Assembly: GCF_000739065.1 (NCBI RefSeq)
Contig: NZ_CP009149.1
Coordinates: 186,001-250,000 of the forward strand
DNA: 64,000 bases
Reading direction: 5' to 3'
DNA from: Methanocaldococcus bathoardescens
GTDB lineage: Archaea > AGJL01 > Methanococci > Methanococcales > Methanocaldococcaceae
Each line of letters begins with the position of its first letter. Within the stretch, counting starts at the first letter, position 1. The notes beneath the pieces are model-generated. The model was not told the origin of the DNA. It worked only from the letters and a program-made list of their open reading frames with translations, and did not search any database. Both the position numbers and the translations under genes were made by a program. Of this stretch, positions 1 through 64,000 are shown piece after piece.

Positions 1-1
1 A

Positions 2-901
2 ATTGAAGGAAAATCTTCTATTGATGAAGTTTTGGAAATTCATAGTAAAGAGTATGTAGATTCAATAGTAAAGCTTTGTAATGATTCATTTAATTATTAT
101 GATGGCGATACATACATATCCAATGGAACTTTAGATGCGGCATTAACTGCCTTTAAATTAGCAAAAGAAGCTGTAAAATTAGCATTAAAAGAGAAAGATT
201 TATACTTTGCTTTAACAAGACCTCCTGGGCATCATGCAGGAATTTCTGGAAGAGCTTTAGGAGCAATGTCAAACGGTTTTTGCATCTTCAATAATATAGC
301 AGGAGCTGCAGAATTGGCTAAAAAGTATATGAAAAAAGTTATAATAATTGATTTTGATGTCCATCATGGAAATGGAACTCAGGAAATCTTTTGGAATGAT
401 GAGAATGTTATCCATATAGATTTCCATCAAAAAGGCATCTATCCTGGAACAGGAGATGTATTTGATATTGGTGGAGAAAAGGCAGAAGGGACTAAAATAA
501 ATCTTCCTTTCCAATCACATTCAACCGACTCTGATTACATATTTACGTGGAATGATGTTGTTGAACCAATATTGGATTACTTTAAACCAAGTATTGTTTT
601 AGTTTCTGCTGGTTTTGATGCTTTTATAAATGATGGTTTGGCAAGCATGGATTTAACTGAAACCTTTTATAGATTTGCAGGAGCTAAGCTTAGTAAATAT
701 GGCGTTGTAGCAGTTTTAGAAGGGGGTTATGGAATGGGACTAAAGTATGCCCCACCAGCATTTTTAGAAGGTTATGTTAAAGCTGAGGATATATTAGATA
801 CTTTATTGGATGAAAAATATTCAATTTCTCCTTCCAATGATACTAAATTAATAGTTGAAAATGTTAAGAGGATAATTGAAGAGTATTTAAATATCTTTTA
901 A
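2..901 (+). CDS. Histone deacetylase / acetoin-utilisation family hydrolase (5' end outside window)
   Basis: The reading frame is open from base 2, so the true start lies to the left; about 300 residues remain. The arginase-deacetylase signatures are present: RPPGHHAG (active-site His pair), DFDVHHGNGTQ (Zn-binding Asp/His), SAGFDA (second metal Asp) and EGGYG near the C-terminus. Family members deacetylate acetyl-lysine, acetylpolyamines or other acyl-amides using Zn or Fe. Archaeal substrates are poorly defined, so the histone name is only a family label. The stop codon directly abuts the convergent flavoprotein gene on the other strand, leaving no spacer. This resembles MJ0535 of M. jannaschii (from memory). 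The family call is secure; the substrate is unknown. Confidence 0.88.
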   Translation: MEGKSSIDEVLEIHSKEYVDSIVKLCNDSFNYYDGDTYISNGTLDAALTAFKLAKEAVKLALKEKDLYFALTRPPGHHAGISGRALGAMSNGFCIFNNIAGAAELAKKYMKKVIIIDFDVHHGNGTQEIFWNDENVIHIDFHQKGIYPGTGDVFDIGGEKAEGTKINLPFQSHSTDSDYIFTWNDVVEPILDYFKPSIVLVSAGFDAFINDGLASMDLTETFYRFAGAKLSKYGVVAVLEGGYGMGLKYAPPAFLEGYVKAEDILDTLLDEKYSISPSNDTKLIVENVKRIIEEYLNIF

Positions 902-2065
902 TTATACTTCAATTTTTGCTAACTTTCTACCAAATTCTTTAATTTTTTTAATATTATCTTCCCTTGGTGTAAATCTAAATGCCAATATTTCATCATCAAC
1001 AACTTTAAATCCTAATTTTTTAAAAAATTCATTTATTTTTTTAGTTGCACATTCTTTCCATCCATAGGAACCAAAAGCTACACCAATCTTTTTATTATCC
1101 AGTTTTAATCCCTCTATATAAGTTAATAACATCCCCACTTTTGGATGAACATTCATATTTATTGTTGGGGAACCAATTAACACATACTTTGCATCTAAAA
1201 TATCTCTAATTATAATATTTAATGAGGATGTGCCCAATCTGTGGTATATTACATTAACTCCCCCATCAGCTAACCCTTCCCCAAGTGCTCTGGCTATTTT
1301 TTCTGTAGAATAGTGAATGGTCGCATACACAATAACTGCAGTATTTTTATGAAATCCAGAACTCCAGATACGATATTTTGTTAGAATCTCATCAATCATC
1401 TTACGCCAAATAACACCATGTGATGGACATATATATTCCAAATTTAAATCTTTTAAAATACTTAGTATTTTTAAAATGCTATTTTTATGTGGTAGCAATA
1501 TGTTGGCAAAATATTCTTTAGCTTCAAGGATAATTTTATGCCCTATATCTGCATCTATTTTTTCTTTATATGCCACATGCTGTCCAAATAATTCATTTGA
1601 AAACAGGATTTCATCTTCTATACAGTATGTTAGCACATGTCCAAATTTATCGTCAGTTATAAATTTTAATGTTCTATTTCCAATATTTATTTCATCTCCA
1701 TTATTTACAATAACAAATTCCCAATCTTTTGTATCAAATTGGGCGTCTAAATAATATTTTCCAATTTTTGTAGTTATAACCTTTGCACCTGTGAGTTCAA
1801 CAAGCTTTCCTATACACTCATTGTGGTCTAAACTAATATGGTTTGAGATTATATAATCTAATTTTAGATTAGCTATGTCTTTCAAATATAACAGTAATTC
1901 ATCAAAATATTTCATTCTTGTAGTATCAATCAAAACATTATTTTTATCTAAGATAAGATATGAATTGTATGTAGTGCCTTTGTTGATATCTAACCCTTTA
2001 TATTCTCTGATTTTCCATTCTATAAAACTCATGCAGTAAATATTATCTTTTATTTTTAATACCAT
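902..2065 (-). CDS. Type A flavoprotein (flavodiiron family) with altered diiron ligands
   Basis: About 387 residues in two parts: an N-terminal metallo-beta-lactamase-like domain and a C-terminal flavodoxin domain with a GSPTINMNVHPK-type FMN loop near residue 300. Canonical family members (FprA) reduce O2 to water with F420H2 and a diiron site. Here the usual HxExDH motif reads HISLDH (Glu replaced by Ser) and the SND-type aspartate reads SNELFGQH (Asp replaced by Glu), while the CPSHG histidine and an FGH histidine remain. The diiron site may therefore be modified or lost. The start is the ATG at 2065, preceded by GGTGGGG. Family identity is confident; O2 reductase activity is doubtful. 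Confidence 0.85.
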   Translation of the reverse strand: MVLKIKDNIYCMSFIEWKIREYKGLDINKGTTYNSYLILDKNNVLIDTTRMKYFDELLLYLKDIANLKLDYIISNHISLDHNECIGKLVELTGAKVITTKIGKYYLDAQFDTKDWEFVIVNNGDEINIGNRTLKFITDDKFGHVLTYCIEDEILFSNELFGQHVAYKEKIDADIGHKIILEAKEYFANILLPHKNSILKILSILKDLNLEYICPSHGVIWRKMIDEILTKYRIWSSGFHKNTAVIVYATIHYSTEKIARALGEGLADGGVNVIYHRLGTSSLNIIIRDILDAKYVLIGSPTINMNVHPKVGMLLTYIEGLKLDNKKIGVAFGSYGWKECATKKINEFFKKLGFKVVDDEILAFRFTPREDNIKKIKEFGRKLAKIEV

Positions 2066-2235
2066 ATACCCCACCAAAAATATTAATTATAAGAACTCAA
2101 AACTCTAAGAGTACAACATTAAATATTCTGGCGATAGTAATATATAATATAATGTCAATGTTAATTTAAGTAAAATAACAACTAAGTAATCTTTATAATG
2201 CCTAATTTAACTAACAGAATAGATTGAGGGGAATT

Positions 2236-2406
2236 ATGGTAAAAATAAATCATAAAAAATGTGGTTATTGTGGAGCATGTGTTGGAGTTTGTGAAAAGAT
2301 GGCAATTAATTTAATGGAACATATTATAGTTATTGATGAAGAAAAATGCAGTAACTGTAAGTTGTGTGTAATTGTATGTCCATTAAATGCATTAGAGGGA
2401 GAATAA
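2236..2406 (+). CDS. Small 2x[4Fe-4S] ferredoxin
   Basis: A 56-residue protein with two CxxCxxCxxxC motifs ([11 protein letters not shown] and [11 protein letters not shown]), each binding one [4Fe-4S] cluster. The first lacks the usual proline after the last Cys and has Glu instead. The ATG at 2236 follows GAGGGG. Its stop overlaps the start of the geranylgeranyl reductase by one base, so the two are translationally coupled. The likely role, inferred from this linkage, is to deliver electrons to that FAD reductase for saturation of lipid chains. Confidence 0.88.
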
Positions 2407-3581
2407 TGAGAGAGTTAAATGATGTATATGATGTAGTGGTTGTTGGAGCTGGACCAGGAGGAAGCATGGCAAGTTATGCATCAGCAAAGAATGGAGCTAA
2501 AACACTATTAATTGAGAAATCTCAAGAGATTGGGGAGCCAGTTAGGTGTGCTGAAGCAATTCCATCAATAGAGGAATTTGGATTAAAACCAGAACCAGAG
2601 TTTGTTAGAAACATTATTAAGGGAGGAATTTTATTCTCCCCTTCTGGAAAAAAAGTTACAGTAACTCAAGATAAAGCTCAAGGATATATAGTTGAGAGAA
2701 AAATTTTTGATAAATATTTGGCTATAAGAGCAGCTAAGGTAGGAAGTAAAGTAGCTGTTAAAACAACAGCTATAGATTTAGAGAGAGATGGGAATTATTG
2801 GAATGTTATAGTTGAATTTTTGGGAGAAGAGTATGCTATAAAAACCAAAGTGGTTATAGCTGCCGATGGAGTTGAAAGTAACATAGCTGAATATGCTGGA
2901 TTAAAGGCAAAGAAAAAACCATTAGAGATTTGTTCCTGTGCAGAATATGAAATGACAAATGTTGAATTGTTGGATAAAAATATGATGGAATTCTATTTTG
3001 GTAATGAAGTAGCTCCAGGTGGTTATGTTTGGATATTCCCTAAAGGAGAGACAGCAAATGTAGGTTTAGGAGTTAGAGACAAGAAAAAGAAGGCTATTGA
3101 TTATTTAGAAGAATTTATAGAAAATGGTTTGGCTAAAGATAGGTTAAAGGATGCAACACCAATAGAATTTAAAGTTGGAGGAGCTCCTGTTTCTGGCCCT
3201 ATAGAAAAAACCTATACAGATGGTCTTTTAGTTGTTGGAGACGCTGCTGGGCAGATAAGCCCATTAACTGGTGGAGGTATATATTTAGCAATGGATTGTG
3301 GTTTAATAGCTGGAGAAGTGGCGAGTAAAGCAATAAAAGCAAATGATTGGAGTGAAGAAACCCTAAAAGAATATGAAAGAAGATGGAAGGAAAAGCATTA
3401 TGAGTATTTAATGAATCATCTAAAATATAGAAAAATTTTAGAGAAAATGAGTGATGATGAGTTAGATGCTTTAGCAGAGGCATTAGGAGATAGTTTAGAG
3501 GGCATTGATTTGAAAAAATTTGTTAAAAGAATAATAACTAAAAAACCTTCCCTTTTAAAATACTTTAAGGATTTATTATAA
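2406..3581 (+). CDS. Geranylgeranyl reductase family FAD protein (digeranylgeranylglycerophospholipid reductase)
   Basis: A 391-residue flavoprotein that in archaea saturates the isoprenoid chains of membrane ether lipids. The N-terminal Rossmann FAD motif [13 protein letters not shown], a GEPVRCAEA-type loop near residue 45, and the second FAD motif [19 protein letters not shown] near residue 280 fit this family. The ATG at 2406 was chosen over an upstream in-frame TTG because it overlaps the ferredoxin stop codon and the GAGGGAG just before it is a good ribosome binding site. The partner ferredoxin is the plausible electron donor. Lipid chemistry elsewhere in the window (UbiA prenyltransferase, about 23.1-23.9 kb) belongs to the same pathway. 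Confidence 0.9.
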
Positions 3582-3610
3582 CTTAGTTTATCTTAATTTA
3601 TCAATTTAAT

Positions 3611-4048
3611 TTATTTCTTTGGTTTTTTAACTACTAAAACTGGACAGTGAGCATTTTTAATAACTCTTTCAGCAACACTACCTAATAATATTCTTTCTAA
3701 TCCTGTTTTTCCTGTAGTTCCCATAACAATCAAATCTGCTTTTTTCTTTTCAGCAAATTCAACAATTTCTTTTGCAGGAACACCCTCCAACATCTCTGTA
3801 TGAATTTTAACCCCCCACTCTTCAGCCAATTTTTTAACCTTTTTTAAAGCCTCATGCCCTTCCTCTTTTAATAGCTCACTTATCATTTCCCAGCTTCCTT
3901 CTGCAGGTAATCCAACAAATGGAGAGACATCAACAACATATATTGCGTAAACCTCAGCATCGAATTCCTTGGCTATATTTATCCCATGCTTTGCAGCTTC
4001 AATTGAGACATCTGAGCCATCAGTTGGAATGACTATTTTTTTATACAA
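3611..4048 (-). CDS. Universal stress protein, UspA family
   Basis: A 145-residue single-domain protein. It begins YKKIVIPTDGSD and carries the ATP-binding signature G-x2-G-x9-GS as GTTGKTGLERILLGS near residue 115, followed by the HCPVLVVK C-terminal strand. ATP-binding archaeal Usp proteins such as MJ0577 are dimeric nucleotide switches; the physiological signal is unknown. The gene is convergent with the geranylgeranyl reductase. About 90 bases upstream of its start lies the left end of the insertion sequence, so that insertion may sit within its upstream region. Confidence 0.9.
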   Translation of the reverse strand: MYKKIVIPTDGSDVSIEAAKHGINIAKEFDAEVYAIYVVDVSPFVGLPAEGSWEMISELLKEEGHEALKKVKKLAEEWGVKIHTEMLEGVPAKEIVEFAEKKKADLIVMGTTGKTGLERILLGSVAERVIKNAHCPVLVVKKPKK

Positions 4049-4140
4049 GTTTTCACCATTTCTGCTTTCTTAATATTTTAATTGAGTTTTAGGTATATTA
4101 TATAATAATTTTGAAGTTCATGGAATAAAAACCTTTTGAG

Positions 4141-4836
4141 ACTGTCAAGTTAAACTTTTATTAATATATCGATAAAAAATAATAAAATATGAGACTCACG
4201 ATAGAGATTATAAAGGAGAGAATCAAAGAGAAGAAGCTTTTTAAAAGAAATAGAAAGTCGATAGAAGTTAAAATCTTAGCAGGGCTTTTATACTACCTCG
4301 GGTTATCGTTGAGAAAGACGAGTTTATTCCTCTCCCAATTCGAAAGTATAAGCCACGAGTCAGTTAGAGTTTATTATCACAAGATTAAAGAAGTCTTAAA
4401 CGAACCTAAGAGGAGTGTAAGAAACCCAATTGCAATAGACGAGACTAAACTAAAATTTGGAGATAAGACTATTTACGTATGGTCTGCTATTGACGTTAAA
4501 TCGAAGGAATGCTTGGGAGTTTATATATCAGAGACAAGAAATTACCTCGATACTATATTATTCGTTAGGGGTATATTAAAATTTTGCTCGAATAAGCCTA
4601 AAATTTTGGTTGATGGTGGGAGATGGTATCCGTGGGCGTTGCAGAAGTTGGGCTTAAAATTTGAAAGAGTCCGATTCGGACTGAGAAATTGTGTAGAAAG
4701 CTTCTTCTCACTGCTTAAACGAAGAACAAAAGCATTCTTTAATAGATTCCCTAATAATAGTAAGTTCGATACGGTTATTAGTTGGATAAAGAGCTTCATG
4801 ATGTTCTATAACTGGATACTATCATAACTTGACAGT
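4141..4836 (+). mobile_element. Insertion sequence, 696 bp, IS6-like
   Basis: The ends are 12-bp perfect terminal inverted repeats: ACTGTCAAGTTA at 4141-4152 and its complement at 4825-4836. A single DDE transposase gene fills the interior. The transposase TAA stop codon forms the inner three bases of the right repeat. I see no matching target duplication in the flanks (left flank ends CTTTTGAG, right flank starts TTCTGGTA). Either the insertion is old or later rearrangement removed one side. Size and organisation fit compact IS6-type elements of archaea. Confidence 0.85.
4189..4827 (+). CDS. DDE transposase, IS6-like
   Basis: A 212-residue protein with an N-terminal helical DNA-binding region and an RNase H-fold catalytic core. 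The acidic triad can be assigned to Asp in AIDETKLK (about residue 84), Asp in [12 protein letters not shown] (about residue 141) and Glu in [13 protein letters not shown] (about residue 169). The spacing fits IS6/IS240-type enzymes, which are 200-240 residues. The frame appears intact. Codon use is somewhat richer in CTC/TCG/CGA than in the neighbours, consistent with a mobile gene. Confidence 0.88.
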
Positions 4837-5191
4837 TTCTGGTAAAATTAGGATAAAATCTTAATTGCTATACATTTAAATATGGGAATTAACCATAATA
4901 AGGAAATAACTAAATGCTTTTCTATTTTAGTTTATAATTTATATTTAATTTACTAAATTAAAGTAAATTAGTTATATCGCTATTCTACTTCAACCTTAAA
5001 CTATATATAGCCCTTATAGAAATATTTTATGGTCATATAATTTTACTTAATAGTTGTGTCCTAAATCTCTAATAATTACTCTTATAATACATTAATAATA
5101 AAATCTAATGAACTTATGTCATATAAATTCTTTATTTTTGTAAAGTATTCTATGTAAATAATAAACAATAAAAATGTAAAAGGTGAGATAA
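4837..5191. other. 355-bp intergenic region between the IS and the alcohol dehydrogenase
   Basis: AT-rich, with no supported gene on either strand. It contains a TATA-like stretch (CTATATATAGCC, about 5001-5012) that could be a promoter but lies nearly 180 bases before the alcohol dehydrogenase start. I see no long palindrome or C/D box architecture here. Confidence 0.6.
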
Positions 5192-6406
5192 ATGAACTAC
5201 GAAAAAGAAGTAAATATAAACAACGTATTTGAATTAAGATGCAAAACAACAGATTACTTTGGAGTTGGAGCAATACACAAATTTGATGACATTGCAAAAG
5301 AATTCGTTGAAAAAGGCATGAAAAACTTCCTCTTTGTAACAGGAAAAAGCAGTTACAAAAAATGTGGAGCATGGGATGTAATAGAACCAATCTTAGACAA
5401 GTATGGAATAAACTATGAATTATACAACAAAGTATCAGCCAACCCAACAGTTGATATGATTGACGAAGCAGTAAAATTAGGAAAAGAAATAGAAAGTCAA
5501 GTTGTTATTGGAATTGGTGGAGGAAGCCCATTAGACACTGCAAAAAGCGTGGCAGTATTATTAGAATACCCAGACAAGACAGGTAGGGACTTATACGAAT
5601 TCAAATTTGCTCCAGAAAGGGCAAAGCCAATTGTAGCAATAAACACTACACATGGAACTGGAAGTGAGGTAGATAGGTTTGCAGTTGCTACTGTTCCAGA
5701 GAAGAACTATAAACCAGCAATTGTTTATGATTGCATTTACCCAACCTATGCAATTGATGACCCTGCATTAATGACAAAACTTCCAAAAGAGCAAGCTCTC
5801 GCTACAGCAATTGATGCTGTGAACCACGTTAATGAAGCTGCAACAACAAAAGTGGCAAGCCCTTATGTTGTTGATTTGGCAAGGAGAACTGTAGGATTGA
5901 TAAAAGAGTATTTACCAAGAGTTTTAGAAAATCCAGAAGATTTAACTGCGAGATATTGGGTTTTATATGCCTCTACAATTGCAGGAATTGCTTTGGATAA
6001 TGGTTTAGCTCACATTACTCATGCTTTAGAACACCCATTGAGTGCTATTGACGCTAATGTTACTCATGGTATTGGGTTAGCGGCATTAATGCCTGCAGTT
6101 GTAAAATACTGTCATCCAGCATTGCCAAAGACTTTTGCTTATATTTATGAGCCAATAGTTGAGGATAAGGAGAGGGCTGAAAAGGATGCAAACTATCTTG
6201 CTCAAGAGATTGAGAAGTGGTTGTTTGATTTGGGCTTAACTCAAAAACTACCTGATTTAGGATTTAAAGAAAGTGATGTTGATGAATTGACGAGATTGGC
6301 AATGACTACCCCAAGTTTGGATATCTTGTTATCTTTAGCACCTATTGAAGTTAATGAGGATGTTGTTAGAAATATTTACTTAGATTCAATGCAACCCATT
6401 CAATAA
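5192..6406 (+). CDS. Iron-containing alcohol dehydrogenase (group III)
   Basis: A 404-residue protein. Nucleotide binding is shown by GGGSPLDTAKSVA near residue 105 and NTTHGTGSEVDRFA near residue 155. The metal ligands of the family are visible: the Asp/His pair in DAVNHVNEA, then LAHITHALEHPLSA and NVTHGIGLA. It would interconvert an alcohol and aldehyde with NAD(P); the substrate cannot be told. The ATG at 5192 follows AAGGTGAG. It stands alone, downstream of an insertion sequence, so it may be an accessory gene. Confidence 0.9.
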   Translation: MNYEKEVNINNVFELRCKTTDYFGVGAIHKFDDIAKEFVEKGMKNFLFVTGKSSYKKCGAWDVIEPILDKYGINYELYNKVSANPTVDMIDEAVKLGKEIESQVVIGIGGGSPLDTAKSVAVLLEYPDKTGRDLYEFKFAPERAKPIVAINTTHGTGSEVDRFAVATVPEKNYKPAIVYDCIYPTYAIDDPALMTKLPKEQALATAIDAVNHVNEAATTKVASPYVVDLARRTVGLIKEYLPRVLENPEDLTARYWVLYASTIAGIALDNGLAHITHALEHPLSAIDANVTHGIGLAALMPAVVKYCHPALPKTFAYIYEPIVEDKERAEKDANYLAQEIEKWLFDLGLTQKLPDLGFKESDVDELTRLAMTTPSLDILLSLAPIEVNEDVVRNIYLDSMQPIQ

Positions 6407-6465
6407 ATAATTAATTTTTGTGGAAACAAAAACTATTAAAAAAAACTTAAAACTATATATAAATA

Positions 6466-6523
6466 TGGCAATGATGAAAAGAGGGTTAGCTGAACTGTGA
6501 TGATACTTACCCGATCTGAGCCA
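6466..6523 (+). ncRNA. C/D box sRNA (2'-O-methylation guide)
   Basis: Complete archaeal C/D architecture in an intergenic gap: stem TGGC (6466-6469), box C ATGATGA (6471-6477), 12-nt guide (6478-6489), box D' CTGA (6490-6493), 3-nt spacer, box C' GTGATGA (6497-6503), 12-nt guide (6504-6515), box D CTGA (6516-6519), closing GCCA. Both guides are exactly 12 nt, as in typical archaeal guides bound by L7Ae, Nop5 and fibrillarin. The D guide is complementary to AUCGGGUAAGUA. Its core UCGGGUAAGU matches, from memory, the conserved 23S rRNA helix 71 region (E. coli about 1930-1940), with the middle G of GGG as predicted target. It ends just before the stop codon of the convergent ZPR1 gene. Confidence 0.88.
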
Positions 6524-7108
6524 CTATTTTTTCTCTTTATCCAAATCCATAATTACGATTCCTTCTTTTAATTTTTCAACTTCTTCTTCACTTAATATCT
6601 CTTCTTCAACACCATCTCCAATAATGGCACTATGTCCTAATGGGTCGATTAATATTAAAGTTGCTTCGTCCTTACCTTCTTTCAATTTCTTTATTCTTTC
6701 TCTAAGTTCTTCAGCTTTCTTTTTTTGTTCTTCTGTCTCAGCCCATCTAATTAAAGTTTGTAATATATTATCAACCCTATTTAAAACCCCCTCAACATTG
6801 CTAACAAATCCCTCAGCTAATGGACCAGGTTTAATTTCAACGCCCAATTCTGGAATTTGCATATAGGCAGAGGAACTTCTAACAACTCTCTTATTTAAAT
6901 CTCTCTCACTCTTAATTTTTAACATATACTTTTTTGGCTCTCTAACTTCTAATGGGAATACATCACTTCTTCTAAAATTGCATTTCTCACAAATCATTGT
7001 TGTCTCTAATACGGGGCCAAAGTAAGGGATGTCTATTTGATGGGAAGTTATTATAAAAGTTCCTTTTCCTCCACATACTGGACAGTCTAACCTTTGCACG
7101 TTCTCCAT
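6524..7108 (-). CDS. ZPR1-type zinc finger protein
   Basis: A 194-residue protein starting with a four-cysteine zinc ribbon (CPVCGG at residues 9-14 and CEKCNFR about residue 40), followed by the ZPR1 beta-rich domain with an RVVRSSSAYMQIPELG segment and an acidic, Lys/Glu-rich C-terminus. Archaeal homologues have one ZPR1 module whereas eukaryotic ZPR1 has two. The eukaryotic protein acts with eEF1A; the archaeal role is unknown. A minus-strand promoter with BRE-like CGAAAAG and TTTATATA (7141-7158) lies just upstream. Confidence 0.88.
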   Translation of the reverse strand: MENVQRLDCPVCGGKGTFIITSHQIDIPYFGPVLETTMICEKCNFRRSDVFPLEVREPKKYMLKIKSERDLNKRVVRSSSAYMQIPELGVEIKPGPLAEGFVSNVEGVLNRVDNILQTLIRWAETEEQKKKAEELRERIKKLKEGKDEATLILIDPLGHSAIIGDGVEEEILSEEEVEKLKEGIVIMDLDKEKK

Positions 7109-7140
7109 TTTATCACCTATGGGGAACTTTTAATCAATCT

Positions 7141-7187
7141 AATATATAAACTTTTCGTCTTCTTTTTTGTGGGTAACTTTTATATAT
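7141..7187. promoter_or_regulatory. Divergent promoter pair between ZPR1 and the eha-linked regulator
   Basis: On the minus strand, CGAAAAG followed by TTTATATATT (about 7158 down to 7141) is a strong BRE/TATA pair 33 bases or more before the ZPR1 start. On the plus strand, TTTATATAT at 7179-7187 would place a transcript start near 7210, ahead of the HTH gene at 7286. These are assignments by eye. Confidence 0.65.
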
Positions 7188-7285
7188 TTCTCAAGGGATA
7201 ATGTTATTCCATAGCGATAATATAATGATTGATTATGAAAAATGGCGGAATATATTTTCCTATACTATAAAGAATTCGTGAGAAC

Positions 7286-7924
7286 ATGTATAAAAAATTA
7301 GAGATTATTGAAAGAGCAATACTATTAAATCCACAATATATTCAAGCATTTAGGGAAAAATTGAAAATTACACAATCAAAATTAGCTAAGGAAAGTGGTA
7401 TTAGTCAATCTCATCTTAGTATGTTAGAGAAAGGGAAAAGGCAAGCAACTAAACTCATAGCAACTGCTGTAACTCTCGGTTTATTAAAATGCTTCTCATC
7501 TAATAATGTTGAAGACCCAATAATTGAACTTTTAGATACCCTTTCTTTATTAAAATTTGAAGATACATTTGCTGATTTTGTTTATGAAATTATTGAAAAA
7601 GGTGATAAAAGATATTTGAGGATGATTGAAGGCTATCCAGTATTGATTATAAGCAAAGAGAATTTACTAAATGAGATGAAAAATAGGTTAGAAGTTATGG
7701 ATATTGAAAGTATAGAGTTGTCAAGAGGGAAGATAAGAGTCTTGGGAAAACATCTTGACAATAAATATGTTGAGATATTTTTAGATTGCTCAGATGTTAG
7801 AAGATTGGAAAAAAAATTTATGAAAAAAACAGGTAAAAAAGTTATTATTCAAGTATTCCCAAAAGATGAAGTGCCGCCAATTTATTCAACAAATAAAGAT
7901 TGTATCATAATTCACTGCTGGTGA
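7286..7924 (+). CDS. XRE-family HTH protein, candidate regulator of the eha operon
   Basis: A 212-residue protein. Residues 18-70 form a cro/C1-type helix-turn-helix ([20 protein letters not shown] then [12 protein letters not shown]). The remaining 140 residues hold an alpha/beta region I do not recognise, ending in CIIIHCW. The ATG at 7286 follows GTGAG. Its stop is only 8 bases before ehaA, in the same direction, so it is almost certainly co-transcribed with eha and could autoregulate it. That regulatory role is inferred from position only. Confidence 0.8.
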
Positions 7925-7931
7925 GAGAGTG

Positions 7932-8195
7932 ATGGATATTGTTATTTTGCATCTAATAGCTTTAATAACATCAGTAATTGTTGCTTTAATCTTAAAACTT
8001 CCACTGCTTCCAAAAGAAAAACCTATAAGGTTTAGCTTTGAGACATCTGTTATATTTCCAACACCAATATTGGCTTTAGGTATTGAAGCAATATTTAGAA
8101 ATTTATTTGGGGATTATATAAGCTTAGCTTTCTTTGCTGGGCTATTTGGGGCTTTGTTATCAAAATATGCTGATAAGTTGTTTGGTGAGCCATAA
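7932..8195 (+). CDS. ehaA: Energy-converting hydrogenase A subunit A
   Basis: An 87-residue hydrophobic protein with about three membrane segments (residues 2-20, 35-55, 62-78). It is first in a long run of small membrane proteins ending in [NiFe] hydrogenase subunits, the order known for the eha operon of M. thermautotrophicus. The ATG at 7932 is preferred to the GTG one codon earlier because GGTG lies 8 bases upstream. Its stop overlaps the ehaB start by one base (TAATG). Assignment rests on position, size and hydropathy. Confidence 0.8.
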
Positions 8196-8689
8196 TGGAA
8201 GCTTTTGAAATTATAAAAGTTATTATAGCTGGAATCATATGCTGGCTTAACTTTGTTCTCATTGATACTTACTTTGGACTGCCAGAAAAGCCAGGAGTTT
8301 TAGGAGCTAAGACAATAGGGGAAAAGATTAGAGATATTGGTGGAAATATTCATGGTGGCTACTTTATGGGAAATATCGTCTGCTCTCCAGATGCTTCGGC
8401 AGGAACATTGTTAGCTTCAATAATGAGCTATTTAATGGGAGTTGAAGGAGGATTTATAGCGGCTTTGTTAGTTTGGATTGGCAACCGTTTATGTGCAGAC
8501 CCGGGATATGCAGGAACTATTGGAGCTTTAACAATAACTTTCATCATCTATATCTTAAATCCAATAATTGAAGCAAAATATTTCATCGCAGGAATGGTTT
8601 TGGCAATATTTACAATCCAAGGATTTGAGCATAAATGGGCTTCAATTTTGCTTGGAAAGATAGCTAAAAAGATGAACAGAGGGGAATGA
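8195..8689 (+). CDS. ehaB: Energy-converting hydrogenase A subunit B
   Basis: A 164-residue integral membrane protein with about four or five helices. A conserved-looking loop, [20 protein letters not shown], sits in the middle. It lies between ehaA and ehaC with overlapping codons on both sides, so translation is coupled. Eha is a membrane complex that uses ion motive force to drive H2-dependent ferredoxin reduction; this subunit belongs to its membrane arm. The individual function is unknown. Confidence 0.8.
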
Positions 8690-8934
8690 TGGATATAGTA
8701 GAGATAATTATTGGATTTATAGCATTGTTGATGACAGTTAGGATATTTTTAACAAGAAGTAGAGCAAGAAAATTGCTTTATCTTTGTTGTTTAAGCTTTT
8801 GCATTTCTGCATTAATTGCTCTATATGTGGATTCACCAATGGGAGGAATTGTAGCTATAATTTACTTTATATGCTCAACTTTATCATCCAATGCAATTGC
8901 TTATACAATAGAGCAGACAAAACACATTGAATAG
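8689..8934 (+). CDS. ehaC: Energy-converting hydrogenase A subunit C
   Basis: An 81-residue membrane protein with three predicted helices (residues 3-20, 30-50, 55-75). The second of two tandem ATGs (8689) was chosen because it is better spaced from the ribosome binding site AGAGGGG in the end of ehaB. It overlaps the ehaB stop codon. It is small and hydrophobic, as expected at this position of the eha operon. Confidence 0.75.
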   Translation: MDIVEIIIGFIALLMTVRIFLTRSRARKLLYLCCLSFCISALIALYVDSPMGGIVAIIYFICSTLSSNAIAYTIEQTKHIE

Positions 8935-8942
8935 GTGAAAAT

Positions 8943-9221
8943 TTGGAGATTCTACCATTAGTATCTGGAATATGCTGTTTATTAGGAGGAATTGGAGTTA
9001 TTTTACATACAAATCCAATAAATAAAATTATTATGTTTGCCTTATTGGAAATTGGAATGATTGGATTAATTGTCTCAAGTTATTACTTGGATATAGCTAT
9101 AATCTCTTCACTTTGTGAGCCAATTTGCACCATAATCTTATTGCTTGGATATCTAAAATATGTTACAACAATAAAGAAAAAGAAAAAATACGGGAGAAAT
9201 CTTCCAGTTCTTTCCAAATAA
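8943..9221 (+). CDS. ehaD: Energy-converting hydrogenase A subunit D (MnhC/NuoK-like)
   Basis: A 92-residue protein with three membrane helices and a basic tail (KKKKKYGR). The pattern of a glycine-rich first helix, then NPINKIIMFALLEIGMIG, resembles NuoK/MnhC-type subunits of respiratory and antiporter complexes. Translation starts at TTG (8943), supported by AGGTGAAAA just upstream; no ATG is available in frame nearby. The role is a proposed part of the ion-translocating membrane arm. Confidence 0.75.
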   Translation: MEILPLVSGICCLLGGIGVILHTNPINKIIMFALLEIGMIGLIVSSYYLDIAIISSLCEPICTIILLLGYLKYVTTIKKKKKYGRNLPVLSK

Positions 9222-9239
9222 AGAATGTGGTGAATGTTT

Positions 9240-9500
9240 ATGGAACTTGTTGAATATATTCTCTATATTGGATATGCACTGTTAGTTATTGGGACTCTTG
9301 GGACCGTTATTGGGCCGAAGGTTGATAATCCTTTGATTAGAATGTTGAATGTTGAAGTCCCAACCATTGGTGTTTGTTTCATATTCTTAGCTTATGACGA
9401 AACCCTTGCATTGATGACATTTATTGCAGTTAATGCAGTTTTGAGTTTGATTTTGGTTAGAGCAGTAATATTAAACGCTGAATATGAAGAAAATGAGTAA
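9240..9500 (+). CDS. ehaE: Energy-converting hydrogenase A subunit E
   Basis: An 86-residue membrane protein with three helices; an acidic residue (YDETLALM) lies between the second and third. Of two in-frame ATGs, the second (9240) is preferred because GGTGA lies 6 bases upstream. It sits between ehaD and ehaF in the operon, and assignment is by position. Confidence 0.75.
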   Translation: MELVEYILYIGYALLVIGTLGTVIGPKVDNPLIRMLNVEVPTIGVCFIFLAYDETLALMTFIAVNAVLSLILVRAVILNAEYEENE

Positions 9501-9512
9501 TAGGGGGAAAGA

Positions 9513-9974
9513 ATGAAAAAACTTGGTAAAATATGGAATTACCTATCAAAACCTGAAATTGTTCCAAGAATATTCTCTGTATTCTTAGCTTTGGTCTTTA
9601 TATTTGGATTATTGATGCCTCATTATTTGAATCCTAATCAACTCTATCCTAAGCCGATTCCACATTCTCAAACACTAAAAACACCATTAGCCCCTTATGA
9701 TAGGGGAGGAGTTCCATTAAAAGAGCCGGCAGAGTTAAAAGCTCAATATCCACAATATGCACCAAATCTTGGAAAGATAACTGCTTATTTAACACCAATA
9801 GCTGAGTGGATTAAGGATAAAACCTACTACTTTGGAACAACTATAGTTTCTACACCTGGGGGAATATTGGATGAAATTCTTTATTATACAAGAGGGATGG
9901 ACACAGTTCTTGAAAGCTCTATACTGCTAATATCTTTCATGATATTCAGCTGGTTGTTCTTCAACAAGGATTAG
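9513..9974 (+). CDS. ehaF: Energy-converting hydrogenase A subunit F
   Basis: A 153-residue protein with a membrane helix near residues 20-38 and another at 132-150. The roughly 90-residue hydrophilic, proline-rich loop between them is likely on the outer face of the membrane. The ATG at 9513 follows AGGGGGAAAG. The stop TAG runs directly into the ribosome binding site of ehaG. This two-helix, one-loop layout is typical of the ehaF position; no catalytic motif is seen. Confidence 0.75.
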
Positions 9975-9983
9975 GTGGGAGAG

Positions 9984-10679
9984 ATGGAGAATATCATCTA
10001 CAGCATATATCATCCGACGGTATTGGTTGGATTTGCCATTGGGATTCTGTCATTATTTGCCATTGGATTCCAAAAGGATGATTTGCATGCTTTAATATTG
10101 ACTGATGTTATTGAATGTGCAATGCTTATAATTATAGCTGGAGTTGGCACTGATTTAGCCGAAGCATTAATTTTACCAGGTTTAGTTGTTAGCTTAGCTG
10201 AGCTTTTAGCAGTTTCAGAAGTTTTGATAACAAGGAAGTATCTAAAATCAAAAAGACCTAAGCCAAGAAGCTATAGGTTGTTTGAAGAATTTAAACTTCC
10301 TCTACATACTGGAGAGCTAAAATACAACATTGAGATGGAGGTTTTAAAAACTGCTCCAAGATTTTTAGCTATAGTTTTGATTATTTATGGGGCTATATTA
10401 AGTGGATTTACCGGAGGGGCAGTTATAGCTACTGGATTGTTGTTTTATGCGTTATCTAAGAGGGCTTTGGGTTTAGAGATTTCAGAGGAATTAAAAACTA
10501 TGTGGGAAGGGATATCAGGGCTATCAGGAATTGCATGGGCTTTGTGGGTTATAGGATTTTTAGGTTTCTTTGTATTTCCAGATAAGTGGCTTCTCTGCCT
10601 ATTAATGGCTGGTTTGGGTTTAGTTATAAAGGTTGGCTCTAAATTAGGACTTATTGGCTATATAGGTGAAGTAAAATGA
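9984..10679 (+). CDS. ehaG: Energy-converting hydrogenase A subunit G
   Basis: A 231-residue membrane protein with six or so helices and a charged cytoplasmic loop (about residues 75-110, rich in Lys/Arg). The ATG at 9984 follows GGTGGGAG. Its TGA stop (10677-10679) lies inside a duplicated junction: a degenerate copy of the following gene's start overlaps it (AAAATGATTGA), and a palindromic element then separates it from ehaH. Before that insertion the two genes probably overlapped by ATGA. Confidence 0.78.
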
Positions 10680-10787
10680 TTGATAAAGCATAGGGGGATA
10701 CCTCCTAACCACATGTCCATTAAATTGGGGCTTTTAGCCTCAATTAATGTTCAATATTTATCATGACAGGTGAGATGAAATGATTGA
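10664..10787 (+). repeat. Palindromic junction element, copy 1 (decayed), with flanking duplication
   Basis: Between ehaG and ehaH. Left duplicate 10664-10683 (AGGTGAAGTAAAATGATTGA) and right duplicate 10768-10787 match at 17 of 20 bases and both span the ATGATTGA stop/start overlap with the AGGTGA ribosome binding site. The insert begins CATAGGGGGATACC, a head missing most of its hairpin, then a long tail hairpin at 10718-10749 (CATTAAATTGGGGC pairing with GCCTCAATTAATG). The right duplicate serves as the ehaH start. Confidence 0.7.
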
Positions 10788-11436
10788 ATCAATAACTGGC
10801 TATCTGTTTGGTATTGTTCCATTGGGTGATATTGTATTTGGCTTTTCGGAATTTTCCATTATTGGATTCATTACTGCAGTGATATTTACCATCATAGTTT
10901 ATCTAACAAATCCAGAAAAGCAGTTAGAAGCTCAAAAATTTAGAGTTGAAGATAAATTAGAAGTTGTTTCCCTAAAAGAATTAAAAATTAGAAGGATGAT
11001 GGCTATAGTTTGTGGAATAGCCACTGCTGGAGCTATGCTTACATGCGATTTGTTTGATTATGCTTTATTCTTAACATTAGTTGGAATTGCAAATATTGGG
11101 ATTGTTTCAGCAGTTAAAAGGGAGTGGGTTTTGACTGCAAGTTATCAGTATGGGCTTATAGCAATAATTGCTACTCTTCCATTATTTGGCTCTGCAGGGA
11201 TAATATTGGCTAAAACAGGAACATTATCAATATTCGAATTACCAAAAACTCAAACATCTTTATTATTTGAAAAAATTATGTTTGCAGCTGGAATGGCTGG
11301 AGAAACAGGGATAGCTCCTTTCTATGCAGCTAAAGCAGAGATGTTTAGAGCCCCCGGCTCTCCTTATATATTGATGATACATCTTTCCTCTTTATTGTTG
11401 ATTGTAAGAACTGTTGAGATTCTATTGACAATTTAA
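10780..11436 (+). CDS. ehaH: Energy-converting hydrogenase A subunit H (antiporter-like membrane subunit)
   Basis: A 218-residue membrane protein with six or seven helices. The segment MAGETGIAPFYAAKAEMF near residue 170 resembles the conserved region of NuoL/M- and EchA-type proton-translocating subunits, though the protein is much shorter than NuoL. The ATG at 10780 lies in the right-hand duplicate of the junction repeat with AGGTGA ahead of it. Its likely role is ion translocation in the Eha membrane arm. Confidence 0.8.
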   Translation: MIESITGYLFGIVPLGDIVFGFSEFSIIGFITAVIFTIIVYLTNPEKQLEAQKFRVEDKLEVVSLKELKIRRMMAIVCGIATAGAMLTCDLFDYALFLTLVGIANIGIVSAVKREWVLTASYQYGLIAIIATLPLFGSAGIILAKTGTLSIFELPKTQTSLLFEKIMFAAGMAGETGIAPFYAAKAEMFRAPGSPYILMIHLSSLLLIVRTVEILLTI

Positions 11437-11454
11437 AAAATTTGGGTGAAAAAC

Positions 11455-11655
11455 ATGGATGAAGAGAGAAAATTTGGACTGTATTCATTAATTGTTGGTC
11501 TATTGTGTGTTGTTGGAATTATCTTGTTTAGTGGATTGATATGCTATATATTGTATGTTATTGCAGTACCTTCTTTGTTGTATGGAATTGGAGCATTTGT
11601 AATTCCAAAAACAAGAAGAAAAGATATTGGGAAATTGCCATTTAGAGGATATTAA
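11455..11655 (+). CDS. ehaI: Energy-converting hydrogenase A subunit I
   Basis: A 66-residue protein with two closely spaced membrane helices (residues 9-50) and a basic C-terminus (PKTRRKDIGK). The ATG at 11455 is preferred over an upstream GTG because GGGTGA sits 4-9 bases before it. Assignment is by size and by position between ehaH and ehaJ. Confidence 0.72.
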   Translation: MDEERKFGLYSLIVGLLCVVGIILFSGLICYILYVIAVPSLLYGIGAFVIPKTRRKDIGKLPFRGY

Positions 11656-11683
11656 AGATTAAAATAAAAATCTGGGTGAGGAT

Positions 11684-12562
11684 ATGGACACATCACTTAT
11701 TGGAACTATAAATCTAACAATTCATGCATTTCTTGTTGGTTCTCTATTACTTGGATTGCATAGAAAGATAATGGCGAGAATTCAGGGGAGACCTGGCCCA
11801 CCAATAATTCAATACCTACTGCACACTCTAAAATTCTATGTAAAAGAAGTGACTTTCCCAATAACTGCTGGAAATCCACTCTATATATTTGTAGCTTTGT
11901 TAGATATTGCTATTTGGTTAGCTGCATTAATTATAGCTATTGATTTCAAATCATCCCTACTCATAATTATAGGAATCTATGTATTGCAAAAGATTGTTGA
12001 GCATGGTTGTGGTTTATCTTCTGGTTCACCTTATGGAAAATTGGGGGGAGTTAGAAGCGTCTTCTCAGCAGCTGCAGAAGTCCCTTTATTTGCTGTTGTA
12101 GCGGCCATATATTTAACAACACATTCAGTTTTAATTTCAGATATATTGAGTTATCAGGAAATAAACGGCAGTTTGCTGTTTAAAATGCCAATTTGTGCAT
12201 TTGCGTTCTTTGTACTGCTTGTTTCAAAAACACCAAATAGTCCATTTGGGATAGTTAAGGGTAAAGATATTGTTAGTGGATATATGACAGAACATTATGG
12301 ATTGTTGGGCTCTATAATCTATATTGCAGATGCAATAGCTTATTTCGTATTACTTTGGTTGTTTATAGCTGTATTTATTGGCCCTTCAGTAATAAACGAC
12401 CCAATATTGACATTGGCTACAATGGTAATAATGACAGTAATTTTGGCGTTTATTAATGGGCTAACACCATTATTAGCTCCACACCATTCAGTTATGCTTC
12501 AAATGACAATTGCAGGAATTGTATTGTGTGATGTTTTATACAGATTAATAACCGGGGGATAA
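11684..12562 (+). CDS. ehaJ: Energy-converting hydrogenase A subunit J (NuoH/EchB-like)
   Basis: A 292-residue protein with about eight helices. Near residue 30, RIQGRPGPPIIQYLLHTLKF matches the quinone-site/interface loop of NuoH, EchB and HycD, which links the membrane arm to the hydrogenase module. A second NuoH-like loop (GSPYGKLGGVRSVFSAAAE) lies near residue 112. The ATG at 11684 follows GGGTGAG. This is one of the best-supported Eha membrane subunits. Confidence 0.88.
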   Translation: MDTSLIGTINLTIHAFLVGSLLLGLHRKIMARIQGRPGPPIIQYLLHTLKFYVKEVTFPITAGNPLYIFVALLDIAIWLAALIIAIDFKSSLLIIIGIYVLQKIVEHGCGLSSGSPYGKLGGVRSVFSAAAEVPLFAVVAAIYLTTHSVLISDILSYQEINGSLLFKMPICAFAFFVLLVSKTPNSPFGIVKGKDIVSGYMTEHYGLLGSIIYIADAIAYFVLLWLFIAVFIGPSVINDPILTLATMVIMTVILAFINGLTPLLAPHHSVMLQMTIAGIVLCDVLYRLITGG

Positions 12563-12564
12563 AA

Positions 12565-12810
12565 ATGAAAAATTATGTTTATTTATTTACAATTGCATGC
12601 ATTATAGCGGTGATTTATGGAATACTCGTTACATTAATGCAATTTAATGTTATTTCAGTAGTTTTGATATTTGGATTAATCTTAATATTGACAATTTCAA
12701 CCATAAACAAAAAAATAGCTCATAAAATGGAAAGTCTTGAAATTTTGTTTATGCTCTTAGTTTTAGCTTTCTTTGCCTATGCAATTTATAAACTATACAT
12801 TCCTGCATAA
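12565..12810 (+). CDS. ehaK: Energy-converting hydrogenase A subunit K
   Basis: An 81-residue membrane protein with three helices separated by short charged turns ([10 protein letters not shown]). It starts three bases after the ehaJ stop, with GGGGGAT at the end of ehaJ as ribosome binding site. Assigned by position. Confidence 0.72.
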
Positions 12811-12823
12811 AATGGTGAGAAGA

Positions 12824-13111
12824 ATGTCGTTATTTGAGTTAAATTTGGCTATAATATTGTTTATCATTGGAAACTTTATTGGATTGGAATATAGCTATAG
12901 AAAATACACTTCCCCTTATGTAGAAAAAAAGATTGACAAAATTGCATTAGCTTTATCAATACTTGGTGGGATTTTAATTAATTCTCCGTTGTATATGCTT
13001 GGATATTTATTAATTGGATTTCCTTTAGGAATGAGGTCAGGATATGGAAGAATTGAGTTTATTGTAGGATTGATTATAGCAGTGTTCCTTTATCTTTTAT
13101 TGAGGTGGTAG
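12824..13111 (+). CDS. ehaL: Energy-converting hydrogenase A subunit L
   Basis: A 95-residue membrane protein with three helices. The frame is open further upstream, but ATG 12824 follows GGTGAGA and lies just after the ehaK stop, so the longer form, which would overlap ehaK, is unlikely. It is assigned by position within the operon. Confidence 0.72.
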
Positions 13112-13114
13112 TTT

Positions 13115-13531
13115 ATGGTTGAAACAGTTGATATTGACAAAAAATATGTTGAAAATTCATTAAAACAAAAAATAAACGTTCTTAAGGATAATAGGTTTTT
13201 GATGGATGATGTATTTATCCCAATAGCTAAAGCATTAAAAATTGATGTTGATGAAGTTGTTGAGATATTCGCCAAAAAGTTGGATTTTGCTTCTTGCTAT
13301 GAGTTGCATGCCTATGCAGAGCAGGCAAGGATGGGTTGTTTGGGAAGGAAAGTAGATATTGATTTAGGTTTATGCTGGCTCAGTGATTTCTTTGGATTAA
13401 TAAAAAAGGAAGAGGCAGATTTAATTAGGAAAAAGGTAGTTGAAAGCCATTTATTGTATAAAAAACCATATAAAGAGGCTTTGGAGGAAGGAAGAAAGTT
13501 AATTATCAAATTATTGAGGGATGAAGAATGA
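13115..13531 (+). CDS. ehaM: Energy-converting hydrogenase A subunit M
   Basis: A 138-residue soluble protein with no membrane helix, in contrast to its upstream neighbours. It contains [20 protein letters not shown] and a C-terminal helix rich in Lys and Glu. It precedes the hydrogenase small subunit, and the ehaM position in other methanogens is also a hydrophilic protein. Its TGA stop lies inside a duplicated copy of the ehaN start (GAATGATAAAAG), evidence that the two genes formerly overlapped. Confidence 0.78.
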
Positions 13532-13663
13532 TAAAAGAATTATAAAGAATTATTTAGAAACCATAGGGCTTCGCCCTATTGGGATACCCAGGATGCATTA
13601 ATTAGCTAAAGCTAATCAATGCCTCTTAAAATCATTGGGAGGAATGGTCATGATAAAAGAATT
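13528..13663 (+). repeat. Palindromic junction element, copy 2, with flanking duplication
   Basis: Between ehaM and ehaN. The duplicated core ATGATAAAAGAATT occurs at 13528-13541 and 13650-13663 (14 of 14), with weaker similarity continuing upstream through the ribosome binding site (ATTGAGGG versus ATTGGGAGG). The insert has a perfect head hairpin CCATAGGGCTTCGCCCTATTGG at 13561-13582 (about), then GATACC and a tail hairpin at 13594-13622 (GCATT...AATGC enclosing ATTAGC/GCTAAT). The right copy starts ehaN. Confidence 0.78.
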
Positions 13664-14096
13664 CTTCAGAAAAAGGTCAATACATGTGTGTGTTGTCAAT
13701 ACTGGGGGATGTAATGGATGTGATATTGAAATCGTCTCTTGCTTAGCCCCGAGGTATGATATTGAGCAGTATGGGATTTATGTTCATAACAACCCAAGAG
13801 AAGCTGATGTTCTGCTTATTACAGGGCCTGTAACTTTACAATGGGCAGAAAGATTGAAGGAGATTTATGAAAAAACACCAGAACCAAAAGTAGTTGTTGC
13901 TGTTGGGGCATGTGCTTTAAGTGGAGGGATTTTTAAGGAAGGGCATGTTGTTGGAGGAGTTCATAAAGTTATCCCAGTAGATGCAAAAATTCCAGGCTGT
14001 CCACCAAGACCTTCTGAGATTATTGAAGCAGTATTAAAAGTTGCACCAAAAGCAATAGCAATGAGAGAGAAAAAACTAAAAAACAAAGATGAGTGA
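13650..14096 (+). CDS. ehaN: Eha [NiFe] hydrogenase small subunit
   Basis: A 148-residue protein of the NuoB/EchC family, which holds the [4Fe-4S] cluster closest to the active site. The cluster ligands are seen in [20 protein letters not shown] and IPGCPPRP. It is short, as energy-converting hydrogenase small subunits are. ATG 13650 follows GGGAGG by 7 bases; another ATG at 13644 is possible. The start lies in the right-hand duplicate of a palindromic insertion. Confidence 0.92.
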
Positions 14097-15234
14097 AAAT
14101 ATGGCAACAATTCCTATAGGGCCAATTCATCCAATATTAAAAGAGCCGTTGAGAATTAAACTTGTTTTAGATGGAGAAAAACCCGTTGATGCTGAAATTG
14201 AGATGGGTTATGTGCATAGAGGTATAGAAAAAATTATGGAAGGGAAACACTGCCATAAAGGGATACATTTAGCTGAAAGAGTTTGTGGAATCTGCTCTTA
14301 CATTCATACAATGACATTTGCTGAATGTATTGAGCATATATCAAAGATAGAGGTTCCTGATAAGGCAAGGTATTTGAGAGTTGTTACATGCGAATTAGAA
14401 AGAATACATAGTCATTTAATAGCTTCTGCAGTGTATAACTTCGCTATTGAACATGAAACACTTGGTATGTGGCTTTTGAATGTTAGGGAAATAATTATGG
14501 ATTTATTGGAAATGATTACTGGGAATAGGGTTAATATGGGTTATAATGTGATTGGTGGGGTTAGGAGAGATATAAATAGAGAGATGGTTGATGAGATTTA
14601 CAAAAAACTTGATATCTTTGAAGATGAAATAAAAAATATTATTGAAGTATTTGAAACAGGCCCATTAATTGCTTTGAGAAGTAAAGGAATTGCTATACTG
14701 CCATATCACGAAATTATGAGAACAAGGGCTGTGGGACCAGTTTGTAGAGGTTCTGGACTGCCAGAAAGTGATTGGAGATTAAGACATCCAACATATCAAG
14801 AACTTAAATTTAAGCCAGTGTGGAGAAAAGAAGGAGATAATTTTGCAAGGATGATGGTAAGGCATGAGGAGATTATAGAAAGTATTAGGTTGATTAGGGA
14901 AGCTTTAGAACTCTATGAAGAATGCTCAGGAGATGTTAGAGTTAAGGCAGAGATTAAAGGAGGAGAAGGGGAGTGGAGAAATGAAGCACATAGAGGGGAA
15001 GTAACATATAGAATAGAGGTTACTGATGGAGGAATAATAAAAAGAATAATGATTAGAACGCCAACTGTGATGAACTTGGAAGCTTACAAATATATGCTAA
15101 AAACCTGCCCAACAGTAGCTGATGCTTTATCTGCTTATGCAAGTATCGACCCCTGTGTTTCATGCACAGAAAGAAGTATCGTTGCTATAAAAGATGGTAA
15201 GGAAATTCCATTAAAATTTGGATTAAAACTTTAA
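14089..15234 (+). CDS. ehaO: Eha [NiFe] hydrogenase large subunit
   Basis: A 381-residue protein of the EchE/NuoD family. Both Ni-binding CxxC motifs are intact: [10 protein letters not shown] near residue 65 and DPCVSCTER near residue 360, so the Ni-Fe site should be functional. It has no long C-terminal extension after the second motif. It overlaps ehaN by eight bases; an ATG at 14101 is an alternative start. Together with ehaN it forms the H2-activating module that feeds electrons to the polyferredoxins encoded next. Confidence 0.93.
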
Positions 15235-15280
15235 GGGGATTACCAAAAATTTTGATTTTTAAGTATATTGGGTGATTATT

Positions 15281-16498
15281 ATGGCATCCTCATTATGGTA
15301 TCTTTATGAATTTGCAAGAAAAAAATGGATTAAGAGATTTATTGATGCAAAATCAGATAAGAGCTCTTATATCCCACCAGAAAGGTATAGAAAAATCCCC
15401 CCAATTATTAAATTTCCTGAAAGATGTATATCCTGTGAAGCCTGTAAAGAGAGTTGTCCTGCTTTTGCAATTGAAATGATATACAACGAGAGTTACAATA
15501 AAAAACTTCCAGAAATTGACGATGGCTCATGTGTTGCATGTGCTAACTGTATTGAAGCCTGTCCAACAGGAGTCTTAGAAATGGATAAGCATAGGGTTGA
15601 AACAGAAGGATTGTTTTTTGATATATCTAAATATAACAACCTTATAATTGACGAAGAAGTGTGTGTTAGATGTGGGAATTGTGAAAGAGCTTGCCCAATC
15701 AATGTAATTGAGCGTAAAGAAGGGAAGTATGTAATAGATATGGCTTCATGTATTTCATGTAAGGAATGTATTAAAGCCTGTCCAATTGAAAATGCTATAG
15801 TTGTTGTTGACGAAAAAACCTTAAAAGAAAAAATAGACAAAGCCTTTGAAATTAAAAACAAAAAAATTGCTGGAAAGTTGGAGATTAAAGAGAATGCCAT
15901 TGAAGAAGTTCCACACATAGTTAATAGTTTATGTATAACTTGTGGAGCTTGTAAGGATGTGTGTGTAGGAGAGATTGATTTGACAGAGAAAAAAGTTATT
16001 GAGTGTGTGAGATGTGGATTATGTATAGATGTCTGCCCAACAACTGCTATAAGAGTATATGTTCCAATTATTCCAAAGAAAAGAGATATTTGCTATGTTA
16101 TTGATGAAGATTTATGTATTGGATGTAGAATCTGCCAGAAAGTGTGTGAGGTTAATGCAATTAACATTAGCAGAGAAACAAAACTGCCTTACATTGTGCC
16201 AGAATCATGTATTAGTTGTGGAGTATGTGAGAGAGAATGTCCTGTTGGAGCTATAAAGGTTGTTAAACCAGAAGAAGCTAAGGAAGCTGTTAAAGTTAGA
16301 ATAATAGAAGATAAGATAATCGAGAGTATTGAGGCAGATTTAATGCTATACACTGAGAAGTATGGAAAGGTTAAGGAAGAGATTGAGAACTTATCCCTCA
16401 AAAAGTTGAAGGAAGAATTAAAGAGAAGAGTTTATGAAGAAAACAAAAGAATAAAGGAAATGAAGAGGGAGTTGTATGATAAAGGAAATAATAGCTAA
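15281..16498 (+). CDS. Eha-linked polyferredoxin with eight [4Fe-4S] motifs
   Basis: A 405-residue protein with eight CxxCxxCxxxC motifs that I can count (for example CISCEACKESC, CVRCGNCERAC, CISCGVCEREC); the fifth and seventh lack the final Pro. The C-terminal 80 residues are a charged helix. The ATG at 15281 follows GGGTG. It occupies the ehaP position and probably carries electrons between EhaN and acceptor enzymes. The sequence consists of degenerate repeats, so gene duplication of a 2-cluster unit is likely. Confidence 0.88.
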   Translation: MASSLWYLYEFARKKWIKRFIDAKSDKSSYIPPERYRKIPPIIKFPERCISCEACKESCPAFAIEMIYNESYNKKLPEIDDGSCVACANCIEACPTGVLEMDKHRVETEGLFFDISKYNNLIIDEEVCVRCGNCERACPINVIERKEGKYVIDMASCISCKECIKACPIENAIVVVDEKTLKEKIDKAFEIKNKKIAGKLEIKENAIEEVPHIVNSLCITCGACKDVCVGEIDLTEKKVIECVRCGLCIDVCPTTAIRVYVPIIPKKRDICYVIDEDLCIGCRICQKVCEVNAINISRETKLPYIVPESCISCGVCERECPVGAIKVVKPEEAKEAVKVRIIEDKIIESIEADLMLYTEKYGKVKEEIENLSLKKLKEELKRRVYEENKRIKEMKRELYDKGNNS

Positions 16499-16967
16499 AC
16501 ATTTCAATTTAGACAATAAAAACATCCAAGTACTCCCCAAATTCAATATCATTTTAAATAAAAGGGAAATTATTGTTAAAGAAGATAAATGTATCAATTG
16601 TGGTAGATGTATTGAAGTTTGCCCAGTTAATGCAATAACCTATGATGAGAGTGGTTTATTTGTAACTATTGACAGAGAAAAATGTATTTTCTGTGGAAAA
16701 TGTAAAAAGGTCTGTCCAACAGATGCTATTGTGATAATAAGATTGAGATGTGAAATTAATGAGGATGCAAAGATAATTGAAGTAGATAAGTATGAGTTTA
16801 TTGAATATATGAGTGAAAAATGTGCCTCTTGCTTAGTATGCTTAAAAAACTGTCCATTTAATGCTATTGAAGAGTATGGAGATAAAATAAGAATTGATAT
16901 AAATAAATGTGAGCTCTGTGGAAGATGTGAAGAATTATGTCCATTAAATGCTATAGTTCTAAGGTAA
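16476..16967 (+). CDS. Eha-linked polyferredoxin with four [4Fe-4S] motifs
   Basis: A 163-residue protein with four cluster motifs (CINCGRCIEVC, CIFCGKCKKVC, CASCLVCLKNC, CELCGRCEELC), each followed by Pro. It overlaps the preceding polyferredoxin by 23 bases in another frame, with GAGGGAG upstream of the ATG, so the two are coupled. It is part of the Eha electron wire. Confidence 0.88.
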   Translation: MIKEIIAKHFNLDNKNIQVLPKFNIILNKREIIVKEDKCINCGRCIEVCPVNAITYDESGLFVTIDREKCIFCGKCKKVCPTDAIVIIRLRCEINEDAKIIEVDKYEFIEYMSEKCASCLVCLKNCPFNAIEEYGDKIRIDINKCELCGRCEELCPLNAIVLR

Positions 16968-17002
16968 AATATTAGATTTTTGAAATTCTTAAGGTGATTG
17001 CA

Positions 17003-17746
17003 TTGATTGAGATAAAAAAGTCATTAGATGAGATACTATCAAAGATAGATGGAGATAAAAAGTATATTAGTGAAATTGCTAAAAAAATAACTCCTATAAA
17101 TTATAAATTATTGTATGTAAATGAAACTAAGTGCGTTAGATGTAATCTCTGCTACAAAGAATGCCCAGTTGATGCTATTGAAAAGGCAAAAATTAAGAAG
17201 CCAGTAAAAATAATACATGATAAATGTGTTAAATGTGAAATTTGTGCCCAAACATGCCCTGTTGGGGCAATATACGTTATAGAAGGTAAGGCAGAGATTA
17301 AAAGTAATGAAGTTCATTATACAATAAAAGAGAAATCTATCCCACATAGAAAGATTAGATTAAAAAATTATGAGCTTGATAAAGATAAATGTGTAAAATG
17401 TGGAATTTGTGCAAGATATTGCCCAACAGGTGCTATAAAAGTAGTTATAAGGAAGAGTATTGATGTCAATTTAGATTTATGTATGGGTTGTGGGGCTTGT
17501 GCTGAAGTATGTCCAAAAAAATGTATAAAGGTTGAAAGTGAAATTGGAGATGTGATAAAAACAAGAGATATTGAAGTTAATAGAGATTTATGTGTTGGAT
17601 GTATGGTTTGTGTTGAAGAATGTCCTATTAACGTTATTGAGCAGGATGGGGATAAAGTTAAGATTAATAAAGATGAATGTATATTGTGTGGAAGATGTGT
17701 AGAAGTATGTCCAGTTAATGCTATAAAGATGTGGGAAAAGAAATGA
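17003..17746 (+). CDS. Eha-linked polyferredoxin with six [4Fe-4S] motifs
   Basis: A 247-residue protein with six CxxCxxCxxxCP motifs (from CVRCNLCYKEC to CILCGRCVEVC). The TTG at 17003 is the likely start since AGGTG lies 6 bases before it. It is the last gene of the operon; a 95-bp MITE-like palindrome begins on the base after its stop codon. A six-cluster ferredoxin is known in Eha of M. thermautotrophicus. Confidence 0.87.
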   Translation: MIEIKKSLDEILSKIDGDKKYISEIAKKITPINYKLLYVNETKCVRCNLCYKECPVDAIEKAKIKKPVKIIHDKCVKCEICAQTCPVGAIYVIEGKAEIKSNEVHYTIKEKSIPHRKIRLKNYELDKDKCVKCGICARYCPTGAIKVVIRKSIDVNLDLCMGCGACAEVCPKKCIKVESEIGDVIKTRDIEVNRDLCVGCMVCVEECPINVIEQDGDKVKINKDECILCGRCVEVCPVNAIKMWEKK

Positions 17747-17841
17747 TATAGGACTTTCGCAGGAATAAATCTTTAAAGGAAAATGATGCCTTTTAGGCAT
17801 CTAAATTCCAAAGTTGATATATAAACTGCGAAAGTCCTATA
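17747..17841. mobile_element. MITE-like palindromic element, copy 1
   Basis: A 95-bp element with 16-bp perfect terminal inverted repeats, TATAGGACTTTCGCAG at 17747-17762 and its complement at 17826-17841. An inner palindrome GATGCC/GGCATC lies in the centre. There is no coding capacity. It starts directly after the stop codon of the last eha polyferredoxin and may also act as a transcription end structure. Confidence 0.85.
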
Positions 17842-17922
17842 ATAAGACCTATTTTTAACTATTTTTGCTAAACCTACTAAGATTTCTGTTTTTGTATAAA
17901 AGTATGCTTTTTCAGCATCAAC

Positions 17923-18018
17923 TTTAGGACTTTCGCAGGAATGAATGTTCTATTGTATATATGATGCCTTTGGCATCAAAATTCCTTATTTAAATATATA
18001 AACTGCGAAAGTCCTAAA
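17923..18018. mobile_element. MITE-like palindromic element, copy 2
   Basis: A 96-bp element with 16-bp perfect inverted ends, TTTAGGACTTTCGCAG at 17923-17938 and its complement at 18003-18018. The 13 inner bases AGGACTTTCGCAG are identical to copy 1, and the outer bases differ (TTT versus TAT). The inner palindrome GATGCCTTTGGCATC is also shared. It lies 81 bases from copy 1 in the same arrangement. The spacer holds a small hairpin, ATGCT-TTTTC-AGCAT. Confidence 0.85.
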
Positions 18019-18030
18019 CTTTTATTTAAC

Positions 18031-18044
18031 CGAAAAGTATATAT
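18031..18044 (+). promoter_or_regulatory. BRE/TATA promoter of the first OB-fold gene
   Basis: CGAAAAG followed by TATATAT is a classic archaeal BRE/TATA pair, located 75 bases before the ATG at 18119 and only 12 bases after the second MITE-like element. Confidence 0.7.
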
Positions 18045-18118
18045 GTGGGCATATATAAAAATTCAGATAGTCATATAATTACATAAATAATTATTATTAA
18101 TTATTACAGGTGATGGTT

Positions 18119-18832
18119 ATGGTGAAATATGGGATAAAAATTGAGGATGATAAGGTAGAGATTGTAAGATATTCAACAGTTTATACTGATGAAGGTGTTG
18201 AAGAACTTGAAGAGATATATTTACAGATTAAAGCTGATGATTATGAGAGTATATTGGGGAGGTATGAACCATATCCAAAAAAAGATGTAAGATTTGTTGG
18301 AAATTTGGATGATTTAAAAGTTGTGAAAGGGCAAGAAATGAGAACTGCCGTTCCAATTCCATTATCTTTGTGTAGAGCTAAATATTTAAAAAGAATTGAT
18401 GAAGATGATGAAAGAATTACATATTTAGATATTAATGGAGTTCCTATCCAAAGAGGAATTATTGTTGGGATTGTTGTAGGTGTTCAGCATAGAAGGACGT
18501 CAACAGGTAAAGATTATACAATATTTAGAGTATTTGATGGATATGGATGGGGAAGATTGAGATTGTTTGGAATTAAGGCAAATCCAGAGGTATTTACTGG
18601 AATGTTTATTAGAGGATTTGTAAGATTTGGAGCTGTTGAATTTAGAACTGAAGAAGGAGAGATAAGAAAGGCAATATCCCTAACATTAAACGATATGCCT
18701 GTAATTGTCCAACCTAAGGAATACATTGTCCATAAAAAGTTTATAGATGAAGTTGTTTTGCCAAGAGTTGCTCCAGAGTTAATTGAAGAAGAAAAAGAAG
18801 GTGAAGAAGAGGAAGATATGATAAACAGTTAA
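18119..18832 (+). CDS. OB-fold protein, RPA-associated type
   Basis: A 237-residue soluble protein. The central part (residues 105-195) has the strand pattern of an OB fold, including GIIVGIVVGVQHRR and YTIFRVFDGYGWGRLRLFG. The C-terminus is strongly acidic (EEEKEGEEEEDM). It lies just upstream of a second OB-fold protein with a zinc ribbon, a pairing reminiscent of archaeal replication protein A and its partners. The role in single-stranded DNA binding is an inference. ATG 18119 follows CAGGTGA. Confidence 0.65.
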   Translation: MVKYGIKIEDDKVEIVRYSTVYTDEGVEELEEIYLQIKADDYESILGRYEPYPKKDVRFVGNLDDLKVVKGQEMRTAVPIPLSLCRAKYLKRIDEDDERITYLDINGVPIQRGIIVGIVVGVQHRRTSTGKDYTIFRVFDGYGWGRLRLFGIKANPEVFTGMFIRGFVRFGAVEFRTEEGEIRKAISLTLNDMPVIVQPKEYIVHKKFIDEVVLPRVAPELIEEEKEGEEEEDMINS

Positions 18833-18873
18833 TTTATTAATTTTAAGTAATAATGAACAGTTTTTAGGTGGTG

Positions 18874-19013
18874 TTTATGGTATTGGGAAAAATAACCTCT
18901 CCATAGGGCTTCGCCCTATTGGGATACTCACTAACACCTCCGCTTACAGCGGAGGTGTAAATTCAAATAATAAAATTTGGTGATATTTATGGTATTGGGA
19001 AAGATATCCTCTC
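18874..19013 (+). repeat. Palindromic junction element, copy 3, with flanking duplication
   Basis: Between the two OB-fold genes. The 28-bp start region TTTATGGTATTGGGAAA.. is duplicated at 18874-18901 and 18986-19013 with two mismatches. The insert (18901-18985) has head hairpin CCATAGGGC-TTC-GCCCTATTGG, then GATACTC and tail hairpin ACACCTCCGC-TTACA-GCGGAGGTGT (18934-18958). The left copy is now a 9-codon orphan ORF (ATG 18877) that reads into the element and stops at its own CCATAG. Confidence 0.82.
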
Positions 19014-19693
19014 TATTACCAAATTCACAGATTTTAACAAAAGTTAAGATTGTAGATATTAGAAGAAAGGAGAGTGAAGAGGGGGCTGTATTTTACATTG
19101 GAACTATGGTTGATAAAGATGGAGTAGCGAATTTTATAACAACAATTCCCTTAGAAAAGGAAAAATGTTATGAGATATTTGGTAGAGTAACAGAAGAAAA
19201 GAGCGTTAGAATAGTTGAAAAGATTATTAAAGGTGTAAAATATCCAAGAGAAATTCCAGAAATTCCTAAAGAGCAACTATATAATAGAGGAGAAGTCTTA
19301 GATGTGAAAGTTCCAGCCATATTGGAAGTTTCTCAATCAACAATATTTGTAAATTACTACTGTAGAATCTGTAGAGGTATCGTTGAAACAAAGATTAAGC
19401 CAAGAGGAATGGTTTATATTTGTAGAAATTGTGGTGAAATAGAGCCGGATGATGTTGATGTAAAAATTAAGGTGTTTGGGAGAATACACTTTGGAACTTC
19501 TTCAAAAAGATGCTATATTCCACCGGCAACATTAGAGCAATTTATGCCAGGAATTTTAGATATGCTTGAAGAGTATGGAATTGATGATACAATTAGAGAA
19601 ATATGCCTTAAATTAAATGGAAAAACATTCTTAGTTAGAGGTTTTGAAGGTAAGGAAGGGAATTACATAATAACTGAAATGGAAGATATTTAA
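18989..19693 (+). CDS. OB-fold protein with zinc ribbon, RPA-like
   Basis: A 234-residue protein. Residues 15-90 form an OB-like domain (VKIVDIRRKESEEG, FYIGTMVDKDG). Near residue 120 lies a four-cysteine zinc ribbon (YYCRICRG ... YICRNCGE), as in the C-terminal part of archaeal RPA. The ATG at 18989 lies in the right copy of a duplicated start region with TTGGTGA upstream. Both ends of this gene carry palindromic insertions with duplicated gene ends. A single-strand DNA or RNA binding role is inferred. Confidence 0.7.
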   Translation: MVLGKISSLLPNSQILTKVKIVDIRRKESEEGAVFYIGTMVDKDGVANFITTIPLEKEKCYEIFGRVTEEKSVRIVEKIIKGVKYPREIPEIPKEQLYNRGEVLDVKVPAILEVSQSTIFVNYYCRICRGIVETKIKPRGMVYICRNCGEIEPDDVDVKIKVFGRIHFGTSSKRCYIPPATLEQFMPGILDMLEEYGIDDTIREICLKLNGKTFLVRGFEGKEGNYIITEMEDI

Positions 19694-19845
19694 TATTCCA
19701 TAGGGGCAAAGCCCTATTGGTATACCCCAGAGCTGGGCTTCACTGCGTTCAGCCCCACTTTAAAAATTTAAAAATGGGAGTATCCCAATAGAGGGGCTTC
19801 GCCTCCTCTATGGTTACTATAATAACCGAAATGGAAGATATTTAA
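19667..19845 (+). repeat. Palindromic junction element, copy 4 (head-to-head), with flanking duplication
   Basis: The 27-bp gene end ATAATAACTGAAATGGAAGA.. with its TAA is duplicated at 19667-19693 and 19819-19845 with one mismatch. The 116-bp insert (19698-19813) has a head at each end, in opposite orientation: CCATAGGGGCAAAGCCCTATTGG at the left and CCCAATAGAGGGGCTTCGCC..CTCTATGG at the right. A further hairpin with GCTGGGC/CAGCCCC lies between them. Confidence 0.82.
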
Positions 19846-19978
19846 AATTTTTAAATCTTTTTTTGCTCTATTTGCTTAATCTTTAATTTAAATAATCAGA
19901 TTTTGTTAAACTTGCCTTTATATTTATATTTATGTAAGCTCTTTTATTTTATTAACCAAAACTCAAAGAGGTAGGACT

Positions 19979-20644
19979 ATGTTATGTATAAGAAAACCTT
20001 CTGTAGCATCCGCATTTGAAGAATTAGTTAAATTAATACTTACAGAAGGAAATGATATAACAACAGAGGATGGGCAAAGATGTAGGGAATTGTTAAATGT
20101 TGCAGTTGAAATAACTAATCCAAAACTTAAAACAATTAGTTCTAAATACCCATTTGGAAAAAAAGCAATTGAATCATATACAAAACAATTGCTGTATGGT
20201 TCTGATAGCGAGGGGGAATTTGTTTATAACTATTATGAAAGAATTAGAGAATATCCAAGTCATGATAGAAAATTAAAGAATGACCAAATAAAATATGTAA
20301 TAGAAAAGCTTAATAGTAATCCAACATCAAGAAGGTGTGTTATATCGTTATGGAATCCTTTTATTGACCAAAAGGTCAAAGATGTCCCATGTTTAAACCA
20401 TATTGGCTTCCAAAAGCGAGGAAATAACTTATATATGAGCGTATTGTTCCGTTCTAATGATATACTGCTTGCTTTCCACTCAAATGCACTTGGTTTGATA
20501 AAATTAGGAGAATATGTTGCAGAGAAGACAAATTCAACATTAAAATCCTATACGCATTTTATATATAACGCTCATATTTATATTGATAGAGATAAGACTG
20601 AAATTGAAAAAAACTTCCCTGAATTTTTAAAATATATTGAATAG
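19979..20644 (+). CDS. thyA: Archaeal thymidylate synthase, ThyA family
   Basis: A 221-residue protein, the short methanogen form of thymidylate synthase that methylates dUMP (the natural pterin donor in methanogens is unlike folate). The catalytic Cys is in DVPCLNH (about residue 139) after the RRCVISLW phosphate-binding arginines; the nucleotide-binding stretch FRSNDILLAFHSNA follows. ATG 19979 follows GAGGTAGG. A decayed second copy of its C-terminal end lies just downstream. This corresponds to MJ0511 (from memory). Confidence 0.9.
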   Translation: MLCIRKPSVASAFEELVKLILTEGNDITTEDGQRCRELLNVAVEITNPKLKTISSKYPFGKKAIESYTKQLLYGSDSEGEFVYNYYERIREYPSHDRKLKNDQIKYVIEKLNSNPTSRRCVISLWNPFIDQKVKDVPCLNHIGFQKRGNNLYMSVLFRSNDILLAFHSNALGLIKLGEYVAEKTNSTLKSYTHFIYNAHIYIDRDKTEIEKNFPEFLKYIE

Positions 20645-20652
20645 GGATTTAA

Positions 20653-20807
20653 ATGGCAGTGAAAAGAAAGAAGGTTACTGATAAATGGTTGATGAATTTG
20701 TCAGTATTGTATGTTAATAAAAAATATACTCATTAAATCAAATTGCCCAGAAATTTGGTGTTGATATCAAAACAGTGATTAATAAGCTTAGGAGAGTTAG
20801 TAGCTGA
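20653..20807 (+). pseudogene. Frameshifted small HTH protein
   Basis: ATG 20653 opens a short frame (MAVKRKKVTDKWLMNLSVLY..) that stops after 27 codons. In the next frame the sequence continues as YSLNQIAQKFGVDIKTVINK, a convincing helix-turn-helix, to TGA at 20805-20807. One lost A in the run near 20719-20724 would join the two. It may be the DNA-binding part of a former regulator or mobile-element protein. Confidence 0.6.
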
Positions 20808-20926
20808 AAAAACAAATACTCAATTAAAGGAGTATGTGCATCATTCTGTTAGCATGCATATTTACATTGATAGAGATAGAGACTATTAAAAAATATTTCC
20901 CAGAATGTTTAAAATATATTAAATAA
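20786..20926 (+). pseudogene. Remnant of a second thymidylate synthase C-terminus
   Basis: The frame at 20788 reads LGELVAEKTNTQLKEYVH then HIYIDRDRD, closely matching the end of the intact ThyA (LGEYVAEKTN.., HIYIDRDK). After a frameshift it continues TIKKYFPECLKYIK and stop, matching its last residues. The 5' three quarters of the gene are missing, and the fragment overlaps the HTH remnant. It is a decayed paralogue or the residue of gene replacement. Confidence 0.8.
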
Positions 20927-20933
20927 TTGAAGT

Positions 20934-21806
20934 TTATTCTTTTTTACCTTCAACTTTTTCAACAATTCTCTCAACTATTTTTTTAAACTCTTCACTTGCT
21001 TTACAGTCAAGTAAAACCATTGGAATTCCTTTATCACTTGCTTCTCTTGCTTTAATATCTAAAGGAATTCTTCCTAAAAATTCAACTCCAAACTCTTTAG
21101 CAGCTTTTTCCCCTCCTCCTCTACCAAATACATCCACAACTTTATTACAATGTGGACAAACAAACCCACTCATATTTTCAATAATTCCAATAATTGGAAT
21201 ATTTAACATTTTAGCCATTGTAATTGATTTCTTAACATCCAATACAGAAACTTCTTCTGGTGTTGTAACTATTATAGCCCCATCAATATCTGGAATTGAT
21301 TGCATAATTGTTAATTGCTCATCTCCAGTTCCTGGAGGGGTGTCTATTAATAGATAATCAAGTTCTCCCCAAGCTACATCTGCTAAAAACTGTCTAATAG
21401 CTCCACTAACCTTTGGCCCCCTCCAAATAACAGGTGTTTTATCATCTGGAAGTAAATAGCCAATTGACATAGTTTTTATTCCTTCTTTTGTAGTTACTGG
21501 AAATATTCCACCTGGCCCTACCATTGGTTGAACATTCTCAACTCCAAGCATCTTTGGGATGTTAGGGCCGTGAATATCGGCATCTAAAACTCCAACCTTT
21601 TTACCCATTAAGTTTAGAACTGCTGCTAAATTAACTGTTACTGTTGATTTACCAACCCCTCCTTTACCACTCAAAATAACTATTTTATGTTTTATTTTTG
21701 ACATATTCTCTCTAATTTTTGCATCTTGCTGAGCTATGAGCTTTTTTGTGTCTGGGCAGGTATTTTTTAATTGGCATGATTCACACTTTCCATCACACTC
21801 TACCAT
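20934..21806 (-). CDS. Mrp/NBP35-family iron-sulfur cluster carrier ATPase
   Basis: A 290-residue P-loop ATPase. An N-terminal Cys cluster (CDGKCESCQLKNTCP) precedes the deviant Walker A motif GKGGVGKST at about residue 46. DTPPGTGDE (about residue 155) and the CPHC pair (about residue 215) that binds a bridging [4Fe-4S] cluster are present. Members assemble and transfer Fe-S clusters, which matters in a cell with so many polyferredoxins. The ATG at 21806 follows a clear AGGTGA. This resembles MJ0283 (from memory). Confidence 0.92.
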   Translation of the reverse strand: MVECDGKCESCQLKNTCPDTKKLIAQQDAKIRENMSKIKHKIVILSGKGGVGKSTVTVNLAAVLNLMGKKVGVLDADIHGPNIPKMLGVENVQPMVGPGGIFPVTTKEGIKTMSIGYLLPDDKTPVIWRGPKVSGAIRQFLADVAWGELDYLLIDTPPGTGDEQLTIMQSIPDIDGAIIVTTPEEVSVLDVKKSITMAKMLNIPIIGIIENMSGFVCPHCNKVVDVFGRGGGEKAAKEFGVEFLGRIPLDIKAREASDKGIPMVLLDCKASEEFKKIVERIVEKVEGKKE

Positions 21807-21926
21807 TGTCTCACCTATTTTTCCTCATTTGTGTAAAAATAAAATGATAAATAATACTATATAAATAAGCATATCTATTCTCTTGTAATAACTTTTATTA
21901 TCATTATCACTAAAAATTTAAAAAAT

Positions 21927-22340
21927 TTATTCATCTTTAGCTATTAACTTACCAGCATCTGGCCCAGATTTTAAGTTATAAATTTCAGTTATTTTTATAA
22001 CAACAGCCCCTTTTGGTTTTAAATCTGGTTTTAATGCTTTATCAACTTCTTCAGCTATTTTTAGATACTTTCCTTCTGTGTAGTATTCAGCAATTCCTTT
22101 ATATTGATAAGGCATTTCTCTACAGTTAGCAGTTGTTAAAGCAACCTTAGGATTTTCTAATATATTTTTTAGAGTTTTGTTCATATAATTGTCTGCTATC
22201 AATATAATCCCTTTCTCAGCATCTAAAACTTTAACAGCCCTCATTGCTGATACATTTGGAATCCCATCCTTTGAAGCTGTAGCTAAAAACACTATTTCAT
22301 TTTCTAAGGATTTAACCATATCTTCAGTTAGCTTTACCAT
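21927..22340 (-). CDS. Pyridoxamine 5'-phosphate oxidase-like flavin-binding protein
   Basis: A 137-residue single-domain split-barrel protein: VFLATASKDGIPNVSAMR near the N-terminus, then ILIADNYMNKTLKNILENPKVAL, the typical FMN-binding pattern of this superfamily. The substrate is unknown; such archaeal proteins may bind FMN or F420. It stands as a single gene between Mrp and the archaemetzincin remnant. Confidence 0.8.
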   Translation of the reverse strand: MVKLTEDMVKSLENEIVFLATASKDGIPNVSAMRAVKVLDAEKGIILIADNYMNKTLKNILENPKVALTTANCREMPYQYKGIAEYYTEGKYLKIAEEVDKALKPDLKPKGAVVIKITEIYNLKSGPDAGKLIAKDE

Positions 22341-22407
22341 ACTACCACCAATAAAATTTAGATAAATTTATTATATTCTTATACATACTTAACTATGGTG
22401 GTTATTT

Positions 22408-22657
22408 ATGAAAATCTGTATTCAACCAGTGGGGGAAGTTGATGATGAAATTTTAAAATTTTTAAAGAAAAATCTTGAAGAAATTTTTGGAATTCATACA
22501 TGAGATAAGTCATGTTTTAGGATTAATGCACTGTAAAAATAAGAGATGTGTGATGAGTTTTTCAAATTCTATTATTGATGTGGATTTAAAAGATTGGAAG
22601 TATTGTGAAAAATGCTTAAAAAAGCTAAAAGATAGAGATATTTATATTTCAATTTAA
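22408..22657 (+). pseudogene. amzA: Archaemetzincin with internal deletion
   Basis: ATG 22408 begins MKICIQPVGEVDDEILKFLK, the expected N-terminus of archaemetzincins, and stops after 31 codons. In another frame the sequence goes straight into HEISHVLGLMHC-KNKRC-VM and CEKCLKK, the metzincin zinc site HExxHxxGxxxC-x4-CxM-x17-CxxC. About half of a normal (around 180-residue) protein is missing between them, the junction lying near 22495. The fragment 22475-22657 is readable from TTG but lacks the substrate-binding N-domain. The end overlaps the convergent NAC gene by four bases. Confidence 0.85.
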
Positions 22658-23037
22658 TTTCCTTCTTTTTCTTCTTCTAATTTTAATATTGCCTCAGCAA
22701 TATCCCCATTGCATTCCTCTAATGCTTTTCTTGCTTCTTCTTTTGAAACATTGCATTGCTTAGCTACTAATTCAACATCCTCTTCAGTTATTTCAACTTT
22801 AACTTCCTCTTCTTCTATTTTTTCTTTTTTAATCTTCTTTGGCTTTCCAGTTATTGAATAGGTTTTAACCCCCAATATGTCCATAACTTGGATTTTTGGT
22901 TCTTCAAATATCCACTCTTCATCTTCAAATACAAATATTACTTTTTTTGCATCTAAATCTTCAGTTTCCATTCCAAAATCTTTCATCATCTTTTGCATTT
23001 TCTTCAACATTCTTGGGTTTACTTTACCTGGAAACAT
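22654..23037 (-). CDS. nac: Nascent polypeptide-associated complex protein
   Basis: A 127-residue archaeal NAC homologue. The N-terminal basic helix (NPRMLKKMQKMMKDFGM) reaches the ribosome, the NAC beta-barrel follows (residues 30-75), and the C-terminal UBA domain (EDVELVAKQCNVSKEEARKA) is present. It forms a homodimer at the ribosomal exit tunnel. This resembles MJ0280 (from memory), next to the UbiA gene as there. Confidence 0.93.
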   Translation of the reverse strand: MFPGKVNPRMLKKMQKMMKDFGMETEDLDAKKVIFVFEDEEWIFEEPKIQVMDILGVKTYSITGKPKKIKKEKIEEEEVKVEITEEDVELVAKQCNVSKEEARKALEECNGDIAEAILKLEEEKEGN

Positions 23038-23089
23038 CTTTTCACCAAAAGTTTTAGATTTGTTTCTATTTTTATTCTCGTTGATATTT

Positions 23090-23929
23090 TTATAGTTTTA
23101 TAGCCCCAACAATAAATGCCAAAAGAACAATGTTCATTATAATTTTTAAAAATTTTGAAACATTTGAGGCAGTGTCTCTATTTGGGCTCTTTAATAATAA
23201 AGCCATAGCATAGATAAACAAAATATCACATATTGCTATCAAAATTAGGTAATATATTCCAAATATTTTTAGTATATATGGTAAAGGACTTAATACAACT
23301 GCCAAAATAACCAAAAATGTGGCAAAATATAAAGATTTTTTACCATACTTTATTGGTAATGAAATAACACCTTCTTTTTTATCCCCTTCCATGTCCTCAA
23401 AATCCTTAACAATCTCTCTACCCCAAATTGAAAGCAAAGAGCATAAAAACAAAATAATAACTGGCATAACATTTTTTCCAGCAACTCCACCAAATAGAAA
23501 TACAGAACCAGTTAAATAGCCAATAATAAAATTTCCAATTGGTTTATATCGTTTGTATTTTTTTGCATACAGGTAGAGAAAGATAGCATTAACCACAGCT
23601 ATAATTAATGTATATATATTTATAAATATTGAGAGAGTTAAGCCAAAAATTAATAAAATAGCTGAAAATTTTTTTGCCTCATTTAATTTAATTTTTCCTG
23701 ATGGTAAAGGACGAAATGGCTTATTTATCTTATCTATCTCAATATCAAAAATATCATTTATCACATTTCCATAAGCACAAACAAAAAATACAACAAAAAA
23801 CACTAAAAGACCTTTTAATATTTCAATCTCAAAGTTTGATGAGATTAAATAACCTATAATTCCACCAATAGATGCAGTTATGCAGTTTTTGACTCTAATA
23901 AGTTCTAAATAACTTCCTATCTTCCTCAT
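23090..23929 (-). CDS. UbiA prenyltransferase, digeranylgeranylglyceryl phosphate synthase type
   Basis: A 279-residue membrane protein with about eight helices. The first aspartate-rich motif is NDIFDIEIDKINKPFRPLPS (residues 60-80), the second is REIVKDFEDMEGDK (about residue 175). This UbiA subfamily adds the second geranylgeranyl chain in archaeal ether lipid synthesis, the step before saturation by geranylgeranyl reductase. The ATG at 23929 follows GGGGG, so the upstream TTG is rejected. This resembles MJ0279 (from memory). Confidence 0.9.
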   Translation of the reverse strand: MRKIGSYLELIRVKNCITASIGGIIGYLISSNFEIEILKGLLVFFVVFFVCAYGNVINDIFDIEIDKINKPFRPLPSGKIKLNEAKKFSAILLIFGLTLSIFINIYTLIIAVVNAIFLYLYAKKYKRYKPIGNFIIGYLTGSVFLFGGVAGKNVMPVIILFLCSLLSIWGREIVKDFEDMEGDKKEGVISLPIKYGKKSLYFATFLVILAVVLSPLPYILKIFGIYYLILIAICDILFIYAMALLLKSPNRDTASNVSKFLKIIMNIVLLAFIVGAIKL

Positions 23930-23975
23930 AAAAACCCCCAAAATATAATGTTTTTATTTGTAAAAAATATAACAA

Positions 23976-23989
23976 AAACTATTTATATA
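23976..23989 (+). promoter_or_regulatory. Promoter of the FKBP gene
   Basis: AAAACT followed by TTTATATAT (23982-23990) is a strong BRE/TATA pair; it would start a transcript near 24010, leaving a short leader with TTAGGAG before the gene. Confidence 0.65.
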
Positions 23990-24031
23990 TCCTTCACAAG
24001 AAGTATTTGGAAAGGTTAGGAGTTGATTAAC

Positions 24032-24493
24032 TTGATTAAAAAAGGCGATTATGTTAAGGTAGACTACATTTTAGTCGTAGATGGAGAAGTTATTGACACA
24101 TCAATAGAAGAAGTTGCTAAAGAAAACGGCATATACTACCCTGAAAGGGATTATGAACCATTAGGTTTTGTTGTAGGCAATGGAGATTTAATTGAAGGTT
24201 TTGAAGAAGCCGTTATAGGCATGGAAGTTGGTGAAGAAAAAACTGTAACTATCCCACCAGAAAAAGGTTATGGACTTAGGGATGAAAGATTAATTCAGGA
24301 AATTCCTAAAGAAATGTTTGCTGATGCTGATTTTGAACCACAGGAAGGGATGTTAATTTTAGCCAGCGGAATCCCTGCAAAGATAATAAAAGTTACAGAT
24401 GATACAGTAACCTTAGATTTCAACCACGAGCTTGCTGGAAAGGAGCTAACATTTACAATAAAAGTATGTGAAGTCCAGCCAGCTGAACAATAA
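24032..24493 (+). CDS. FKBP-type peptidyl-prolyl isomerase, archaeal short form
   Basis: A 153-residue protein: FKBP strands [20 protein letters not shown], the core [20 protein letters not shown], and an IF (insert-in-flap) domain region between residues 80 and 130, ending with the FKBP closing strand [10 protein letters not shown]. Such proteins combine prolyl isomerase and chaperone activity. TTG 24032 is preferred over TTG 24023, since GGAG lies 9 bases ahead of it. This resembles MJ0278 (from memory). Confidence 0.88.
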
Positions 24494-24661
24494 ATTCATT
24501 ACCTCTTTTTTATCATACTTAAATTTAAAATTATTTAACGACAACATATTTTTTTATATTAAATTTTCAAAAGTTTTTCAAATACTAAATCTTTGGTATA
24601 AAAATTTATATATGATTTCAATTTTATCATTACTTTACCCTTAACATTTTTTGGTGATTAG

Positions 24662-26437
24662 ATGAAAGGTGCTGAGGCAATTATAAAGGCATTAGAAACT
24701 GAAGGAGTTAAGATTATATTTGGTTATCCAGGAGGGGCAATGCTACCATTTTACGATGCGTTGTATGATAGCGATTTAATTCACATACTAACAAGGCACG
24801 AGCAGGCAGCAGCACACGCAGCGGATGGATTTGCGAGAGCAAGTGGAGAGGCAGGAGTTTGCGTCTCTACTTCAGGGCCTGGAGCTACAAACTTAGTTAC
24901 TGGAATAGCAACTGCTTATGCAGATTCATCGCCAGTTATTGCTTTAACAGGGCAGGTTCCAACAAAACTTATAGGAAATGATGCATTTCAAGAGATTGAT
25001 GCTCTCGGCTTATTTATGCCAATAACAAAACACAACTTCCAAATAAAAAAGCCAGAAGAGATTCCTGAAACATTTAGAGCAGCTTTTGAGATTGCTACAA
25101 CTGGAAGACCAGGACCTGTTCATATAGACATCCCAAAAGATGTGCAAGATGGAGAGATTGATATTGAGAGATATCCAATTCCAGCAAAGGTTGATTTGCC
25201 TGGCTATAAACCAAAAACTGTAGGGCATCCTTTACAGATTAAAAAAGCTGCTAAGTTAATAGCTGAGGCAGAGAGACCTGTAATTTTAGCTGGTGGAGGA
25301 GTTATAATTAGTGGAGCTTCAGAAGAGTTGTTAAGATTAGCTGAGTTTGTTAAAATCCCAGTTTGCACCACTTTAATGGGTAAAGGAAGCTTTCCAGAAG
25401 ACCATCCTCTATCTTTAGGAATGATTGGAATGCATGGAACTAAAGCTGCAAATTATGCAGTTACAGAATGTGATGTTCTCATAGCAATTGGTTGTAGATT
25501 TTCAGATAGAGTTACTGGAGATGTTAGATACTTTGCCCCAGAAGCTAAGATTATACACATAGATATAGACCCAGCTGAAATAGGGAAGAATGTTAGAGCA
25601 GATATTCCAATAGTTGGAGATGCAAAAAATGTTTTAAGAGATTTGTTAGCTGCATTAATTGCATTAGAGATTAAAAATAAAGATGCATGGCTCGAAAGAA
25701 TTTATGAACTAAAAAAGCTATCTATTCCAATGATGGACTTTGATGACAAACCAATAAAGCCACAGAGATTTGTTAAAGATTTAATGGAAGTTTTAGATGA
25801 GATTGACCCTAAATTAAAAAATACAATTATAACAACAGATGTTGGACAAAACCAAATGTGGATGGCCCACTTCTTTAAAACAAAGATGCCGAGAAGCTTT
25901 TTAGCTTCTGGTGGTTTAGGAACTATGGGATTCGGATTCCCAGCGGCAATTGGAGCTAAGGTTGCTAAACCTTATGCTAATGTTATCTCTATTACTGGAG
26001 ATGGAGGCTTTTTAATGAATTCTCAGGAGTTGGCAACAATTAGTGAATATGATATTCCAGTTGTTGTTTGCATCTTTGACAACAGAACTTTAGGAATGGT
26101 TTATCAATGGCAAAACTTATATTATGGGCAGAGACAGAGTGAAGTGCATTTGGGAGAGAGTCCAGATTTTGTTAAATTAGCTGAAAGTTATGGAGTTAAA
26201 GCAGAAAGAATAACAAGTCCAAATGAGATTAAAGAGAAATTAAAAGAGGCAATATTAAGTAACGAGCCATACCTCTTAGATATTGTCATAGACCCTGCTG
26301 AAGCTCTACCAATGGTTCCACCAGGAGGAAGATTAACCAATATAATTCAACCAGTTAGAGTAGAACCAAAAATTAAAAAACCTGAATTTGAGGAGATTAA
26401 AAAGATAAGAGAAATGACTGCTGTTAAAGAGTTCTAA
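24662..26437 (+). CDS. ilvB: Acetolactate synthase large subunit
   Basis: A 591-residue thiamine diphosphate enzyme that makes 2-acetolactate (valine/leucine) or 2-aceto-2-hydroxybutyrate (isoleucine). The ThDP glutamate lies in RHEQAAAHAADGFARA (about residue 47), and the diphosphate motif is GDGGFLMNSQELATISEYDI (about residue 448). A small regulatory subunit is not adjacent. The TTTATATAT box at 24605-24613 is the likely promoter. Together with CimA at 30.2 kb, which makes 2-oxobutyrate precursors, it serves branched-chain amino acid synthesis. Confidence 0.95.
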   Translation: MKGAEAIIKALETEGVKIIFGYPGGAMLPFYDALYDSDLIHILTRHEQAAAHAADGFARASGEAGVCVSTSGPGATNLVTGIATAYADSSPVIALTGQVPTKLIGNDAFQEIDALGLFMPITKHNFQIKKPEEIPETFRAAFEIATTGRPGPVHIDIPKDVQDGEIDIERYPIPAKVDLPGYKPKTVGHPLQIKKAAKLIAEAERPVILAGGGVIISGASEELLRLAEFVKIPVCTTLMGKGSFPEDHPLSLGMIGMHGTKAANYAVTECDVLIAIGCRFSDRVTGDVRYFAPEAKIIHIDIDPAEIGKNVRADIPIVGDAKNVLRDLLAALIALEIKNKDAWLERIYELKKLSIPMMDFDDKPIKPQRFVKDLMEVLDEIDPKLKNTIITTDVGQNQMWMAHFFKTKMPRSFLASGGLGTMGFGFPAAIGAKVAKPYANVISITGDGGFLMNSQELATISEYDIPVVVCIFDNRTLGMVYQWQNLYYGQRQSEVHLGESPDFVKLAESYGVKAERITSPNEIKEKLKEAILSNEPYLLDIVIDPAEALPMVPPGGRLTNIIQPVRVEPKIKKPEFEEIKKIREMTAVKEF

Positions 26438-26532
26438 ATTTTAAATTAATTAATATCTACCTTATTTTTCAACTTTTTATAAATTTTTCCAATTTCTCTT
26501 CTAAAGCCAAAATTATGAATGGAGGGGGTTTA

Positions 26533-27633
26533 ATGAAAGTAGAATTCATGCAAGGAAACCAGGCATGTGCAAAAGGAGCTATAAAAGCAGGATGTAGATT
26601 TTTTGCTGGCTATCCAATAACACCATCTACAGAGATAGCGGAAGCAATGGCAAGAGAATTGCCAAAGGTTGGGGGCTATTATATTCAAATGGAAGATGAG
26701 ATTGGGAGTATAGCAGCAGTTATTGGGGCAAGTTGGGGAGGATTAAAGGCAATGACAGCAACTTCAGGACCTGGATTTAGTTTAATGCAAGAAAATATTG
26801 GATATGCGTATATGACAGAAACCCCTTGTGTAATTGTTAATGTTCAAAGAGGAGGGCCATCAACAGGACAGCCAACTATGGCTTCCCAAGGAGATATGAT
26901 GCAGTGTAGATGGGGAAGCCATGGAGATTATGAAGTTATTGCCTTAGCCCCAAGTTCTGTCCAGGAGATGTATGATTTCACAATAATGGCATTTAACTAT
27001 GCTGAAAAATACAGAGTTCCTGTTTTTGTAATGGCTGATGAGATAGTTGGGCATATGAGAGAGAAAGTTGTTTTACATGACAACATAGAAATAATAGATA
27101 GAAAAAAGCCAGAAGAAAAACCATGTAAAAAGCCATATCCTTTTGATGTTGATGTTCCACCAATGCCTGTTTTTGGTGAGGGCTATAATGTGCATATTAC
27201 TGGTTTAACTCACGATGAGAGAGGCTATCCTGATGTCTCAGCTGAAACACATGATAAATTAGTTAGAAGATTAGTCAATAAAATAAGAAAAAATAAAGAT
27301 GATATAGTTAAGTGGGAAGGGGAGAATTTAGATGCAGAAATAATGTTTGTTTGCTATGGAACACCTTCAAGAACTGTAAAATACACCGCCAATAAATTAA
27401 GAGAAAAGGGATTGGATGTAGGATATATAAGATTAATAACTGTCTATCCATTCCCTGACGAGTTGTTGAAAAAATTAAAAGCAAAGAAGGTTATAGTTCC
27501 AGAGATGAACTTAGGGCAGATATATTATGAAGTTGAGAGAGTTTGTAAAAAAGCTGATGACGTAATTTTAGTTGATAAGATTGGTGGGGAGTTGCATAGA
27601 CCAGAAGAATTAGAGAAAGCTGTTTTGGAATAA
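26533..27633 (+). CDS. korA: 2-oxoacid:ferredoxin oxidoreductase alpha subunit, KorA type
   Basis: A 366-residue subunit of 2-oxoglutarate:ferredoxin oxidoreductase, which in methanogens runs towards 2-oxoglutarate synthesis with reduced ferredoxin. GCRFFAGYPITPSTEIAEAM near residue 20, TSGPGFSLMQENIGYAYMTE and GGPSTGQPT are family signatures. The ATG at 26533 directly follows GGAGGGGG. The beta, gamma and delta subunits are not encoded here, a split also seen in M. jannaschii (from memory). It supplies the carbon skeleton used by the nitrogen genes further on. Confidence 0.88.
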   Translation: MKVEFMQGNQACAKGAIKAGCRFFAGYPITPSTEIAEAMARELPKVGGYYIQMEDEIGSIAAVIGASWGGLKAMTATSGPGFSLMQENIGYAYMTETPCVIVNVQRGGPSTGQPTMASQGDMMQCRWGSHGDYEVIALAPSSVQEMYDFTIMAFNYAEKYRVPVFVMADEIVGHMREKVVLHDNIEIIDRKKPEEKPCKKPYPFDVDVPPMPVFGEGYNVHITGLTHDERGYPDVSAETHDKLVRRLVNKIRKNKDDIVKWEGENLDAEIMFVCYGTPSRTVKYTANKLREKGLDVGYIRLITVYPFPDELLKKLKAKKVIVPEMNLGQIYYEVERVCKKADDVILVDKIGGELHRPEELEKAVLE

Positions 27634-27680
27634 TTTTATAATTTTTTTATTTAAATTAAAATCCAATTTGGGGATAACTT

Positions 27681-28310
27681 ATGAGAAAGTTAATAATATT
27701 TTTTTTATCTTTGATTTTAATTGCCTCTATTTGTGGATGTTTTAATAATGGAAAAAAAGAGATTAATGAATTAAATATATCTGCCAAAAATGAAAATATA
27801 CAAAATCACAAAAATATATCAATAGAAAATCCAAGAATGGACAATTTAAAAGATAATAACAAAATCAACATTACAAACAATGAAAGTATTGCAAATAATA
27901 TGACAAATGATACAAAAGAAACTAAAAAATATGATTTTTCAAAGCAAATAGATATAGATGAGATGTTTTTAAATCTTCCTTATGAAAAAACGATAGAATA
28001 TGAAGGATGTGTAATAAAAAAATATAGCAGTAATGGATTTACTGTTACATTTGAAGTCAGCACAAAGCCAATTGATTTCTCTTATGCATACATATATAAT
28101 GAAGTCAAAAAATATCCACAAAGAGATGCATTTGGTGATTACACTTATTATGAGTTCATCCCAAGAAATGTCAATTTATCAATTAGTTACTGCTACTATA
28201 GGGAAGTAGGTAACTATTATATAGTTATGCAAACTTATGAAAAGAGCAAAAGAGCTAATGATTTGTGGATAAATTGGACTAAACACATATTTAGTTTATT
28301 TGAAGAATAA
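27681..28310 (+). CDS. Secreted lipoprotein of unknown function
   Basis: A 209-residue protein with a signal peptide and lipobox (LIASICGC, Cys at residue 19-20). An Asn/Lys-rich low-complexity linker (residues 24-90) is followed by a folded domain of about 115 residues with many tyrosines ([20 protein letters not shown]). It is probably anchored outside the cell membrane. I do not recognise the domain. Confidence 0.75.
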
Positions 28311-28336
28311 ATCTTTTTTATTTTATTTTTAAAATT

Positions 28337-28407
28337 AAAAATCGCCTCAGTGCTCATACGGCTCATCACAAATTCAGCAAAGCCAATCATCATCATTGGC
28401 GATTTTT
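28337..28407 (-). ncRNA. C/D box sRNA (2'-O-methylation guide), antisense strand
   Basis: Read on the minus strand: 10-bp terminal stem AAAAATCGCC/GGCGATTTTT (28398-28407 with 28337-28346), box C ATGATGA (28390-28396), guide TGATTGGCTTTG, box D' CTGA (28374-28377), spacer ATTT, box C' GTGATGA (28363-28369), guide GCCGTATGAGCA, box D CTGA (28347-28350). Both guides are 12 nt and all four boxes match the archaeal consensus. The predicted targets are the complements UGCUCAUACGGC and CAAAGCCAAUCA, with methylation at the fifth base. The gene fits exactly in the gap before the radical-SAM gene. Confidence 0.92.
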
Positions 28408-28418
28408 TGGTGGTTATT

Positions 28419-29954
28419 ATGATAGAAAGAGCTTTGATATTGGATGGCTATACTGACGAACCAGCTGGTTTGGGAGTTCCCCCTTATATAGGAACTTATC
28501 CAAGATATGCATATGGTGTTTTAGATAAATATGATGTTAAAGTGGATTATATAACTATCGATAAATTTAGAGAGATTAGAGGAGATTTTAATTTAGATAA
28601 ATACGATGCAATAATCTGCATCTGTGGCTTTCACACACCTGGGAAATATCTAAATGCAAATCCTGCTACATTAAAGGAGTTTGTTTCTATATTATATAAG
28701 TATGGTGGTTTAAAAATTTTGGGAGGGCCGTCAGCAACAAAATATGGCTCTTCAATGATTGGAGGAAAGATAGAGGATGAAAGTAAATATAAAGCATTTT
28801 TTGACGTGGTTGCTGAAGGTGATTTAGAGGCAGTTTTAAATGATTTGTTAAGGGAGAAAAGTATAGAGAAAGTTGATTTTAACAGATATAGAACTTATGA
28901 AGAGTTAAGAGAATATGCTATTAGAGGAGCTAAAGTTGTTAAAAAGCATCCAAATTATCCATATATAATAGCTGAGATTGAAACTTATAGAGGATGCTCA
29001 AGAGCTTTAACTGGAGGCTGCTCTTTCTGCACAGAGCCGAGAAGGTTTGGATTGCCAACATTTAGAGATGAAAAAGATATAATAGATGAGATTAAAGCAC
29101 TATATAATGAAGGAATAAAATATTTTAGAATTGGAAGACAACCATGTATGTTTTCATACAAATCAATTGATTCAGAAAAGGAAGAGGTTCCAAAACCAAA
29201 TGTTGAGGCAATTGAAAAGTTATTTAAAGGCATTAGGAATGTTTCAAATCCAAAGGTTTTACATATAGATAATGCCAATCCTGCAGTGATAGCAAGGCAT
29301 GAAGATGAAAGCAGAAAGGTAGCTAAAATATTGGTTAAATACTGCACAAGTGGGAATGTTGCAGCTTTTGGTGTTGAGAGTTTTGATGAGAAAGTAATTA
29401 AAGCCAATAACTTATTAACAACACCAGAAGATGTTTTAAAAGCTGTAGAAATTTTAAATGAAATTGGTGGAAAAAGAGGAGAAACAGGATTGCCATATTT
29501 ATTGCCCGGCATAAATTTATTGTTTGGATTAAAGGGAGAGAGAAAAGAAACCTTTACTATAAATTTTGAATATTTAAAAGAAATCTATGATAGGGGCTTT
29601 ATGATTAGAAGGATTAACATAAGGCAAGTTGTTCCATTTTTTGGAACTGAAATAACTCTAAAAGATATAAAAAAAGCAGAAAAAAGAAAAAAATTATTTT
29701 TATGGTTTAAAGAAAAAGTTAGGGAAGAGATAGATAATAAAATGCTTAAGAGAGTTGTGCCAAGAGGGACAATATTAAAAGATGTATTTGTTGAAGTTAA
29801 AGAGAGAGAAGATTTATATTTTGGAAGGCAATTTGGAACTTATCCAATTTTAGTAGGGATTGTTGATAAAAATCTTAAAATTGGAGAATTTGTGGATGTT
29901 GAAATTGTTGATTATGGAAGGAGGTCGATAACTGGAAGGGTTATTAAACCATAG
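28419..29954 (+). CDS. B12-binding-type radical SAM protein with TRAM domain
   Basis: A 511-residue protein. The N-terminal part (residues 1-150) resembles a cobalamin-type Rossmann domain, the radical SAM core begins at YRGCSRALTGGCSFCTEPRR, and the last 60 residues form a TRAM-like RNA-binding barrel (FVDVEIVDYGRRSITGRV). The cluster motif is CX7CX2C rather than CX3CX2C. ATG 28419 follows TTTGGTGG; the longer frame would run through the sRNA gene. The end is altered by a palindromic insertion: the last residue and stop (CCA TAG) come from the element. The substrate is unknown, possibly an RNA. Confidence 0.82.
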   Translation: MIERALILDGYTDEPAGLGVPPYIGTYPRYAYGVLDKYDVKVDYITIDKFREIRGDFNLDKYDAIICICGFHTPGKYLNANPATLKEFVSILYKYGGLKILGGPSATKYGSSMIGGKIEDESKYKAFFDVVAEGDLEAVLNDLLREKSIEKVDFNRYRTYEELREYAIRGAKVVKKHPNYPYIIAEIETYRGCSRALTGGCSFCTEPRRFGLPTFRDEKDIIDEIKALYNEGIKYFRIGRQPCMFSYKSIDSEKEEVPKPNVEAIEKLFKGIRNVSNPKVLHIDNANPAVIARHEDESRKVAKILVKYCTSGNVAAFGVESFDEKVIKANNLLTTPEDVLKAVEILNEIGGKRGETGLPYLLPGINLLFGLKGERKETFTINFEYLKEIYDRGFMIRRINIRQVVPFFGTEITLKDIKKAEKRKKLFLWFKEKVREEIDNKMLKRVVPRGTILKDVFVEVKEREDLYFGRQFGTYPILVGIVDKNLKIGEFVDVEIVDYGRRSITGRVIKP

Positions 29955-30063
29955 AATTTAAATTTTGCACCTCCAAGCGTGAGCGAGGAGGTGTTAGCGG
30001 GTATACCAATAGGGCGAGGCCCTATGGATGGAAAGAGGTCAATAACTGGAAGAGTTGTTAAGC
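29916..30063 (-). repeat. Palindromic junction element, copy 5 (reverse orientation), with flanking duplication
   Basis: The 34-bp end of the radical-SAM gene is present at 29916-29949 and again at 30030-30063 with five mismatches, all transitions. The right copy still reads GKRSITGRVVKH and a TGA stop. The insert (29949-30027) is the reverse of copy 3: its complement reads CCATAGGGC-CTC-GCCCTATTGG, TATACC, CTAACACCTCC and the pairing GGAGGTG. Its left end CCATAG supplies the stop codon of the functional gene. Confidence 0.82.
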
Positions 30064-30211
30064 ACTGATACTATTTTTTGGATTTTAGTTTTTAGATATT
30101 TCACCTAAAATTTTAAATATATTATGGCTAATATTTGAAACAGTTTTTATTAGTATTAAATTCATTAAATCAACTAACATGCCTATCAAATTATTTTTAT
30201 GAGGGATTGTT

Positions 30212-31687
30212 ATGATGGTGAGAATATTTGATACAACACTTAGAGATGGAGAACAAACACCTGGAGTTTCTTTAACACCAAATGATAAGTTAGAGATAGC
30301 AAGAAAGTTAGATGAACTTGGAGTTGATGTTATAGAGGCAGGTTCAGCTATAACTTCAAAAGGAGAAAGGGAAGGAATAAAATTAATAACAAAAGAGGGA
30401 TTGAATGCTGAAATCTGTTCATTTGTTAGAGCTTTACCAATAGATATAGATGCCGCTTTAGAGTGTGATGTAGATAGTGTTCATTTAGTAGTGCCAACCT
30501 CTCCAATCCATATGAAGTATAAACTAAGAAAAACAGAAGACGAGGTTTTAGAATCTGCTTTAAAAGCTGTAGAATATGCTAAAGAACATGGATTGATTGT
30601 TGAGTTGTCAGCGGAGGATGCAACAAGAAGTGATGTAAATTTCTTAATAAAATTGTTTAATGAAGGAGAAAAAGTTGGAGCAGATAGAGTTTGTGTTTGT
30701 GATACTGTAGGAGTCTTAACACCACAAAAGAGTGTAGAGTTATTTAAAAAAATAACTGAGAACGTTAATTTGCCAGTATCAGTTCATTGCCATAACGACT
30801 TTGGAATGGCTACAGCAAATACATGCTCAGCTGTTTTAGGTGGGGCTGTTCAATGCCACGTAACTGTTAATGGTATTGGTGAGAGAGCTGGAAACGCTTC
30901 ATTGGAAGAGGTTGTTACTGCTTTAAAAATACTCTATGGCTATGACACTAAGATAAAGATGGAAAAGTTGTATGAGGTTTCAAGAATTGTTTCAAGATTG
31001 ATGAAACTTCCTGTCCCACCAAATAAGGCAATTGTTGGTGACAATGCCTTTGCTCATGAAGCAGGAATACATGTTGATGGTTTAATAAAAAATACTGAGA
31101 CTTATGAACCAATAAAACCAGAAATGGTTGGAAATAGAAGAAGAATTATCTTAGGAAAACATTCAGGTAGAAAAGCTTTAAAATACAAACTTGATTTAAT
31201 GGGCATAGATGTTAGTGAAGACCAATTGAATATAATATATGAAAGAGTTAAAGAATTTGGAGATTTGGGTAAATACATTTCAGATGCTGATTTATTGGCT
31301 ATAGTCAGAGAAGTTACTGGAAGAGTAGTTGAAGAGAAGATTAAATTGGATGAATTAACTGTTGTATCTGGAAATAAAATAACACCAATCGCATCTGTTA
31401 AGCTCCATTATATAGGGGAAGATATAACTTTAATCGAAACTGCTTATGGTGTAGGGCCTGTAGATGCAGCAATAAATGCTGTAAGAAAAGCAATAAGTGG
31501 GGTTGCAGATGTTAAGTTAGAAGAGTATAGAGTTGAGGCAATTGGAGGAGGAACTGATGCGTTAATAGAGGTTGTGGTTAAATTAAGAAAAGGAACTGAA
31601 ATTGTTGAAGTTAGAAAATCAGATGCAGATATAATAAGAGCTTCCGTAGATGCAGTTATGGAAGGAATTAACATGCTATTGAATTAA
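30212..31687 (+). CDS. cimA: (R)-citramalate synthase
   Basis: A 491-residue enzyme that condenses acetyl-CoA and pyruvate to citramalate, the first step of the pyruvate route to isoleucine. The HMGL-like TIM barrel starts FDTTLRDGEQTPGV; SVHCHNDFGMATANTCSA holds the metal-binding His pair; HEAGIHVDG follows. The C-terminal LeuA regulatory domain (after about residue 370) permits feedback control by isoleucine. I recall near-identity to MJ1392, the characterised CimA, which separates it from homocitrate and isopropylmalate synthases. Confidence 0.95.
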   Translation: MMVRIFDTTLRDGEQTPGVSLTPNDKLEIARKLDELGVDVIEAGSAITSKGEREGIKLITKEGLNAEICSFVRALPIDIDAALECDVDSVHLVVPTSPIHMKYKLRKTEDEVLESALKAVEYAKEHGLIVELSAEDATRSDVNFLIKLFNEGEKVGADRVCVCDTVGVLTPQKSVELFKKITENVNLPVSVHCHNDFGMATANTCSAVLGGAVQCHVTVNGIGERAGNASLEEVVTALKILYGYDTKIKMEKLYEVSRIVSRLMKLPVPPNKAIVGDNAFAHEAGIHVDGLIKNTETYEPIKPEMVGNRRRIILGKHSGRKALKYKLDLMGIDVSEDQLNIIYERVKEFGDLGKYISDADLLAIVREVTGRVVEEKIKLDELTVVSGNKITPIASVKLHYIGEDITLIETAYGVGPVDAAINAVRKAISGVADVKLEEYRVEAIGGGTDALIEVVVKLRKGTEIVEVRKSDADIIRASVDAVMEGINMLLN

Positions 31688-31755
31688 ACTCATCATGTCC
31701 TACTTAAATTATAATTTTAATTTTTATAATTTTAATATCAAAAGGTTTATATATT

Positions 31756-32229
31756 GTGTTGTTGTTATTTCCAAACTGGAAATTATATGATGAAGAAAAA
31801 GTCCTCTTAAATGATACAAGAAAGGAAATTTATAAGTATATATCAGATAATCCAGGAACTTATTTGAGAGAAATATCTAAAAACTTGAATAAACCTGTTT
31901 CAACTATAACATGGCATTTAAGAATTTTAGAGAAGGCTAACTTAATTAAAAGTAAAAAATTTGGAAATAGAATAATTTATTATCCATCTAATGTAGATTT
32001 AAAAGAATTACCTTTGTTATTTTTAAATGAAACACAAAAAAGAATATTTGAATATTTATTAAAAAGTCCTGCACATTTAAGGAAAATAGCTAAAGATTTA
32101 AATCTTAATGTTGAAACTGTAAGATACAATTTAAGAAAATTAGAAACTCTTGGAATTGTAAAACATAAAGAAGAGAAAAACAAAGTTATATATTATGTAG
32201 ATGAATCTATCTTAGAATTTCGTAAATAA
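31756..32229 (+). CDS. Transcription regulator with two winged-helix domains
   Basis: A 157-residue protein with two tandem ArsR/MarR-like winged helices (residues 22-75: [20 protein letters not shown]; residues 92-145: [20 protein letters not shown]), an arrangement typical of methanogen regulators. The start is uncertain: GTG 31756 lies only a few bases after a TTTATATA stretch, so a leaderless or later start is possible. The 3' end overlaps the convergent UPF0200 gene by 23 bases. The target is unknown. Confidence 0.75.
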
Positions 32230-32800
32230 AATTATATTCTTTGTATTTTTCTAAATTATTTAAGATTTCTTTTAAAATATTGTCTAACTGATTTATACAA
32301 TCTTCAAAACTACTCTCATTAACTACTACAAAATCGGCTAATGCAATAGCATAACCAATACTGAATCCTAATTCCCTCAAATCTCTCTCTACAAACACTT
32401 CCCAATTTGCTGAATCATCTTCCCTTCCTCTCATTCTCAATCTCTCAAATCTTGTTAATGGAGAGGAATGGATGGCTATTAAAACTAATGGCTTATGTTT
32501 TCTAAAATAATTTACTTCATATAAACTTCTTATACCCTCAACAATAACCACATCCTTATCTTTTAAATTTTCCTCTATGTATCTTAGACATGCTACTGCA
32601 ATTGCCTCATTTCCAAACTCTTCCCTCAACTTTATAGCAGTTTTTCCAACATTTTCAGGATTTAATTCCAAGCCCCTTTTTTTTGTTTCATATCTAACAA
32701 CATCCCCCATAGAAACTACTGGAAGATTGTATTTTTTAGCTACTTCATGTATTGCGCTTTTTCCAGCCCCTGGCATTCCTGTAATTCCTATTAGCAACAT
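32207..32800 (-). CDS. UPF0200 nucleotide kinase-like P-loop protein
   Basis: A 197-residue protein resembling dephospho-CoA and adenylate kinases. It has a Walker [12 protein letters not shown] at residues 5-15, [11 protein letters not shown] near residue 30 and the lid-like [11 protein letters not shown] near residue 118. The archaeal family is annotated UPF0200; its phosphate acceptor is unknown. Overlap with the convergent regulator is a compact gene arrangement. Confidence 0.82.
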
Positions 32801-32846
32801 ATTCTTCCCTTAATAATTTATTATGATTATGATTAAGAATTAATAT

Positions 32847-33038
32847 TTACGATACATTACTTAGAACTTTCTCAGCAACATTGGAACTTTGATTTATAAT
32901 TTCTACATTAGCTTTTTTTGTCTCAATAGCAGTTGATATTAAATAATAAGAAACAATTATAGCTGATAAGACAACAACCATAACTAACAAAGAAAATTCA
33001 AGGGAAATTTGCCCTTTATTGGATTTTATAGATATCAT
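32847..33038 (-). CDS. Small class III signal peptide (type IV pilin-like) protein
   Basis: A 63-residue protein with the methanococcal class III signal KGQISLEFSLLVMVVVLSAI: a short basic leader, the Q-x-S-x-E-F core cut before Gln by the EppA-type peptidase, and a hydrophobic helix. The remaining 35 residues are a short polar tail. It is likely a minor pilin or surface filament component. Confidence 0.82.
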   Translation of the reverse strand: MISIKSNKGQISLEFSLLVMVVVLSAIIVSYYLISTAIETKKANVEIINQSSNVAEKVLSNVS

Positions 33039-33123
33039 TTTATCCCCAAAATGATTTACTAAATTATTATAAGGCTGTAAATTATTTATAATTTACTTAA
33101 TACTTTTTAGATGGTGGTTTATA

Positions 33124-35547
33124 ATGCTTATCGTTAGGAAGCCAAAAAAGAAAAAGGAAGAAATTGAGATAGTTAAAGTTGATGGAAAAATAGAGGACGG
33201 GGTAGAAATTAAAAATAACCAAAAAATATTTGCAAATTACAAAAAAGTTGGGGATAAATACAAGTTATATAGATGTAGAGTAGGAGATAAGTTAATTCAG
33301 CCATCTAAGGTTTTGGAGTTGTTAAAATCTGACAAAATATACATATTGAAAGAAAATGAGGAAGTAGAGGAGATTTTAAAATCATACAATTTAAAGTCTG
33401 ATTACATAGAGCTTTGCCCATTTTGCTTATTAAAAAATATTTACAAAAGATTGACAAGAAATAATAGATGTAGGTATGGAAATTTAGAAATCTGTATAAG
33501 TTGTGGAGTTAATGAAATTAAAGAAGAGGTTAAAATTAATGAGGAATTTATAGAGAAATTTTTAAAGAGGTTTAAAGATGTTGATAAAGTTCTCTCTTTA
33601 TTAAGAATAAGAAATCCATTAGATAAGCCAGAATTAACAAGATATGATATTATAACAGGTAGTGAAGAAGACAAGATTGAAAATTATAAGATAGATGAAT
33701 TAGATATCCCTGAAGAACTTAAAGAGATAATAAAGAGTAGAGGCATTAATGAGCTTTTACCTGTTCAAACGCTATCAGTTAAAGCTGGTTTGTTAAAAGG
33801 GGAGGATTTATTGATTGTTTCAGCAACTTCTTCAGGGAAAACATTGATTGGAGAATTAGCTGGGATTAAAAATTTAATTAAAACTGGGAAAAAGTTTCTA
33901 TTTTTAGTTCCTTTGGTGGCTTTGGCAAATCAAAAATACTTAGAATTTAAAGAAAGATATGAAAAATTAGGTTTTAAAGTTAGTTTAAGAGTTGGATTAG
34001 GGAGGATTGGAAAAAAAGTTGATGTTGAAACATCGTTAGATGCTGATATTATAGTTGGGACTTATGAAGGGATTGATTATTTAATTAGGACTAAAAGATT
34101 AAAAGATATTGGAACAGTGGTTATTGATGAAATTCACTCTTTAAATTTAGAAGAAAGAGGGGCAAGATTGGATGGTTTAATTGGTAGGTTGAGATTTTTA
34201 TTTAAAGATGCTCAAAAAATATATTTATCAGCAACAATTGGAAATCCAAAGGGGTTGGCTAAACAATTGGGAGCTAAATTAGTTTTATACAATGGAAGAC
34301 CTGTCCCATTAGAAAGACATATAATTTTCTGCAAAAATGACTTTGCTAAATTAAATATTATTAAAGAAATTGCTAAAAGAGAATGGCAGAACATTTCAAA
34401 ATTTGGATATAGAGGGCAGTGCCTAATCTTTACATATTCAAGAAAGAGAGCTGAGTATTTAGCTAAAGCTTTAAGAGCTAAGGGGATTAAAGCAGAGTTT
34501 TACCATGGAGGAATGGAGTATATAAGAAGGAGGAAAGTTGAAGATGATTTTGCAAATCAAAAAATTCAGTGTGTTGTTACAACTGCAGCGTTATCTGCAG
34601 GGGTTGATTTTCCTGCTTCAACAGTTATCTTAGAGAGTTTAGCTATGGGCGGTGACTGGTTAAATCCAGCTGAATTCCAGCAAATGTGTGGGAGGGCTGG
34701 AAGAAAGGGAATGCATGAAATTGGAAAAGTTTATCTTTTGGTAGAGATTGGTAAGAAATATCACGCAAAGATGGAAAATACTGAAGATGAAGTAGCCTTT
34801 AAATTATTGAATGCAGTTCCTGAAGATGTTAAAGTTGAATATACTGAGGATGAAGAAGAAGAGCAAATATTGGCCACAATCTCAGCTGGAATAAATAAAA
34901 GGCAGGATATAGATAGAGTGCCATATATTGGAAGGGCATTTTCTTTAAACAAAATTTTAAGTAATTTAGAGAGTTATGGGATGGTAAAAGTCAATAATGA
35001 TGTGAAATTAACTAATTATGGAAATGCAGTAGCTATATCATTTTTATATCCAAAGATTGCTGAAAAAATTAGAGAAGGAATTGCTGAGAATAAACATCTT
35101 ATTAAATTAATTACAGAGATTATGCCATTTGAAAATGTTTATCTTTCAAACAGTTTAAAAATAAAGCTTTCAAAAATTTTGAATATAAATGTCCCTTCAA
35201 GGTTTTTTGATGCTTTAGAAGTTATTAGAGAAGGGATGGAAAAAATTAGGGATAAAAAATTAAAAGAAGAATTGACATTAATTATTATGGAATTTGAAGG
35301 AGTTGAAGTTGAGGAGAAAATTTTAGAGATGATTATTAATCTAAGGATTTCAGGAAAAACCCCTGGACAAATTTCAAAAACACTATATGAAGGGTTTAAA
35401 ATTCAAACATATTCTGGAGATATTTACTATTACTTAGAGCAATTATTAAATCTTTTAGATGCTATAGAAAGAATAGCAAGAATATTCAATAAGAAATATG
35501 CTGAAAAAGTTAATGAACTAAAAGAAAAAATAGAAAATCCAAAATAA
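33124..35547 (+). CDS. Superfamily 2 DNA/RNA helicase with N-terminal zinc finger
   Basis: An 807-residue protein. A four-Cys region (LCPFCLL at about residue 97, ICISCGV near 123) precedes the helicase core: motif I SATSSGKTL (about 237), DEIH box VVIDEIHSLN (about 337), motif III LSATIGNP, motif V/VI TTAALSAGVDFPAST and QMCGRAGRKG (about 520). The layout is that of Ski2-like helicases related to Hel308. I recall the homologue MJ1401. A repair, replication-fork or RNA role is possible. The ATG at 33124 follows GATGGTGG. Confidence 0.88.
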   Translation: MLIVRKPKKKKEEIEIVKVDGKIEDGVEIKNNQKIFANYKKVGDKYKLYRCRVGDKLIQPSKVLELLKSDKIYILKENEEVEEILKSYNLKSDYIELCPFCLLKNIYKRLTRNNRCRYGNLEICISCGVNEIKEEVKINEEFIEKFLKRFKDVDKVLSLLRIRNPLDKPELTRYDIITGSEEDKIENYKIDELDIPEELKEIIKSRGINELLPVQTLSVKAGLLKGEDLLIVSATSSGKTLIGELAGIKNLIKTGKKFLFLVPLVALANQKYLEFKERYEKLGFKVSLRVGLGRIGKKVDVETSLDADIIVGTYEGIDYLIRTKRLKDIGTVVIDEIHSLNLEERGARLDGLIGRLRFLFKDAQKIYLSATIGNPKGLAKQLGAKLVLYNGRPVPLERHIIFCKNDFAKLNIIKEIAKREWQNISKFGYRGQCLIFTYSRKRAEYLAKALRAKGIKAEFYHGGMEYIRRRKVEDDFANQKIQCVVTTAALSAGVDFPASTVILESLAMGGDWLNPAEFQQMCGRAGRKGMHEIGKVYLLVEIGKKYHAKMENTEDEVAFKLLNAVPEDVKVEYTEDEEEEQILATISAGINKRQDIDRVPYIGRAFSLNKILSNLESYGMVKVNNDVKLTNYGNAVAISFLYPKIAEKIREGIAENKHLIKLITEIMPFENVYLSNSLKIKLSKILNINVPSRFFDALEVIREGMEKIRDKKLKEELTLIIMEFEGVEVEEKILEMIINLRISGKTPGQISKTLYEGFKIQTYSGDIYYYLEQLLNLLDAIERIARIFNKKYAEKVNELKEKIENPK

Positions 35548-35613
35548 ATTATTATATATGTCATTATTAAGTAAATTTAAAATAAAAAATAAAAATAATG
35601 GTTATGTGAAACC

Positions 35614-36645
35614 ATGGAGACTTCGAAAAAGGTAGCAATTGTTGTTATTCTCTCTATTACATTAATTTTGACTTATGCCTACTTAATAAGTATAATTGAA
35701 GGAGTAGATTACTTTACTGCATTGTACTTTAGTGTTATTACAATAACTACAACGGGTTATGGAGATTTTACTCCAAAAACGTTTATAGGAAGGGCATTAA
35801 CTGTAATTTACTTATGTATTGGTGTCGGTATAGTAATGTATCTTTTTAGTTTAATAGCAGAGTTTATTGTTGAAGGTAAGTTTGAAGAGTTCATGAGGTT
35901 GAAAAAAATGAAAAACAAAATCAAAACTTTAAAAGACCATTATATTATTTGTGGATATGGAAGATTGGGGAGGGTTGTTGGGGAAAAATTTATTCAAGAA
36001 GGAGTTCCGTTTATAGCTATAGATATTAATGAAGATGTCCTAAAAGAAGAGTATGAAAGATATCCTGATAAGTTTTTATACATAGTGGGGGATGCTAAAA
36101 AGGATGAGGTGTTAAAGAAAGCAAAAATTGATAAGGCAAAGGGGTTAATTGCCACTCTACCAACTGATGCAGATAATGTGTTTGTTACATTAACAGCAAG
36201 AGAGCTAAATCCAAATATTCTAATTACTGCTAAAGCAGATGAGAAAGAAGCTATAAGAAAATTAAAAATAGCTGGGGCTAATAGAGTAGTGTCTCCATAT
36301 TTAATTGGTGGATTAAGAATGGCTGAAGTTTCTGTCAGACCAGGAGTTTTAGATTTCCTAAGTACATTTATTAAAATAGCTAAAGATGAATATGAGGAAG
36401 ATATTGAATTAAGAAAATTTGTTATTGAAAAAGATTCAGAATTGGCATACAAAAACTTAAAACAGGCAAATATCAGGGGTAAAACAGGAGCTACTATTTT
36501 GGGAATAAGGAGAGGAAATGAGTTTTATATAAACCCTTATCCAGAATTTGTTATAAAACCTGGCGATATAATATATGCGTTTGGAACTGAAGAGAATTTA
36601 GAGTATTTAGAGAACCTTGTTAAAAGGAAGAGAAATAAATTATAA
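35614..36645 (+). CDS. Calcium/ligand-gated-type K+ channel with RCK (TrkA) domains
   Basis: A 343-residue protein. Two membrane helices (residues 7-28 and 67-90) flank a pore loop with selectivity filter TTTGYGDF. An RCK_N Rossmann domain (YIICGYGRLGRVVGEKF, about residue 110) and an RCK_C domain (residues 255-340) follow. The build is that of MthK. An internal ATG after the pore may give a soluble RCK form, as in MthK (Met at about residue 99-107 region). Its role is K+ homeostasis in a salt-accumulating hyperthermophile. Confidence 0.9.
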   Translation: METSKKVAIVVILSITLILTYAYLISIIEGVDYFTALYFSVITITTTGYGDFTPKTFIGRALTVIYLCIGVGIVMYLFSLIAEFIVEGKFEEFMRLKKMKNKIKTLKDHYIICGYGRLGRVVGEKFIQEGVPFIAIDINEDVLKEEYERYPDKFLYIVGDAKKDEVLKKAKIDKAKGLIATLPTDADNVFVTLTARELNPNILITAKADEKEAIRKLKIAGANRVVSPYLIGGLRMAEVSVRPGVLDFLSTFIKIAKDEYEEDIELRKFVIEKDSELAYKNLKQANIRGKTGATILGIRRGNEFYINPYPEFVIKPGDIIYAFGTEENLEYLENLVKRKRNKL

Positions 36646-37209
36646 CCCCATCTTTTTTATTCCTAATTTAATTGCATTCCTCTTAAGATTTTGATTTATT
36701 CCAATATAATCTAAAACCTTACTTTCAAAGTTCATATATGCAGCAACATTTAATAATATAACTCTTTTTAACAAATCATCTAATATATTAATAATTTCTT
36801 GAGCGTTATTTCCTAACTCGTTTTCTAATTTATTTTTTAACCTATCTCCAATTTTAATAAGTATTGCTGTTAAATATTCAGGTAGAAAATCTTTTTCAAC
36901 ATATTTAATTCCTCTTCTTACAACTTCTTTATAAAACTCGTTTAAATCATTACTGTTGGATATTTCAAAGAAACTTTTTATCCACGCTTTAAAATCATTC
37001 TCAATTTCTTTTCTTTTATTCTCATCAAATAACGTCTTAGTTCTTTCGTATGAGAAGATATCATCAAACACTTCCTTAACAACATCATCAATAGTTTTGC
37101 TTAATATATCTTTATACTCTGTTAATTTAGAAAAATCCTTTTCCTCAGAAGCAAAGTGGTGCATATTCTCAATAATTTCATTAAATATTTCATCAAAATT
37201 TGCATTCAT
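36640..37209 (-). CDS. Conserved helical protein of unknown function
   Basis: An 189-residue, almost entirely helical and acidic protein without recognisable motifs. It overlaps the convergent K+ channel gene by six bases. ATG 37209 follows GAGGTGA; an in-frame start three codons earlier is less well spaced. It resembles MJ1356, next to the same channel gene in M. jannaschii (from memory). Confidence 0.65.
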   Translation of the reverse strand: MNANFDEIFNEIIENMHHFASEEKDFSKLTEYKDILSKTIDDVVKEVFDDIFSYERTKTLFDENKRKEIENDFKAWIKSFFEISNSNDLNEFYKEVVRRGIKYVEKDFLPEYLTAILIKIGDRLKNKLENELGNNAQEIINILDDLLKRVILLNVAAYMNFESKVLDYIGINQNLKRNAIKLGIKKMGL

Positions 37210-37274
37210 CAATCTCACCTCGTAAAATGCTATTATAACTTATAAAAAAATAAATTTAAAAAATTTTAAATAAT

Positions 37275-38987
37275 TTACCAAAGGTTAATATATGCCTCCA
37301 CTAATTTAATTCCTGCATCAGTTAATCCTTTTTTACCAATTAAACCAACATTCTTCAATATAACTAAATTCTTTTTAATTTCTTCTGGTGTTAAGGATAA
37401 GTATTTAGCTAATAATACAATTTCATTTTCTTTGTGCTCTTTACCTTCACTTTTCTCTTTCCATACTTTATCAAACTCTTCTTTGTGCTCATAGATGGTT
37501 TTTAATATGTTGAATGTTGTTGGAGTTACCGCAAACTTTGTAGCTAATAGCTCTTGAATCTTTGCCATCTCTATGGCTGTTTTAACCTCTTCCCCTAATT
37601 CTGTTAATTTAATCATCTTGTTTTGCAATTCTTTAATAAATCCTTTTGATTCACACTCTCCTAATGCTTTAATAATCTCTTTCTCATCCCCACCAACGTG
37701 GTCTTGGATTAATTTAACTAACTCATCTCTGTGGATGTATTTCTTTCTTGGAATCTTAATGAGAGTTGAAATGTCATATTTTGTTAAGTATGGCTTTCTT
37801 TTAATTGTCTTTGATAATTTTATTAAATATTTTCCTTTTTCTGTTATTCCTCTATTTACAGTTCCCTCTTCTTTACCTTTAACTACCCATTCAGCAATTG
37901 GGACATCACCACTTTCTGGGTAGGTTATAGCTTTCATTCCATCTGTTGATACTACACCTAAATCTTTAACCTTTTCCCCGAACTCTGTCATCCAGTATGT
38001 ATCTTTATTTTTAACAACTTCTCTCTTTATCAATTCTTTTGATTCTAAAGTGTGTAATATAGCCCCTAAATCATCAATATTTGTTCTCTTTTTAATTTCA
38101 TCATAAGTTGGCAGAATCTCTGGGTTTGTTTCATACTTTTCTTTTATTTCCTCAATTGCCTTTAAAACCTTAATTTCATCATCTAATATGTAGATAGGGA
38201 GAGTTTTCTCTTCAACTTTACCCATCTCTTTATATGTATCCATCATTGCCTGTCCTAATTCAGTAACTTCCCCATCTTCATAGAAACCGCTTTCTGTCAG
38301 CTCTTCAGTAGTTTCCCCTTTCTCTAATACCTCAAAGTCTTCTTTTCGTAATATCAATGCTCTATTTAAGTTTGGAACTAACGAAGCTACTTTTAAAGCA
38401 TAGTTCAATGCTTTTGTTGTGGCAAAAGCTTTTCCACTTTCTGTTTTTGGTGAGATTAAGAGCAATCTCATAGCTTGAAGTGCATTAATTATGTTGTCCC
38501 CATATTCCTTAGTATTTTTGTAAGTTATTAGCTCATCATAAACCCCAATCTTTGGCATATCTTTTATAAATGCTAATATCTCAGGAGTTAGGTAAACAAC
38601 TGGATGAGTTTCTTTATATATCTTTAAAATCTCTTTTCCAATCTCACTCAATCCATTCTCATCTGCTAAGAATCTCTCTTTTAACATTGTCATCCATTCT
38701 TCTGGTATATTACCAGTTTCTTCTAACAATTCCATAATTTTTATAATCTCAGAATCAACAAACACATCTGGAAGCTTTTCTATATCAATTTTATCAACAA
38801 TTTCCATCAATCTTTTTCCTGCTTCAGTAAAAGTTATCTTATTTTCTTTTAATTCAGCAAATCCTAATATAAACAACTCTAAAGCTCTTGTTTTAAACTC
38901 TTCTGGCAGGGCTTTTTCTATTTCATTCTGCATTTCTGTCTCTTTCATCTTTTTCAATATTTCTAAATGTCTCTTTTTTAAGAACAA
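37275..38987 (-). CDS. DUF505-type protein with repeated winged-helix-like segments
   Basis: A 570-residue soluble protein. Segments such as LTEAGKRLME, LSEIGKEILK, VTELGQAMMD, LTELGEEVKTAI and LTDAGIKLVEAY recur every 80-110 residues, each ending a small helical unit like a winged helix. The start is TTG 38987 with GGTGG five bases ahead. Similar methanogen proteins are annotated DUF505. The function is unknown; multiple degenerate HTH units suggest nucleic-acid or protein binding. Confidence 0.7.
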   Translation of the reverse strand: MFLKKRHLEILKKMKETEMQNEIEKALPEEFKTRALELFILGFAELKENKITFTEAGKRLMEIVDKIDIEKLPDVFVDSEIIKIMELLEETGNIPEEWMTMLKERFLADENGLSEIGKEILKIYKETHPVVYLTPEILAFIKDMPKIGVYDELITYKNTKEYGDNIINALQAMRLLLISPKTESGKAFATTKALNYALKVASLVPNLNRALILRKEDFEVLEKGETTEELTESGFYEDGEVTELGQAMMDTYKEMGKVEEKTLPIYILDDEIKVLKAIEEIKEKYETNPEILPTYDEIKKRTNIDDLGAILHTLESKELIKREVVKNKDTYWMTEFGEKVKDLGVVSTDGMKAITYPESGDVPIAEWVVKGKEEGTVNRGITEKGKYLIKLSKTIKRKPYLTKYDISTLIKIPRKKYIHRDELVKLIQDHVGGDEKEIIKALGECESKGFIKELQNKMIKLTELGEEVKTAIEMAKIQELLATKFAVTPTTFNILKTIYEHKEEFDKVWKEKSEGKEHKENEIVLLAKYLSLTPEEIKKNLVILKNVGLIGKKGLTDAGIKLVEAYINLW

Positions 38988-39382
38988 TATTCCACCCCCA
39001 CAGTTCTAATACCTTTAAATTATATTCATTTTTTATTACTTAAAGTTCCTAATTTTTTATGTTTATGAAGTTCTATAAAAACTTTTCTATAATTAATCAA
39101 TTTAAATATATATAAAATTTATAAAAATAAAAATAGAACATTAAAAAATAAAATAGTGATAATAAAGCAATATATGAAAATTTACAGTTTTTACTAAATT
39201 TTAACTATTTCAAATAAAATAACATAAATTAATCCTTTTATCTAAACCATCAAACCTTAAGATATTTATAGAAATATTAAGTATATCATCAAACTAACAG
39301 CTTTTAACGATTTTTTTAAACTTATATATTCCTATTTTCAATTTTAACGTTAAATATCTACTTTTAATAATTGAGGGATAAG
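38988..39382. other. 395-bp intergenic region before carbonic anhydrase
   Basis: Very AT-rich, with no supported coding region on either strand and no C/D boxes. AAACTTATATATT at about 39317-39331 is a good TATA element for the carbonic anhydrase gene. Confidence 0.6.
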
Positions 39383-39832
39383 ATGGGGAATGCAAAACCG
39401 AAGAAAAAACTTGCAGTTGTTACATGCATGGATGCACGTCTTGTGAATTTTTTATCAGAAAAATTGGGAATAAAGAGAGGAGACGCTAAAGTTATCAAAA
39501 ATGCTGGAAATATTGTAACTGATGATGTGATAAGGTCTCTTGTTGTTGCAATCTACTGTTTAGGGATAGAGAAAATTTTGGTTGTTGGACATACTGACTG
39601 TGGAATGAAATACATTGATGTTGAAGATATTAAGAAGAAGATGATAGAAAGAGGAGCTAACCCCTATTTTGTCACAAACCTTAAATGTTGGTTGGGTAAG
39701 ATTGATGATGAAGAAAAGAATGTAATTGAAGGAGTAAATATAATAAAGAACCATCCTGCAATTCCAAAAGATGTAAGTGTTGAAGGGTATATAATAGATG
39801 TTGAAACTGGAGAGCTCAAAAAACTCTGTTAA
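39383..39832 (+). CDS. Beta-class carbonic anhydrase, Cab type
   Basis: A 149-residue enzyme interconverting CO2 and bicarbonate. Zn ligands are in CMDARL (Cys and Asp-Arg dyad, about residue 15) and HTDCGM (about residue 70). GDAKVIKNAGNIV is shared with the short M. thermautotrophicus enzyme Cab (plant-type beta class, about 170 residues). The ATG at 39383 follows GAGGG. It lies directly upstream of formate dehydrogenase, consistent with supplying CO2 or bicarbonate for C1 metabolism. Confidence 0.9.
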   Translation: MGNAKPKKKLAVVTCMDARLVNFLSEKLGIKRGDAKVIKNAGNIVTDDVIRSLVVAIYCLGIEKILVVGHTDCGMKYIDVEDIKKKMIERGANPYFVTNLKCWLGKIDDEEKNVIEGVNIIKNHPAIPKDVSVEGYIIDVETGELKKLC

Positions 39833-39920
39833 AAATCAAAAAATCAATTTTTGATAATTAGGTTTAAAATTTAAATAAAAATAACCACTATTTTAATTGA
39901 ATTATATACGTCATAGCACC

Positions 39921-39955
39921 CGCCACTCTGCGAACCTTTTTAGGAGCAGGTGGCG
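39921..39955 (+). promoter_or_regulatory. Archaeal SECIS element in the 5' leader of fdhA
   Basis: The fold is CGCCAC (39921-39926), one unpaired T, CTGC, the invariant GAA (39932-39934), CCT, a TTTT loop, AGG, the single opposing A (39945), GCAG, GTGGCG (39950-39955). The GAA/A internal loop and 3-bp GC-rich apical stem are the archaeal SECIS hallmarks. A leader position, rather than the usual 3' position, is known for M. jannaschii fdhA. It ends 57 bases before the ATG and would direct Sec insertion at the TGA at 40402. Confidence 0.93.
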
Positions 39956-40011
39956 AAAAAAGACCCGAAGCATGCACATAAAATTAAAAATTTAAAAAAT
40001 TAGGTGAAATC

Positions 40012-42042
40012 ATGGAATTTAAAATTGTGAATACAATCTGCCCTTATTGTGGAGTAGGTTGTGGTGTAGGATTGGTAGTTAAAAATAATAAGGTTGTTGG
40101 AGTTCATCCCAACAAAAGACATCCAATAAATGAAGGAAAGTTGTGTGCTAAAGGAAATTATTGCTATCAATTTATACATAGCAAGGATAGATTAACAAAG
40201 CCATTAATAAAAAAAGAAAGTGGTTTTGTTGAAACTACTTGGAATAAGGCGTTAGAATTAATTGCAGAAAATATGAAAGAATATAAAGAAGAGATTGGCT
40301 TTTTCTCATCTGCAAGATGCACTAATGAAGACAACTACATTTTACAAAAATTTGCAAGAGTTGTTTTAAAAACAAATAACATTGACCATTGTGCAAGGTT
40401 GTGACACTCAGCAACTGTTACTGGAATGAGTGCATGCTTCGGGTCTGGTGCTATGACAAACACCATAGAGGATATTGAATTGGCTGATTGCATACTTATT
40501 ATTGGCTCAAACACCTTTGAACAACATCCATTAATTGCAAGAAGAATAATGAAGGCTAAAGATAAAGGGGCAAAAATTATTGTCATAGACCCAAGAAAAA
40601 CAATAACTGCAAAAAACTCTGACATATATCTTCAAATAACACCTGGAACTAATGTAGCTCTAATAAATGCAATGATTCATGTTATTATAAAAGAAGGGCT
40701 GATGGATGAAGAATTTATAAAAAATAGGACAGAAGGCTTTGAAAAATTAAAAGAAATCATAGAGAAATACACACCAGAATATGTATCAAAGATTTGCGGA
40801 GTTGATAAAGAACTTATAATTGAGAGTGCCAAAATTTACGGTAGTGCTGAGAGGGCATCTATAATATACTGTATGGGAATTACTCAATTTACACACGGCG
40901 TTGATGCTGTTAAGGCATTATGTAATTTAGCTATGATAACTGGAAATATTGGTAAAGAGGGGGGTGGAGTTAATCCACTAAGAGGGCAGAATAATGTCCA
41001 AGGAGCTTGTGATATGGGAGCTTTGCCAAATGTGTTCCCTGGCTATCAGAAGGTTGAAAACAGCTATAGATTATTTGAAGAGTATTGGGGGACTGATTTA
41101 AATTCAAATCCTGGTTTAACAATACCAGAGATGATAGACGAATCTGGAAAAAATATCAAATTCCTATACATAATGGGAGAGAATCCAATGGTCTCAGACC
41201 CAGATGTTAAGCATGTTGAAAAGGCATTAAAAAGCTTAGATTTTTTAGTAGTTCAGGATATATTTTTAACTGAAACTGCAGAACTTGCTGATATTGTTCT
41301 TCCAGCTGCATGTTGGGCAGAGAAAGATGGGACATTTACAAATACTGAAAGGAGAGTTCAATTAATAAGAAAAGCTGTAAATCCACCTGGAGAAGCTTTA
41401 GAAGATTGGATAATAATCAAAAAATTAGCTGAAAAACTTGGTTATAAAGATAAATTTAGCTATAATAGAGCAGATGATATATTCAATGAGATTAGAAAGA
41501 TTGTTCCACAGTATAGGGGAATAACTTATAAGAGATTAAAAACTGGAGGAATTCACTGGCCTTGTTTGAATGAAAATGATGTAGGAACAAAAATTTTGCA
41601 TAGAGAGAGGTTTTCAACTGACAATGGCAAAGGAAAGATATTCCCAGTTGAATATAGAGAAGCAGCAGAACTGCCAGATAAAGATTATCCATTCATCTTA
41701 ACCACTGGAAGAATAATATTCCACTACCACACTGGAACCATGACAAGAAGATGCAAAAATTTAGTGGATGAGATTAATGAGCCGTTTATTGAAATAAATC
41801 CTGATGATGCCAAATCATTAAAAATTAGAGATGGAGATATAGTTAAAGTGATTTCAAGAAGAGGAGAGATAATTGCTAAAGCAAAAATAACTGAAGATAT
41901 CAAAAGAGGAGTTATATTTATGCCGTTCCACTTTGTTGAAGCAAATCCTAATGTATTAACTAATACTGCATTAGATGAGATGTGTAAAATACCCGAACTT
42001 AAGGTGTGTGCTGTAAAGATTGAACGAATTAATAGATTTTAA
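40012..42042 (+). CDS. fdhA: Formate dehydrogenase alpha subunit, selenocysteine-containing
   Basis: One 676-residue protein read through an in-frame TGA at 40402-40404 as selenocysteine (residue 131): [19 protein letters not shown] is the classic Sec context of FdhA. The N-terminal [4Fe-4S] motif is [11 protein letters not shown] with a later LCAKGNYC. The molybdopterin-binding domains include [13 protein letters not shown] and the C-terminal barrel [17 protein letters not shown]. It oxidises formate with a W or Mo bis-pterin cofactor. ATG 40012 follows TTAGGTGAAA. The partner fdhB is not adjacent. Translation depends on the leader SECIS. Confidence 0.96.
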
Positions 42043-42097
42043 TGTTTATTTAATGGAAGTTTTAAAGTTTCATTGAAAAACTCTAAATTGAACAAAA

Positions 42098-42130
42098 TTT
42101 ATATACTACAATAGGAAATATATTTCCTAT
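42098..42130 (+). promoter_or_regulatory. nadE promoter with NrpR-type operator
   Basis: TTTATATAC (42098-42106) is followed by the 20-bp perfect palindrome ATAGGAAATATATTTCCTAT (42111-42130), containing GGAA-N6-TTCC. This is the operator known for the nitrogen repressor NrpR of methanococci. Placement between TATA and the start codon (42147) would block transcription. Binding here is inferred. Confidence 0.85.
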
Positions 42131-42146
42131 TAGTATAGGTGATAAT

Positions 42147-42908
42147 ATGGAAGAGATTGTTGAAAAAATAACAAATTTTATCAAAGAGAAGGTTGAGGAA
42201 GCAAAAGCTAATGGAGTTGTTATTGGATTGAGTGGAGGTATTGATTCTTCAGTTACTGCTTATTTATGCGTTAAAGCCCTTGGAAAAGATAAGGTTCTTG
42301 GTATAATAATGCCAGAGAAAAACACAAACCCTAAAGATGTTGAGCATGCAAAGATGGTTGCTGAGAATTTGGGAATAAAATATATTATTTCAGATATAAC
42401 CGATATTTTAAAAGCATTTGGAGCTGGAGGATATGTTCCAACAAAAGAATTTGATAAAATAGCTGATGGAAATCTAAAGGCAAGAATTAGAATGTGTATT
42501 CTCTATTATTTTGCAAATAAATACAATTTATTAGTTGTAGGAACTTCCAATAAAACAGAAATTTATGTTGGATATGGAACAAAACATGGAGATATTGCTT
42601 GTGATATTAGACCAATAGGTAATTTGTTTAAAACAGAGGTTAGAGAGCTTGCTAAATATCTTGGTGTCCCAAAAGAGATTATTGAAAAACCACCATCAGC
42701 TGGACTCTGGGAGGGGCAGACAGATGAAGAAGAGCTAGGCATTAAATATGAAACTTTAGATAAAATATTGAAATTGTATGAAAAAGGCAAATCAGCAGAA
42801 GAAATTTCTAAAGAGCTAAATATTCCATTAGAGGATGTTGAGCATGTATTTGATTTAATTAAAAAGAATGAGCATAAAAGAACCCTTCCACCAACACCAG
42901 AGATTTAA
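42147..42908 (+). CDS. nadE: NH3-dependent NAD+ synthetase
   Basis: A 253-residue enzyme that amidates nicotinic acid adenine dinucleotide with ammonia and ATP. The PP-loop is GLSGGIDSSV (about residues 27-36), then VGTSNKTE and HGDIACDIRPIGNLFKTEVR. It has no glutaminase domain, so it uses free ammonia, which fits control by a nitrogen-status repressor. ATG 42147 follows ATAGGTGAT. It resembles MJ1352 (from memory), also next to fdhA. Confidence 0.94.
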   Translation: MEEIVEKITNFIKEKVEEAKANGVVIGLSGGIDSSVTAYLCVKALGKDKVLGIIMPEKNTNPKDVEHAKMVAENLGIKYIISDITDILKAFGAGGYVPTKEFDKIADGNLKARIRMCILYYFANKYNLLVVGTSNKTEIYVGYGTKHGDIACDIRPIGNLFKTEVRELAKYLGVPKEIIEKPPSAGLWEGQTDEEELGIKYETLDKILKLYEKGKSAEEISKELNIPLEDVEHVFDLIKKNEHKRTLPPTPEI

Positions 42909-42977
42909 AAAATTAAAAATTAATTTATAAAATTTTTGATTGTTATTTTTCAAATTTATCTAAGTTTGGTGATAAAC

Positions 42978-44246
42978 TTGGATTTATTGAGAATTATTGA
43001 AAAATTTAAAGAAGAGGAGATTTTTAACATAATTTTTATTTCAGGGATTGCTGTAATACTTACAATAATCTCTATACATTGCTTCTCTTGGGATGAAGGA
43101 TTTACTGATAATGTGAGGTATATTTTAAGTGCTTTACTACAAACTCAGGCAGGAATGATTGGAATAATTGTTTCAATTACAATTATTGCCATACAGATGG
43201 TTAGTCAACAGTATTCAACAAGAATTGGGCATATAATATTAAACAAAACATTTTGGGCGTTTATTTTATCATATTTAATTTCTATGGGTTATGAGGTTTT
43301 TGCCCTTGGATTTCTTCCTGTAAAAAAAGATATAGTTGTTGTAAATTTTTTAATCCCTTACAACTTTTTAGTAGCTTTGGTATTTTTCTTTGCATATTTT
43401 GATTTTTTAATTGTAATCCCATATATAAAAAGCACAATCTACAATTTAAGACCAGAGGTTGTTATAGAAAAGCTAATAAAATCAATTGATAGGAAGGAAA
43501 TTGAAAATTATAAAGTGGTTAATTCTGAATATGTAAATTACAAATCAGCAAAAGACATCCCAAGGAATCCTCTAAGAACCGTTTATTATATAATAGAAAA
43601 AGCGTTAAATTTACAACATTATATGACAGTAAGAAATGCAATGATTTTATTGGGAAGTTATTATGAAGAGCTAAATGCTAAAACAAAAAACCAAGATGAG
43701 AGGTTTTTTAGAATATACATTGATATCATTATTAGAATAGCATGTTTAGCCAACAACTCACCAATTTCAATTACAAGAGAGGCAATGATATCCTTAAAAA
43801 AGATAATCACTTATGAGTTATCTAATAATGTAAATAGAGCAATTTATGCATTAAAAGGAATTGGAAAAATAGTATTGGCTAATATTAATGCTGAAGATAA
43901 AAGTAGGATAAAAATAGTTGTCCTATATGCTTTAAAAAATTTAAATAAAATTTCAGAGGAATTATTAACAAAATCCCCAAACGATAAAATTTATAAATTT
44001 TTTGATGAATTACTGAATATTTTAGAAGAAATTATAAAGGGAAGCATAAAAACTCTTGATAAAGATGATTTTGTAAAGGTATTTAAAAAATCTTTAGATA
44101 TTGTTCTGTTAGCTCAAGAATATGCAAATATAAATGGAGAAAATTATATGGAAAGAGTTAAAAAAACTGTTAAAAATATTGGGGATTTATTAAAAAGTTA
44201 TGGATATGATGATTTAATAAAATCTCTTAAAATTGTTGAAAGCTAA
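42978..44246 (+). CDS. DUF2254-like membrane protein
   Basis: A 422-residue protein with about four membrane helices in the first 150 residues (IIFISGIAVILTIISIHCF, MIGIIVSITIIAIQMVSQQY, ILSYLISMGYEVFALGFL and a fourth near residue 130) and a long soluble helical domain afterwards. The SQQYSTRIG segment after the second helix is typical of DUF2254 proteins. The TTG at 42978 is preferred because GGTGAT lies just upstream. The function is unknown. Confidence 0.7.
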   Translation: MDLLRIIEKFKEEEIFNIIFISGIAVILTIISIHCFSWDEGFTDNVRYILSALLQTQAGMIGIIVSITIIAIQMVSQQYSTRIGHIILNKTFWAFILSYLISMGYEVFALGFLPVKKDIVVVNFLIPYNFLVALVFFFAYFDFLIVIPYIKSTIYNLRPEVVIEKLIKSIDRKEIENYKVVNSEYVNYKSAKDIPRNPLRTVYYIIEKALNLQHYMTVRNAMILLGSYYEELNAKTKNQDERFFRIYIDIIIRIACLANNSPISITREAMISLKKIITYELSNNVNRAIYALKGIGKIVLANINAEDKSRIKIVVLYALKNLNKISEELLTKSPNDKIYKFFDELLNILEEIIKGSIKTLDKDDFVKVFKKSLDIVLLAQEYANINGENYMERVKKTVKNIGDLLKSYGYDDLIKSLKIVES

Positions 44247-44385
44247 AAGCTATTAAAAATCATTAATTTTTATATTGGAATTTATAATAAATACTTTCAA
44301 ACCATAATTATTTAAATATAACTTCAACCAATATTTACAAAACCCAAAAACTATCTCTTTTATACCTAATTATGGAGGGTTGTTT

Positions 44386-45474
44386 ATGTGTGGTATTATC
44401 GGTTTTATGAGTAGAAAAAAAAGAATGATAAAAGGGGACAAGATAGCCTTAGCACTGGATAGCCTAAAAGAGAGAGGAAACGGAAAAGGTTCTGGTTATG
44501 TAGGTTATGGAATATACCCAACAAAATATAAAGATTGCTACGCTTTCCACATTTTAATTGACAACACACCAAAATTTGAGAAGATAAAGGTAGAAGTTGA
44601 GAATGTTTTAGAGCAATATGGGACTATTGTTAAAGATGAGGAAATTCCAACAGAAGATGGAATTATAGAAAAAACACAAATCCCTTGGAGATACTTCTAT
44701 GAAGTTGATGAGAAATATGCTGACAGAGAGGAAGATGTTGTTGTAGATATAGTTATGGAGATAAACGATAAAGTTGATGGAGCTTTCGTTATATCAAGTG
44801 GAAAAGATTTAGGTGTTTTTAAGGCAGTTGGATGGCCAAATGAGGTTGCTGAGTTTTACAGAATAGATAAATATGAAGGTTATATGTGGTTAGCTCATGC
44901 AAGATATCCAACAAATACAAAGGCATGGTGGGGAGGAGCTCACCCATTCAATTTATTAAATTGGAGTGTTGTTCATAACGGAGAGATAACAAGCTATGGA
45001 ACAAATAAAAGATTCGTTGAAATGTTTGGTTATAAGTGTAGATTATTAACTGATACTGAAGTAGTTGCCTATATATTAGATTTATTGATGAGAAAACACA
45101 AAATCCCTGTTGAATATGCTTTATCTGCATTAGCACCAAGATTCTGGGATGAAATAGATAAAATGCCAGAAGAAGAGAGAGAGTTGCATACAGCAATAAG
45201 ATTGGCTTATGGAGGAGCTATGCTAAATGGGCCTTTTGCTATCGCAGTTGGAACACCACATGGCTTAATATTTATGAATGGAGATATTGAAAAGGACACT
45301 ACTATGTTTGGTTTAACAGATAGAATTAAGTTAAGACCATTAATTGCAGCTGAAAAGGATGATATGATATTTATTTCAAGTGAAGAATCTGCTATAAGAA
45401 GAATATGCCCTGATTTAGATAGAGTTTGGATGCCTGATGCTGGAATGCCTGTTATTGCAAGACCATGGAAATAA
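44386..45474 (+). CDS. Glutamate synthase amidotransferase (class II glutaminase) subunit
   Basis: A 362-residue Ntn-hydrolase. The ATG at 44386 is chosen since it puts Cys at position 2 (MCGIIGFM); removal of Met exposes the catalytic Cys. [20 protein letters not shown] (about residue 168) and [14 protein letters not shown] are GltB glutaminase motifs. In this archaeal type the glutaminase, FMN and GXGXG parts of GltB are separate genes, here in that order. It releases NH3 from glutamine for transfer to 2-oxoglutarate. Confidence 0.9.
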
Positions 45475-45514
45475 ACATGAAATAAAAAACTAAAAAATAT
45501 AAGGAAGTGAAATT

Positions 45515-47047
45515 ATGATTCCTTCATACGTTCCACCAAAGTATAAGGTAGAGGTAGATCCAAACAAATGTATGTTATGTGAGAGATGTACAATAGAGTG
45601 TTCTTGGGGAGTTCATAGAAGAGAGGGAGACAGGATAATTAGCTATTCAAATAGATGTGGAGCTTGCCATAGATGTGTTGCTATGTGTCCAAGAGACGCT
45701 ATAACAATTAAAGAAAATGCAGTTTCTTGGAGAAGCCATCCATTATGGGACATTGATGCAAGGGCAGATATTTACAACCAAGCAAAAACTGGATGTATTT
45801 TATTAAGTGGAATGGCAAATGCTAAAGACCATCCAATCTATTTTGATAAGATTGTTTTAGATGCATGTCAAGTTACAAACCCATCCATTGACCCATTGAG
45901 AGAGCCAATGGAATTAAGAACCTATATAGGTAAAAAACCAAAACAATTAGAGTTTGAATTTGTTGAAGAGGAAATTGATGGTAAAAAGATTAAAAAAGCT
46001 AAGTTAAAAACAAAAATAGCACCAAACTTAAAGTTAGATACACCAATAATGATAGCTCACATGTCCTATGGGGCTTTATCTTTAAACGCTCACTTATCAT
46101 TTGCTAAGGCAGTTAAGGAATGTGGAACATTCATGGGAACTGGTGAAGGAGGATTACCAAAAGCTCTCTATCCTTATGCTGACCACATAATTACCCAAGT
46201 TGCAAGTGGAAGATTTGGAGTTAATGAAGAGTATTTGATGAAAGGGGCAGCAATAGAGATTAAAATAGGACAAGGGGCTAAGCCAGGAATTGGAGGACAC
46301 TTACCTGGAGAAAAAGTTACTGCAGAAATATCTGCAACAAGAATGATTCCTGAGGGAAGTGATGCTATCTCACCAGCTCCTCACCATGACATTTACTCAA
46401 TTGAGGATTTAGCTCAATTAGTTAGAAGTTTGAAGGAAGCAACAAGATGGAAAAAACCAGTCTTTGTTAAAATCGCTGCTGTCCATAATGCCCCAGCAAT
46501 AGCTGTTGGAATTGCAACAAGTGATGCTGATGCAGTTGTTATTGATGGATATAAAGGAGGGACAGGGGCAGCACCAAAGGTATTTAGAGACCACGTTGGA
46601 ATTCCAATAGAGATGGCTATTGCAGCTGTAGACCAAAGATTGAGAGAGGAAGGATTGAGAAATGAAATCAGCATTATAGCAAGTGGAGGAATTAGGTGTG
46701 CAGCAGATGTATTTAAAGCTATAGCTTTAGGAGCAGATGCTGTCTATATTGGTACTGCTGCAATGGTTGCTCTTGGCTGTAGAGTTTGTGGAAGATGTTA
46801 CACTGGATTGTGTGCTTGGGGAATAGCTACACAGAGACCAGAGTTAGTTAAGAGATTAGACCCAGAAGTTGGAGCGAGAAGAGTTGCTAACTTAATCAAA
46901 GCATGGACACATGAAATTAAAGAACTCTTAGGAGCTGCTGGAATTAACTCAATTGAAAGCTTAAGAGGAAATAGAGATAGATTGAGAGGAGTTGGATTAA
47001 ATGAGAAGGAGTTAGAAGTTTTAGGAATAAAACTTGCTGGAGAATAA
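45515..47047 (+). CDS. Glutamate synthase FMN-binding subunit with ferredoxin domain
   Basis: A 510-residue protein. Two [4Fe-4S] motifs at the N-terminus (CMLCERCTIEC, CGACHRCVAMC, residues 19-60) are followed by the FMN TIM barrel: IAHMSYGALSLNA, GTGEGGLPKALYPY, IKIGQGAKPGIGGHLPGEKV, DGYKGGTGAAPKVF, and the 3Fe-4S-type cysteines CRVCGRCYTGLC (about residue 433). It converts 2-oxoglutarate and ammonia to glutamate. I recall MJ1351 as counterpart. It starts 40 bases after the glutaminase gene. Confidence 0.93.
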   Translation: MIPSYVPPKYKVEVDPNKCMLCERCTIECSWGVHRREGDRIISYSNRCGACHRCVAMCPRDAITIKENAVSWRSHPLWDIDARADIYNQAKTGCILLSGMANAKDHPIYFDKIVLDACQVTNPSIDPLREPMELRTYIGKKPKQLEFEFVEEEIDGKKIKKAKLKTKIAPNLKLDTPIMIAHMSYGALSLNAHLSFAKAVKECGTFMGTGEGGLPKALYPYADHIITQVASGRFGVNEEYLMKGAAIEIKIGQGAKPGIGGHLPGEKVTAEISATRMIPEGSDAISPAPHHDIYSIEDLAQLVRSLKEATRWKKPVFVKIAAVHNAPAIAVGIATSDADAVVIDGYKGGTGAAPKVFRDHVGIPIEMAIAAVDQRLREEGLRNEISIIASGGIRCAADVFKAIALGADAVYIGTAAMVALGCRVCGRCYTGLCAWGIATQRPELVKRLDPEVGARRVANLIKAWTHEIKELLGAAGINSIESLRGNRDRLRGVGLNEKELEVLGIKLAGE

Positions 47048-47073
47048 TCTCTCAATTTTTAAAGGTGAAAGGC

Positions 47074-47850
47074 ATGGAAGAGGTTGTTATAGATGCAAAG
47101 GATATGCACTATAGAGAGTTAAATGAAAAAATACATCAAATTTTAAGGGAAAATCCGGATATTAAAAAAATTGTATTGAAAAATGTTTTGGGGCAGAGAT
47201 TTATTGGAAATGGATTGCAGAAGAAGGGTTTAACTATAGAGATTTACGGCATTCCTGGTGGAGATTTAGGAATGTTCATGAACGGCCCTACAATAATAGT
47301 TCATGGTAATGCTGAATTTGCTCCTGGAAACACTATGGATGATGGGACAATAGTTATTTACGGAAGTAGTGGAGATGTTACTGCCCACTCAATGAGAGGA
47401 GGAAAGGTTTTTGTTAGAGGAGATGTTGGTTATAGAAGTGGAATCCACATGAAAGCTTATAAAGATAAAGTCCCTGTTCTTGTGATAGGAGGAAGAGCTA
47501 AGGATTTCTTAGGAGAATATATGGCTGGGGGTATTATAATTGTTTTAAATATTGATGAAAAAGGAAATGACTTAGGAAAAATTAAAGGAAGAATGATAGG
47601 AACTGGAATTCATGGAGGGGCTATTTACATTAGAGGAGAGATAGATAAAGACCAATTGGGAGTTGCTGCAGATATAAAAGAATTTACTCAAGAAGATTTA
47701 GAAAAAATTAAACCATACATTGAAGAATTTTGTAAGTGGTTTAATTTACCAGAAGATGTTAAAAATAAACTAATAAATTCAAAATGGACAAAAATAGCAC
47801 CAATTTCAAAGAGACCATTTGGTAAACTCTATACTCCTGACCTGATGTAA
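47074..47850 (+). CDS. Glutamate synthase GXGXG (beta-helix) subunit
   Basis: A 258-residue protein corresponding to the C-terminal domain of GltB. The repeating G-x-x-G-x-x-x-G turns of the right-handed beta-helix are plain (GGDLGMFMNGPTIIVHGNAE, MRGGKVFVRGDVGYRSGI). ATG 47074 follows AAAGGTGAAA, so an upstream GTG is rejected. The domain is structural and links glutaminase to synthase activities. Confidence 0.92.
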   Translation: MEEVVIDAKDMHYRELNEKIHQILRENPDIKKIVLKNVLGQRFIGNGLQKKGLTIEIYGIPGGDLGMFMNGPTIIVHGNAEFAPGNTMDDGTIVIYGSSGDVTAHSMRGGKVFVRGDVGYRSGIHMKAYKDKVPVLVIGGRAKDFLGEYMAGGIIIVLNIDEKGNDLGKIKGRMIGTGIHGGAIYIRGEIDKDQLGVAADIKEFTQEDLEKIKPYIEEFCKWFNLPEDVKNKLINSKWTKIAPISKRPFGKLYTPDLM

Positions 47851-47925
47851 TTTAATATAAAATTTTTGTCAATTTTTTAAAATTATTTGAGGAGAAACAC
47901 TAAAATAAGAGTTTAGGTGAGATTA

Positions 47926-48993
47926 ATGAAGTCATATAAAAATCTAAAAGAGGAAGTTTGGGATACAAATATATGTAGTGGTTGTGGAGCTTGTATAGCA
48001 GTGTGTCCAGTAAATAACTTATATTTTAGAGAGGAAAGTCCGGTAAAGTTTGAGTGCGATGAATGCTCTTGCATAATAGCTCCAGCAGATATTATTGAAC
48101 ATCCAATTTCAGCAGAGTTTTGTAAAACTGTTGTCTATGACGTTCCTTGTGGAGCTTGCTACGATGCCTGTCCAAGAATAAAAAAATCATCAGTTCCTAA
48201 GCCAGAAGGATTAGGAAATATATTAAAAGCTGTAAAGGCAAAGGCATCCATAGAAATAAAAAATGCTCAAAATGGAGGGGTTGTAACTGCTATATTAGCC
48301 AATGCATTTGATGAAGGGTTGATAGATGGAGCTATTGTAATGATTGATGATAAATGGACATTAGAGCCAGAATCATATTTGGCTACATCAAAAGAAGATG
48401 TTATAAAATCAGCTGGAAGTAAATATCTCTGGAAAGGCCCAATATTAAAGGCATTAAAAACAGCTGTTATGGAGAAAAAACTTAAAAAATTAGCTGTTGT
48501 AGGAACACCATGTGTAATAAATGCAATTTATCAAATATTATCATCAGATAACGACTTATTAAAGCCATTTAGAGAAGCTATAAGGTTAAAAATTGCTATA
48601 TTCTGTTTTGAAACTTACGATTATAGTAAAATGATTAAAAAGCTCAAAACAGATGGAGTAAATCCATGGGATATTAAAAAGATGGATATTGAATCAGGAA
48701 AATTAAAAATCACATTAGTTGATGGAAATGTTATTGAATACAAACTAAAAGATGTTGAATTTGCGATGAGAGAGGGTTGTAAGGTTTGCGGAGACTTTAC
48801 TGGCTTAACATCAGATATTTCAGTTGGTAATGTAGGTAGTGAAGAAGGATATTCAACTGTCTTAATAAGAAACAAATGGGGAGAAGGGTTCTTTAAGAGA
48901 GCAGTTTATAACGGCTATATAACTTACGATGAGAATGTTAATTTAGATGCAGTTAAAAAACTTGTTGAATTGAAAAGAAAGAGAATTCAATAA
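47926..48993 (+). CDS. F420 hydrogenase/dehydrogenase beta subunit (FrhB) homologue
   Basis: A 355-residue flavoprotein. It has an N-terminal CSGCGACIAVC cluster motif, further cysteines CDECSC and CGACYDAC, and the FrhB/FdhB-fold NGGVVTAILANAF near residue 105. A CKVCGDFTGLTSDISVG motif lies near residue 288. FrhB homologues transfer electrons between F420H2 and Fe-S proteins. Its place at the end of the glutamate synthase cluster suggests it supplies F420H2 electrons to that enzyme, replacing GltD; this is inference. ATG 47926 follows TTAGGTGAG. Confidence 0.85.
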   Translation: MKSYKNLKEEVWDTNICSGCGACIAVCPVNNLYFREESPVKFECDECSCIIAPADIIEHPISAEFCKTVVYDVPCGACYDACPRIKKSSVPKPEGLGNILKAVKAKASIEIKNAQNGGVVTAILANAFDEGLIDGAIVMIDDKWTLEPESYLATSKEDVIKSAGSKYLWKGPILKALKTAVMEKKLKKLAVVGTPCVINAIYQILSSDNDLLKPFREAIRLKIAIFCFETYDYSKMIKKLKTDGVNPWDIKKMDIESGKLKITLVDGNVIEYKLKDVEFAMREGCKVCGDFTGLTSDISVGNVGSEEGYSTVLIRNKWGEGFFKRAVYNGYITYDENVNLDAVKKLVELKRKRIQ

Positions 48994-49008
48994 ATAAAAA
49001 TTAATTAT

Positions 49009-49707
49009 TTACTCAATATATTTTGTTTTATCTTCAACTCCAGCCATTAAAAATGCCCTTTTTCTTCTCATACAGCTTTCACATCTTCCACAATGTAAGA
49101 AATCTTCACCATTATCTCTATAACATGAATAGCTATATTTCAAAACTTCCACGCCAAGCTTTTTCTCTATCTCATGACCAATTTTAACAATTTCTTCTTT
49201 TGTTTTATCATATAGAGGGGCTTCTATCTTAACTTTATTTAGTGTTCCATATTCTAAGGCTTTATTTAATGATTCAACAAATTCTATTGTATTATCTGGA
49301 AATGTTGCTCCTTCCTCTTTATTTATTCCAATAAATACTTTTTCTGCATCTAAAGCTTCAGCAAAACCACTTGCTATACTAAACATTATTAAATTCCTTG
49401 CGGGAACCCATACAGCTTTCATCGTTTCAAATGCTTTCTCACTATCCAACTCTTCTATTTTTAATGTAGGAATCTCTTTTTCAGTTATTAAAGAGCTTTT
49501 TTTAAACTGTTTAATAAAAGGCAAATCAACAACAATGTGTTCAATTCCCAATATCTCACAAATTTTCTTTGCTGAATTTATTTCCCTCTTAACCGCTCTT
49601 TGTCCATAGTTAAAGGTTATTGCTGTAATCTCATAACCCAAATCTTTAGCTATCAATGTAGCTACCGTAGAATCTAACCCACCACTTAAAACAGTTATCG
49701 CTTTCAT
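49009..49707 (-). CDS. queC: 7-cyano-7-deazaguanine synthase
   Basis: A 232-residue enzyme that converts 7-carboxy-7-deazaguanine to preQ0 with ATP and ammonia, for archaeosine in tRNA. The PP-loop is VLSGGLDSTVAT at the N-terminus. The C-terminal zinc site is CYRDNGEDFLHCGRCESC. It consumes ammonia, so its place among nitrogen genes may be meaningful. Convergent with the FrhB homologue. Resembles MJ1347 (from memory). Confidence 0.94.
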   Translation of the reverse strand: MKAITVLSGGLDSTVATLIAKDLGYEITAITFNYGQRAVKREINSAKKICEILGIEHIVVDLPFIKQFKKSSLITEKEIPTLKIEELDSEKAFETMKAVWVPARNLIMFSIASGFAEALDAEKVFIGINKEEGATFPDNTIEFVESLNKALEYGTLNKVKIEAPLYDKTKEEIVKIGHEIEKKLGVEVLKYSYSCYRDNGEDFLHCGRCESCMRRKRAFLMAGVEDKTKYIE

Positions 49708-49791
49708 AATCTCATCCTTTTTTAGATTGAATAATTGAAATTTTTAAAATTTTGTTTGAATAAAAAAAGATAAAGTTAGGAATTTAGGAAT

Positions 49792-51138
49792 TTAGTAGAC
49801 TAAGTATTTGCCTAACTCCCAGTCTGTAACTGATGTTCTGAAGTCATCCCACTCAGCTCTCTTAATTTCCATGTAGTTTTCGTAGATGTGCTTACCTAAT
49901 GCTTTTTGCAAGACTTCATCACATTCTAACTCATCTAATGCAGCAGCTAAGTTTGCAGGAACTGACTCAATTCCTAACTGCTTTTTCTCTTCTTCTGACA
50001 TCTTGAAGATGTTTTTCTCAACTGGTTCTGGAGCTTCCATTTTCTTCTTAATTCCATCTAATCCAGCTGCTAACATACATGCGAATGCTAAGTATGGGTT
50101 GCATGTTGGGTCTGGAGCTCTGAACTCGATTCTTGTTGCTTTTCCTCTTGCAGCTGGGACTCTAATGATAGCACTTCTGTTTTTGTTAGCCCATGCAATG
50201 TTAACTGGAGCTTCGTAACCTGGAACTAATCTCTTGTATGAGTTAACTGTTGGGTTTGTTATTGCAACTAATGCCTTAGCGTGGCTTAAAATACCAGCAA
50301 TGTAGCTTAAACATGTTTCACTTAATCCATTGTATGGTCCTTCTGGGTCGTAGAATGATGGTTCTCCGTTAAACCAAACACTCTGGTGACAGTGCATTCC
50401 GTTTCCGTTCATACCAAAGAATGGTTTTGGCATGAATGTAGCTCTTAAGCCATGTTTCTTAGCAATGTTTTTAATTGTCATCTTGAATGTTATAACGCTA
50501 TCAGCTGTTTTTAAAGCGTTGTCGAATTTGAAATCAACTTCGTGCTGTCCTGGAGCTACTTCGTGGTGTGATGCTTCAACATGGAAGCCGAGATTTTCTA
50601 AAGCTAAAACGATATCTCTTCTAATGTCTGGAGCATCATCTAATGGCTCAACATCGAAATAGCCTCCATCATCAGCAGGAATCCATCTGTGTGGGTTGTG
50701 TGGGTCTCTCTTTAACAAGAAGAACTCTGGTTCTGGACCAACAAAGAACTCTCCATTCATTTCTTCTTTTAATTCATTTAAAATAGCTTTTAATCTACTT
50801 CTTGGGTCTCCTTCGAATGGTGTTTTCTCATCTTTGTAAACATCACAGATAACTCTCGCAACACTTTTCTCTTCTGGTCTCCATGGTAAAACAGAGAGTG
50901 TTGATAAGTCTGGTTTTAATAACATATCTGATTCTTCAATACCAACGAAACCTGTAATTGATGAACCGTCAAACCATACTCCATTTTCGAAGATGTCTCT
51001 TAATTCTTCAATTCCTTTCTCTCCAGCTTTAACTGGATATGCAACGTTCTTTGGGAATCCTAAGATATCAACAAACTGGAATCTTATGAACTTAACATTG
51101 TTCTTCTTTACATATTCTATTGCTTGTTCGACGTTCAT
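49792..51138 (-). CDS. glnA: Glutamine synthetase type I
   Basis: A 448-residue enzyme forming glutamine from glutamate, ammonia and ATP. The beta-grasp domain has DGSSITGF, the metal-binding region HHEVAPGQHEVDFKF and NGNGMHCHQS, the ammonia latch region and NRSAIIRVPAARG follow. The length and the lack of a clear adenylylation loop fit the archaeal GSI-alpha type. Three in-frame ATGs exist; the last (51138) is best spaced from GGGGG. It is transcribed from a promoter with an NrpR-type operator. Confidence 0.95.
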   Translation of the reverse strand: MNVEQAIEYVKKNNVKFIRFQFVDILGFPKNVAYPVKAGEKGIEELRDIFENGVWFDGSSITGFVGIEESDMLLKPDLSTLSVLPWRPEEKSVARVICDVYKDEKTPFEGDPRSRLKAILNELKEEMNGEFFVGPEPEFFLLKRDPHNPHRWIPADDGGYFDVEPLDDAPDIRRDIVLALENLGFHVEASHHEVAPGQHEVDFKFDNALKTADSVITFKMTIKNIAKKHGLRATFMPKPFFGMNGNGMHCHQSVWFNGEPSFYDPEGPYNGLSETCLSYIAGILSHAKALVAITNPTVNSYKRLVPGYEAPVNIAWANKNRSAIIRVPAARGKATRIEFRAPDPTCNPYLAFACMLAAGLDGIKKKMEAPEPVEKNIFKMSEEEKKQLGIESVPANLAAALDELECDEVLQKALGKHIYENYMEIKRAEWDDFRTSVTDWELGKYLVY

Positions 51139-51173
51139 TTCCATCCCCCAATGCAATTTGATTAAATAATTCT

Positions 51174-51206
51174 GGAAGTAAGTTTCCTACTTCCATATAT
51201 ATATAA
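51174..51206 (-). promoter_or_regulatory. glnA promoter with NrpR-type operator
   Basis: On the minus strand a TATATATA box (51195-51206) precedes the operator region. GGAAGTAAGTTTCC (51174-51187) is GGAA-N6-TTCC, and the overlapping GGAAGTA...TACTTCC makes a 21-bp palindrome to 51194. This site covers the likely transcript start, 36 bases before the ATG. glnA is a known NrpR target in methanococci. Confidence 0.85.
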
Positions 51207-51253
51207 TTTACGGTATAATTCCAATTTAAATTAAAATATAAAAATATAAAAGT

Positions 51254-52180
51254 CTATTCATAGATTTCAAGCGCTCTATTGTAGCATTCTATAGCTTCAT
51301 TGATTCTTCCAAGTTTTTCAAGAGCTACAGCTTTTCCATTCCAAGCTTCTGGGAAATTTGGATTAATCTCTAATACCTTATCAAAACACTTTATTGCTTT
51401 TTCATATTTTCCTAATTTGTTTAATATAATTCCTCTATAAAGATAAAGCAATGGGTCTTCTGGGTTTAATTTTAGAGCTTTTTTTGTGTATTCTAAAGCT
51501 TGACTCAATCTTCCAAGGTAAATTAAAATCTGTATTATATACATTAACGCACATATATCTTTACCACTTCTCTCAAAAACCTTTTTAAAGCATTTTAATG
51601 CCTCTCCATACCTTCCAAGTTTAAATAATATTTCTCCTTTGTATTGTAGAGATTGACAATCATTAGGATTTATTTTTAGAGCTTTATCAAAGCATTCTAA
51701 AGATTTTTTAAGTTTTCCTTCTTTATATAATATCTTTCCTTTCTCAGCCCAAGCAATAGCTGATTGTGGATACTTTTCTAATATATCATCAAGAATTTTT
51801 AATGTTAAGTCATATTCTCCAAGTTTTTTTAGTATAAAGGCGATTGTATATTTAACAGATAAATCAGATTTTTTTAATTTATATAATTTTAAAAATACCT
51901 CTTTTGCTTCTTCTAATCTACCTAAACTTACTAATAGGATTCCTTTTAAGAAATTTGCTAAGATATATTTTGGCTTTATTTTTAATGCTTTGTCAAAATA
52001 CTCTAATGCTTCATCATTTCTCCCCATTCTTTTTAATATTCTTGCTTTTCTTACGTAGATGTCTGGATCTTTTCTAATCTCTAAGATTTTATCTATTAAA
52101 TAAAGAGCTTTTTCGTAGTTCTTTTTTTCAAGTGCATCGAAATATTCATCCCATAAAATGCTTTCATTGTTCATTTCCAT
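51254..52180 (-). CDS. TPR-repeat protein 1
   Basis: A 308-residue protein consisting of about eight tetratricopeptide repeats of 34 residues, for example NPNDCQSLQYKGEILFKLGR and NPNFPEAWNGKAVALEKLGR, each with the W/L/G/A/P pattern. ATG 52180 follows GGAGGGAGTAGG; the longer frame has no support. TPR arrays bind proteins. It lies between glnA and glnK-amt and has a close paralogue immediately upstream. I recall MJ1345 at the same place. Confidence 0.87.
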   Translation of the reverse strand: MEMNNESILWDEYFDALEKKNYEKALYLIDKILEIRKDPDIYVRKARILKRMGRNDEALEYFDKALKIKPKYILANFLKGILLVSLGRLEEAKEVFLKLYKLKKSDLSVKYTIAFILKKLGEYDLTLKILDDILEKYPQSAIAWAEKGKILYKEGKLKKSLECFDKALKINPNDCQSLQYKGEILFKLGRYGEALKCFKKVFERSGKDICALMYIIQILIYLGRLSQALEYTKKALKLNPEDPLLYLYRGIILNKLGKYEKAIKCFDKVLEINPNFPEAWNGKAVALEKLGRINEAIECYNRALEIYE

Positions 52181-52376
52181 ACCTACTCCCTCCCCCGATT
52201 TTAATAATAAGTTAATCCTCATAATCTACGAATTTCGTTAATGTACAATATATAATAATGCTATATTAGTATTATAAAATAGGGTGTGGAAATATATACT
52301 TTTCCATATCTTAAATCATTTATTTTTTATTTTTATATTTGGTTTTGTAAAAAATTAAAAATTAAAAAAATATAGT

Positions 52377-53258
52377 TTATTTATGGATTTCAAGTGCCTT
52401 GTTATAACATTCAACAGCCTCTTTTATCCTTCCAAGTTTTTCAAGAGCTACAGCTTTTCCATTCCAAGCCTCAGAGATATTTGGATTTATACTTAGCACT
52501 CTATCAAAACACTTTATAGCCTCTTCATATTTTCCTAATTTGTTTAATATAATTCCTTTATGCAAATAAAACATATATTCATTTGGATTTAACTTTAGAC
52601 CTTTTTCTATATATTCTAAAGCCTCTTCCAATCTTTCAAGAATTATTAAGACATGTGTTATGTGTATCAGTGCATATACACAACTGCCATTAATTTCATG
52701 AAGGATTTTTTCAAAACATTTTAATGCTTCTTCATATCTCCCAAGTTTAATTAATATTTCTCCTTTATAGTGTAAAGAGTGACAGTCATTAGGATTTATT
52801 TTTAAAGCATTATCAAAACATTGTAAAGCTTCTTCAAGATGTCCTCCCCTCCATAACATCTCTCCTTTCTCAGCCCAGGCAATAGCTGAATTTGGGCATT
52901 TTTCTAATATTTCATCAATAAGCTTTAGTGCATGTGAACAGTTGCTGGTTCTTCTTAATACAAATACAGTTGAGAATTTAACAGATGGATTGTGCTTATC
53001 TAAATTATATAATATTAAAAAAATATTTCTTGCTTCATTTAACTTTCCTAAGCTTAACAATAAATGTCCTTTTAAAAAATAAGCAATTAAATGTTTAGGA
53101 TTTAACCTAAATACGTTGTTAAAATATCTGAGTAGTCTCAATTTTTTAATCTTTTTAACTCCAAATATTTTATCAATTATTGAAAGTGCTTTATTGTAAT
53201 TCCCTTTTTCAAGCGCTTTAGAATATTTACGCCATAATTTATTTTTGTGATTTTCCAT
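52377..53258 (-). CDS. TPR-repeat protein 2
   Basis: A 293-residue paralogue of the adjacent TPR protein, with about seven repeats; the last two (KCFDRVLSINPNISEAWNGK.., KAVECYNKALEIHK) are nearly the same. One repeat near the N-terminus is degenerate (residues 30-55). ATG 53258 follows GGGGGAGG. It is divergent from glnK, sharing a 225-bp upstream region. This tandem pair suggests a local duplication; its partners are unknown. Confidence 0.85.
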   Translation of the reverse strand: MENHKNKLWRKYSKALEKGNYNKALSIIDKIFGVKKIKKLRLLRYFNNVFRLNPKHLIAYFLKGHLLLSLGKLNEARNIFLILYNLDKHNPSVKFSTVFVLRRTSNCSHALKLIDEILEKCPNSAIAWAEKGEMLWRGGHLEEALQCFDNALKINPNDCHSLHYKGEILIKLGRYEEALKCFEKILHEINGSCVYALIHITHVLIILERLEEALEYIEKGLKLNPNEYMFYLHKGIILNKLGKYEEAIKCFDRVLSINPNISEAWNGKAVALEKLGRIKEAVECYNKALEIHK

Positions 53259-53384
53259 ATTCCTCCCCCATCAAATTTTGTATTATTTTTATATTTTTCT
53301 ATCACTTAGTTTTGAATTTGTTATTAATAAACTTATATAGTTTATTTATATTAAATTTTTATATTTGGTTTTATAAATTACCGA

Positions 53385-53435
53385 AAAGTTTTTATATAAT
53401 TTTTGGAAGTAATAGGAATGTAATTTCCTTTTCCC
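53385..53435 (+). promoter_or_regulatory. glnK-amt promoter with NrpR-type operator
   Basis: CGAAAAG and TTTATATAA (53383-53399) form a BRE/TATA pair. GGAATGTAATTTCC at 53416-53429 is an exact GGAA-N6-TTCC site. Extra half-sites flank it (GGAA at 53406, TTTTCC at 53430-53435), so several repressor dimers could bind. It lies 55 bases before the glnK ATG. Confidence 0.85.
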
Positions 53436-53471
53436 TAAGAATAAGATTTCCGTTTCCAAGTAATAATATAG

Positions 53472-53822
<351 letters not shown>

Positions 53823-53857
53823 AAATTTATTAAGATAAAGTTGTTGGGGTGAAGATA

Positions 53858-55108
53858 ATGGCTACTGCCGATTTATTTGCAAATGCCACTGATATAAATT
53901 CAATTGTTCAGGCTTTGACTGTAATGGCTAATGCAAGTGACGTATTCTTCCTCGTTGTTATGGGTGTTCTTGTCTTCATGATGCAGTGGGGCTTTGCAAT
54001 GCTTGAAGGAGGGCAGGTGAGAAAGAAAAACGTTAATAATGTTATGATGAAAAACATGGTTGACTGGTTTATTGGTTGTATATCATGGTTATTAATTGGT
54101 GGAATTTTATGTACCTCAATAAATCCTGCTGATTTCATTGCTTGGTGGAGTAAAATATTCTCAGCAGCACCTTTCTTAGTCGATAATGGTTTAGAATTGG
54201 CAAACTGGTTCTTTGGTTTGGTCTTTGCTGCAACAGCAGCAACAATCGTTTCTGGAGGAGTTGCAGAGAGAATTAAATTTGGTGCTTATGTATTAATATC
54301 ATTGATCATTACAGCATTCTTGTATCCATTCTTCGTATATTTAGGACCTTGGGGAGCTGAAATTATTCCATGGCATGACTATGCTGGAAGTTTAGTAGTT
54401 CATGGTTTGGGAGGATTCTTAGCTTTAGGGGCTATCTTAGCATTAGGTCCAAGAGTTGGAAGATTTATTGACGGAAGACCAGTGCCTATATTAGGACATA
54501 ATATACCAATGGCTGTATTTGGGGCATTGGCATTGGCTATTGGTTGGTATGGATTCAACGTAGGAAGTTCATTAGCATTGGGAGATATCTCAGGGCTCGT
54601 ATGTGCAACAACAACATTGGCAATGGCTGGAGGAGGAATTGGAGCTTTAATTGCTTCAAAGAAAGATGTTCTCTTTACAGCTAACGGAATTGTTGCTGGA
54701 TTGGTTGCAATCTGTTCAGGAACAGATATTGTAAGTCCAATTGGTGGATTATTGATTGGTTTAATTGCAGGATTGCAAGTTCCAATTGTTTACAGATTAC
54801 TTGAAAAGTATGGTATAGATGATGTATGTGGTGTTGTTCCAGTTCACGGAACTTCTGGAGTTATTGGGGCAATATTAGCAGGAATCTTTGGAATGACAGC
54901 TTTAGGAGGAACTGGGGATGTAAGTTTAGTTGAACAAATAATTGCATCAATATTCTGTATCATTTACGGAACTGGTTTAGGATTTATACTTGCTAAAGTT
55001 GTAGGAATAGTTCTTGGAGGATTGAGAGTTAGCGAAGAAGAAGAAAAAATTGGATTGGACTTGACAGAGCATAAGATGCCTGCTTACCCAGAAGAAAGTG
55101 TTCTCTAA
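53858..55108 (+). CDS. amt: Ammonium transporter
   Basis: A 416-residue channel with eleven membrane helices. The signature DYAGSLVVHGLGGFLALGAI (twin-His region first His) and the second His in VVPVHGTSGVIGAIL are present, as is the N-terminal FMMQWGFAMLEGGQV. The ATG at 53858 follows GGGGTGAAG. It is co-transcribed with glnK, which inhibits it when nitrogen is ample. Confidence 0.95.
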   Translation: MATADLFANATDINSIVQALTVMANASDVFFLVVMGVLVFMMQWGFAMLEGGQVRKKNVNNVMMKNMVDWFIGCISWLLIGGILCTSINPADFIAWWSKIFSAAPFLVDNGLELANWFFGLVFAATAATIVSGGVAERIKFGAYVLISLIITAFLYPFFVYLGPWGAEIIPWHDYAGSLVVHGLGGFLALGAILALGPRVGRFIDGRPVPILGHNIPMAVFGALALAIGWYGFNVGSSLALGDISGLVCATTTLAMAGGGIGALIASKKDVLFTANGIVAGLVAICSGTDIVSPIGGLLIGLIAGLQVPIVYRLLEKYGIDDVCGVVPVHGTSGVIGAILAGIFGMTALGGTGDVSLVEQIIASIFCIIYGTGLGFILAKVVGIVLGGLRVSEEEEKIGLDLTEHKMPAYPEESVL

Positions 55109-55248
55109 AATTTCCATTTAAAGATTTACTTTTTAATTTTTAAATTTTTAAACTACAATCGGGGGAGGGGATAGTTATCTTTTTTTACTTTCTATTTTAA
55201 AGAACAGAAATTTAAAGCAGTAGTATATGACTGCTATTGAAATAATAA

Positions 55249-55710
55249 TTATTTAATTCTAAACCAGCAATATCCGTTTTCTTTTATTATTAATTTATTT
55301 CCATCCCAAAAATCGATTTTGTAATCTTTTTTAGTTAATTCCTTTAAACAGCTTGCCAATATAGAGGGGATTGGACATGCACTTCCAGAGATTTCAGCCT
55401 CTCCAATCTGCTTTGGGCAGTATTTGCATTTATCTATTTTTATTCCTATCCTATCATCATAAATAACAAAATCATCACACATATCACAAAAATTAATTAG
55501 AAACTCTATCAATTTCTTATCTTCTTTTGGAATCTCTTTAACTGTTTCTTTTAAACACTTTGCTATCTTTTTCCCTACACCAGACCCTACAACGTTTGTT
55601 GTACCTTGATTTAAAATACCTAATCTTGAGAATTCAGCTATCATTGATGTTAAAACTATGTGTAAGTTCTTTAAATTTCTATGTTCAAACAATTCCCTAT
55701 ACTTTGGCAT
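55249..55710 (-). CDS. Cys-rich protein of unknown function
   Basis: A 153-residue protein with a CDMCDDF pair (about residue 75), CKYCPKQIG (about residue 95) and SACPIPSILASCLKEL, followed by a C-terminal strand-rich end, NGYCWFRI. The cysteines could bind a metal or Fe-S cluster; the general layout recalls V4R-type small-molecule-binding domains, but I cannot confirm this. ATG 55710 is favoured because TTTGGTGAT lies just upstream. Confidence 0.6.
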   Translation of the reverse strand: MPKYRELFEHRNLKNLHIVLTSMIAEFSRLGILNQGTTNVVGSGVGKKIAKCLKETVKEIPKEDKKLIEFLINFCDMCDDFVIYDDRIGIKIDKCKYCPKQIGEAEISGSACPIPSILASCLKELTKKDYKIDFWDGNKLIIKENGYCWFRIK

Positions 55711-55943
55711 AAATATCACCAAATGTGTATGTATAATAGCCATACTTTTACTATTGATTGCCAATTATAATACAAAAATGTAATATAAAAATATTACTAT
55801 CTGATTTAGTATTATTACTACAAGAATCTTAAATAAGTTGAAATATATGAAGGCCTTATCAAGTGATAGGAAATATTACAAGAACGAAATTTGTTAAAAT
55901 TATTTTGTGTTATATTATATAAATCTTTACTTTTGGTGAGATG

Positions 55944-56882
55944 ATGATTCTCAAGCATAGAAGACCTAATATATATGGATTAATAAATAAAGAAGGAAAT
56001 AAAGAAGAAGTTGAGATTATAATAAATGAGCTATTAAATAGGGATTACAAAATAACTTTTCTTCCTTCTGGAAGTTCAGCAGTATTTTTAGCAATGTGGA
56101 TAGCAAAAATTTATAGTGATGAGATTTTAATCCCAAATATGGGAGGTTGGCAAGGGTTTTTAAAATTTCCAAAAGTATTGAATTTAAAAACTAATATGAT
56201 AGAAACAAATTTAGGAATTGTTGATATAGAAAAATTAGATAAATCTTTAAAAGAAAACTCATCAGTTATTTTAACATCATTGGCAGGATATTTAGCTCCA
56301 CAACCATTAAAAGAAATAAAAAAATTGTGTGAAGAGAAAGAAGTTTTATTTATTGAAGATATTTCAGGAAGAATTGGAGGAGATTGTGGATATGGAGATA
56401 TTATTGTTTGCTCTACTGGAAGTCCAAAGATATTGAACTGTGAATACGGTGGTTTTTTAGGAATAAGTAAAGAGATTGAAGAAAAATTAGGCAATGCTTT
56501 AAATAATATTAAAATAATATCTAAAACATATAAAACAATAAATTATTTTGGTCTTTTAAAAGAAGAGCTATTGAACGCTAAAAAAACTTATAAAAAATAT
56601 GTTATGGCAAATGAAATAATTAAAAATGAAATTGAAAATGCTTATTTTAAAGAATATGAAGGGATATCCATATTTGTTGAATGCGAGAATCCAAAAAATA
56701 TATCTAAAAAAATTAACAGCTTAATAAAATTAGACAACAAAAAATCAATAACAACAATCTGTCCAAATTATGATAGGGTTTTAAAAAATGGAATTGTATT
56801 TGAAACAAAGAAAATTGATGTTTCAGAGCTAAACAAAGAGGTTATCAATGAAATCATTGCAACATTAAATTCTATTTTATAA
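55944..56882 (+). CDS. PLP-dependent aminotransferase-like protein (DegT/DnrJ type)
   Basis: A 312-residue fold-type I PLP enzyme, shorter than usual (350-400). [15 protein letters not shown] (phosphate-binding), [13 protein letters not shown] (the PLP Asp) and [18 protein letters not shown], where the Lys is the likely Schiff-base residue, resemble DegT/Cys-Met PLP families. The substrate is unknown. Tandem ATGs at 55941/55944 follow GGTGAG; the second is better spaced. Confidence 0.7.
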
Positions 56883-56889
56883 TATTGTC

Positions 56890-57234
56890 TTAGAACATTG
56901 CTTTTATCTTCTCTGCAGCTCTTTTCATTGTAATTCTAATTAAACCTAAGTTAACCTTCGCATCAGTTAAAACTACCAAAATTCCTTCTCCTGCATCGAC
57001 CATTAGAGTTTTTCCATGCTCTCCTTCAATCATTGTTTGTTCTAAATTACCCATTCCGATTTCTGCTGCTGTTCTTTCAGCAGCCCCAAATGCTGCTGAA
57101 GCCATAGCCCCAACTAATTCAGCATCAACATTTCCCGGCAATTGGGAAGCTATAACCAAACCATCCTTACCAACAACCATTGAACCTTTGATACCTTCGG
57201 TTTTATTTAGCTCTAATAAAATTCTATCAATCAT
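56890..57234 (-). CDS. Roadblock/LC7 domain protein
   Basis: A 114-residue roadblock protein ([48 protein letters not shown]). MglB-like roadblock proteins are GTPase-activating or scaffold partners of small GTPases, and such a GTPase lies 74 bases downstream on the same strand. The pair likely acts together. Confidence 0.88.
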
Positions 57235-57307
57235 ATTTCCACCCTTAAATACCCTACCCTTTATGTAGATTATGTATTTTTGCTATATAAAATTTTTTAA
57301 ATTTTTT

Positions 57308-57778
57308 TCACTGAGTGTATGATATAATTTTGTTTATAAGCTCATTAAGTCCTTCTTTTTTTATTGCACAACCTTTAACAACGAATTTTGGGTTACATAG
57401 ATTATAGACTTCATTTATGTCAATTTCTCCGATATCTGTCTTGTTTATAAAAACCCCATATGGGATTTGTTTAGATTCCAATAATTTTATTATTTCTTTG
57501 TCTTCTTCAGTTATTCCTTTTGATGCATCTAAAACTATTAAAGCTAAATTCGTTCCTTTTAATGCTAATTCTCTCATAAACTCAAATCTTTTTTGACCTG
57601 GCGTTCCAAAGAAGTGAATTTTTTTATCATCTATTATTAATGAGCCATAATCAATGGCTGTTGTAATGCCATTATGTTCAACTTTTCCAATTCTGCCGAT
57701 TAAATTTTCCATCAATGTGGTTTTTCCAACATCACTCGAACCAATAACTACAACTTTTATTTCCCCCTCTTTTTTCAT
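57308..57778 (-). CDS. Small Ras-like/MglA-type GTPase
   Basis: A 156-residue GTPase. P-loop GSSDVGKTTL (residues 12-21), switch II FFGTPGQKRF (G3 with Thr-Pro in place of the usual Asp..Gly order), and NKTD (G4, about residue 112) are clear. It lacks a membrane anchor. It follows the roadblock gene and precedes the Hmd paralogue gene on the same strand. Its role in archaea is unknown; a polarity or signalling switch is likely. Confidence 0.88.
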   Translation of the reverse strand: MKKEGEIKVVVIGSSDVGKTTLMENLIGRIGKVEHNGITTAIDYGSLIIDDKKIHFFGTPGQKRFEFMRELALKGTNLALIVLDASKGITEEDKEIIKLLESKQIPYGVFINKTDIGEIDINEVYNLCNPKFVVKGCAIKKEGLNELINKIISYTQ

Positions 57779-57811
57779 AAATCCCCCCTAAAAAATGAAT
57801 AATAATTCAAT

Positions 57812-58840
57812 TTAATGCTCAAATAGTTTTCTTGCGCTTCTTTTTATTGCTCCTTCAGCAGCAGCTCCTCCTATTAAAGTTTTTATCTCTTTAACTAATG
57901 ATTGAGCCGCTACAAGTGTTGTTGGTTTTATCTCTGCATTTTCAGCTTCTTTTTTCAATGTTTCATCTAAGTTTTTAAGAATCTCTAAAGCAGCGTCTAA
58001 ATCTTTTTGCATATCTAACAACTTCATTGATGAAGCAGTTTTTATTAATAACTCTGGATTTAACGCTTTTACCAAGCCTTCAATACCTGAAGTTTCTACA
58101 AGGGAGGCCATTGTTTGTAAAGTCATGATAACTTGCTGTTCAATCATCTTTTTAGGAACTTTTATAATTTTATTCCCCACTGTATAGTAGTCTAAAACAC
58201 CAGATAAAGCAACTGCTGTTACCAAAGAACCCATGTCCGCAACAACTGAAGAAACATCTGCAGGAACTACATAAGCTTCTTTTCCTGCACTTTTAGCAAG
58301 CTCTACCAATTTATTTATTTGACTCTCGCTTGCTAATTCTCTACCGTCGGTTGTTTTCCCACCAATAACATAATGTCCATGTTGTGGGGTTCCAGGAACA
58401 GCCGCTGGATGCATTGAGCTAATTCCAACGTCTTTTCTCTTTGTCCTTAAAATTGGTTCTAAAGAATAGTATAAAACAACAGGTGAAACAGTACAAGTGT
58501 TACAAATAACAGAATTTTCAGGAACATGTTCAATAATAGTTTTTACTATATTAAATGTTATTTTACCGAACGGTGTAAATAATATATGCACTTCTCCATG
58601 CTTTGCTGCTTCTATATCATCACTAACAACTTTAACTCCAGCATCTTCAACTTTTTTCCATAAATCATCGCTCATTATATCCTTATTTGGTTCTGCTAAA
58701 ACTACATCATGTCCTGCTTTAGCGAATTCAATAGCCATTCTTGAACCACCGTAAGGTGGCTCCCCTCCAAACTTTTCTGGTAGATTTAACTGATTTATGT
58801 ATAAATTTTGATTTCCAGCCCCATAAACAGACACTTTCAT
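57812..58840 (-). CDS. Hmd paralogue (H2-forming methylene-H4MPT dehydrogenase-related)
   Basis: A 342-residue homologue of the [Fe]-hydrogenase Hmd. Rossmann start VSVYGAGNQNLY, GGEPPYGGSRMAIEFA, and CNTCTVSPVV, which keeps a Cys at the position of the iron-binding Cys of Hmd, while the Hmd CITHACTIP His pattern is not kept. The helical C-terminal dimer domain is present. Paralogues (HmdII/HmdIII) bind the iron-guanylylpyridinol cofactor without hydrogenase activity and may be scaffolds or sensors. I recall MJ1338 as the counterpart. Confidence 0.87.
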   Translation of the reverse strand: MKVSVYGAGNQNLYINQLNLPEKFGGEPPYGGSRMAIEFAKAGHDVVLAEPNKDIMSDDLWKKVEDAGVKVVSDDIEAAKHGEVHILFTPFGKITFNIVKTIIEHVPENSVICNTCTVSPVVLYYSLEPILRTKRKDVGISSMHPAAVPGTPQHGHYVIGGKTTDGRELASESQINKLVELAKSAGKEAYVVPADVSSVVADMGSLVTAVALSGVLDYYTVGNKIIKVPKKMIEQQVIMTLQTMASLVETSGIEGLVKALNPELLIKTASSMKLLDMQKDLDAALEILKNLDETLKKEAENAEIKPTTLVAAQSLVKEIKTLIGGAAAEGAIKRSARKLFEH

Positions 58841-59017
58841 ATTCCCGACCTTTAGAGTTTTTGAATTTTATGAATTTTAAACAATTAAGTTTTGAAAATT
58901 TACCTTATAAATATTTTATCATTTTCTCTAATAGGATTCATATATTATTAATGATATTAAAAAAAGTGTAGTAGGATATTATTTTTGTTAATAACGTTTT
59001 TTAAATAAAAAAGATTT

Positions 59018-59836
59018 TTATTTTATATATTCTTTTAAAACCTCAGGAATAACATTAATTATTTCTACAATTTGTGTATTTGGCTTAGCATTAACTATTT
59101 CTCCAAGTTTTCTATTTATTTTACATCCTAAGCTCATTGCATCCTCTATTTTGAAACCAACACTTACTAAAGATGATATTATCCCTGTTAAAGTGTCTCC
59201 AGTACCTCCAATACATTCCATTGCCTCTATTTTTGGTTCTTTTATAGTGTCAATTATTTTTCCTTCATTGACAACATAGTCAGTTTCTCCTTTAACAACC
59301 ATGTACTTAGGCATTTTCAATTTGTAAGCCCTTTCAATGAGTTTTGGCACTTCTTTATCGTCAATCTCAGATATAAAACCTCTAACATAGGCAGGATGGG
59401 TAGCTTTCTCATCTGCTAAAAATGCCAATTCACCAACATCTGGCAAAAAGAGATAAAACTTATCTCCAATATTTGCCGCTTTTGCTACATACATACCTCC
59501 AGCATCTGCAATAATCTTTGGGGAAAAATCAATTTCTTTAATTTTTGAAATCTTTGGTTTTATATAATGAATAACCAATAAATCATCATCAACCTCTTTT
59601 AATGCCTCATAAATCTTTAAACTTCCATCTCCCTCTCCAATATCTCCAGCAGTTATTACTTTAACATCATCATTGTCAAAATACTCCAATGTTTTTAAAA
59701 CCGCACCTATTAAAGCTCCAGTCCCCATGGATACTGGAAACTCTTTGTTATTTATTATTATTTTATTCCCCCTTAGTGTAGCTTTTCCAACAATCAAATC
59801 CAGTCCTTTTATTGGCATAGTTCCTGCTATAATCAT
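59018..59836 (-). CDS. YjeF C-terminal/ribokinase-fold-like protein
   Basis: A 272-residue protein related to ADP-dependent NAD(P)HX dehydratases and sugar kinases: VVKGETDYVVNEG and ECIGGTGDTLTGIISSLVS near residue 220 match the GxGD-type nucleotide site, with Asp as catalytic residue. The N-terminus is divergent. ATG 59836 has GGGAG about 8 bases upstream. The substrate is uncertain; it is the last gene of the roadblock-GTPase-Hmd strand. I recall MJ1337. Confidence 0.72.
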   Translation of the reverse strand: MIIAGTMPIKGLDLIVGKATLRGNKIIINNKEFPVSMGTGALIGAVLKTLEYFDNDDVKVITAGDIGEGDGSLKIYEALKEVDDDLLVIHYIKPKISKIKEIDFSPKIIADAGGMYVAKAANIGDKFYLFLPDVGELAFLADEKATHPAYVRGFISEIDDKEVPKLIERAYKLKMPKYMVVKGETDYVVNEGKIIDTIKEPKIEAMECIGGTGDTLTGIISSLVSVGFKIEDAMSLGCKINRKLGEIVNAKPNTQIVEIINVIPEVLKEYIK

Positions 59837-60153
59837 GGTATCAGCTCCCAAATATTTAATTTGTTACCTCGGATTAAATGTAAACATCAAAACTATAGCA
59901 TTAAGTCATATATGTCTTTTTTCTTCCCCATATTTTTCACATACAGAAATCTAAAATCTCCACAAATTTTTTTATAAGGTTGTTGGTTTGTTCCAACAGT
60001 GTTTTTCATCTTTTTTATTTTTTGTAATATAAAAATTCTAATTACTCATATTTAATAACACAAAGTAGAAAATTTTATATACCTAAAGTGATGTTTTTTA
60101 AAATTGTTAAGATTAGATAATATAAAATCTTAAAATAGTATGAGGTAGATATA
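59837..60153. promoter_or_regulatory. Divergent region before the nickel/peptide ABC transporter
   Basis: A 317-bp region without a gene. Two items stand out: an 18-bp palindrome TGTTGG-TTTGTT-CCAACA (59981-59998) preceded by TTTTTTTATAAGG, and TTTTATATACC (about 60073-60083), a good TATA element for the transporter. The palindrome may be an operator. Confidence 0.55.
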
Positions 60154-61764
60154 ATGAAAAAGGCAGTCTCCATATTGGCTATAGCTCTCCTATTACTTGG
60201 GGGTGTAGCTATAGCAGGTTGCACACAAAAAACTGAAACAAATATTGAAGAAGCAAAGCCAGCAACTACTGAAATCAAACCAGCAGAAACTAAAGCTGTT
60301 GAATACAAAGACACATTTATCTTAGGTTATGGAAAAGACCATAAACTCACAGGAAGCAAATGGGGTATCGGATTTTTCCCAAAAACTCACGTCCTTGAGA
60401 GATTGGTTGAGTATGATATGGAGCATGATAAAATAGTTCCAGCATTAGCTGAGAGTTGGGAGATTAAAGATGGAGGTAAAACAATCATCTTCCACCTCAA
60501 AAAGGGCATTAAGTTCTCTGACGGGACTGAATTTAACGCCTACGCTGTAAAATTCACAATGGATAGATTGATAGCAAAAGGACACAGCTTAGCCCCAGAG
60601 GGATGTGATGTCATAGATAACTATACAGTTGCTATTCACTTCAAAAAACCAGGATTCTTCAACTTGGCTAAGATGGCAGAGTATCACCTTGGAATAATGG
60701 CTCCTACATCAGTTAATCCAGTTGGAGACCCTAACGGAACATTAGTTAAACCAATCGGAACAGGGCCTTTTAAGGTTGTAGATTACAAGAAAGACCAATA
60801 TGCTATCTATGAGCCAAACCCATACTGGTATGAAAGACATGGTATAAAGCCAAAATTCAAGAGATTCGTTGTTAAAATCATCCCAGATGAAGATACAAGA
60901 GTCATGGCTTTAAGAAGTGGAGAGGTTGATGCAATCTCTGATTATGTTCACGGAGGGGCAGCATACACACCAAGAAATCAACTCCCATTATTGGAAAAAG
61001 ATGGATTCAAAGTCTATAAGCATAACGTCCCAATTACTTGGGTTATTGCATTCAACTACAAAAAAGCTCCATTCAACGACCCAGAGGTTAGGAAGGCTGT
61101 TAGCTTGGCAATAGACAGGGATGAAATTGTTAAGATATTTGGTAACCAAGTAAGACCAGCATGGAATGGAATGTTTGCTCCAGAAGCTCCAGGAATGAAA
61201 GAAGCCAACATTAAATATGAATACAACCCAGAGAAAGCCAGGGAAATATTGAAGAAGAAGGGCTTAGAGGGATTAAAAGTTAAATTCATAGTTGATAAGA
61301 GCCAAGGAGACCAGATATTGGTAGCTCAACTCATTCAAGAACAGCTTAAGAAAGCTGGATTTGACCCAGAACTTGAAATCCTTGAAAGTGGAGCTTACAA
61401 GCAGAAGAGAGATTCTGGAGACTATGACATGAGGCTCTACTACATTGGAGGACCTCACAGAAGATTCTACTTAAGAATGTTCTGGAGATTCTATCCAGGA
61501 GGTAAATGGGACGCTTACGAAAGTGAAAAAGTTTGTAGCTTATGTAAGAAAATCCTTGAAGACCCAGCAGATATCGATCCAGAAGTTAGAAAGAAGGACT
61601 TAATTGAGTTCTATAAAGCTTTATATGATGAAATGGGAGTTGTTCCACTCTACCATGACATTATGACAGCAGTAATGAGTCCAAAGGTAGATGCTCCAAG
61701 CCCAGACAAGTTCTTCACAATCAGTGGAGAGCCATTCTTTGCCGAAGTTGGAGTTAGAAAATAA
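60154..61764 (+). CDS. ABC transporter substrate-binding lipoprotein, nickel/peptide family 5
   Basis: A 536-residue SBP_bac_5 protein. Signal peptide with lipobox AIAGC (Cys at residue 22), a short linker, then the family pattern LAESWEIKDGGKTIIFHLKKG, PIGTGPFKVVDYKKDQYAIY and IIPDEDTRVMALRSGEVDAI. The last part resembles NikA more than oligopeptide binders, and nickel demand is high in a methanogen, but peptide uptake is not excluded. Many lysines and conserved GC-richer codons compared with its neighbours suggest high expression. Confidence 0.85.
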   Translation: MKKAVSILAIALLLLGGVAIAGCTQKTETNIEEAKPATTEIKPAETKAVEYKDTFILGYGKDHKLTGSKWGIGFFPKTHVLERLVEYDMEHDKIVPALAESWEIKDGGKTIIFHLKKGIKFSDGTEFNAYAVKFTMDRLIAKGHSLAPEGCDVIDNYTVAIHFKKPGFFNLAKMAEYHLGIMAPTSVNPVGDPNGTLVKPIGTGPFKVVDYKKDQYAIYEPNPYWYERHGIKPKFKRFVVKIIPDEDTRVMALRSGEVDAISDYVHGGAAYTPRNQLPLLEKDGFKVYKHNVPITWVIAFNYKKAPFNDPEVRKAVSLAIDRDEIVKIFGNQVRPAWNGMFAPEAPGMKEANIKYEYNPEKAREILKKKGLEGLKVKFIVDKSQGDQILVAQLIQEQLKKAGFDPELEILESGAYKQKRDSGDYDMRLYYIGGPHRRFYLRMFWRFYPGGKWDAYESEKVCSLCKKILEDPADIDPEVRKKDLIEFYKALYDEMGVVPLYHDIMTAVMSPKVDAPSPDKFFTISGEPFFAEVGVRK

Positions 61765-61812
61765 ATTCCTCTTTTTAATTTTTTGAATTTAATTTAAAGT
61801 TTGGTGATAGTG

Positions 61813-62748
61813 ATGAAAAAATACATCCTAAAAAGAATCTTGCAGATAATCCCAACACTTATTGGGGCTTCTTTTTTGTCATTCTCTCTGCTTTACATCT
61901 TTCCCGGAGATCCAGCAGAGTTTATCTTAACTATTAGCACAGGAACAGAGCCAAGTCCAGAAGAGATTGAGAGATTTAGAGTTGAGGCAGGTCTAGATAA
62001 GCCATTAATTGTCCAGTATATAAATTGGTTATCTAATGTTGTCAGAGGAGATTTTGGAACTTCGTGGAGTAGTGGAGAGCCCGTGTTAGACGAAATTATG
62101 GAGAGATTCCCAGCATCTGCAGAGTTATTTTTCTCAACGTTTATAATTTCGGTAGTATTTGCGTTTTTGTTTGGTATAGTATCTGCGTTATACAGAAATA
62201 AAGAGATAGACCACATCTGCAGAATCTGGTCACTTATAGGCATTAGTATTCCAAGTTTTTGGTTAGGTTTAATGTTTATATGGCTGTTTGCTGTTCATCT
62301 CCATCTTTTACCATCATTTGGTTATGGAACACTTAAACATGCCATACTCCCAGTTATCACTTGGTCGATCTCATTTATGGCAATTAAATCAAGGTTCATT
62401 AGGGCTGTGTTGTTGAATATTTTAAATGAGGACTATATTTTAACTGCAAGGGCTAAAGGACTCTCTGAAAAAGCAGTTGTTTTAAAACATGCCTTAAGGA
62501 ATGCCCTAATCCCAATTTTAACTTATCTCTCAATGTCAATAAGTCATTTAATTATAGGTTCTGTTATGGTTGAAGTTGTGTTTGCATGGCCTGGTTTAGG
62601 GTCTTTATTTGTAGAATCTGTTTTAAAGAGAGATTTTCCAGTTGTTCAGGCTTTAGTTTTGCTGAGTGCAGTTATCTTTACACTAACAAACTTAATTGTT
62701 GATATCCTCTACGCAATCATAGACCCAAGAATAAGATACGGTGATTAA
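61813..62748 (+). CDS. ABC transporter permease, DppB/NikB family
   Basis: A 311-residue permease with six membrane helices. The N-terminal KRILQIIPTLIGASFLSFSL and the family loop LYIFPGDPAEFIL are typical, as is the EAA motif LTARAKGLSEKAVVLKHALR (about residue 215) that contacts the ATPase. ATG 61813 follows TTTGGTGATAG. It is coupled to the next permease by overlap. Confidence 0.9.
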   Translation: MKKYILKRILQIIPTLIGASFLSFSLLYIFPGDPAEFILTISTGTEPSPEEIERFRVEAGLDKPLIVQYINWLSNVVRGDFGTSWSSGEPVLDEIMERFPASAELFFSTFIISVVFAFLFGIVSALYRNKEIDHICRIWSLIGISIPSFWLGLMFIWLFAVHLHLLPSFGYGTLKHAILPVITWSISFMAIKSRFIRAVLLNILNEDYILTARAKGLSEKAVVLKHALRNALIPILTYLSMSISHLIIGSVMVEVVFAWPGLGSLFVESVLKRDFPVVQALVLLSAVIFTLTNLIVDILYAIIDPRIRYGD

Positions 62749-62749
62749 G

Positions 62750-63604
62750 TTGAGAGATACAATAAAAGCCATGCTAAAAAACAAAACATGCCTTGCAGGT
62801 TTGATAATTATCTCCCTAATAACCTTAGCTGGTTTATTAGCTCCAATAATAGCAAAAGACCCTTATGAAACAAACATGCTTAAGAGGCTCTCACCTCCAT
62901 CATTAGAACATCCATTTGGAACAGACCAGTTAGGGAGAGATTTGTTCTCAAGGATTGTTTATGGAGCGAGGGTCTCTCTGATTGTAGCTATAACGATATC
63001 AATCATATCATTGACTGTTGGATGTTTAATTGGGGCTATAAGCGGATACATTGGAGGAGTTGTTGATGACATTATTGGGAGGATTATAGATGTGTTTTTG
63101 GCAATTCCAGAGCTTATATTTAACATTGCATTAGTTGGGGTTTTGTGTGTGGTTTTAGAATCTACATCGTCGATATGGGTTGTTATATTTGCAATTATAG
63201 TTACAAATTGGGTTAGTTATGCAAGATTAACAAGAGGGATTGTGTTGTCTCTAAAAGAGAGGGAGTTCATAACCTCTGCAAGGATGATGGGGGCATCTGA
63301 TTTCTGGATTTTGTTAAAGCACATCATCCCAAATGCCATTCCACCAATAATAGTTCTCGCAACCCTAAATGTTGGGAATGTGATTATGACAATAGCAAGT
63401 TTAGGATTTTTGGGCTTAGGAATTCAGCCACCAACACCAGAATGGGGACAAATTCTAAACTCTGGAAAAAACTATCTCACAACAGCCCCTTGGATTATGG
63501 TATTTCCAGGTTTGGCAATAATGCTTGCTATACTTGGATTTAACTTGCTTGGTGACGGTTTAAGAGATGTGTTAGAGCCAAAATCAAGGAGGGTAGCACA
63601 ATGA
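62750..63604 (+). CDS. ABC transporter permease, DppC/NikC family
   Basis: A 284-residue permease with six helices. LSPPSLEHPFGTDQLGRDLFSR is a strong DppC/NikC signature (about residues 50-70) and TSARMMGASDFWILLKHIIPN is the EAA motif. Start codon is TTG 62750 with GGTGAT ahead. Stop and the next start overlap as ATGA. Confidence 0.9.
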   Translation: MRDTIKAMLKNKTCLAGLIIISLITLAGLLAPIIAKDPYETNMLKRLSPPSLEHPFGTDQLGRDLFSRIVYGARVSLIVAITISIISLTVGCLIGAISGYIGGVVDDIIGRIIDVFLAIPELIFNIALVGVLCVVLESTSSIWVVIFAIIVTNWVSYARLTRGIVLSLKEREFITSARMMGASDFWILLKHIIPNAIPPIIVLATLNVGNVIMTIASLGFLGLGIQPPTPEWGQILNSGKNYLTTAPWIMVFPGLAIMLAILGFNLLGDGLRDVLEPKSRRVAQ

Positions 63605-64000
63605 ATGATTTGTTGGTTATTAAAAACCTATATGTGAATTTCTTGGTTGATGATGTTAAGGTTAAGGCAGTTAATGGAGTTAGCATCAGCATAAAAGAGG
63701 GAGAGACCCTCTGCCTAATAGGAGAGAGTGGGAGTGGAAAATCTGTCTTAGGACTTTCTATACTAAGATTACTGCCAGAAAATACTGAAATTAGTGGAGA
63801 GATAATCTTTAATGAAAAAAACCTCCTTTCTCTACCAGAGAAGGAAATGAGAAAGATTAGAGGAAAAGAAATAGCTTGGGTCCCTCAAAGTCCATCAACA
63901 TCCTTAAACCCAGTATTAAAGGTTGGTTATCAAGTTGCAGAGTCAATGATATTACATCTAAAATTAAGCAAAAAGGATGCATTAGAAAGGACTGTTGAAC
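63601..64000 (+). CDS. ABC transporter ATPase, DppD/NikD family (3' end outside window)
   Basis: 133 codons are present before the window ends. Walker A is IGESGSGKSV (about residue 41) and the Q-loop is VPQSPSTSLNPVLKVG (about residue 94), as expected for nickel/peptide importers. The ATG at 63601 overlaps the previous stop by four bases, so this is the fourth gene of the transporter operon. Confidence 0.9.
   Translation, partial: MNDLLVIKNLYVNFLVDDVKVKAVNGVSISIKEGETLCLIGESGSGKSVLGLSILRLLPENTEISGEIIFNEKNLLSLPEKEMRKIRGKEIAWVPQSPSTSLNPVLKVGYQVAESMILHLKLSKKDALERTVE

Follow-up and report, generated by a model that had tools for sequence, protein, structure and literature searches.

Five short insertions in a 64,000-nucleotide stretch of the Methanocaldococcus bathoardescens genome (hereafter the window) are each accompanied by a direct duplication of the target that is missing in insert-free relatives. 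One end of the element, a hairpin that we call the head, is sharp, and no gene is carried. We consider it probable that these insertions belong to a genus-wide family of non-autonomous, MITE-like hairpin elements, that a putative inserting activity breaks the target about 30–60 bp apart, and that the two resulting copies were later partly homogenised within lineages. The family is widespread in a model hyperthermophilic, methane-producing archaeal genus, and we know of no other prokaryotic mobile family whose target duplications span 20–70 bp.

Five insertions and their empty sites

A first-pass annotation of the window had described five inserts sharing one head. All five are present (Table 1) and four of the heads are intact, whereas that of the 10.7 kb element has decayed; the orthologous insert in genome G008 retains the intact form, GCATAGGAGGAGACCTCCTATTGCTATAC. 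Orthologous inserts also occur at 18.9 kb in G007 and G008 and at 30.0 kb in G007, and the 19.7 kb site of G008 holds a two-headed element too, with another inner module. The flanking repeats, first put at 14–34 bp, measured 20–37 bp in the window. At 13.6 kb the repeat has a 22 nt core (13528-13549/13650-13671, 86%) that is lengthened by the Shine-Dalgarno region; at this site in G008 the two copies are identical at 35/35 positions.

Table 1. Elements and flanking copies at the five sites, in window coordinates; repeat lengths are followed by percentage identity.
Site	Feature	Positions	Strand	Details
10.7 kb	Orphan copy D1	10664..10683	+	Shine-Dalgarno/start region of downstream gene 10780-11436; overlaps end of upstream gene
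10.7 kb	Element 1	10688..10767	+	Decayed head GCATAGGGGGATACC and tail hairpin (ATGTCCATTAAATTGGGGCTTTTAGCC.. module)
10.7 kb	Functional copy D2	10768..10787	+	Shine-Dalgarno and ATG of gene 10780-11436; repeat 20 nt, 85%
13.6 kb	Orphan copy D1	13528..13560	+	Start region of gene with ATG 13650; holds 10-bp internal tandem duplication
13.6 kb	Element 2	13561..13636	+	Intact head 13561-13587 (GGGATAC type) and GGATGC..GCATTGCCTCTT-type tail hairpin
13.6 kb	Functional copy D2	13637..13672	+	Shine-Dalgarno and start of NuoB-like hydrogenase-type subunit gene
18.9 kb	Orphan copy D1	18864..18900	+	Gene 18989-19693: Shine-Dalgarno, ATG and initial codons
18.9 kb	Element 3	18901..18975	+	Intact head 18901-18927 and ACACCTCC..GGAGGTGT tail hairpin
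18.9 kb	Functional copy D2	18976..19012	+	Start of gene 18989-19693; repeat 37 nt, 86%
19.7 kb	Functional copy D1	19663..19697	+	Last codons and stop TAA of gene ending 19693
19.7 kb	Element 4, two-headed	19698..19813	head +, inverted head -	Heads 19698-19725 (+) and 19780-19813 (-); inner CAGAGC..CAGCCCCACT hairpin
19.7 kb	Orphan copy D2	19814..19849	+	Copy of gene end, abuts second head; repeat 35 nt, 92%
30.0 kb	Copy within functional gene	29914..29947	+	Gene 28350-29954; stop TAG 29952-29954 outside repeat
30.0 kb	Element 5, inverted	29948..30027	-	Head 30001-30027 (-); tail hairpin ACACCTCC..GGAGGTGC; CTATGG at gene-side end
30.0 kb	Orphan copy	30028..30061	+	Copy of gene end; repeat 34 nt, 88%

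Comparison with empty sites bore out the duplication at all five positions: insert-free relatives carry a single copy, and each of the two copies in the window can be aligned with it. The overlap of the two alignments was 19–27 bp at 10.7 kb (single copy in G001, G006, G009 and G010), 26–48 bp at 13.6 kb and 34–37 bp at 30.0 kb (again G001, G006, G009 and G010). Direct reading of the other two sites gave a single copy in G001, G006, G005, G009, G010, G012 and G013 at 18.9 kb, and in G001, G007, G009, G010, G012 and G013 at 19.7 kb. The proposal that these duplications are unusually long held up as well, with 20–37 bp in the window and 17–70 bp across the family, against the 2–10 bp of MITEs.

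The two copies appear, from their base differences, to have been partly homogenised within each lineage after insertion. Over eight site comparisons, 15 positions were alike within a genome and different between genomes, versus 3 with the opposite pattern.

The head hairpin and its spread in Methanocaldococcus

The head has the form CCATAGGG..loop..CCCTATTGGKATAC and is followed by KATAC; an unpaired T is kept in 73/73 distinct heads. Its loop varies in length, which misaligned the 5' arms in the multiple alignment, so base pairs were counted by script. Compensatory changes among distinct heads affect the outer pair (C-G in 61, G-C in 5), the third inner pair (G-C 61, A-T 5), the fourth (C-G 27, G-C 37) and the fifth (G-C 25, C-G 9).

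The 1.6 Mb M. bathoardescens genome contains 54 matches to the head with at most two mismatches, and a reversed-pattern control gave 0. A covariance model, built from the 27-nt head class only, found 55 heads in the same genome, 10–59 apiece in ten further genus genomes, one in G002 and none in G003 or G011. The search across Methanocaldococcus that had been suggested for this hairpin thus places the family in 12 of 14 genomes. Outside the genus the model returned one strong match, in G016 of the same order, and three marginal ones (E 0.006–0.009). Matches beyond Methanocaldococcaceae in a scan of GTDB r220 were scattered single records, at the chance level for a collection of that size. In a virus collection, a head 16-mer occurs in 13 contigs, which could be chance. 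No curated Rfam family fits the elements; above threshold, the window contained only two sR3 snoRNAs.

Elements are modular and about 75–250 bp long, with composites of up to about 400 bp, and none of the copies read has a coding sequence or a gene for a transposase or Cas1-type integrase. Most copies have a single head and a different hairpin at the opposite end; inverted heads at both ends occur at 19.7 kb in the window and at loci L067, L096 and L105. In their layout, the pneumococcal BOX elements and similar modular repeats are alike in being intergenic and assembled modularly from several repeat units; we know of no long gene-end duplication by BOX elements.

Duplicated gene ends across the genus

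A flanking repeat anchored on the head and scoring at least 30 was found at 62 of 131 head occurrences (47%), compared with 1.8% for mispaired left and right flanks. The duplications vary in length from 17 to 70 bp, mostly 32–49 bp where well preserved and some reaching about 60 bp, and include further cases in G001, G002, G016 and G012 (one in G012 being 42 bp with one mismatch). At about half of the heads no duplication is recognisable, which nested or composite heads and decay explain in some cases. Longer windows, searched for partner duplications, yielded nothing beyond composites assembled from the family's own modules. The idea that the tail-side AT-rich filler is a decayed duplication found no support, its mean similarity to the other flank being that of the mispaired control. 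One element end is consequently poorly defined, because the AT-rich stretch between hairpin and duplication resembles the other flank only at the chance level.

Long target duplications are known in prokaryotes from IS1202-type elements (about 24–29 bp) and casposons (14–15 bp). The present elements resemble both in this unusual length, but theirs is fixed or narrow and they encode a transposase or Cas1, whereas the elements here are geneless and their duplications longer and variable.

Outside CRISPR arrays, nearly all duplications cover a stop codon, a Shine-Dalgarno sequence with the start, or the 3' end of a tRNA. Beside protein genes, the orphan copy of a single-headed element always lies on the head side, and at 19/28 gene-3'-end sites the stop codon lies no more than 5 bp from where the recognisable duplication starts. 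Selection, which had been suggested as a possible reason for the boundary location, accounts for the predominance of gene ends among the detected duplications, since duplicated non-coding sequence decays and a duplication inside a gene disrupts it. Selection leaves unaccounted the head-side orphan and the 19/28 clustering at stop codons.

A gene that receives an element still works because the insertion adjoins an extra copy of the gene's own end, and the family offers a clean test case for mobile DNA kept harmless by duplicating the gene end that it would otherwise break. The interrupted gene had been described as regenerated intact, which is too strong: at 30.0 kb, L101 and L316 the insert supplied a new stop or C-terminus. 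At 30.0 kb the gene's own end was replaced: it now terminates in ..GRVIKP*, and its insert-free counterpart in G006 in ..GRVVKL*. Besides rewriting stop codons and C-termini, insertions have split apart genes that overlapped and have invaded both tRNA ends and CRISPR arrays.

Candidate modes of insertion

Under the MITE-like explanation that we favor, the inserting activity would open the target with breaks in its two strands that usually lie 30–60 bp apart, the element would be joined between the opened strands, and filling of the gaps would produce a long, variable duplication. Insertions at gene edges would be those that persist and stay recognisable, because one copy restores the Shine-Dalgarno sequence and start, the stop codon or a tRNA 3' end and the other becomes the orphan. 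Prokaryotic MITEs are likewise short, non-coding, multicopy and rich in inverted repeats, with direct target duplications, and some copies here share their inverted ends. They differ in duplicating a fixed 2–10 bp, and most copies here have only one sharp end and no parent insertion sequence with the same ends was found. Against staggered insertion stand the missing transposase gene in every copy, the failure to find an autonomous relative and a duplication length that is not fixed, unlike that of classical DDE transposons. No source element with a protein gene between the same ends turned up among the stretches read; in G008, head pairs separated by 1.6–1.7 kb (L093, L094) flank ordinary genes of the host. 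The inserting enzyme is probably encoded elsewhere in the genome. We found no earlier description of such elements in the open-access literature searched.

The head-side orphan and the clustering of the tail-side break at stop codons (19/28) are not predicted by random staggered cutting followed by selection. It is possible, though we hold it only tentatively, that the elements arrive by a new mode of DNA insertion at gene boundaries in which no fixed-stagger transposase, reverse transcriptase or HUH nuclease takes part: the tail would be placed at the stop codon or Shine-Dalgarno sequence and the head 30–60 bp inside the gene, whose end would be copied, with conversion keeping the copies alike.

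The strongest rival, which we regard as unlikely, is template switching after insertion. An element would insert at a gene edge with little or no duplication, and its strong hairpin would make the replication fork skip beyond it, copy 20–70 bp from the end of the gene and then jump back, so that an orphan lies before the head. This accounts for the variable length, the fixed orphan side in single-headed elements, the breaks at gene boundaries and the lineage-specific similarity of the copies, and the elements are rich in hairpins; but it needs two switches with a precise return at nearly every site. A skip landing just past the tail should also copy the filler, yet filler is missing from the orphans at L101 (20 bp) and L096 (11 bp), where the duplicates are 97–100% identical, and the solitary element copies in G002 and G016 come with a duplication too.

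Less probable again is off-target joining of hairpin DNA by the CRISPR adaptation integrase Cas1-Cas2, with duplication of a repeat-sized stretch. Of the enzymes looked for and found, it alone normally yields a duplication of about 30 bp. Cas1 is present in all eleven genomes with at least 10 heads and absent from G002 (1 head) and G003 (0 heads), a match that may just reflect phylogeny, and G011 has two Cas1 genes yet no element. Many CRISPR arrays contain elements between their last repeats. Leader position and repeat orientation place these at the trailer end, which does not receive new spacers, and entry as ordinary spacers was rejected. Unlike spacer integration, the insertions occupy gene ends genome-wide, involve a recurrent element that exceeds spacer length, and leave duplications mostly longer and more variable than the 30–32 bp CRISPR repeats.

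Two further enzymes are largely excluded. Retroposition by target-primed reverse transcription would fit the anatomy, since LINEs and SINEs share the variable long duplication and the combination of one exact and one ragged, AT-rich end, here a sharp head and a variable tail with filler; it is made very improbable by the lack of any RVT_1 (PF00078) reverse transcriptase in the 14 genus genomes, in a search whose positive controls worked. Movement by an HUH transposase of the IS200/IS605 or REP type, recognising a hairpin with an unpaired base, is equally improbable. The conserved unpaired T, the adjoining fixed motif, the intergenic location and the modular, composite layout recall REP/BIME sequences and their RAYT (TnpA-REP) enzymes, but Y1_Tnp (IS200-type) occurs in only 2/14 genus genomes, and nearly all carriers of the elements, M. 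bathoardescens included, lack it; to our knowledge these transposases leave no target duplication, and REPs are not known for one. Chance similarity of AT-rich flanks has next to no probability: in this AT-rich genome the mispaired control still gives 1.8% at the same score, but the observed 47% and the alignments with empty sites for each of the five window insertions rule it out.

Gene-end duplications flanking the hairpin inserts

We read each of the five window sites and located the head motif, the conserved sharp-ended hairpin of the element, on both strands. The first-pass annotation had described palindromic inserts at gene boundaries with an imperfect duplication of a gene end, and this description proved accurate. 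The head is intact at four of the five inserts; that of the 10.7 kb insert has decayed to GCATAGGGGGATACC, and a related genome (G008) preserves an intact ortholog of it (GCATAGGAGGAGACCTCCTATTGCTATAC). The flanking repeats were confirmed, with lengths of 20, at least 22, 37, 35 and 34 nt at the five sites and 85–92% identity. The comparison with empty sites that the annotation had proposed bore it out: relatives without the insert carry a single copy at all five sites, indicating that the duplication arose with or after insertion and ruling out an older feature of the gene.

As a duplication test across the family, we aligned the flank before each head with the flank after it, using a cut-off score of at least 30 and mispaired flanks as a control. 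A duplication anchored at the head was detected at 62 of the 131 heads of the first set, compared with 1.8% for the control; many of the remaining heads lie inside composites or belong to old copies. Duplications ranged from 17 to 70 bp, longer, as had been claimed, than the 2–10 bp of MITEs. Lengths of 32–41 bp were common among well-preserved duplications of the first set, and two genomes of the genus (G001 and G012) had duplications of 42, 46, 48, 49 and 59–61 bp, including one 42-bp case with a single mismatch.

MITEs are defined by a duplication of short, fixed length, which was tested for here and not observed, and no parent element was found. For these reasons we do not class these elements as MITEs proper, and file them with the MITE/palindromic-repeat kind as a new variant. 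No matching description of the family was found among the open-access papers searched. RepRanger provides palindrome counts for two Methanocaldococcus genomes, and the hairpin family is not described in the portion of that source drawn on here (PMC12306157).

Coordinates of the inserts and other features, with the genomes sharing each insert and the length over which both window copies align to the single copy at empty sites
Feature	Position	Shared by	Empty-site alignment
Insert	window, ~10.7 kb		19–27 bp
Insert	window, ~13.6 kb	G000, G008	26–48 bp
Insert	window, ~18.9 kb	G000, G007, G008	one copy in relatives (direct reading)
Insert (two heads)	window, 19698–19813	G000, G008	one copy in relatives (direct reading)
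Insert	window, ~30.0 kb	G000, G007	34–37 bp
C/D box RNA sR3 family	window, 6467–6521		
C/D box RNA sR3 family	window, 28345–28400		
Composite pair L064	G000, 145.6 and 146.5 kb		
Solitary copy	G002:C1:721665–721691		
Solitary copy	G016:C50:5546–5572		

Element anatomy and distribution

The head hairpin has the layout CCATAGGG(G)(C)–three-base loop–(G)(C)CCCTATTGG, followed by KATACC. Its stem shows paired changes, the outer pair being C-G in 61 cases and G-C in 5 and the inner pairs varying as G-C/A-T and C-G/G-C, and an unpaired T is conserved in all 73 distinct heads. The interior consists of one or more further hairpin units (ACACCTCC..GGAGGTGT, GGATGC..GCATTGCCTCTT, ACGTCCATTAAG..AATTAATGTCCA, CAGAGCGGGG..CAGCCCCACT and GATGAACCTTTT..AAAAGGTTCAT), and some copies (the 19.7 kb insert and loci L067, L096 and L105) carry a second, inverted head at the opposite end. 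No copy contains a gene, and no Rfam family matched. At L090 and L105, a different inverted-repeat element (AACCAATTATCAAAG..CTTTGATAATTGGTT) splits the ACGTCCATTAAG hairpin module; it apparently belongs to a second, nested family of small mobile elements. The L064 composites, near-identical and ~870 bp apart, have a 29-bp flanking duplication once the modules left of the head are counted in.

The window covers positions 186001–250000 of the M. bathoardescens genome (G000; 1,607,556 bases). In this genome a search with the 15-base head core, allowing at most two mismatches, gave 54 matches, and its reversed pattern gave none. The covariance model search suggested in the annotation found heads across the genus, with 55 in this genome and 10–59 in each of ten more; G002 has a single head, and G003 and G011 have no heads. 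In the rest of the order, one match was strong (G016) and three were marginal. Among 84,980 species genomes scanned, numerous Methanocaldococcaceae records matched, along with isolated single records dispersed over other groups. The solitary copies in G002, a host without detected Cas1, and in G016, from a genus of another family, each have a flanking duplication and would represent either relics or horizontal transfer.

Placement at gene ends, tRNAs and CRISPR arrays

Nearly every duplication outside CRISPR arrays includes a stop codon, a Shine-Dalgarno sequence and start, or a tRNA 3′ end. The claim that the interrupted gene is regenerated intact goes too far, as several genes are restored inexactly: the protein at 30.0 kb ends in GRVIKP* rather than the GRVVKL* of insert-free G006, and at loci L101 and L316 the reading frame continues beyond the duplication into the insert. 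By manual count over 28 gene 3′-end sites, the recognisable duplication unexpectedly starts no more than 5 bp from the stop codon at 19, farther inside the gene at 7 and farther outside it at only 2. Decay of the non-coding part may explain some of this clustering, but the similarity to the other flank of the stretch separating the last hairpin from the duplication was no higher than chance, and some near-identical duplications (L101 and L096) have 11–20 bp of unrelated filler there. For single-headed elements beside protein genes, the functional gene's copy is the one on the side of the tail, the variable hairpin end, with no clear reverse case among ~37.

At six tRNA loci from four genomes (L092, L100, L107, L112, L157 and L163, two of them orthologous), the duplicated stretch runs from the T loop to ~10–17 nt beyond the 3′ end, with GTTC in the intact gene versus GTTT in the other copy at all six. 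The elements at these tRNAs always terminate in a AAAAGGTTC-type hairpin, which is slightly altered at two loci.

Most CRISPR arrays read in two genomes of the genus (G009 and G013) have an element at the leader-distal end, lodged between the two final, degenerate repeats, and M. bathoardescens arrays have one near that end. These loci are L183–L193 in G009 and G013, where the head lies exactly at the repeat's end and the sequence beyond that repeat is mostly array-specific, as if array and element had spread as one unit, and L194–L197 in M. bathoardescens.

Insertion mechanism and history of shared inserts

These observations are consistent with a mobile element of the non-autonomous type. 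Such an element would be placed between two breaks, usually 30–60 bp apart, and the gaps beside it would then be filled in. The strongest rival is that template switching occurs at the hairpin once the element is in place, since it accounts for why the orphan copy, the duplicate lying across the element from the functional one, keeps to one side. Contrary to template switching, however, the filler at sites such as L101 and L096 is left uncopied. Cas1 as the inserting enzyme fares less well; it occurs in all 11 genomes with at least 10 heads and is missing from G002 and G003, but it is also present in G011, which lacks the element, and the duplications exceed CRISPR repeats in both length and variability. 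A search of the genus for RVT_1 reverse transcriptases found none, and Y1 transposases are absent from the M. bathoardescens genome and 11 of the 13 other genus genomes.

Several inserts are common to two or three species. Among these, the two copies are the same within a genome and different between genomes at 15 positions, versus 3 of the opposite type, a count in which two 18.9 kb comparisons have one genome in common. The simplest reading of such lineage-specific changes common to both copies is gene conversion between them, the alternative being repeated insertion at the same spot. At the 19.7 kb insert and its G008 counterpart (L105), site and heads are the same but the inner hairpin modules differ, suggesting that inner modules may be exchanged.
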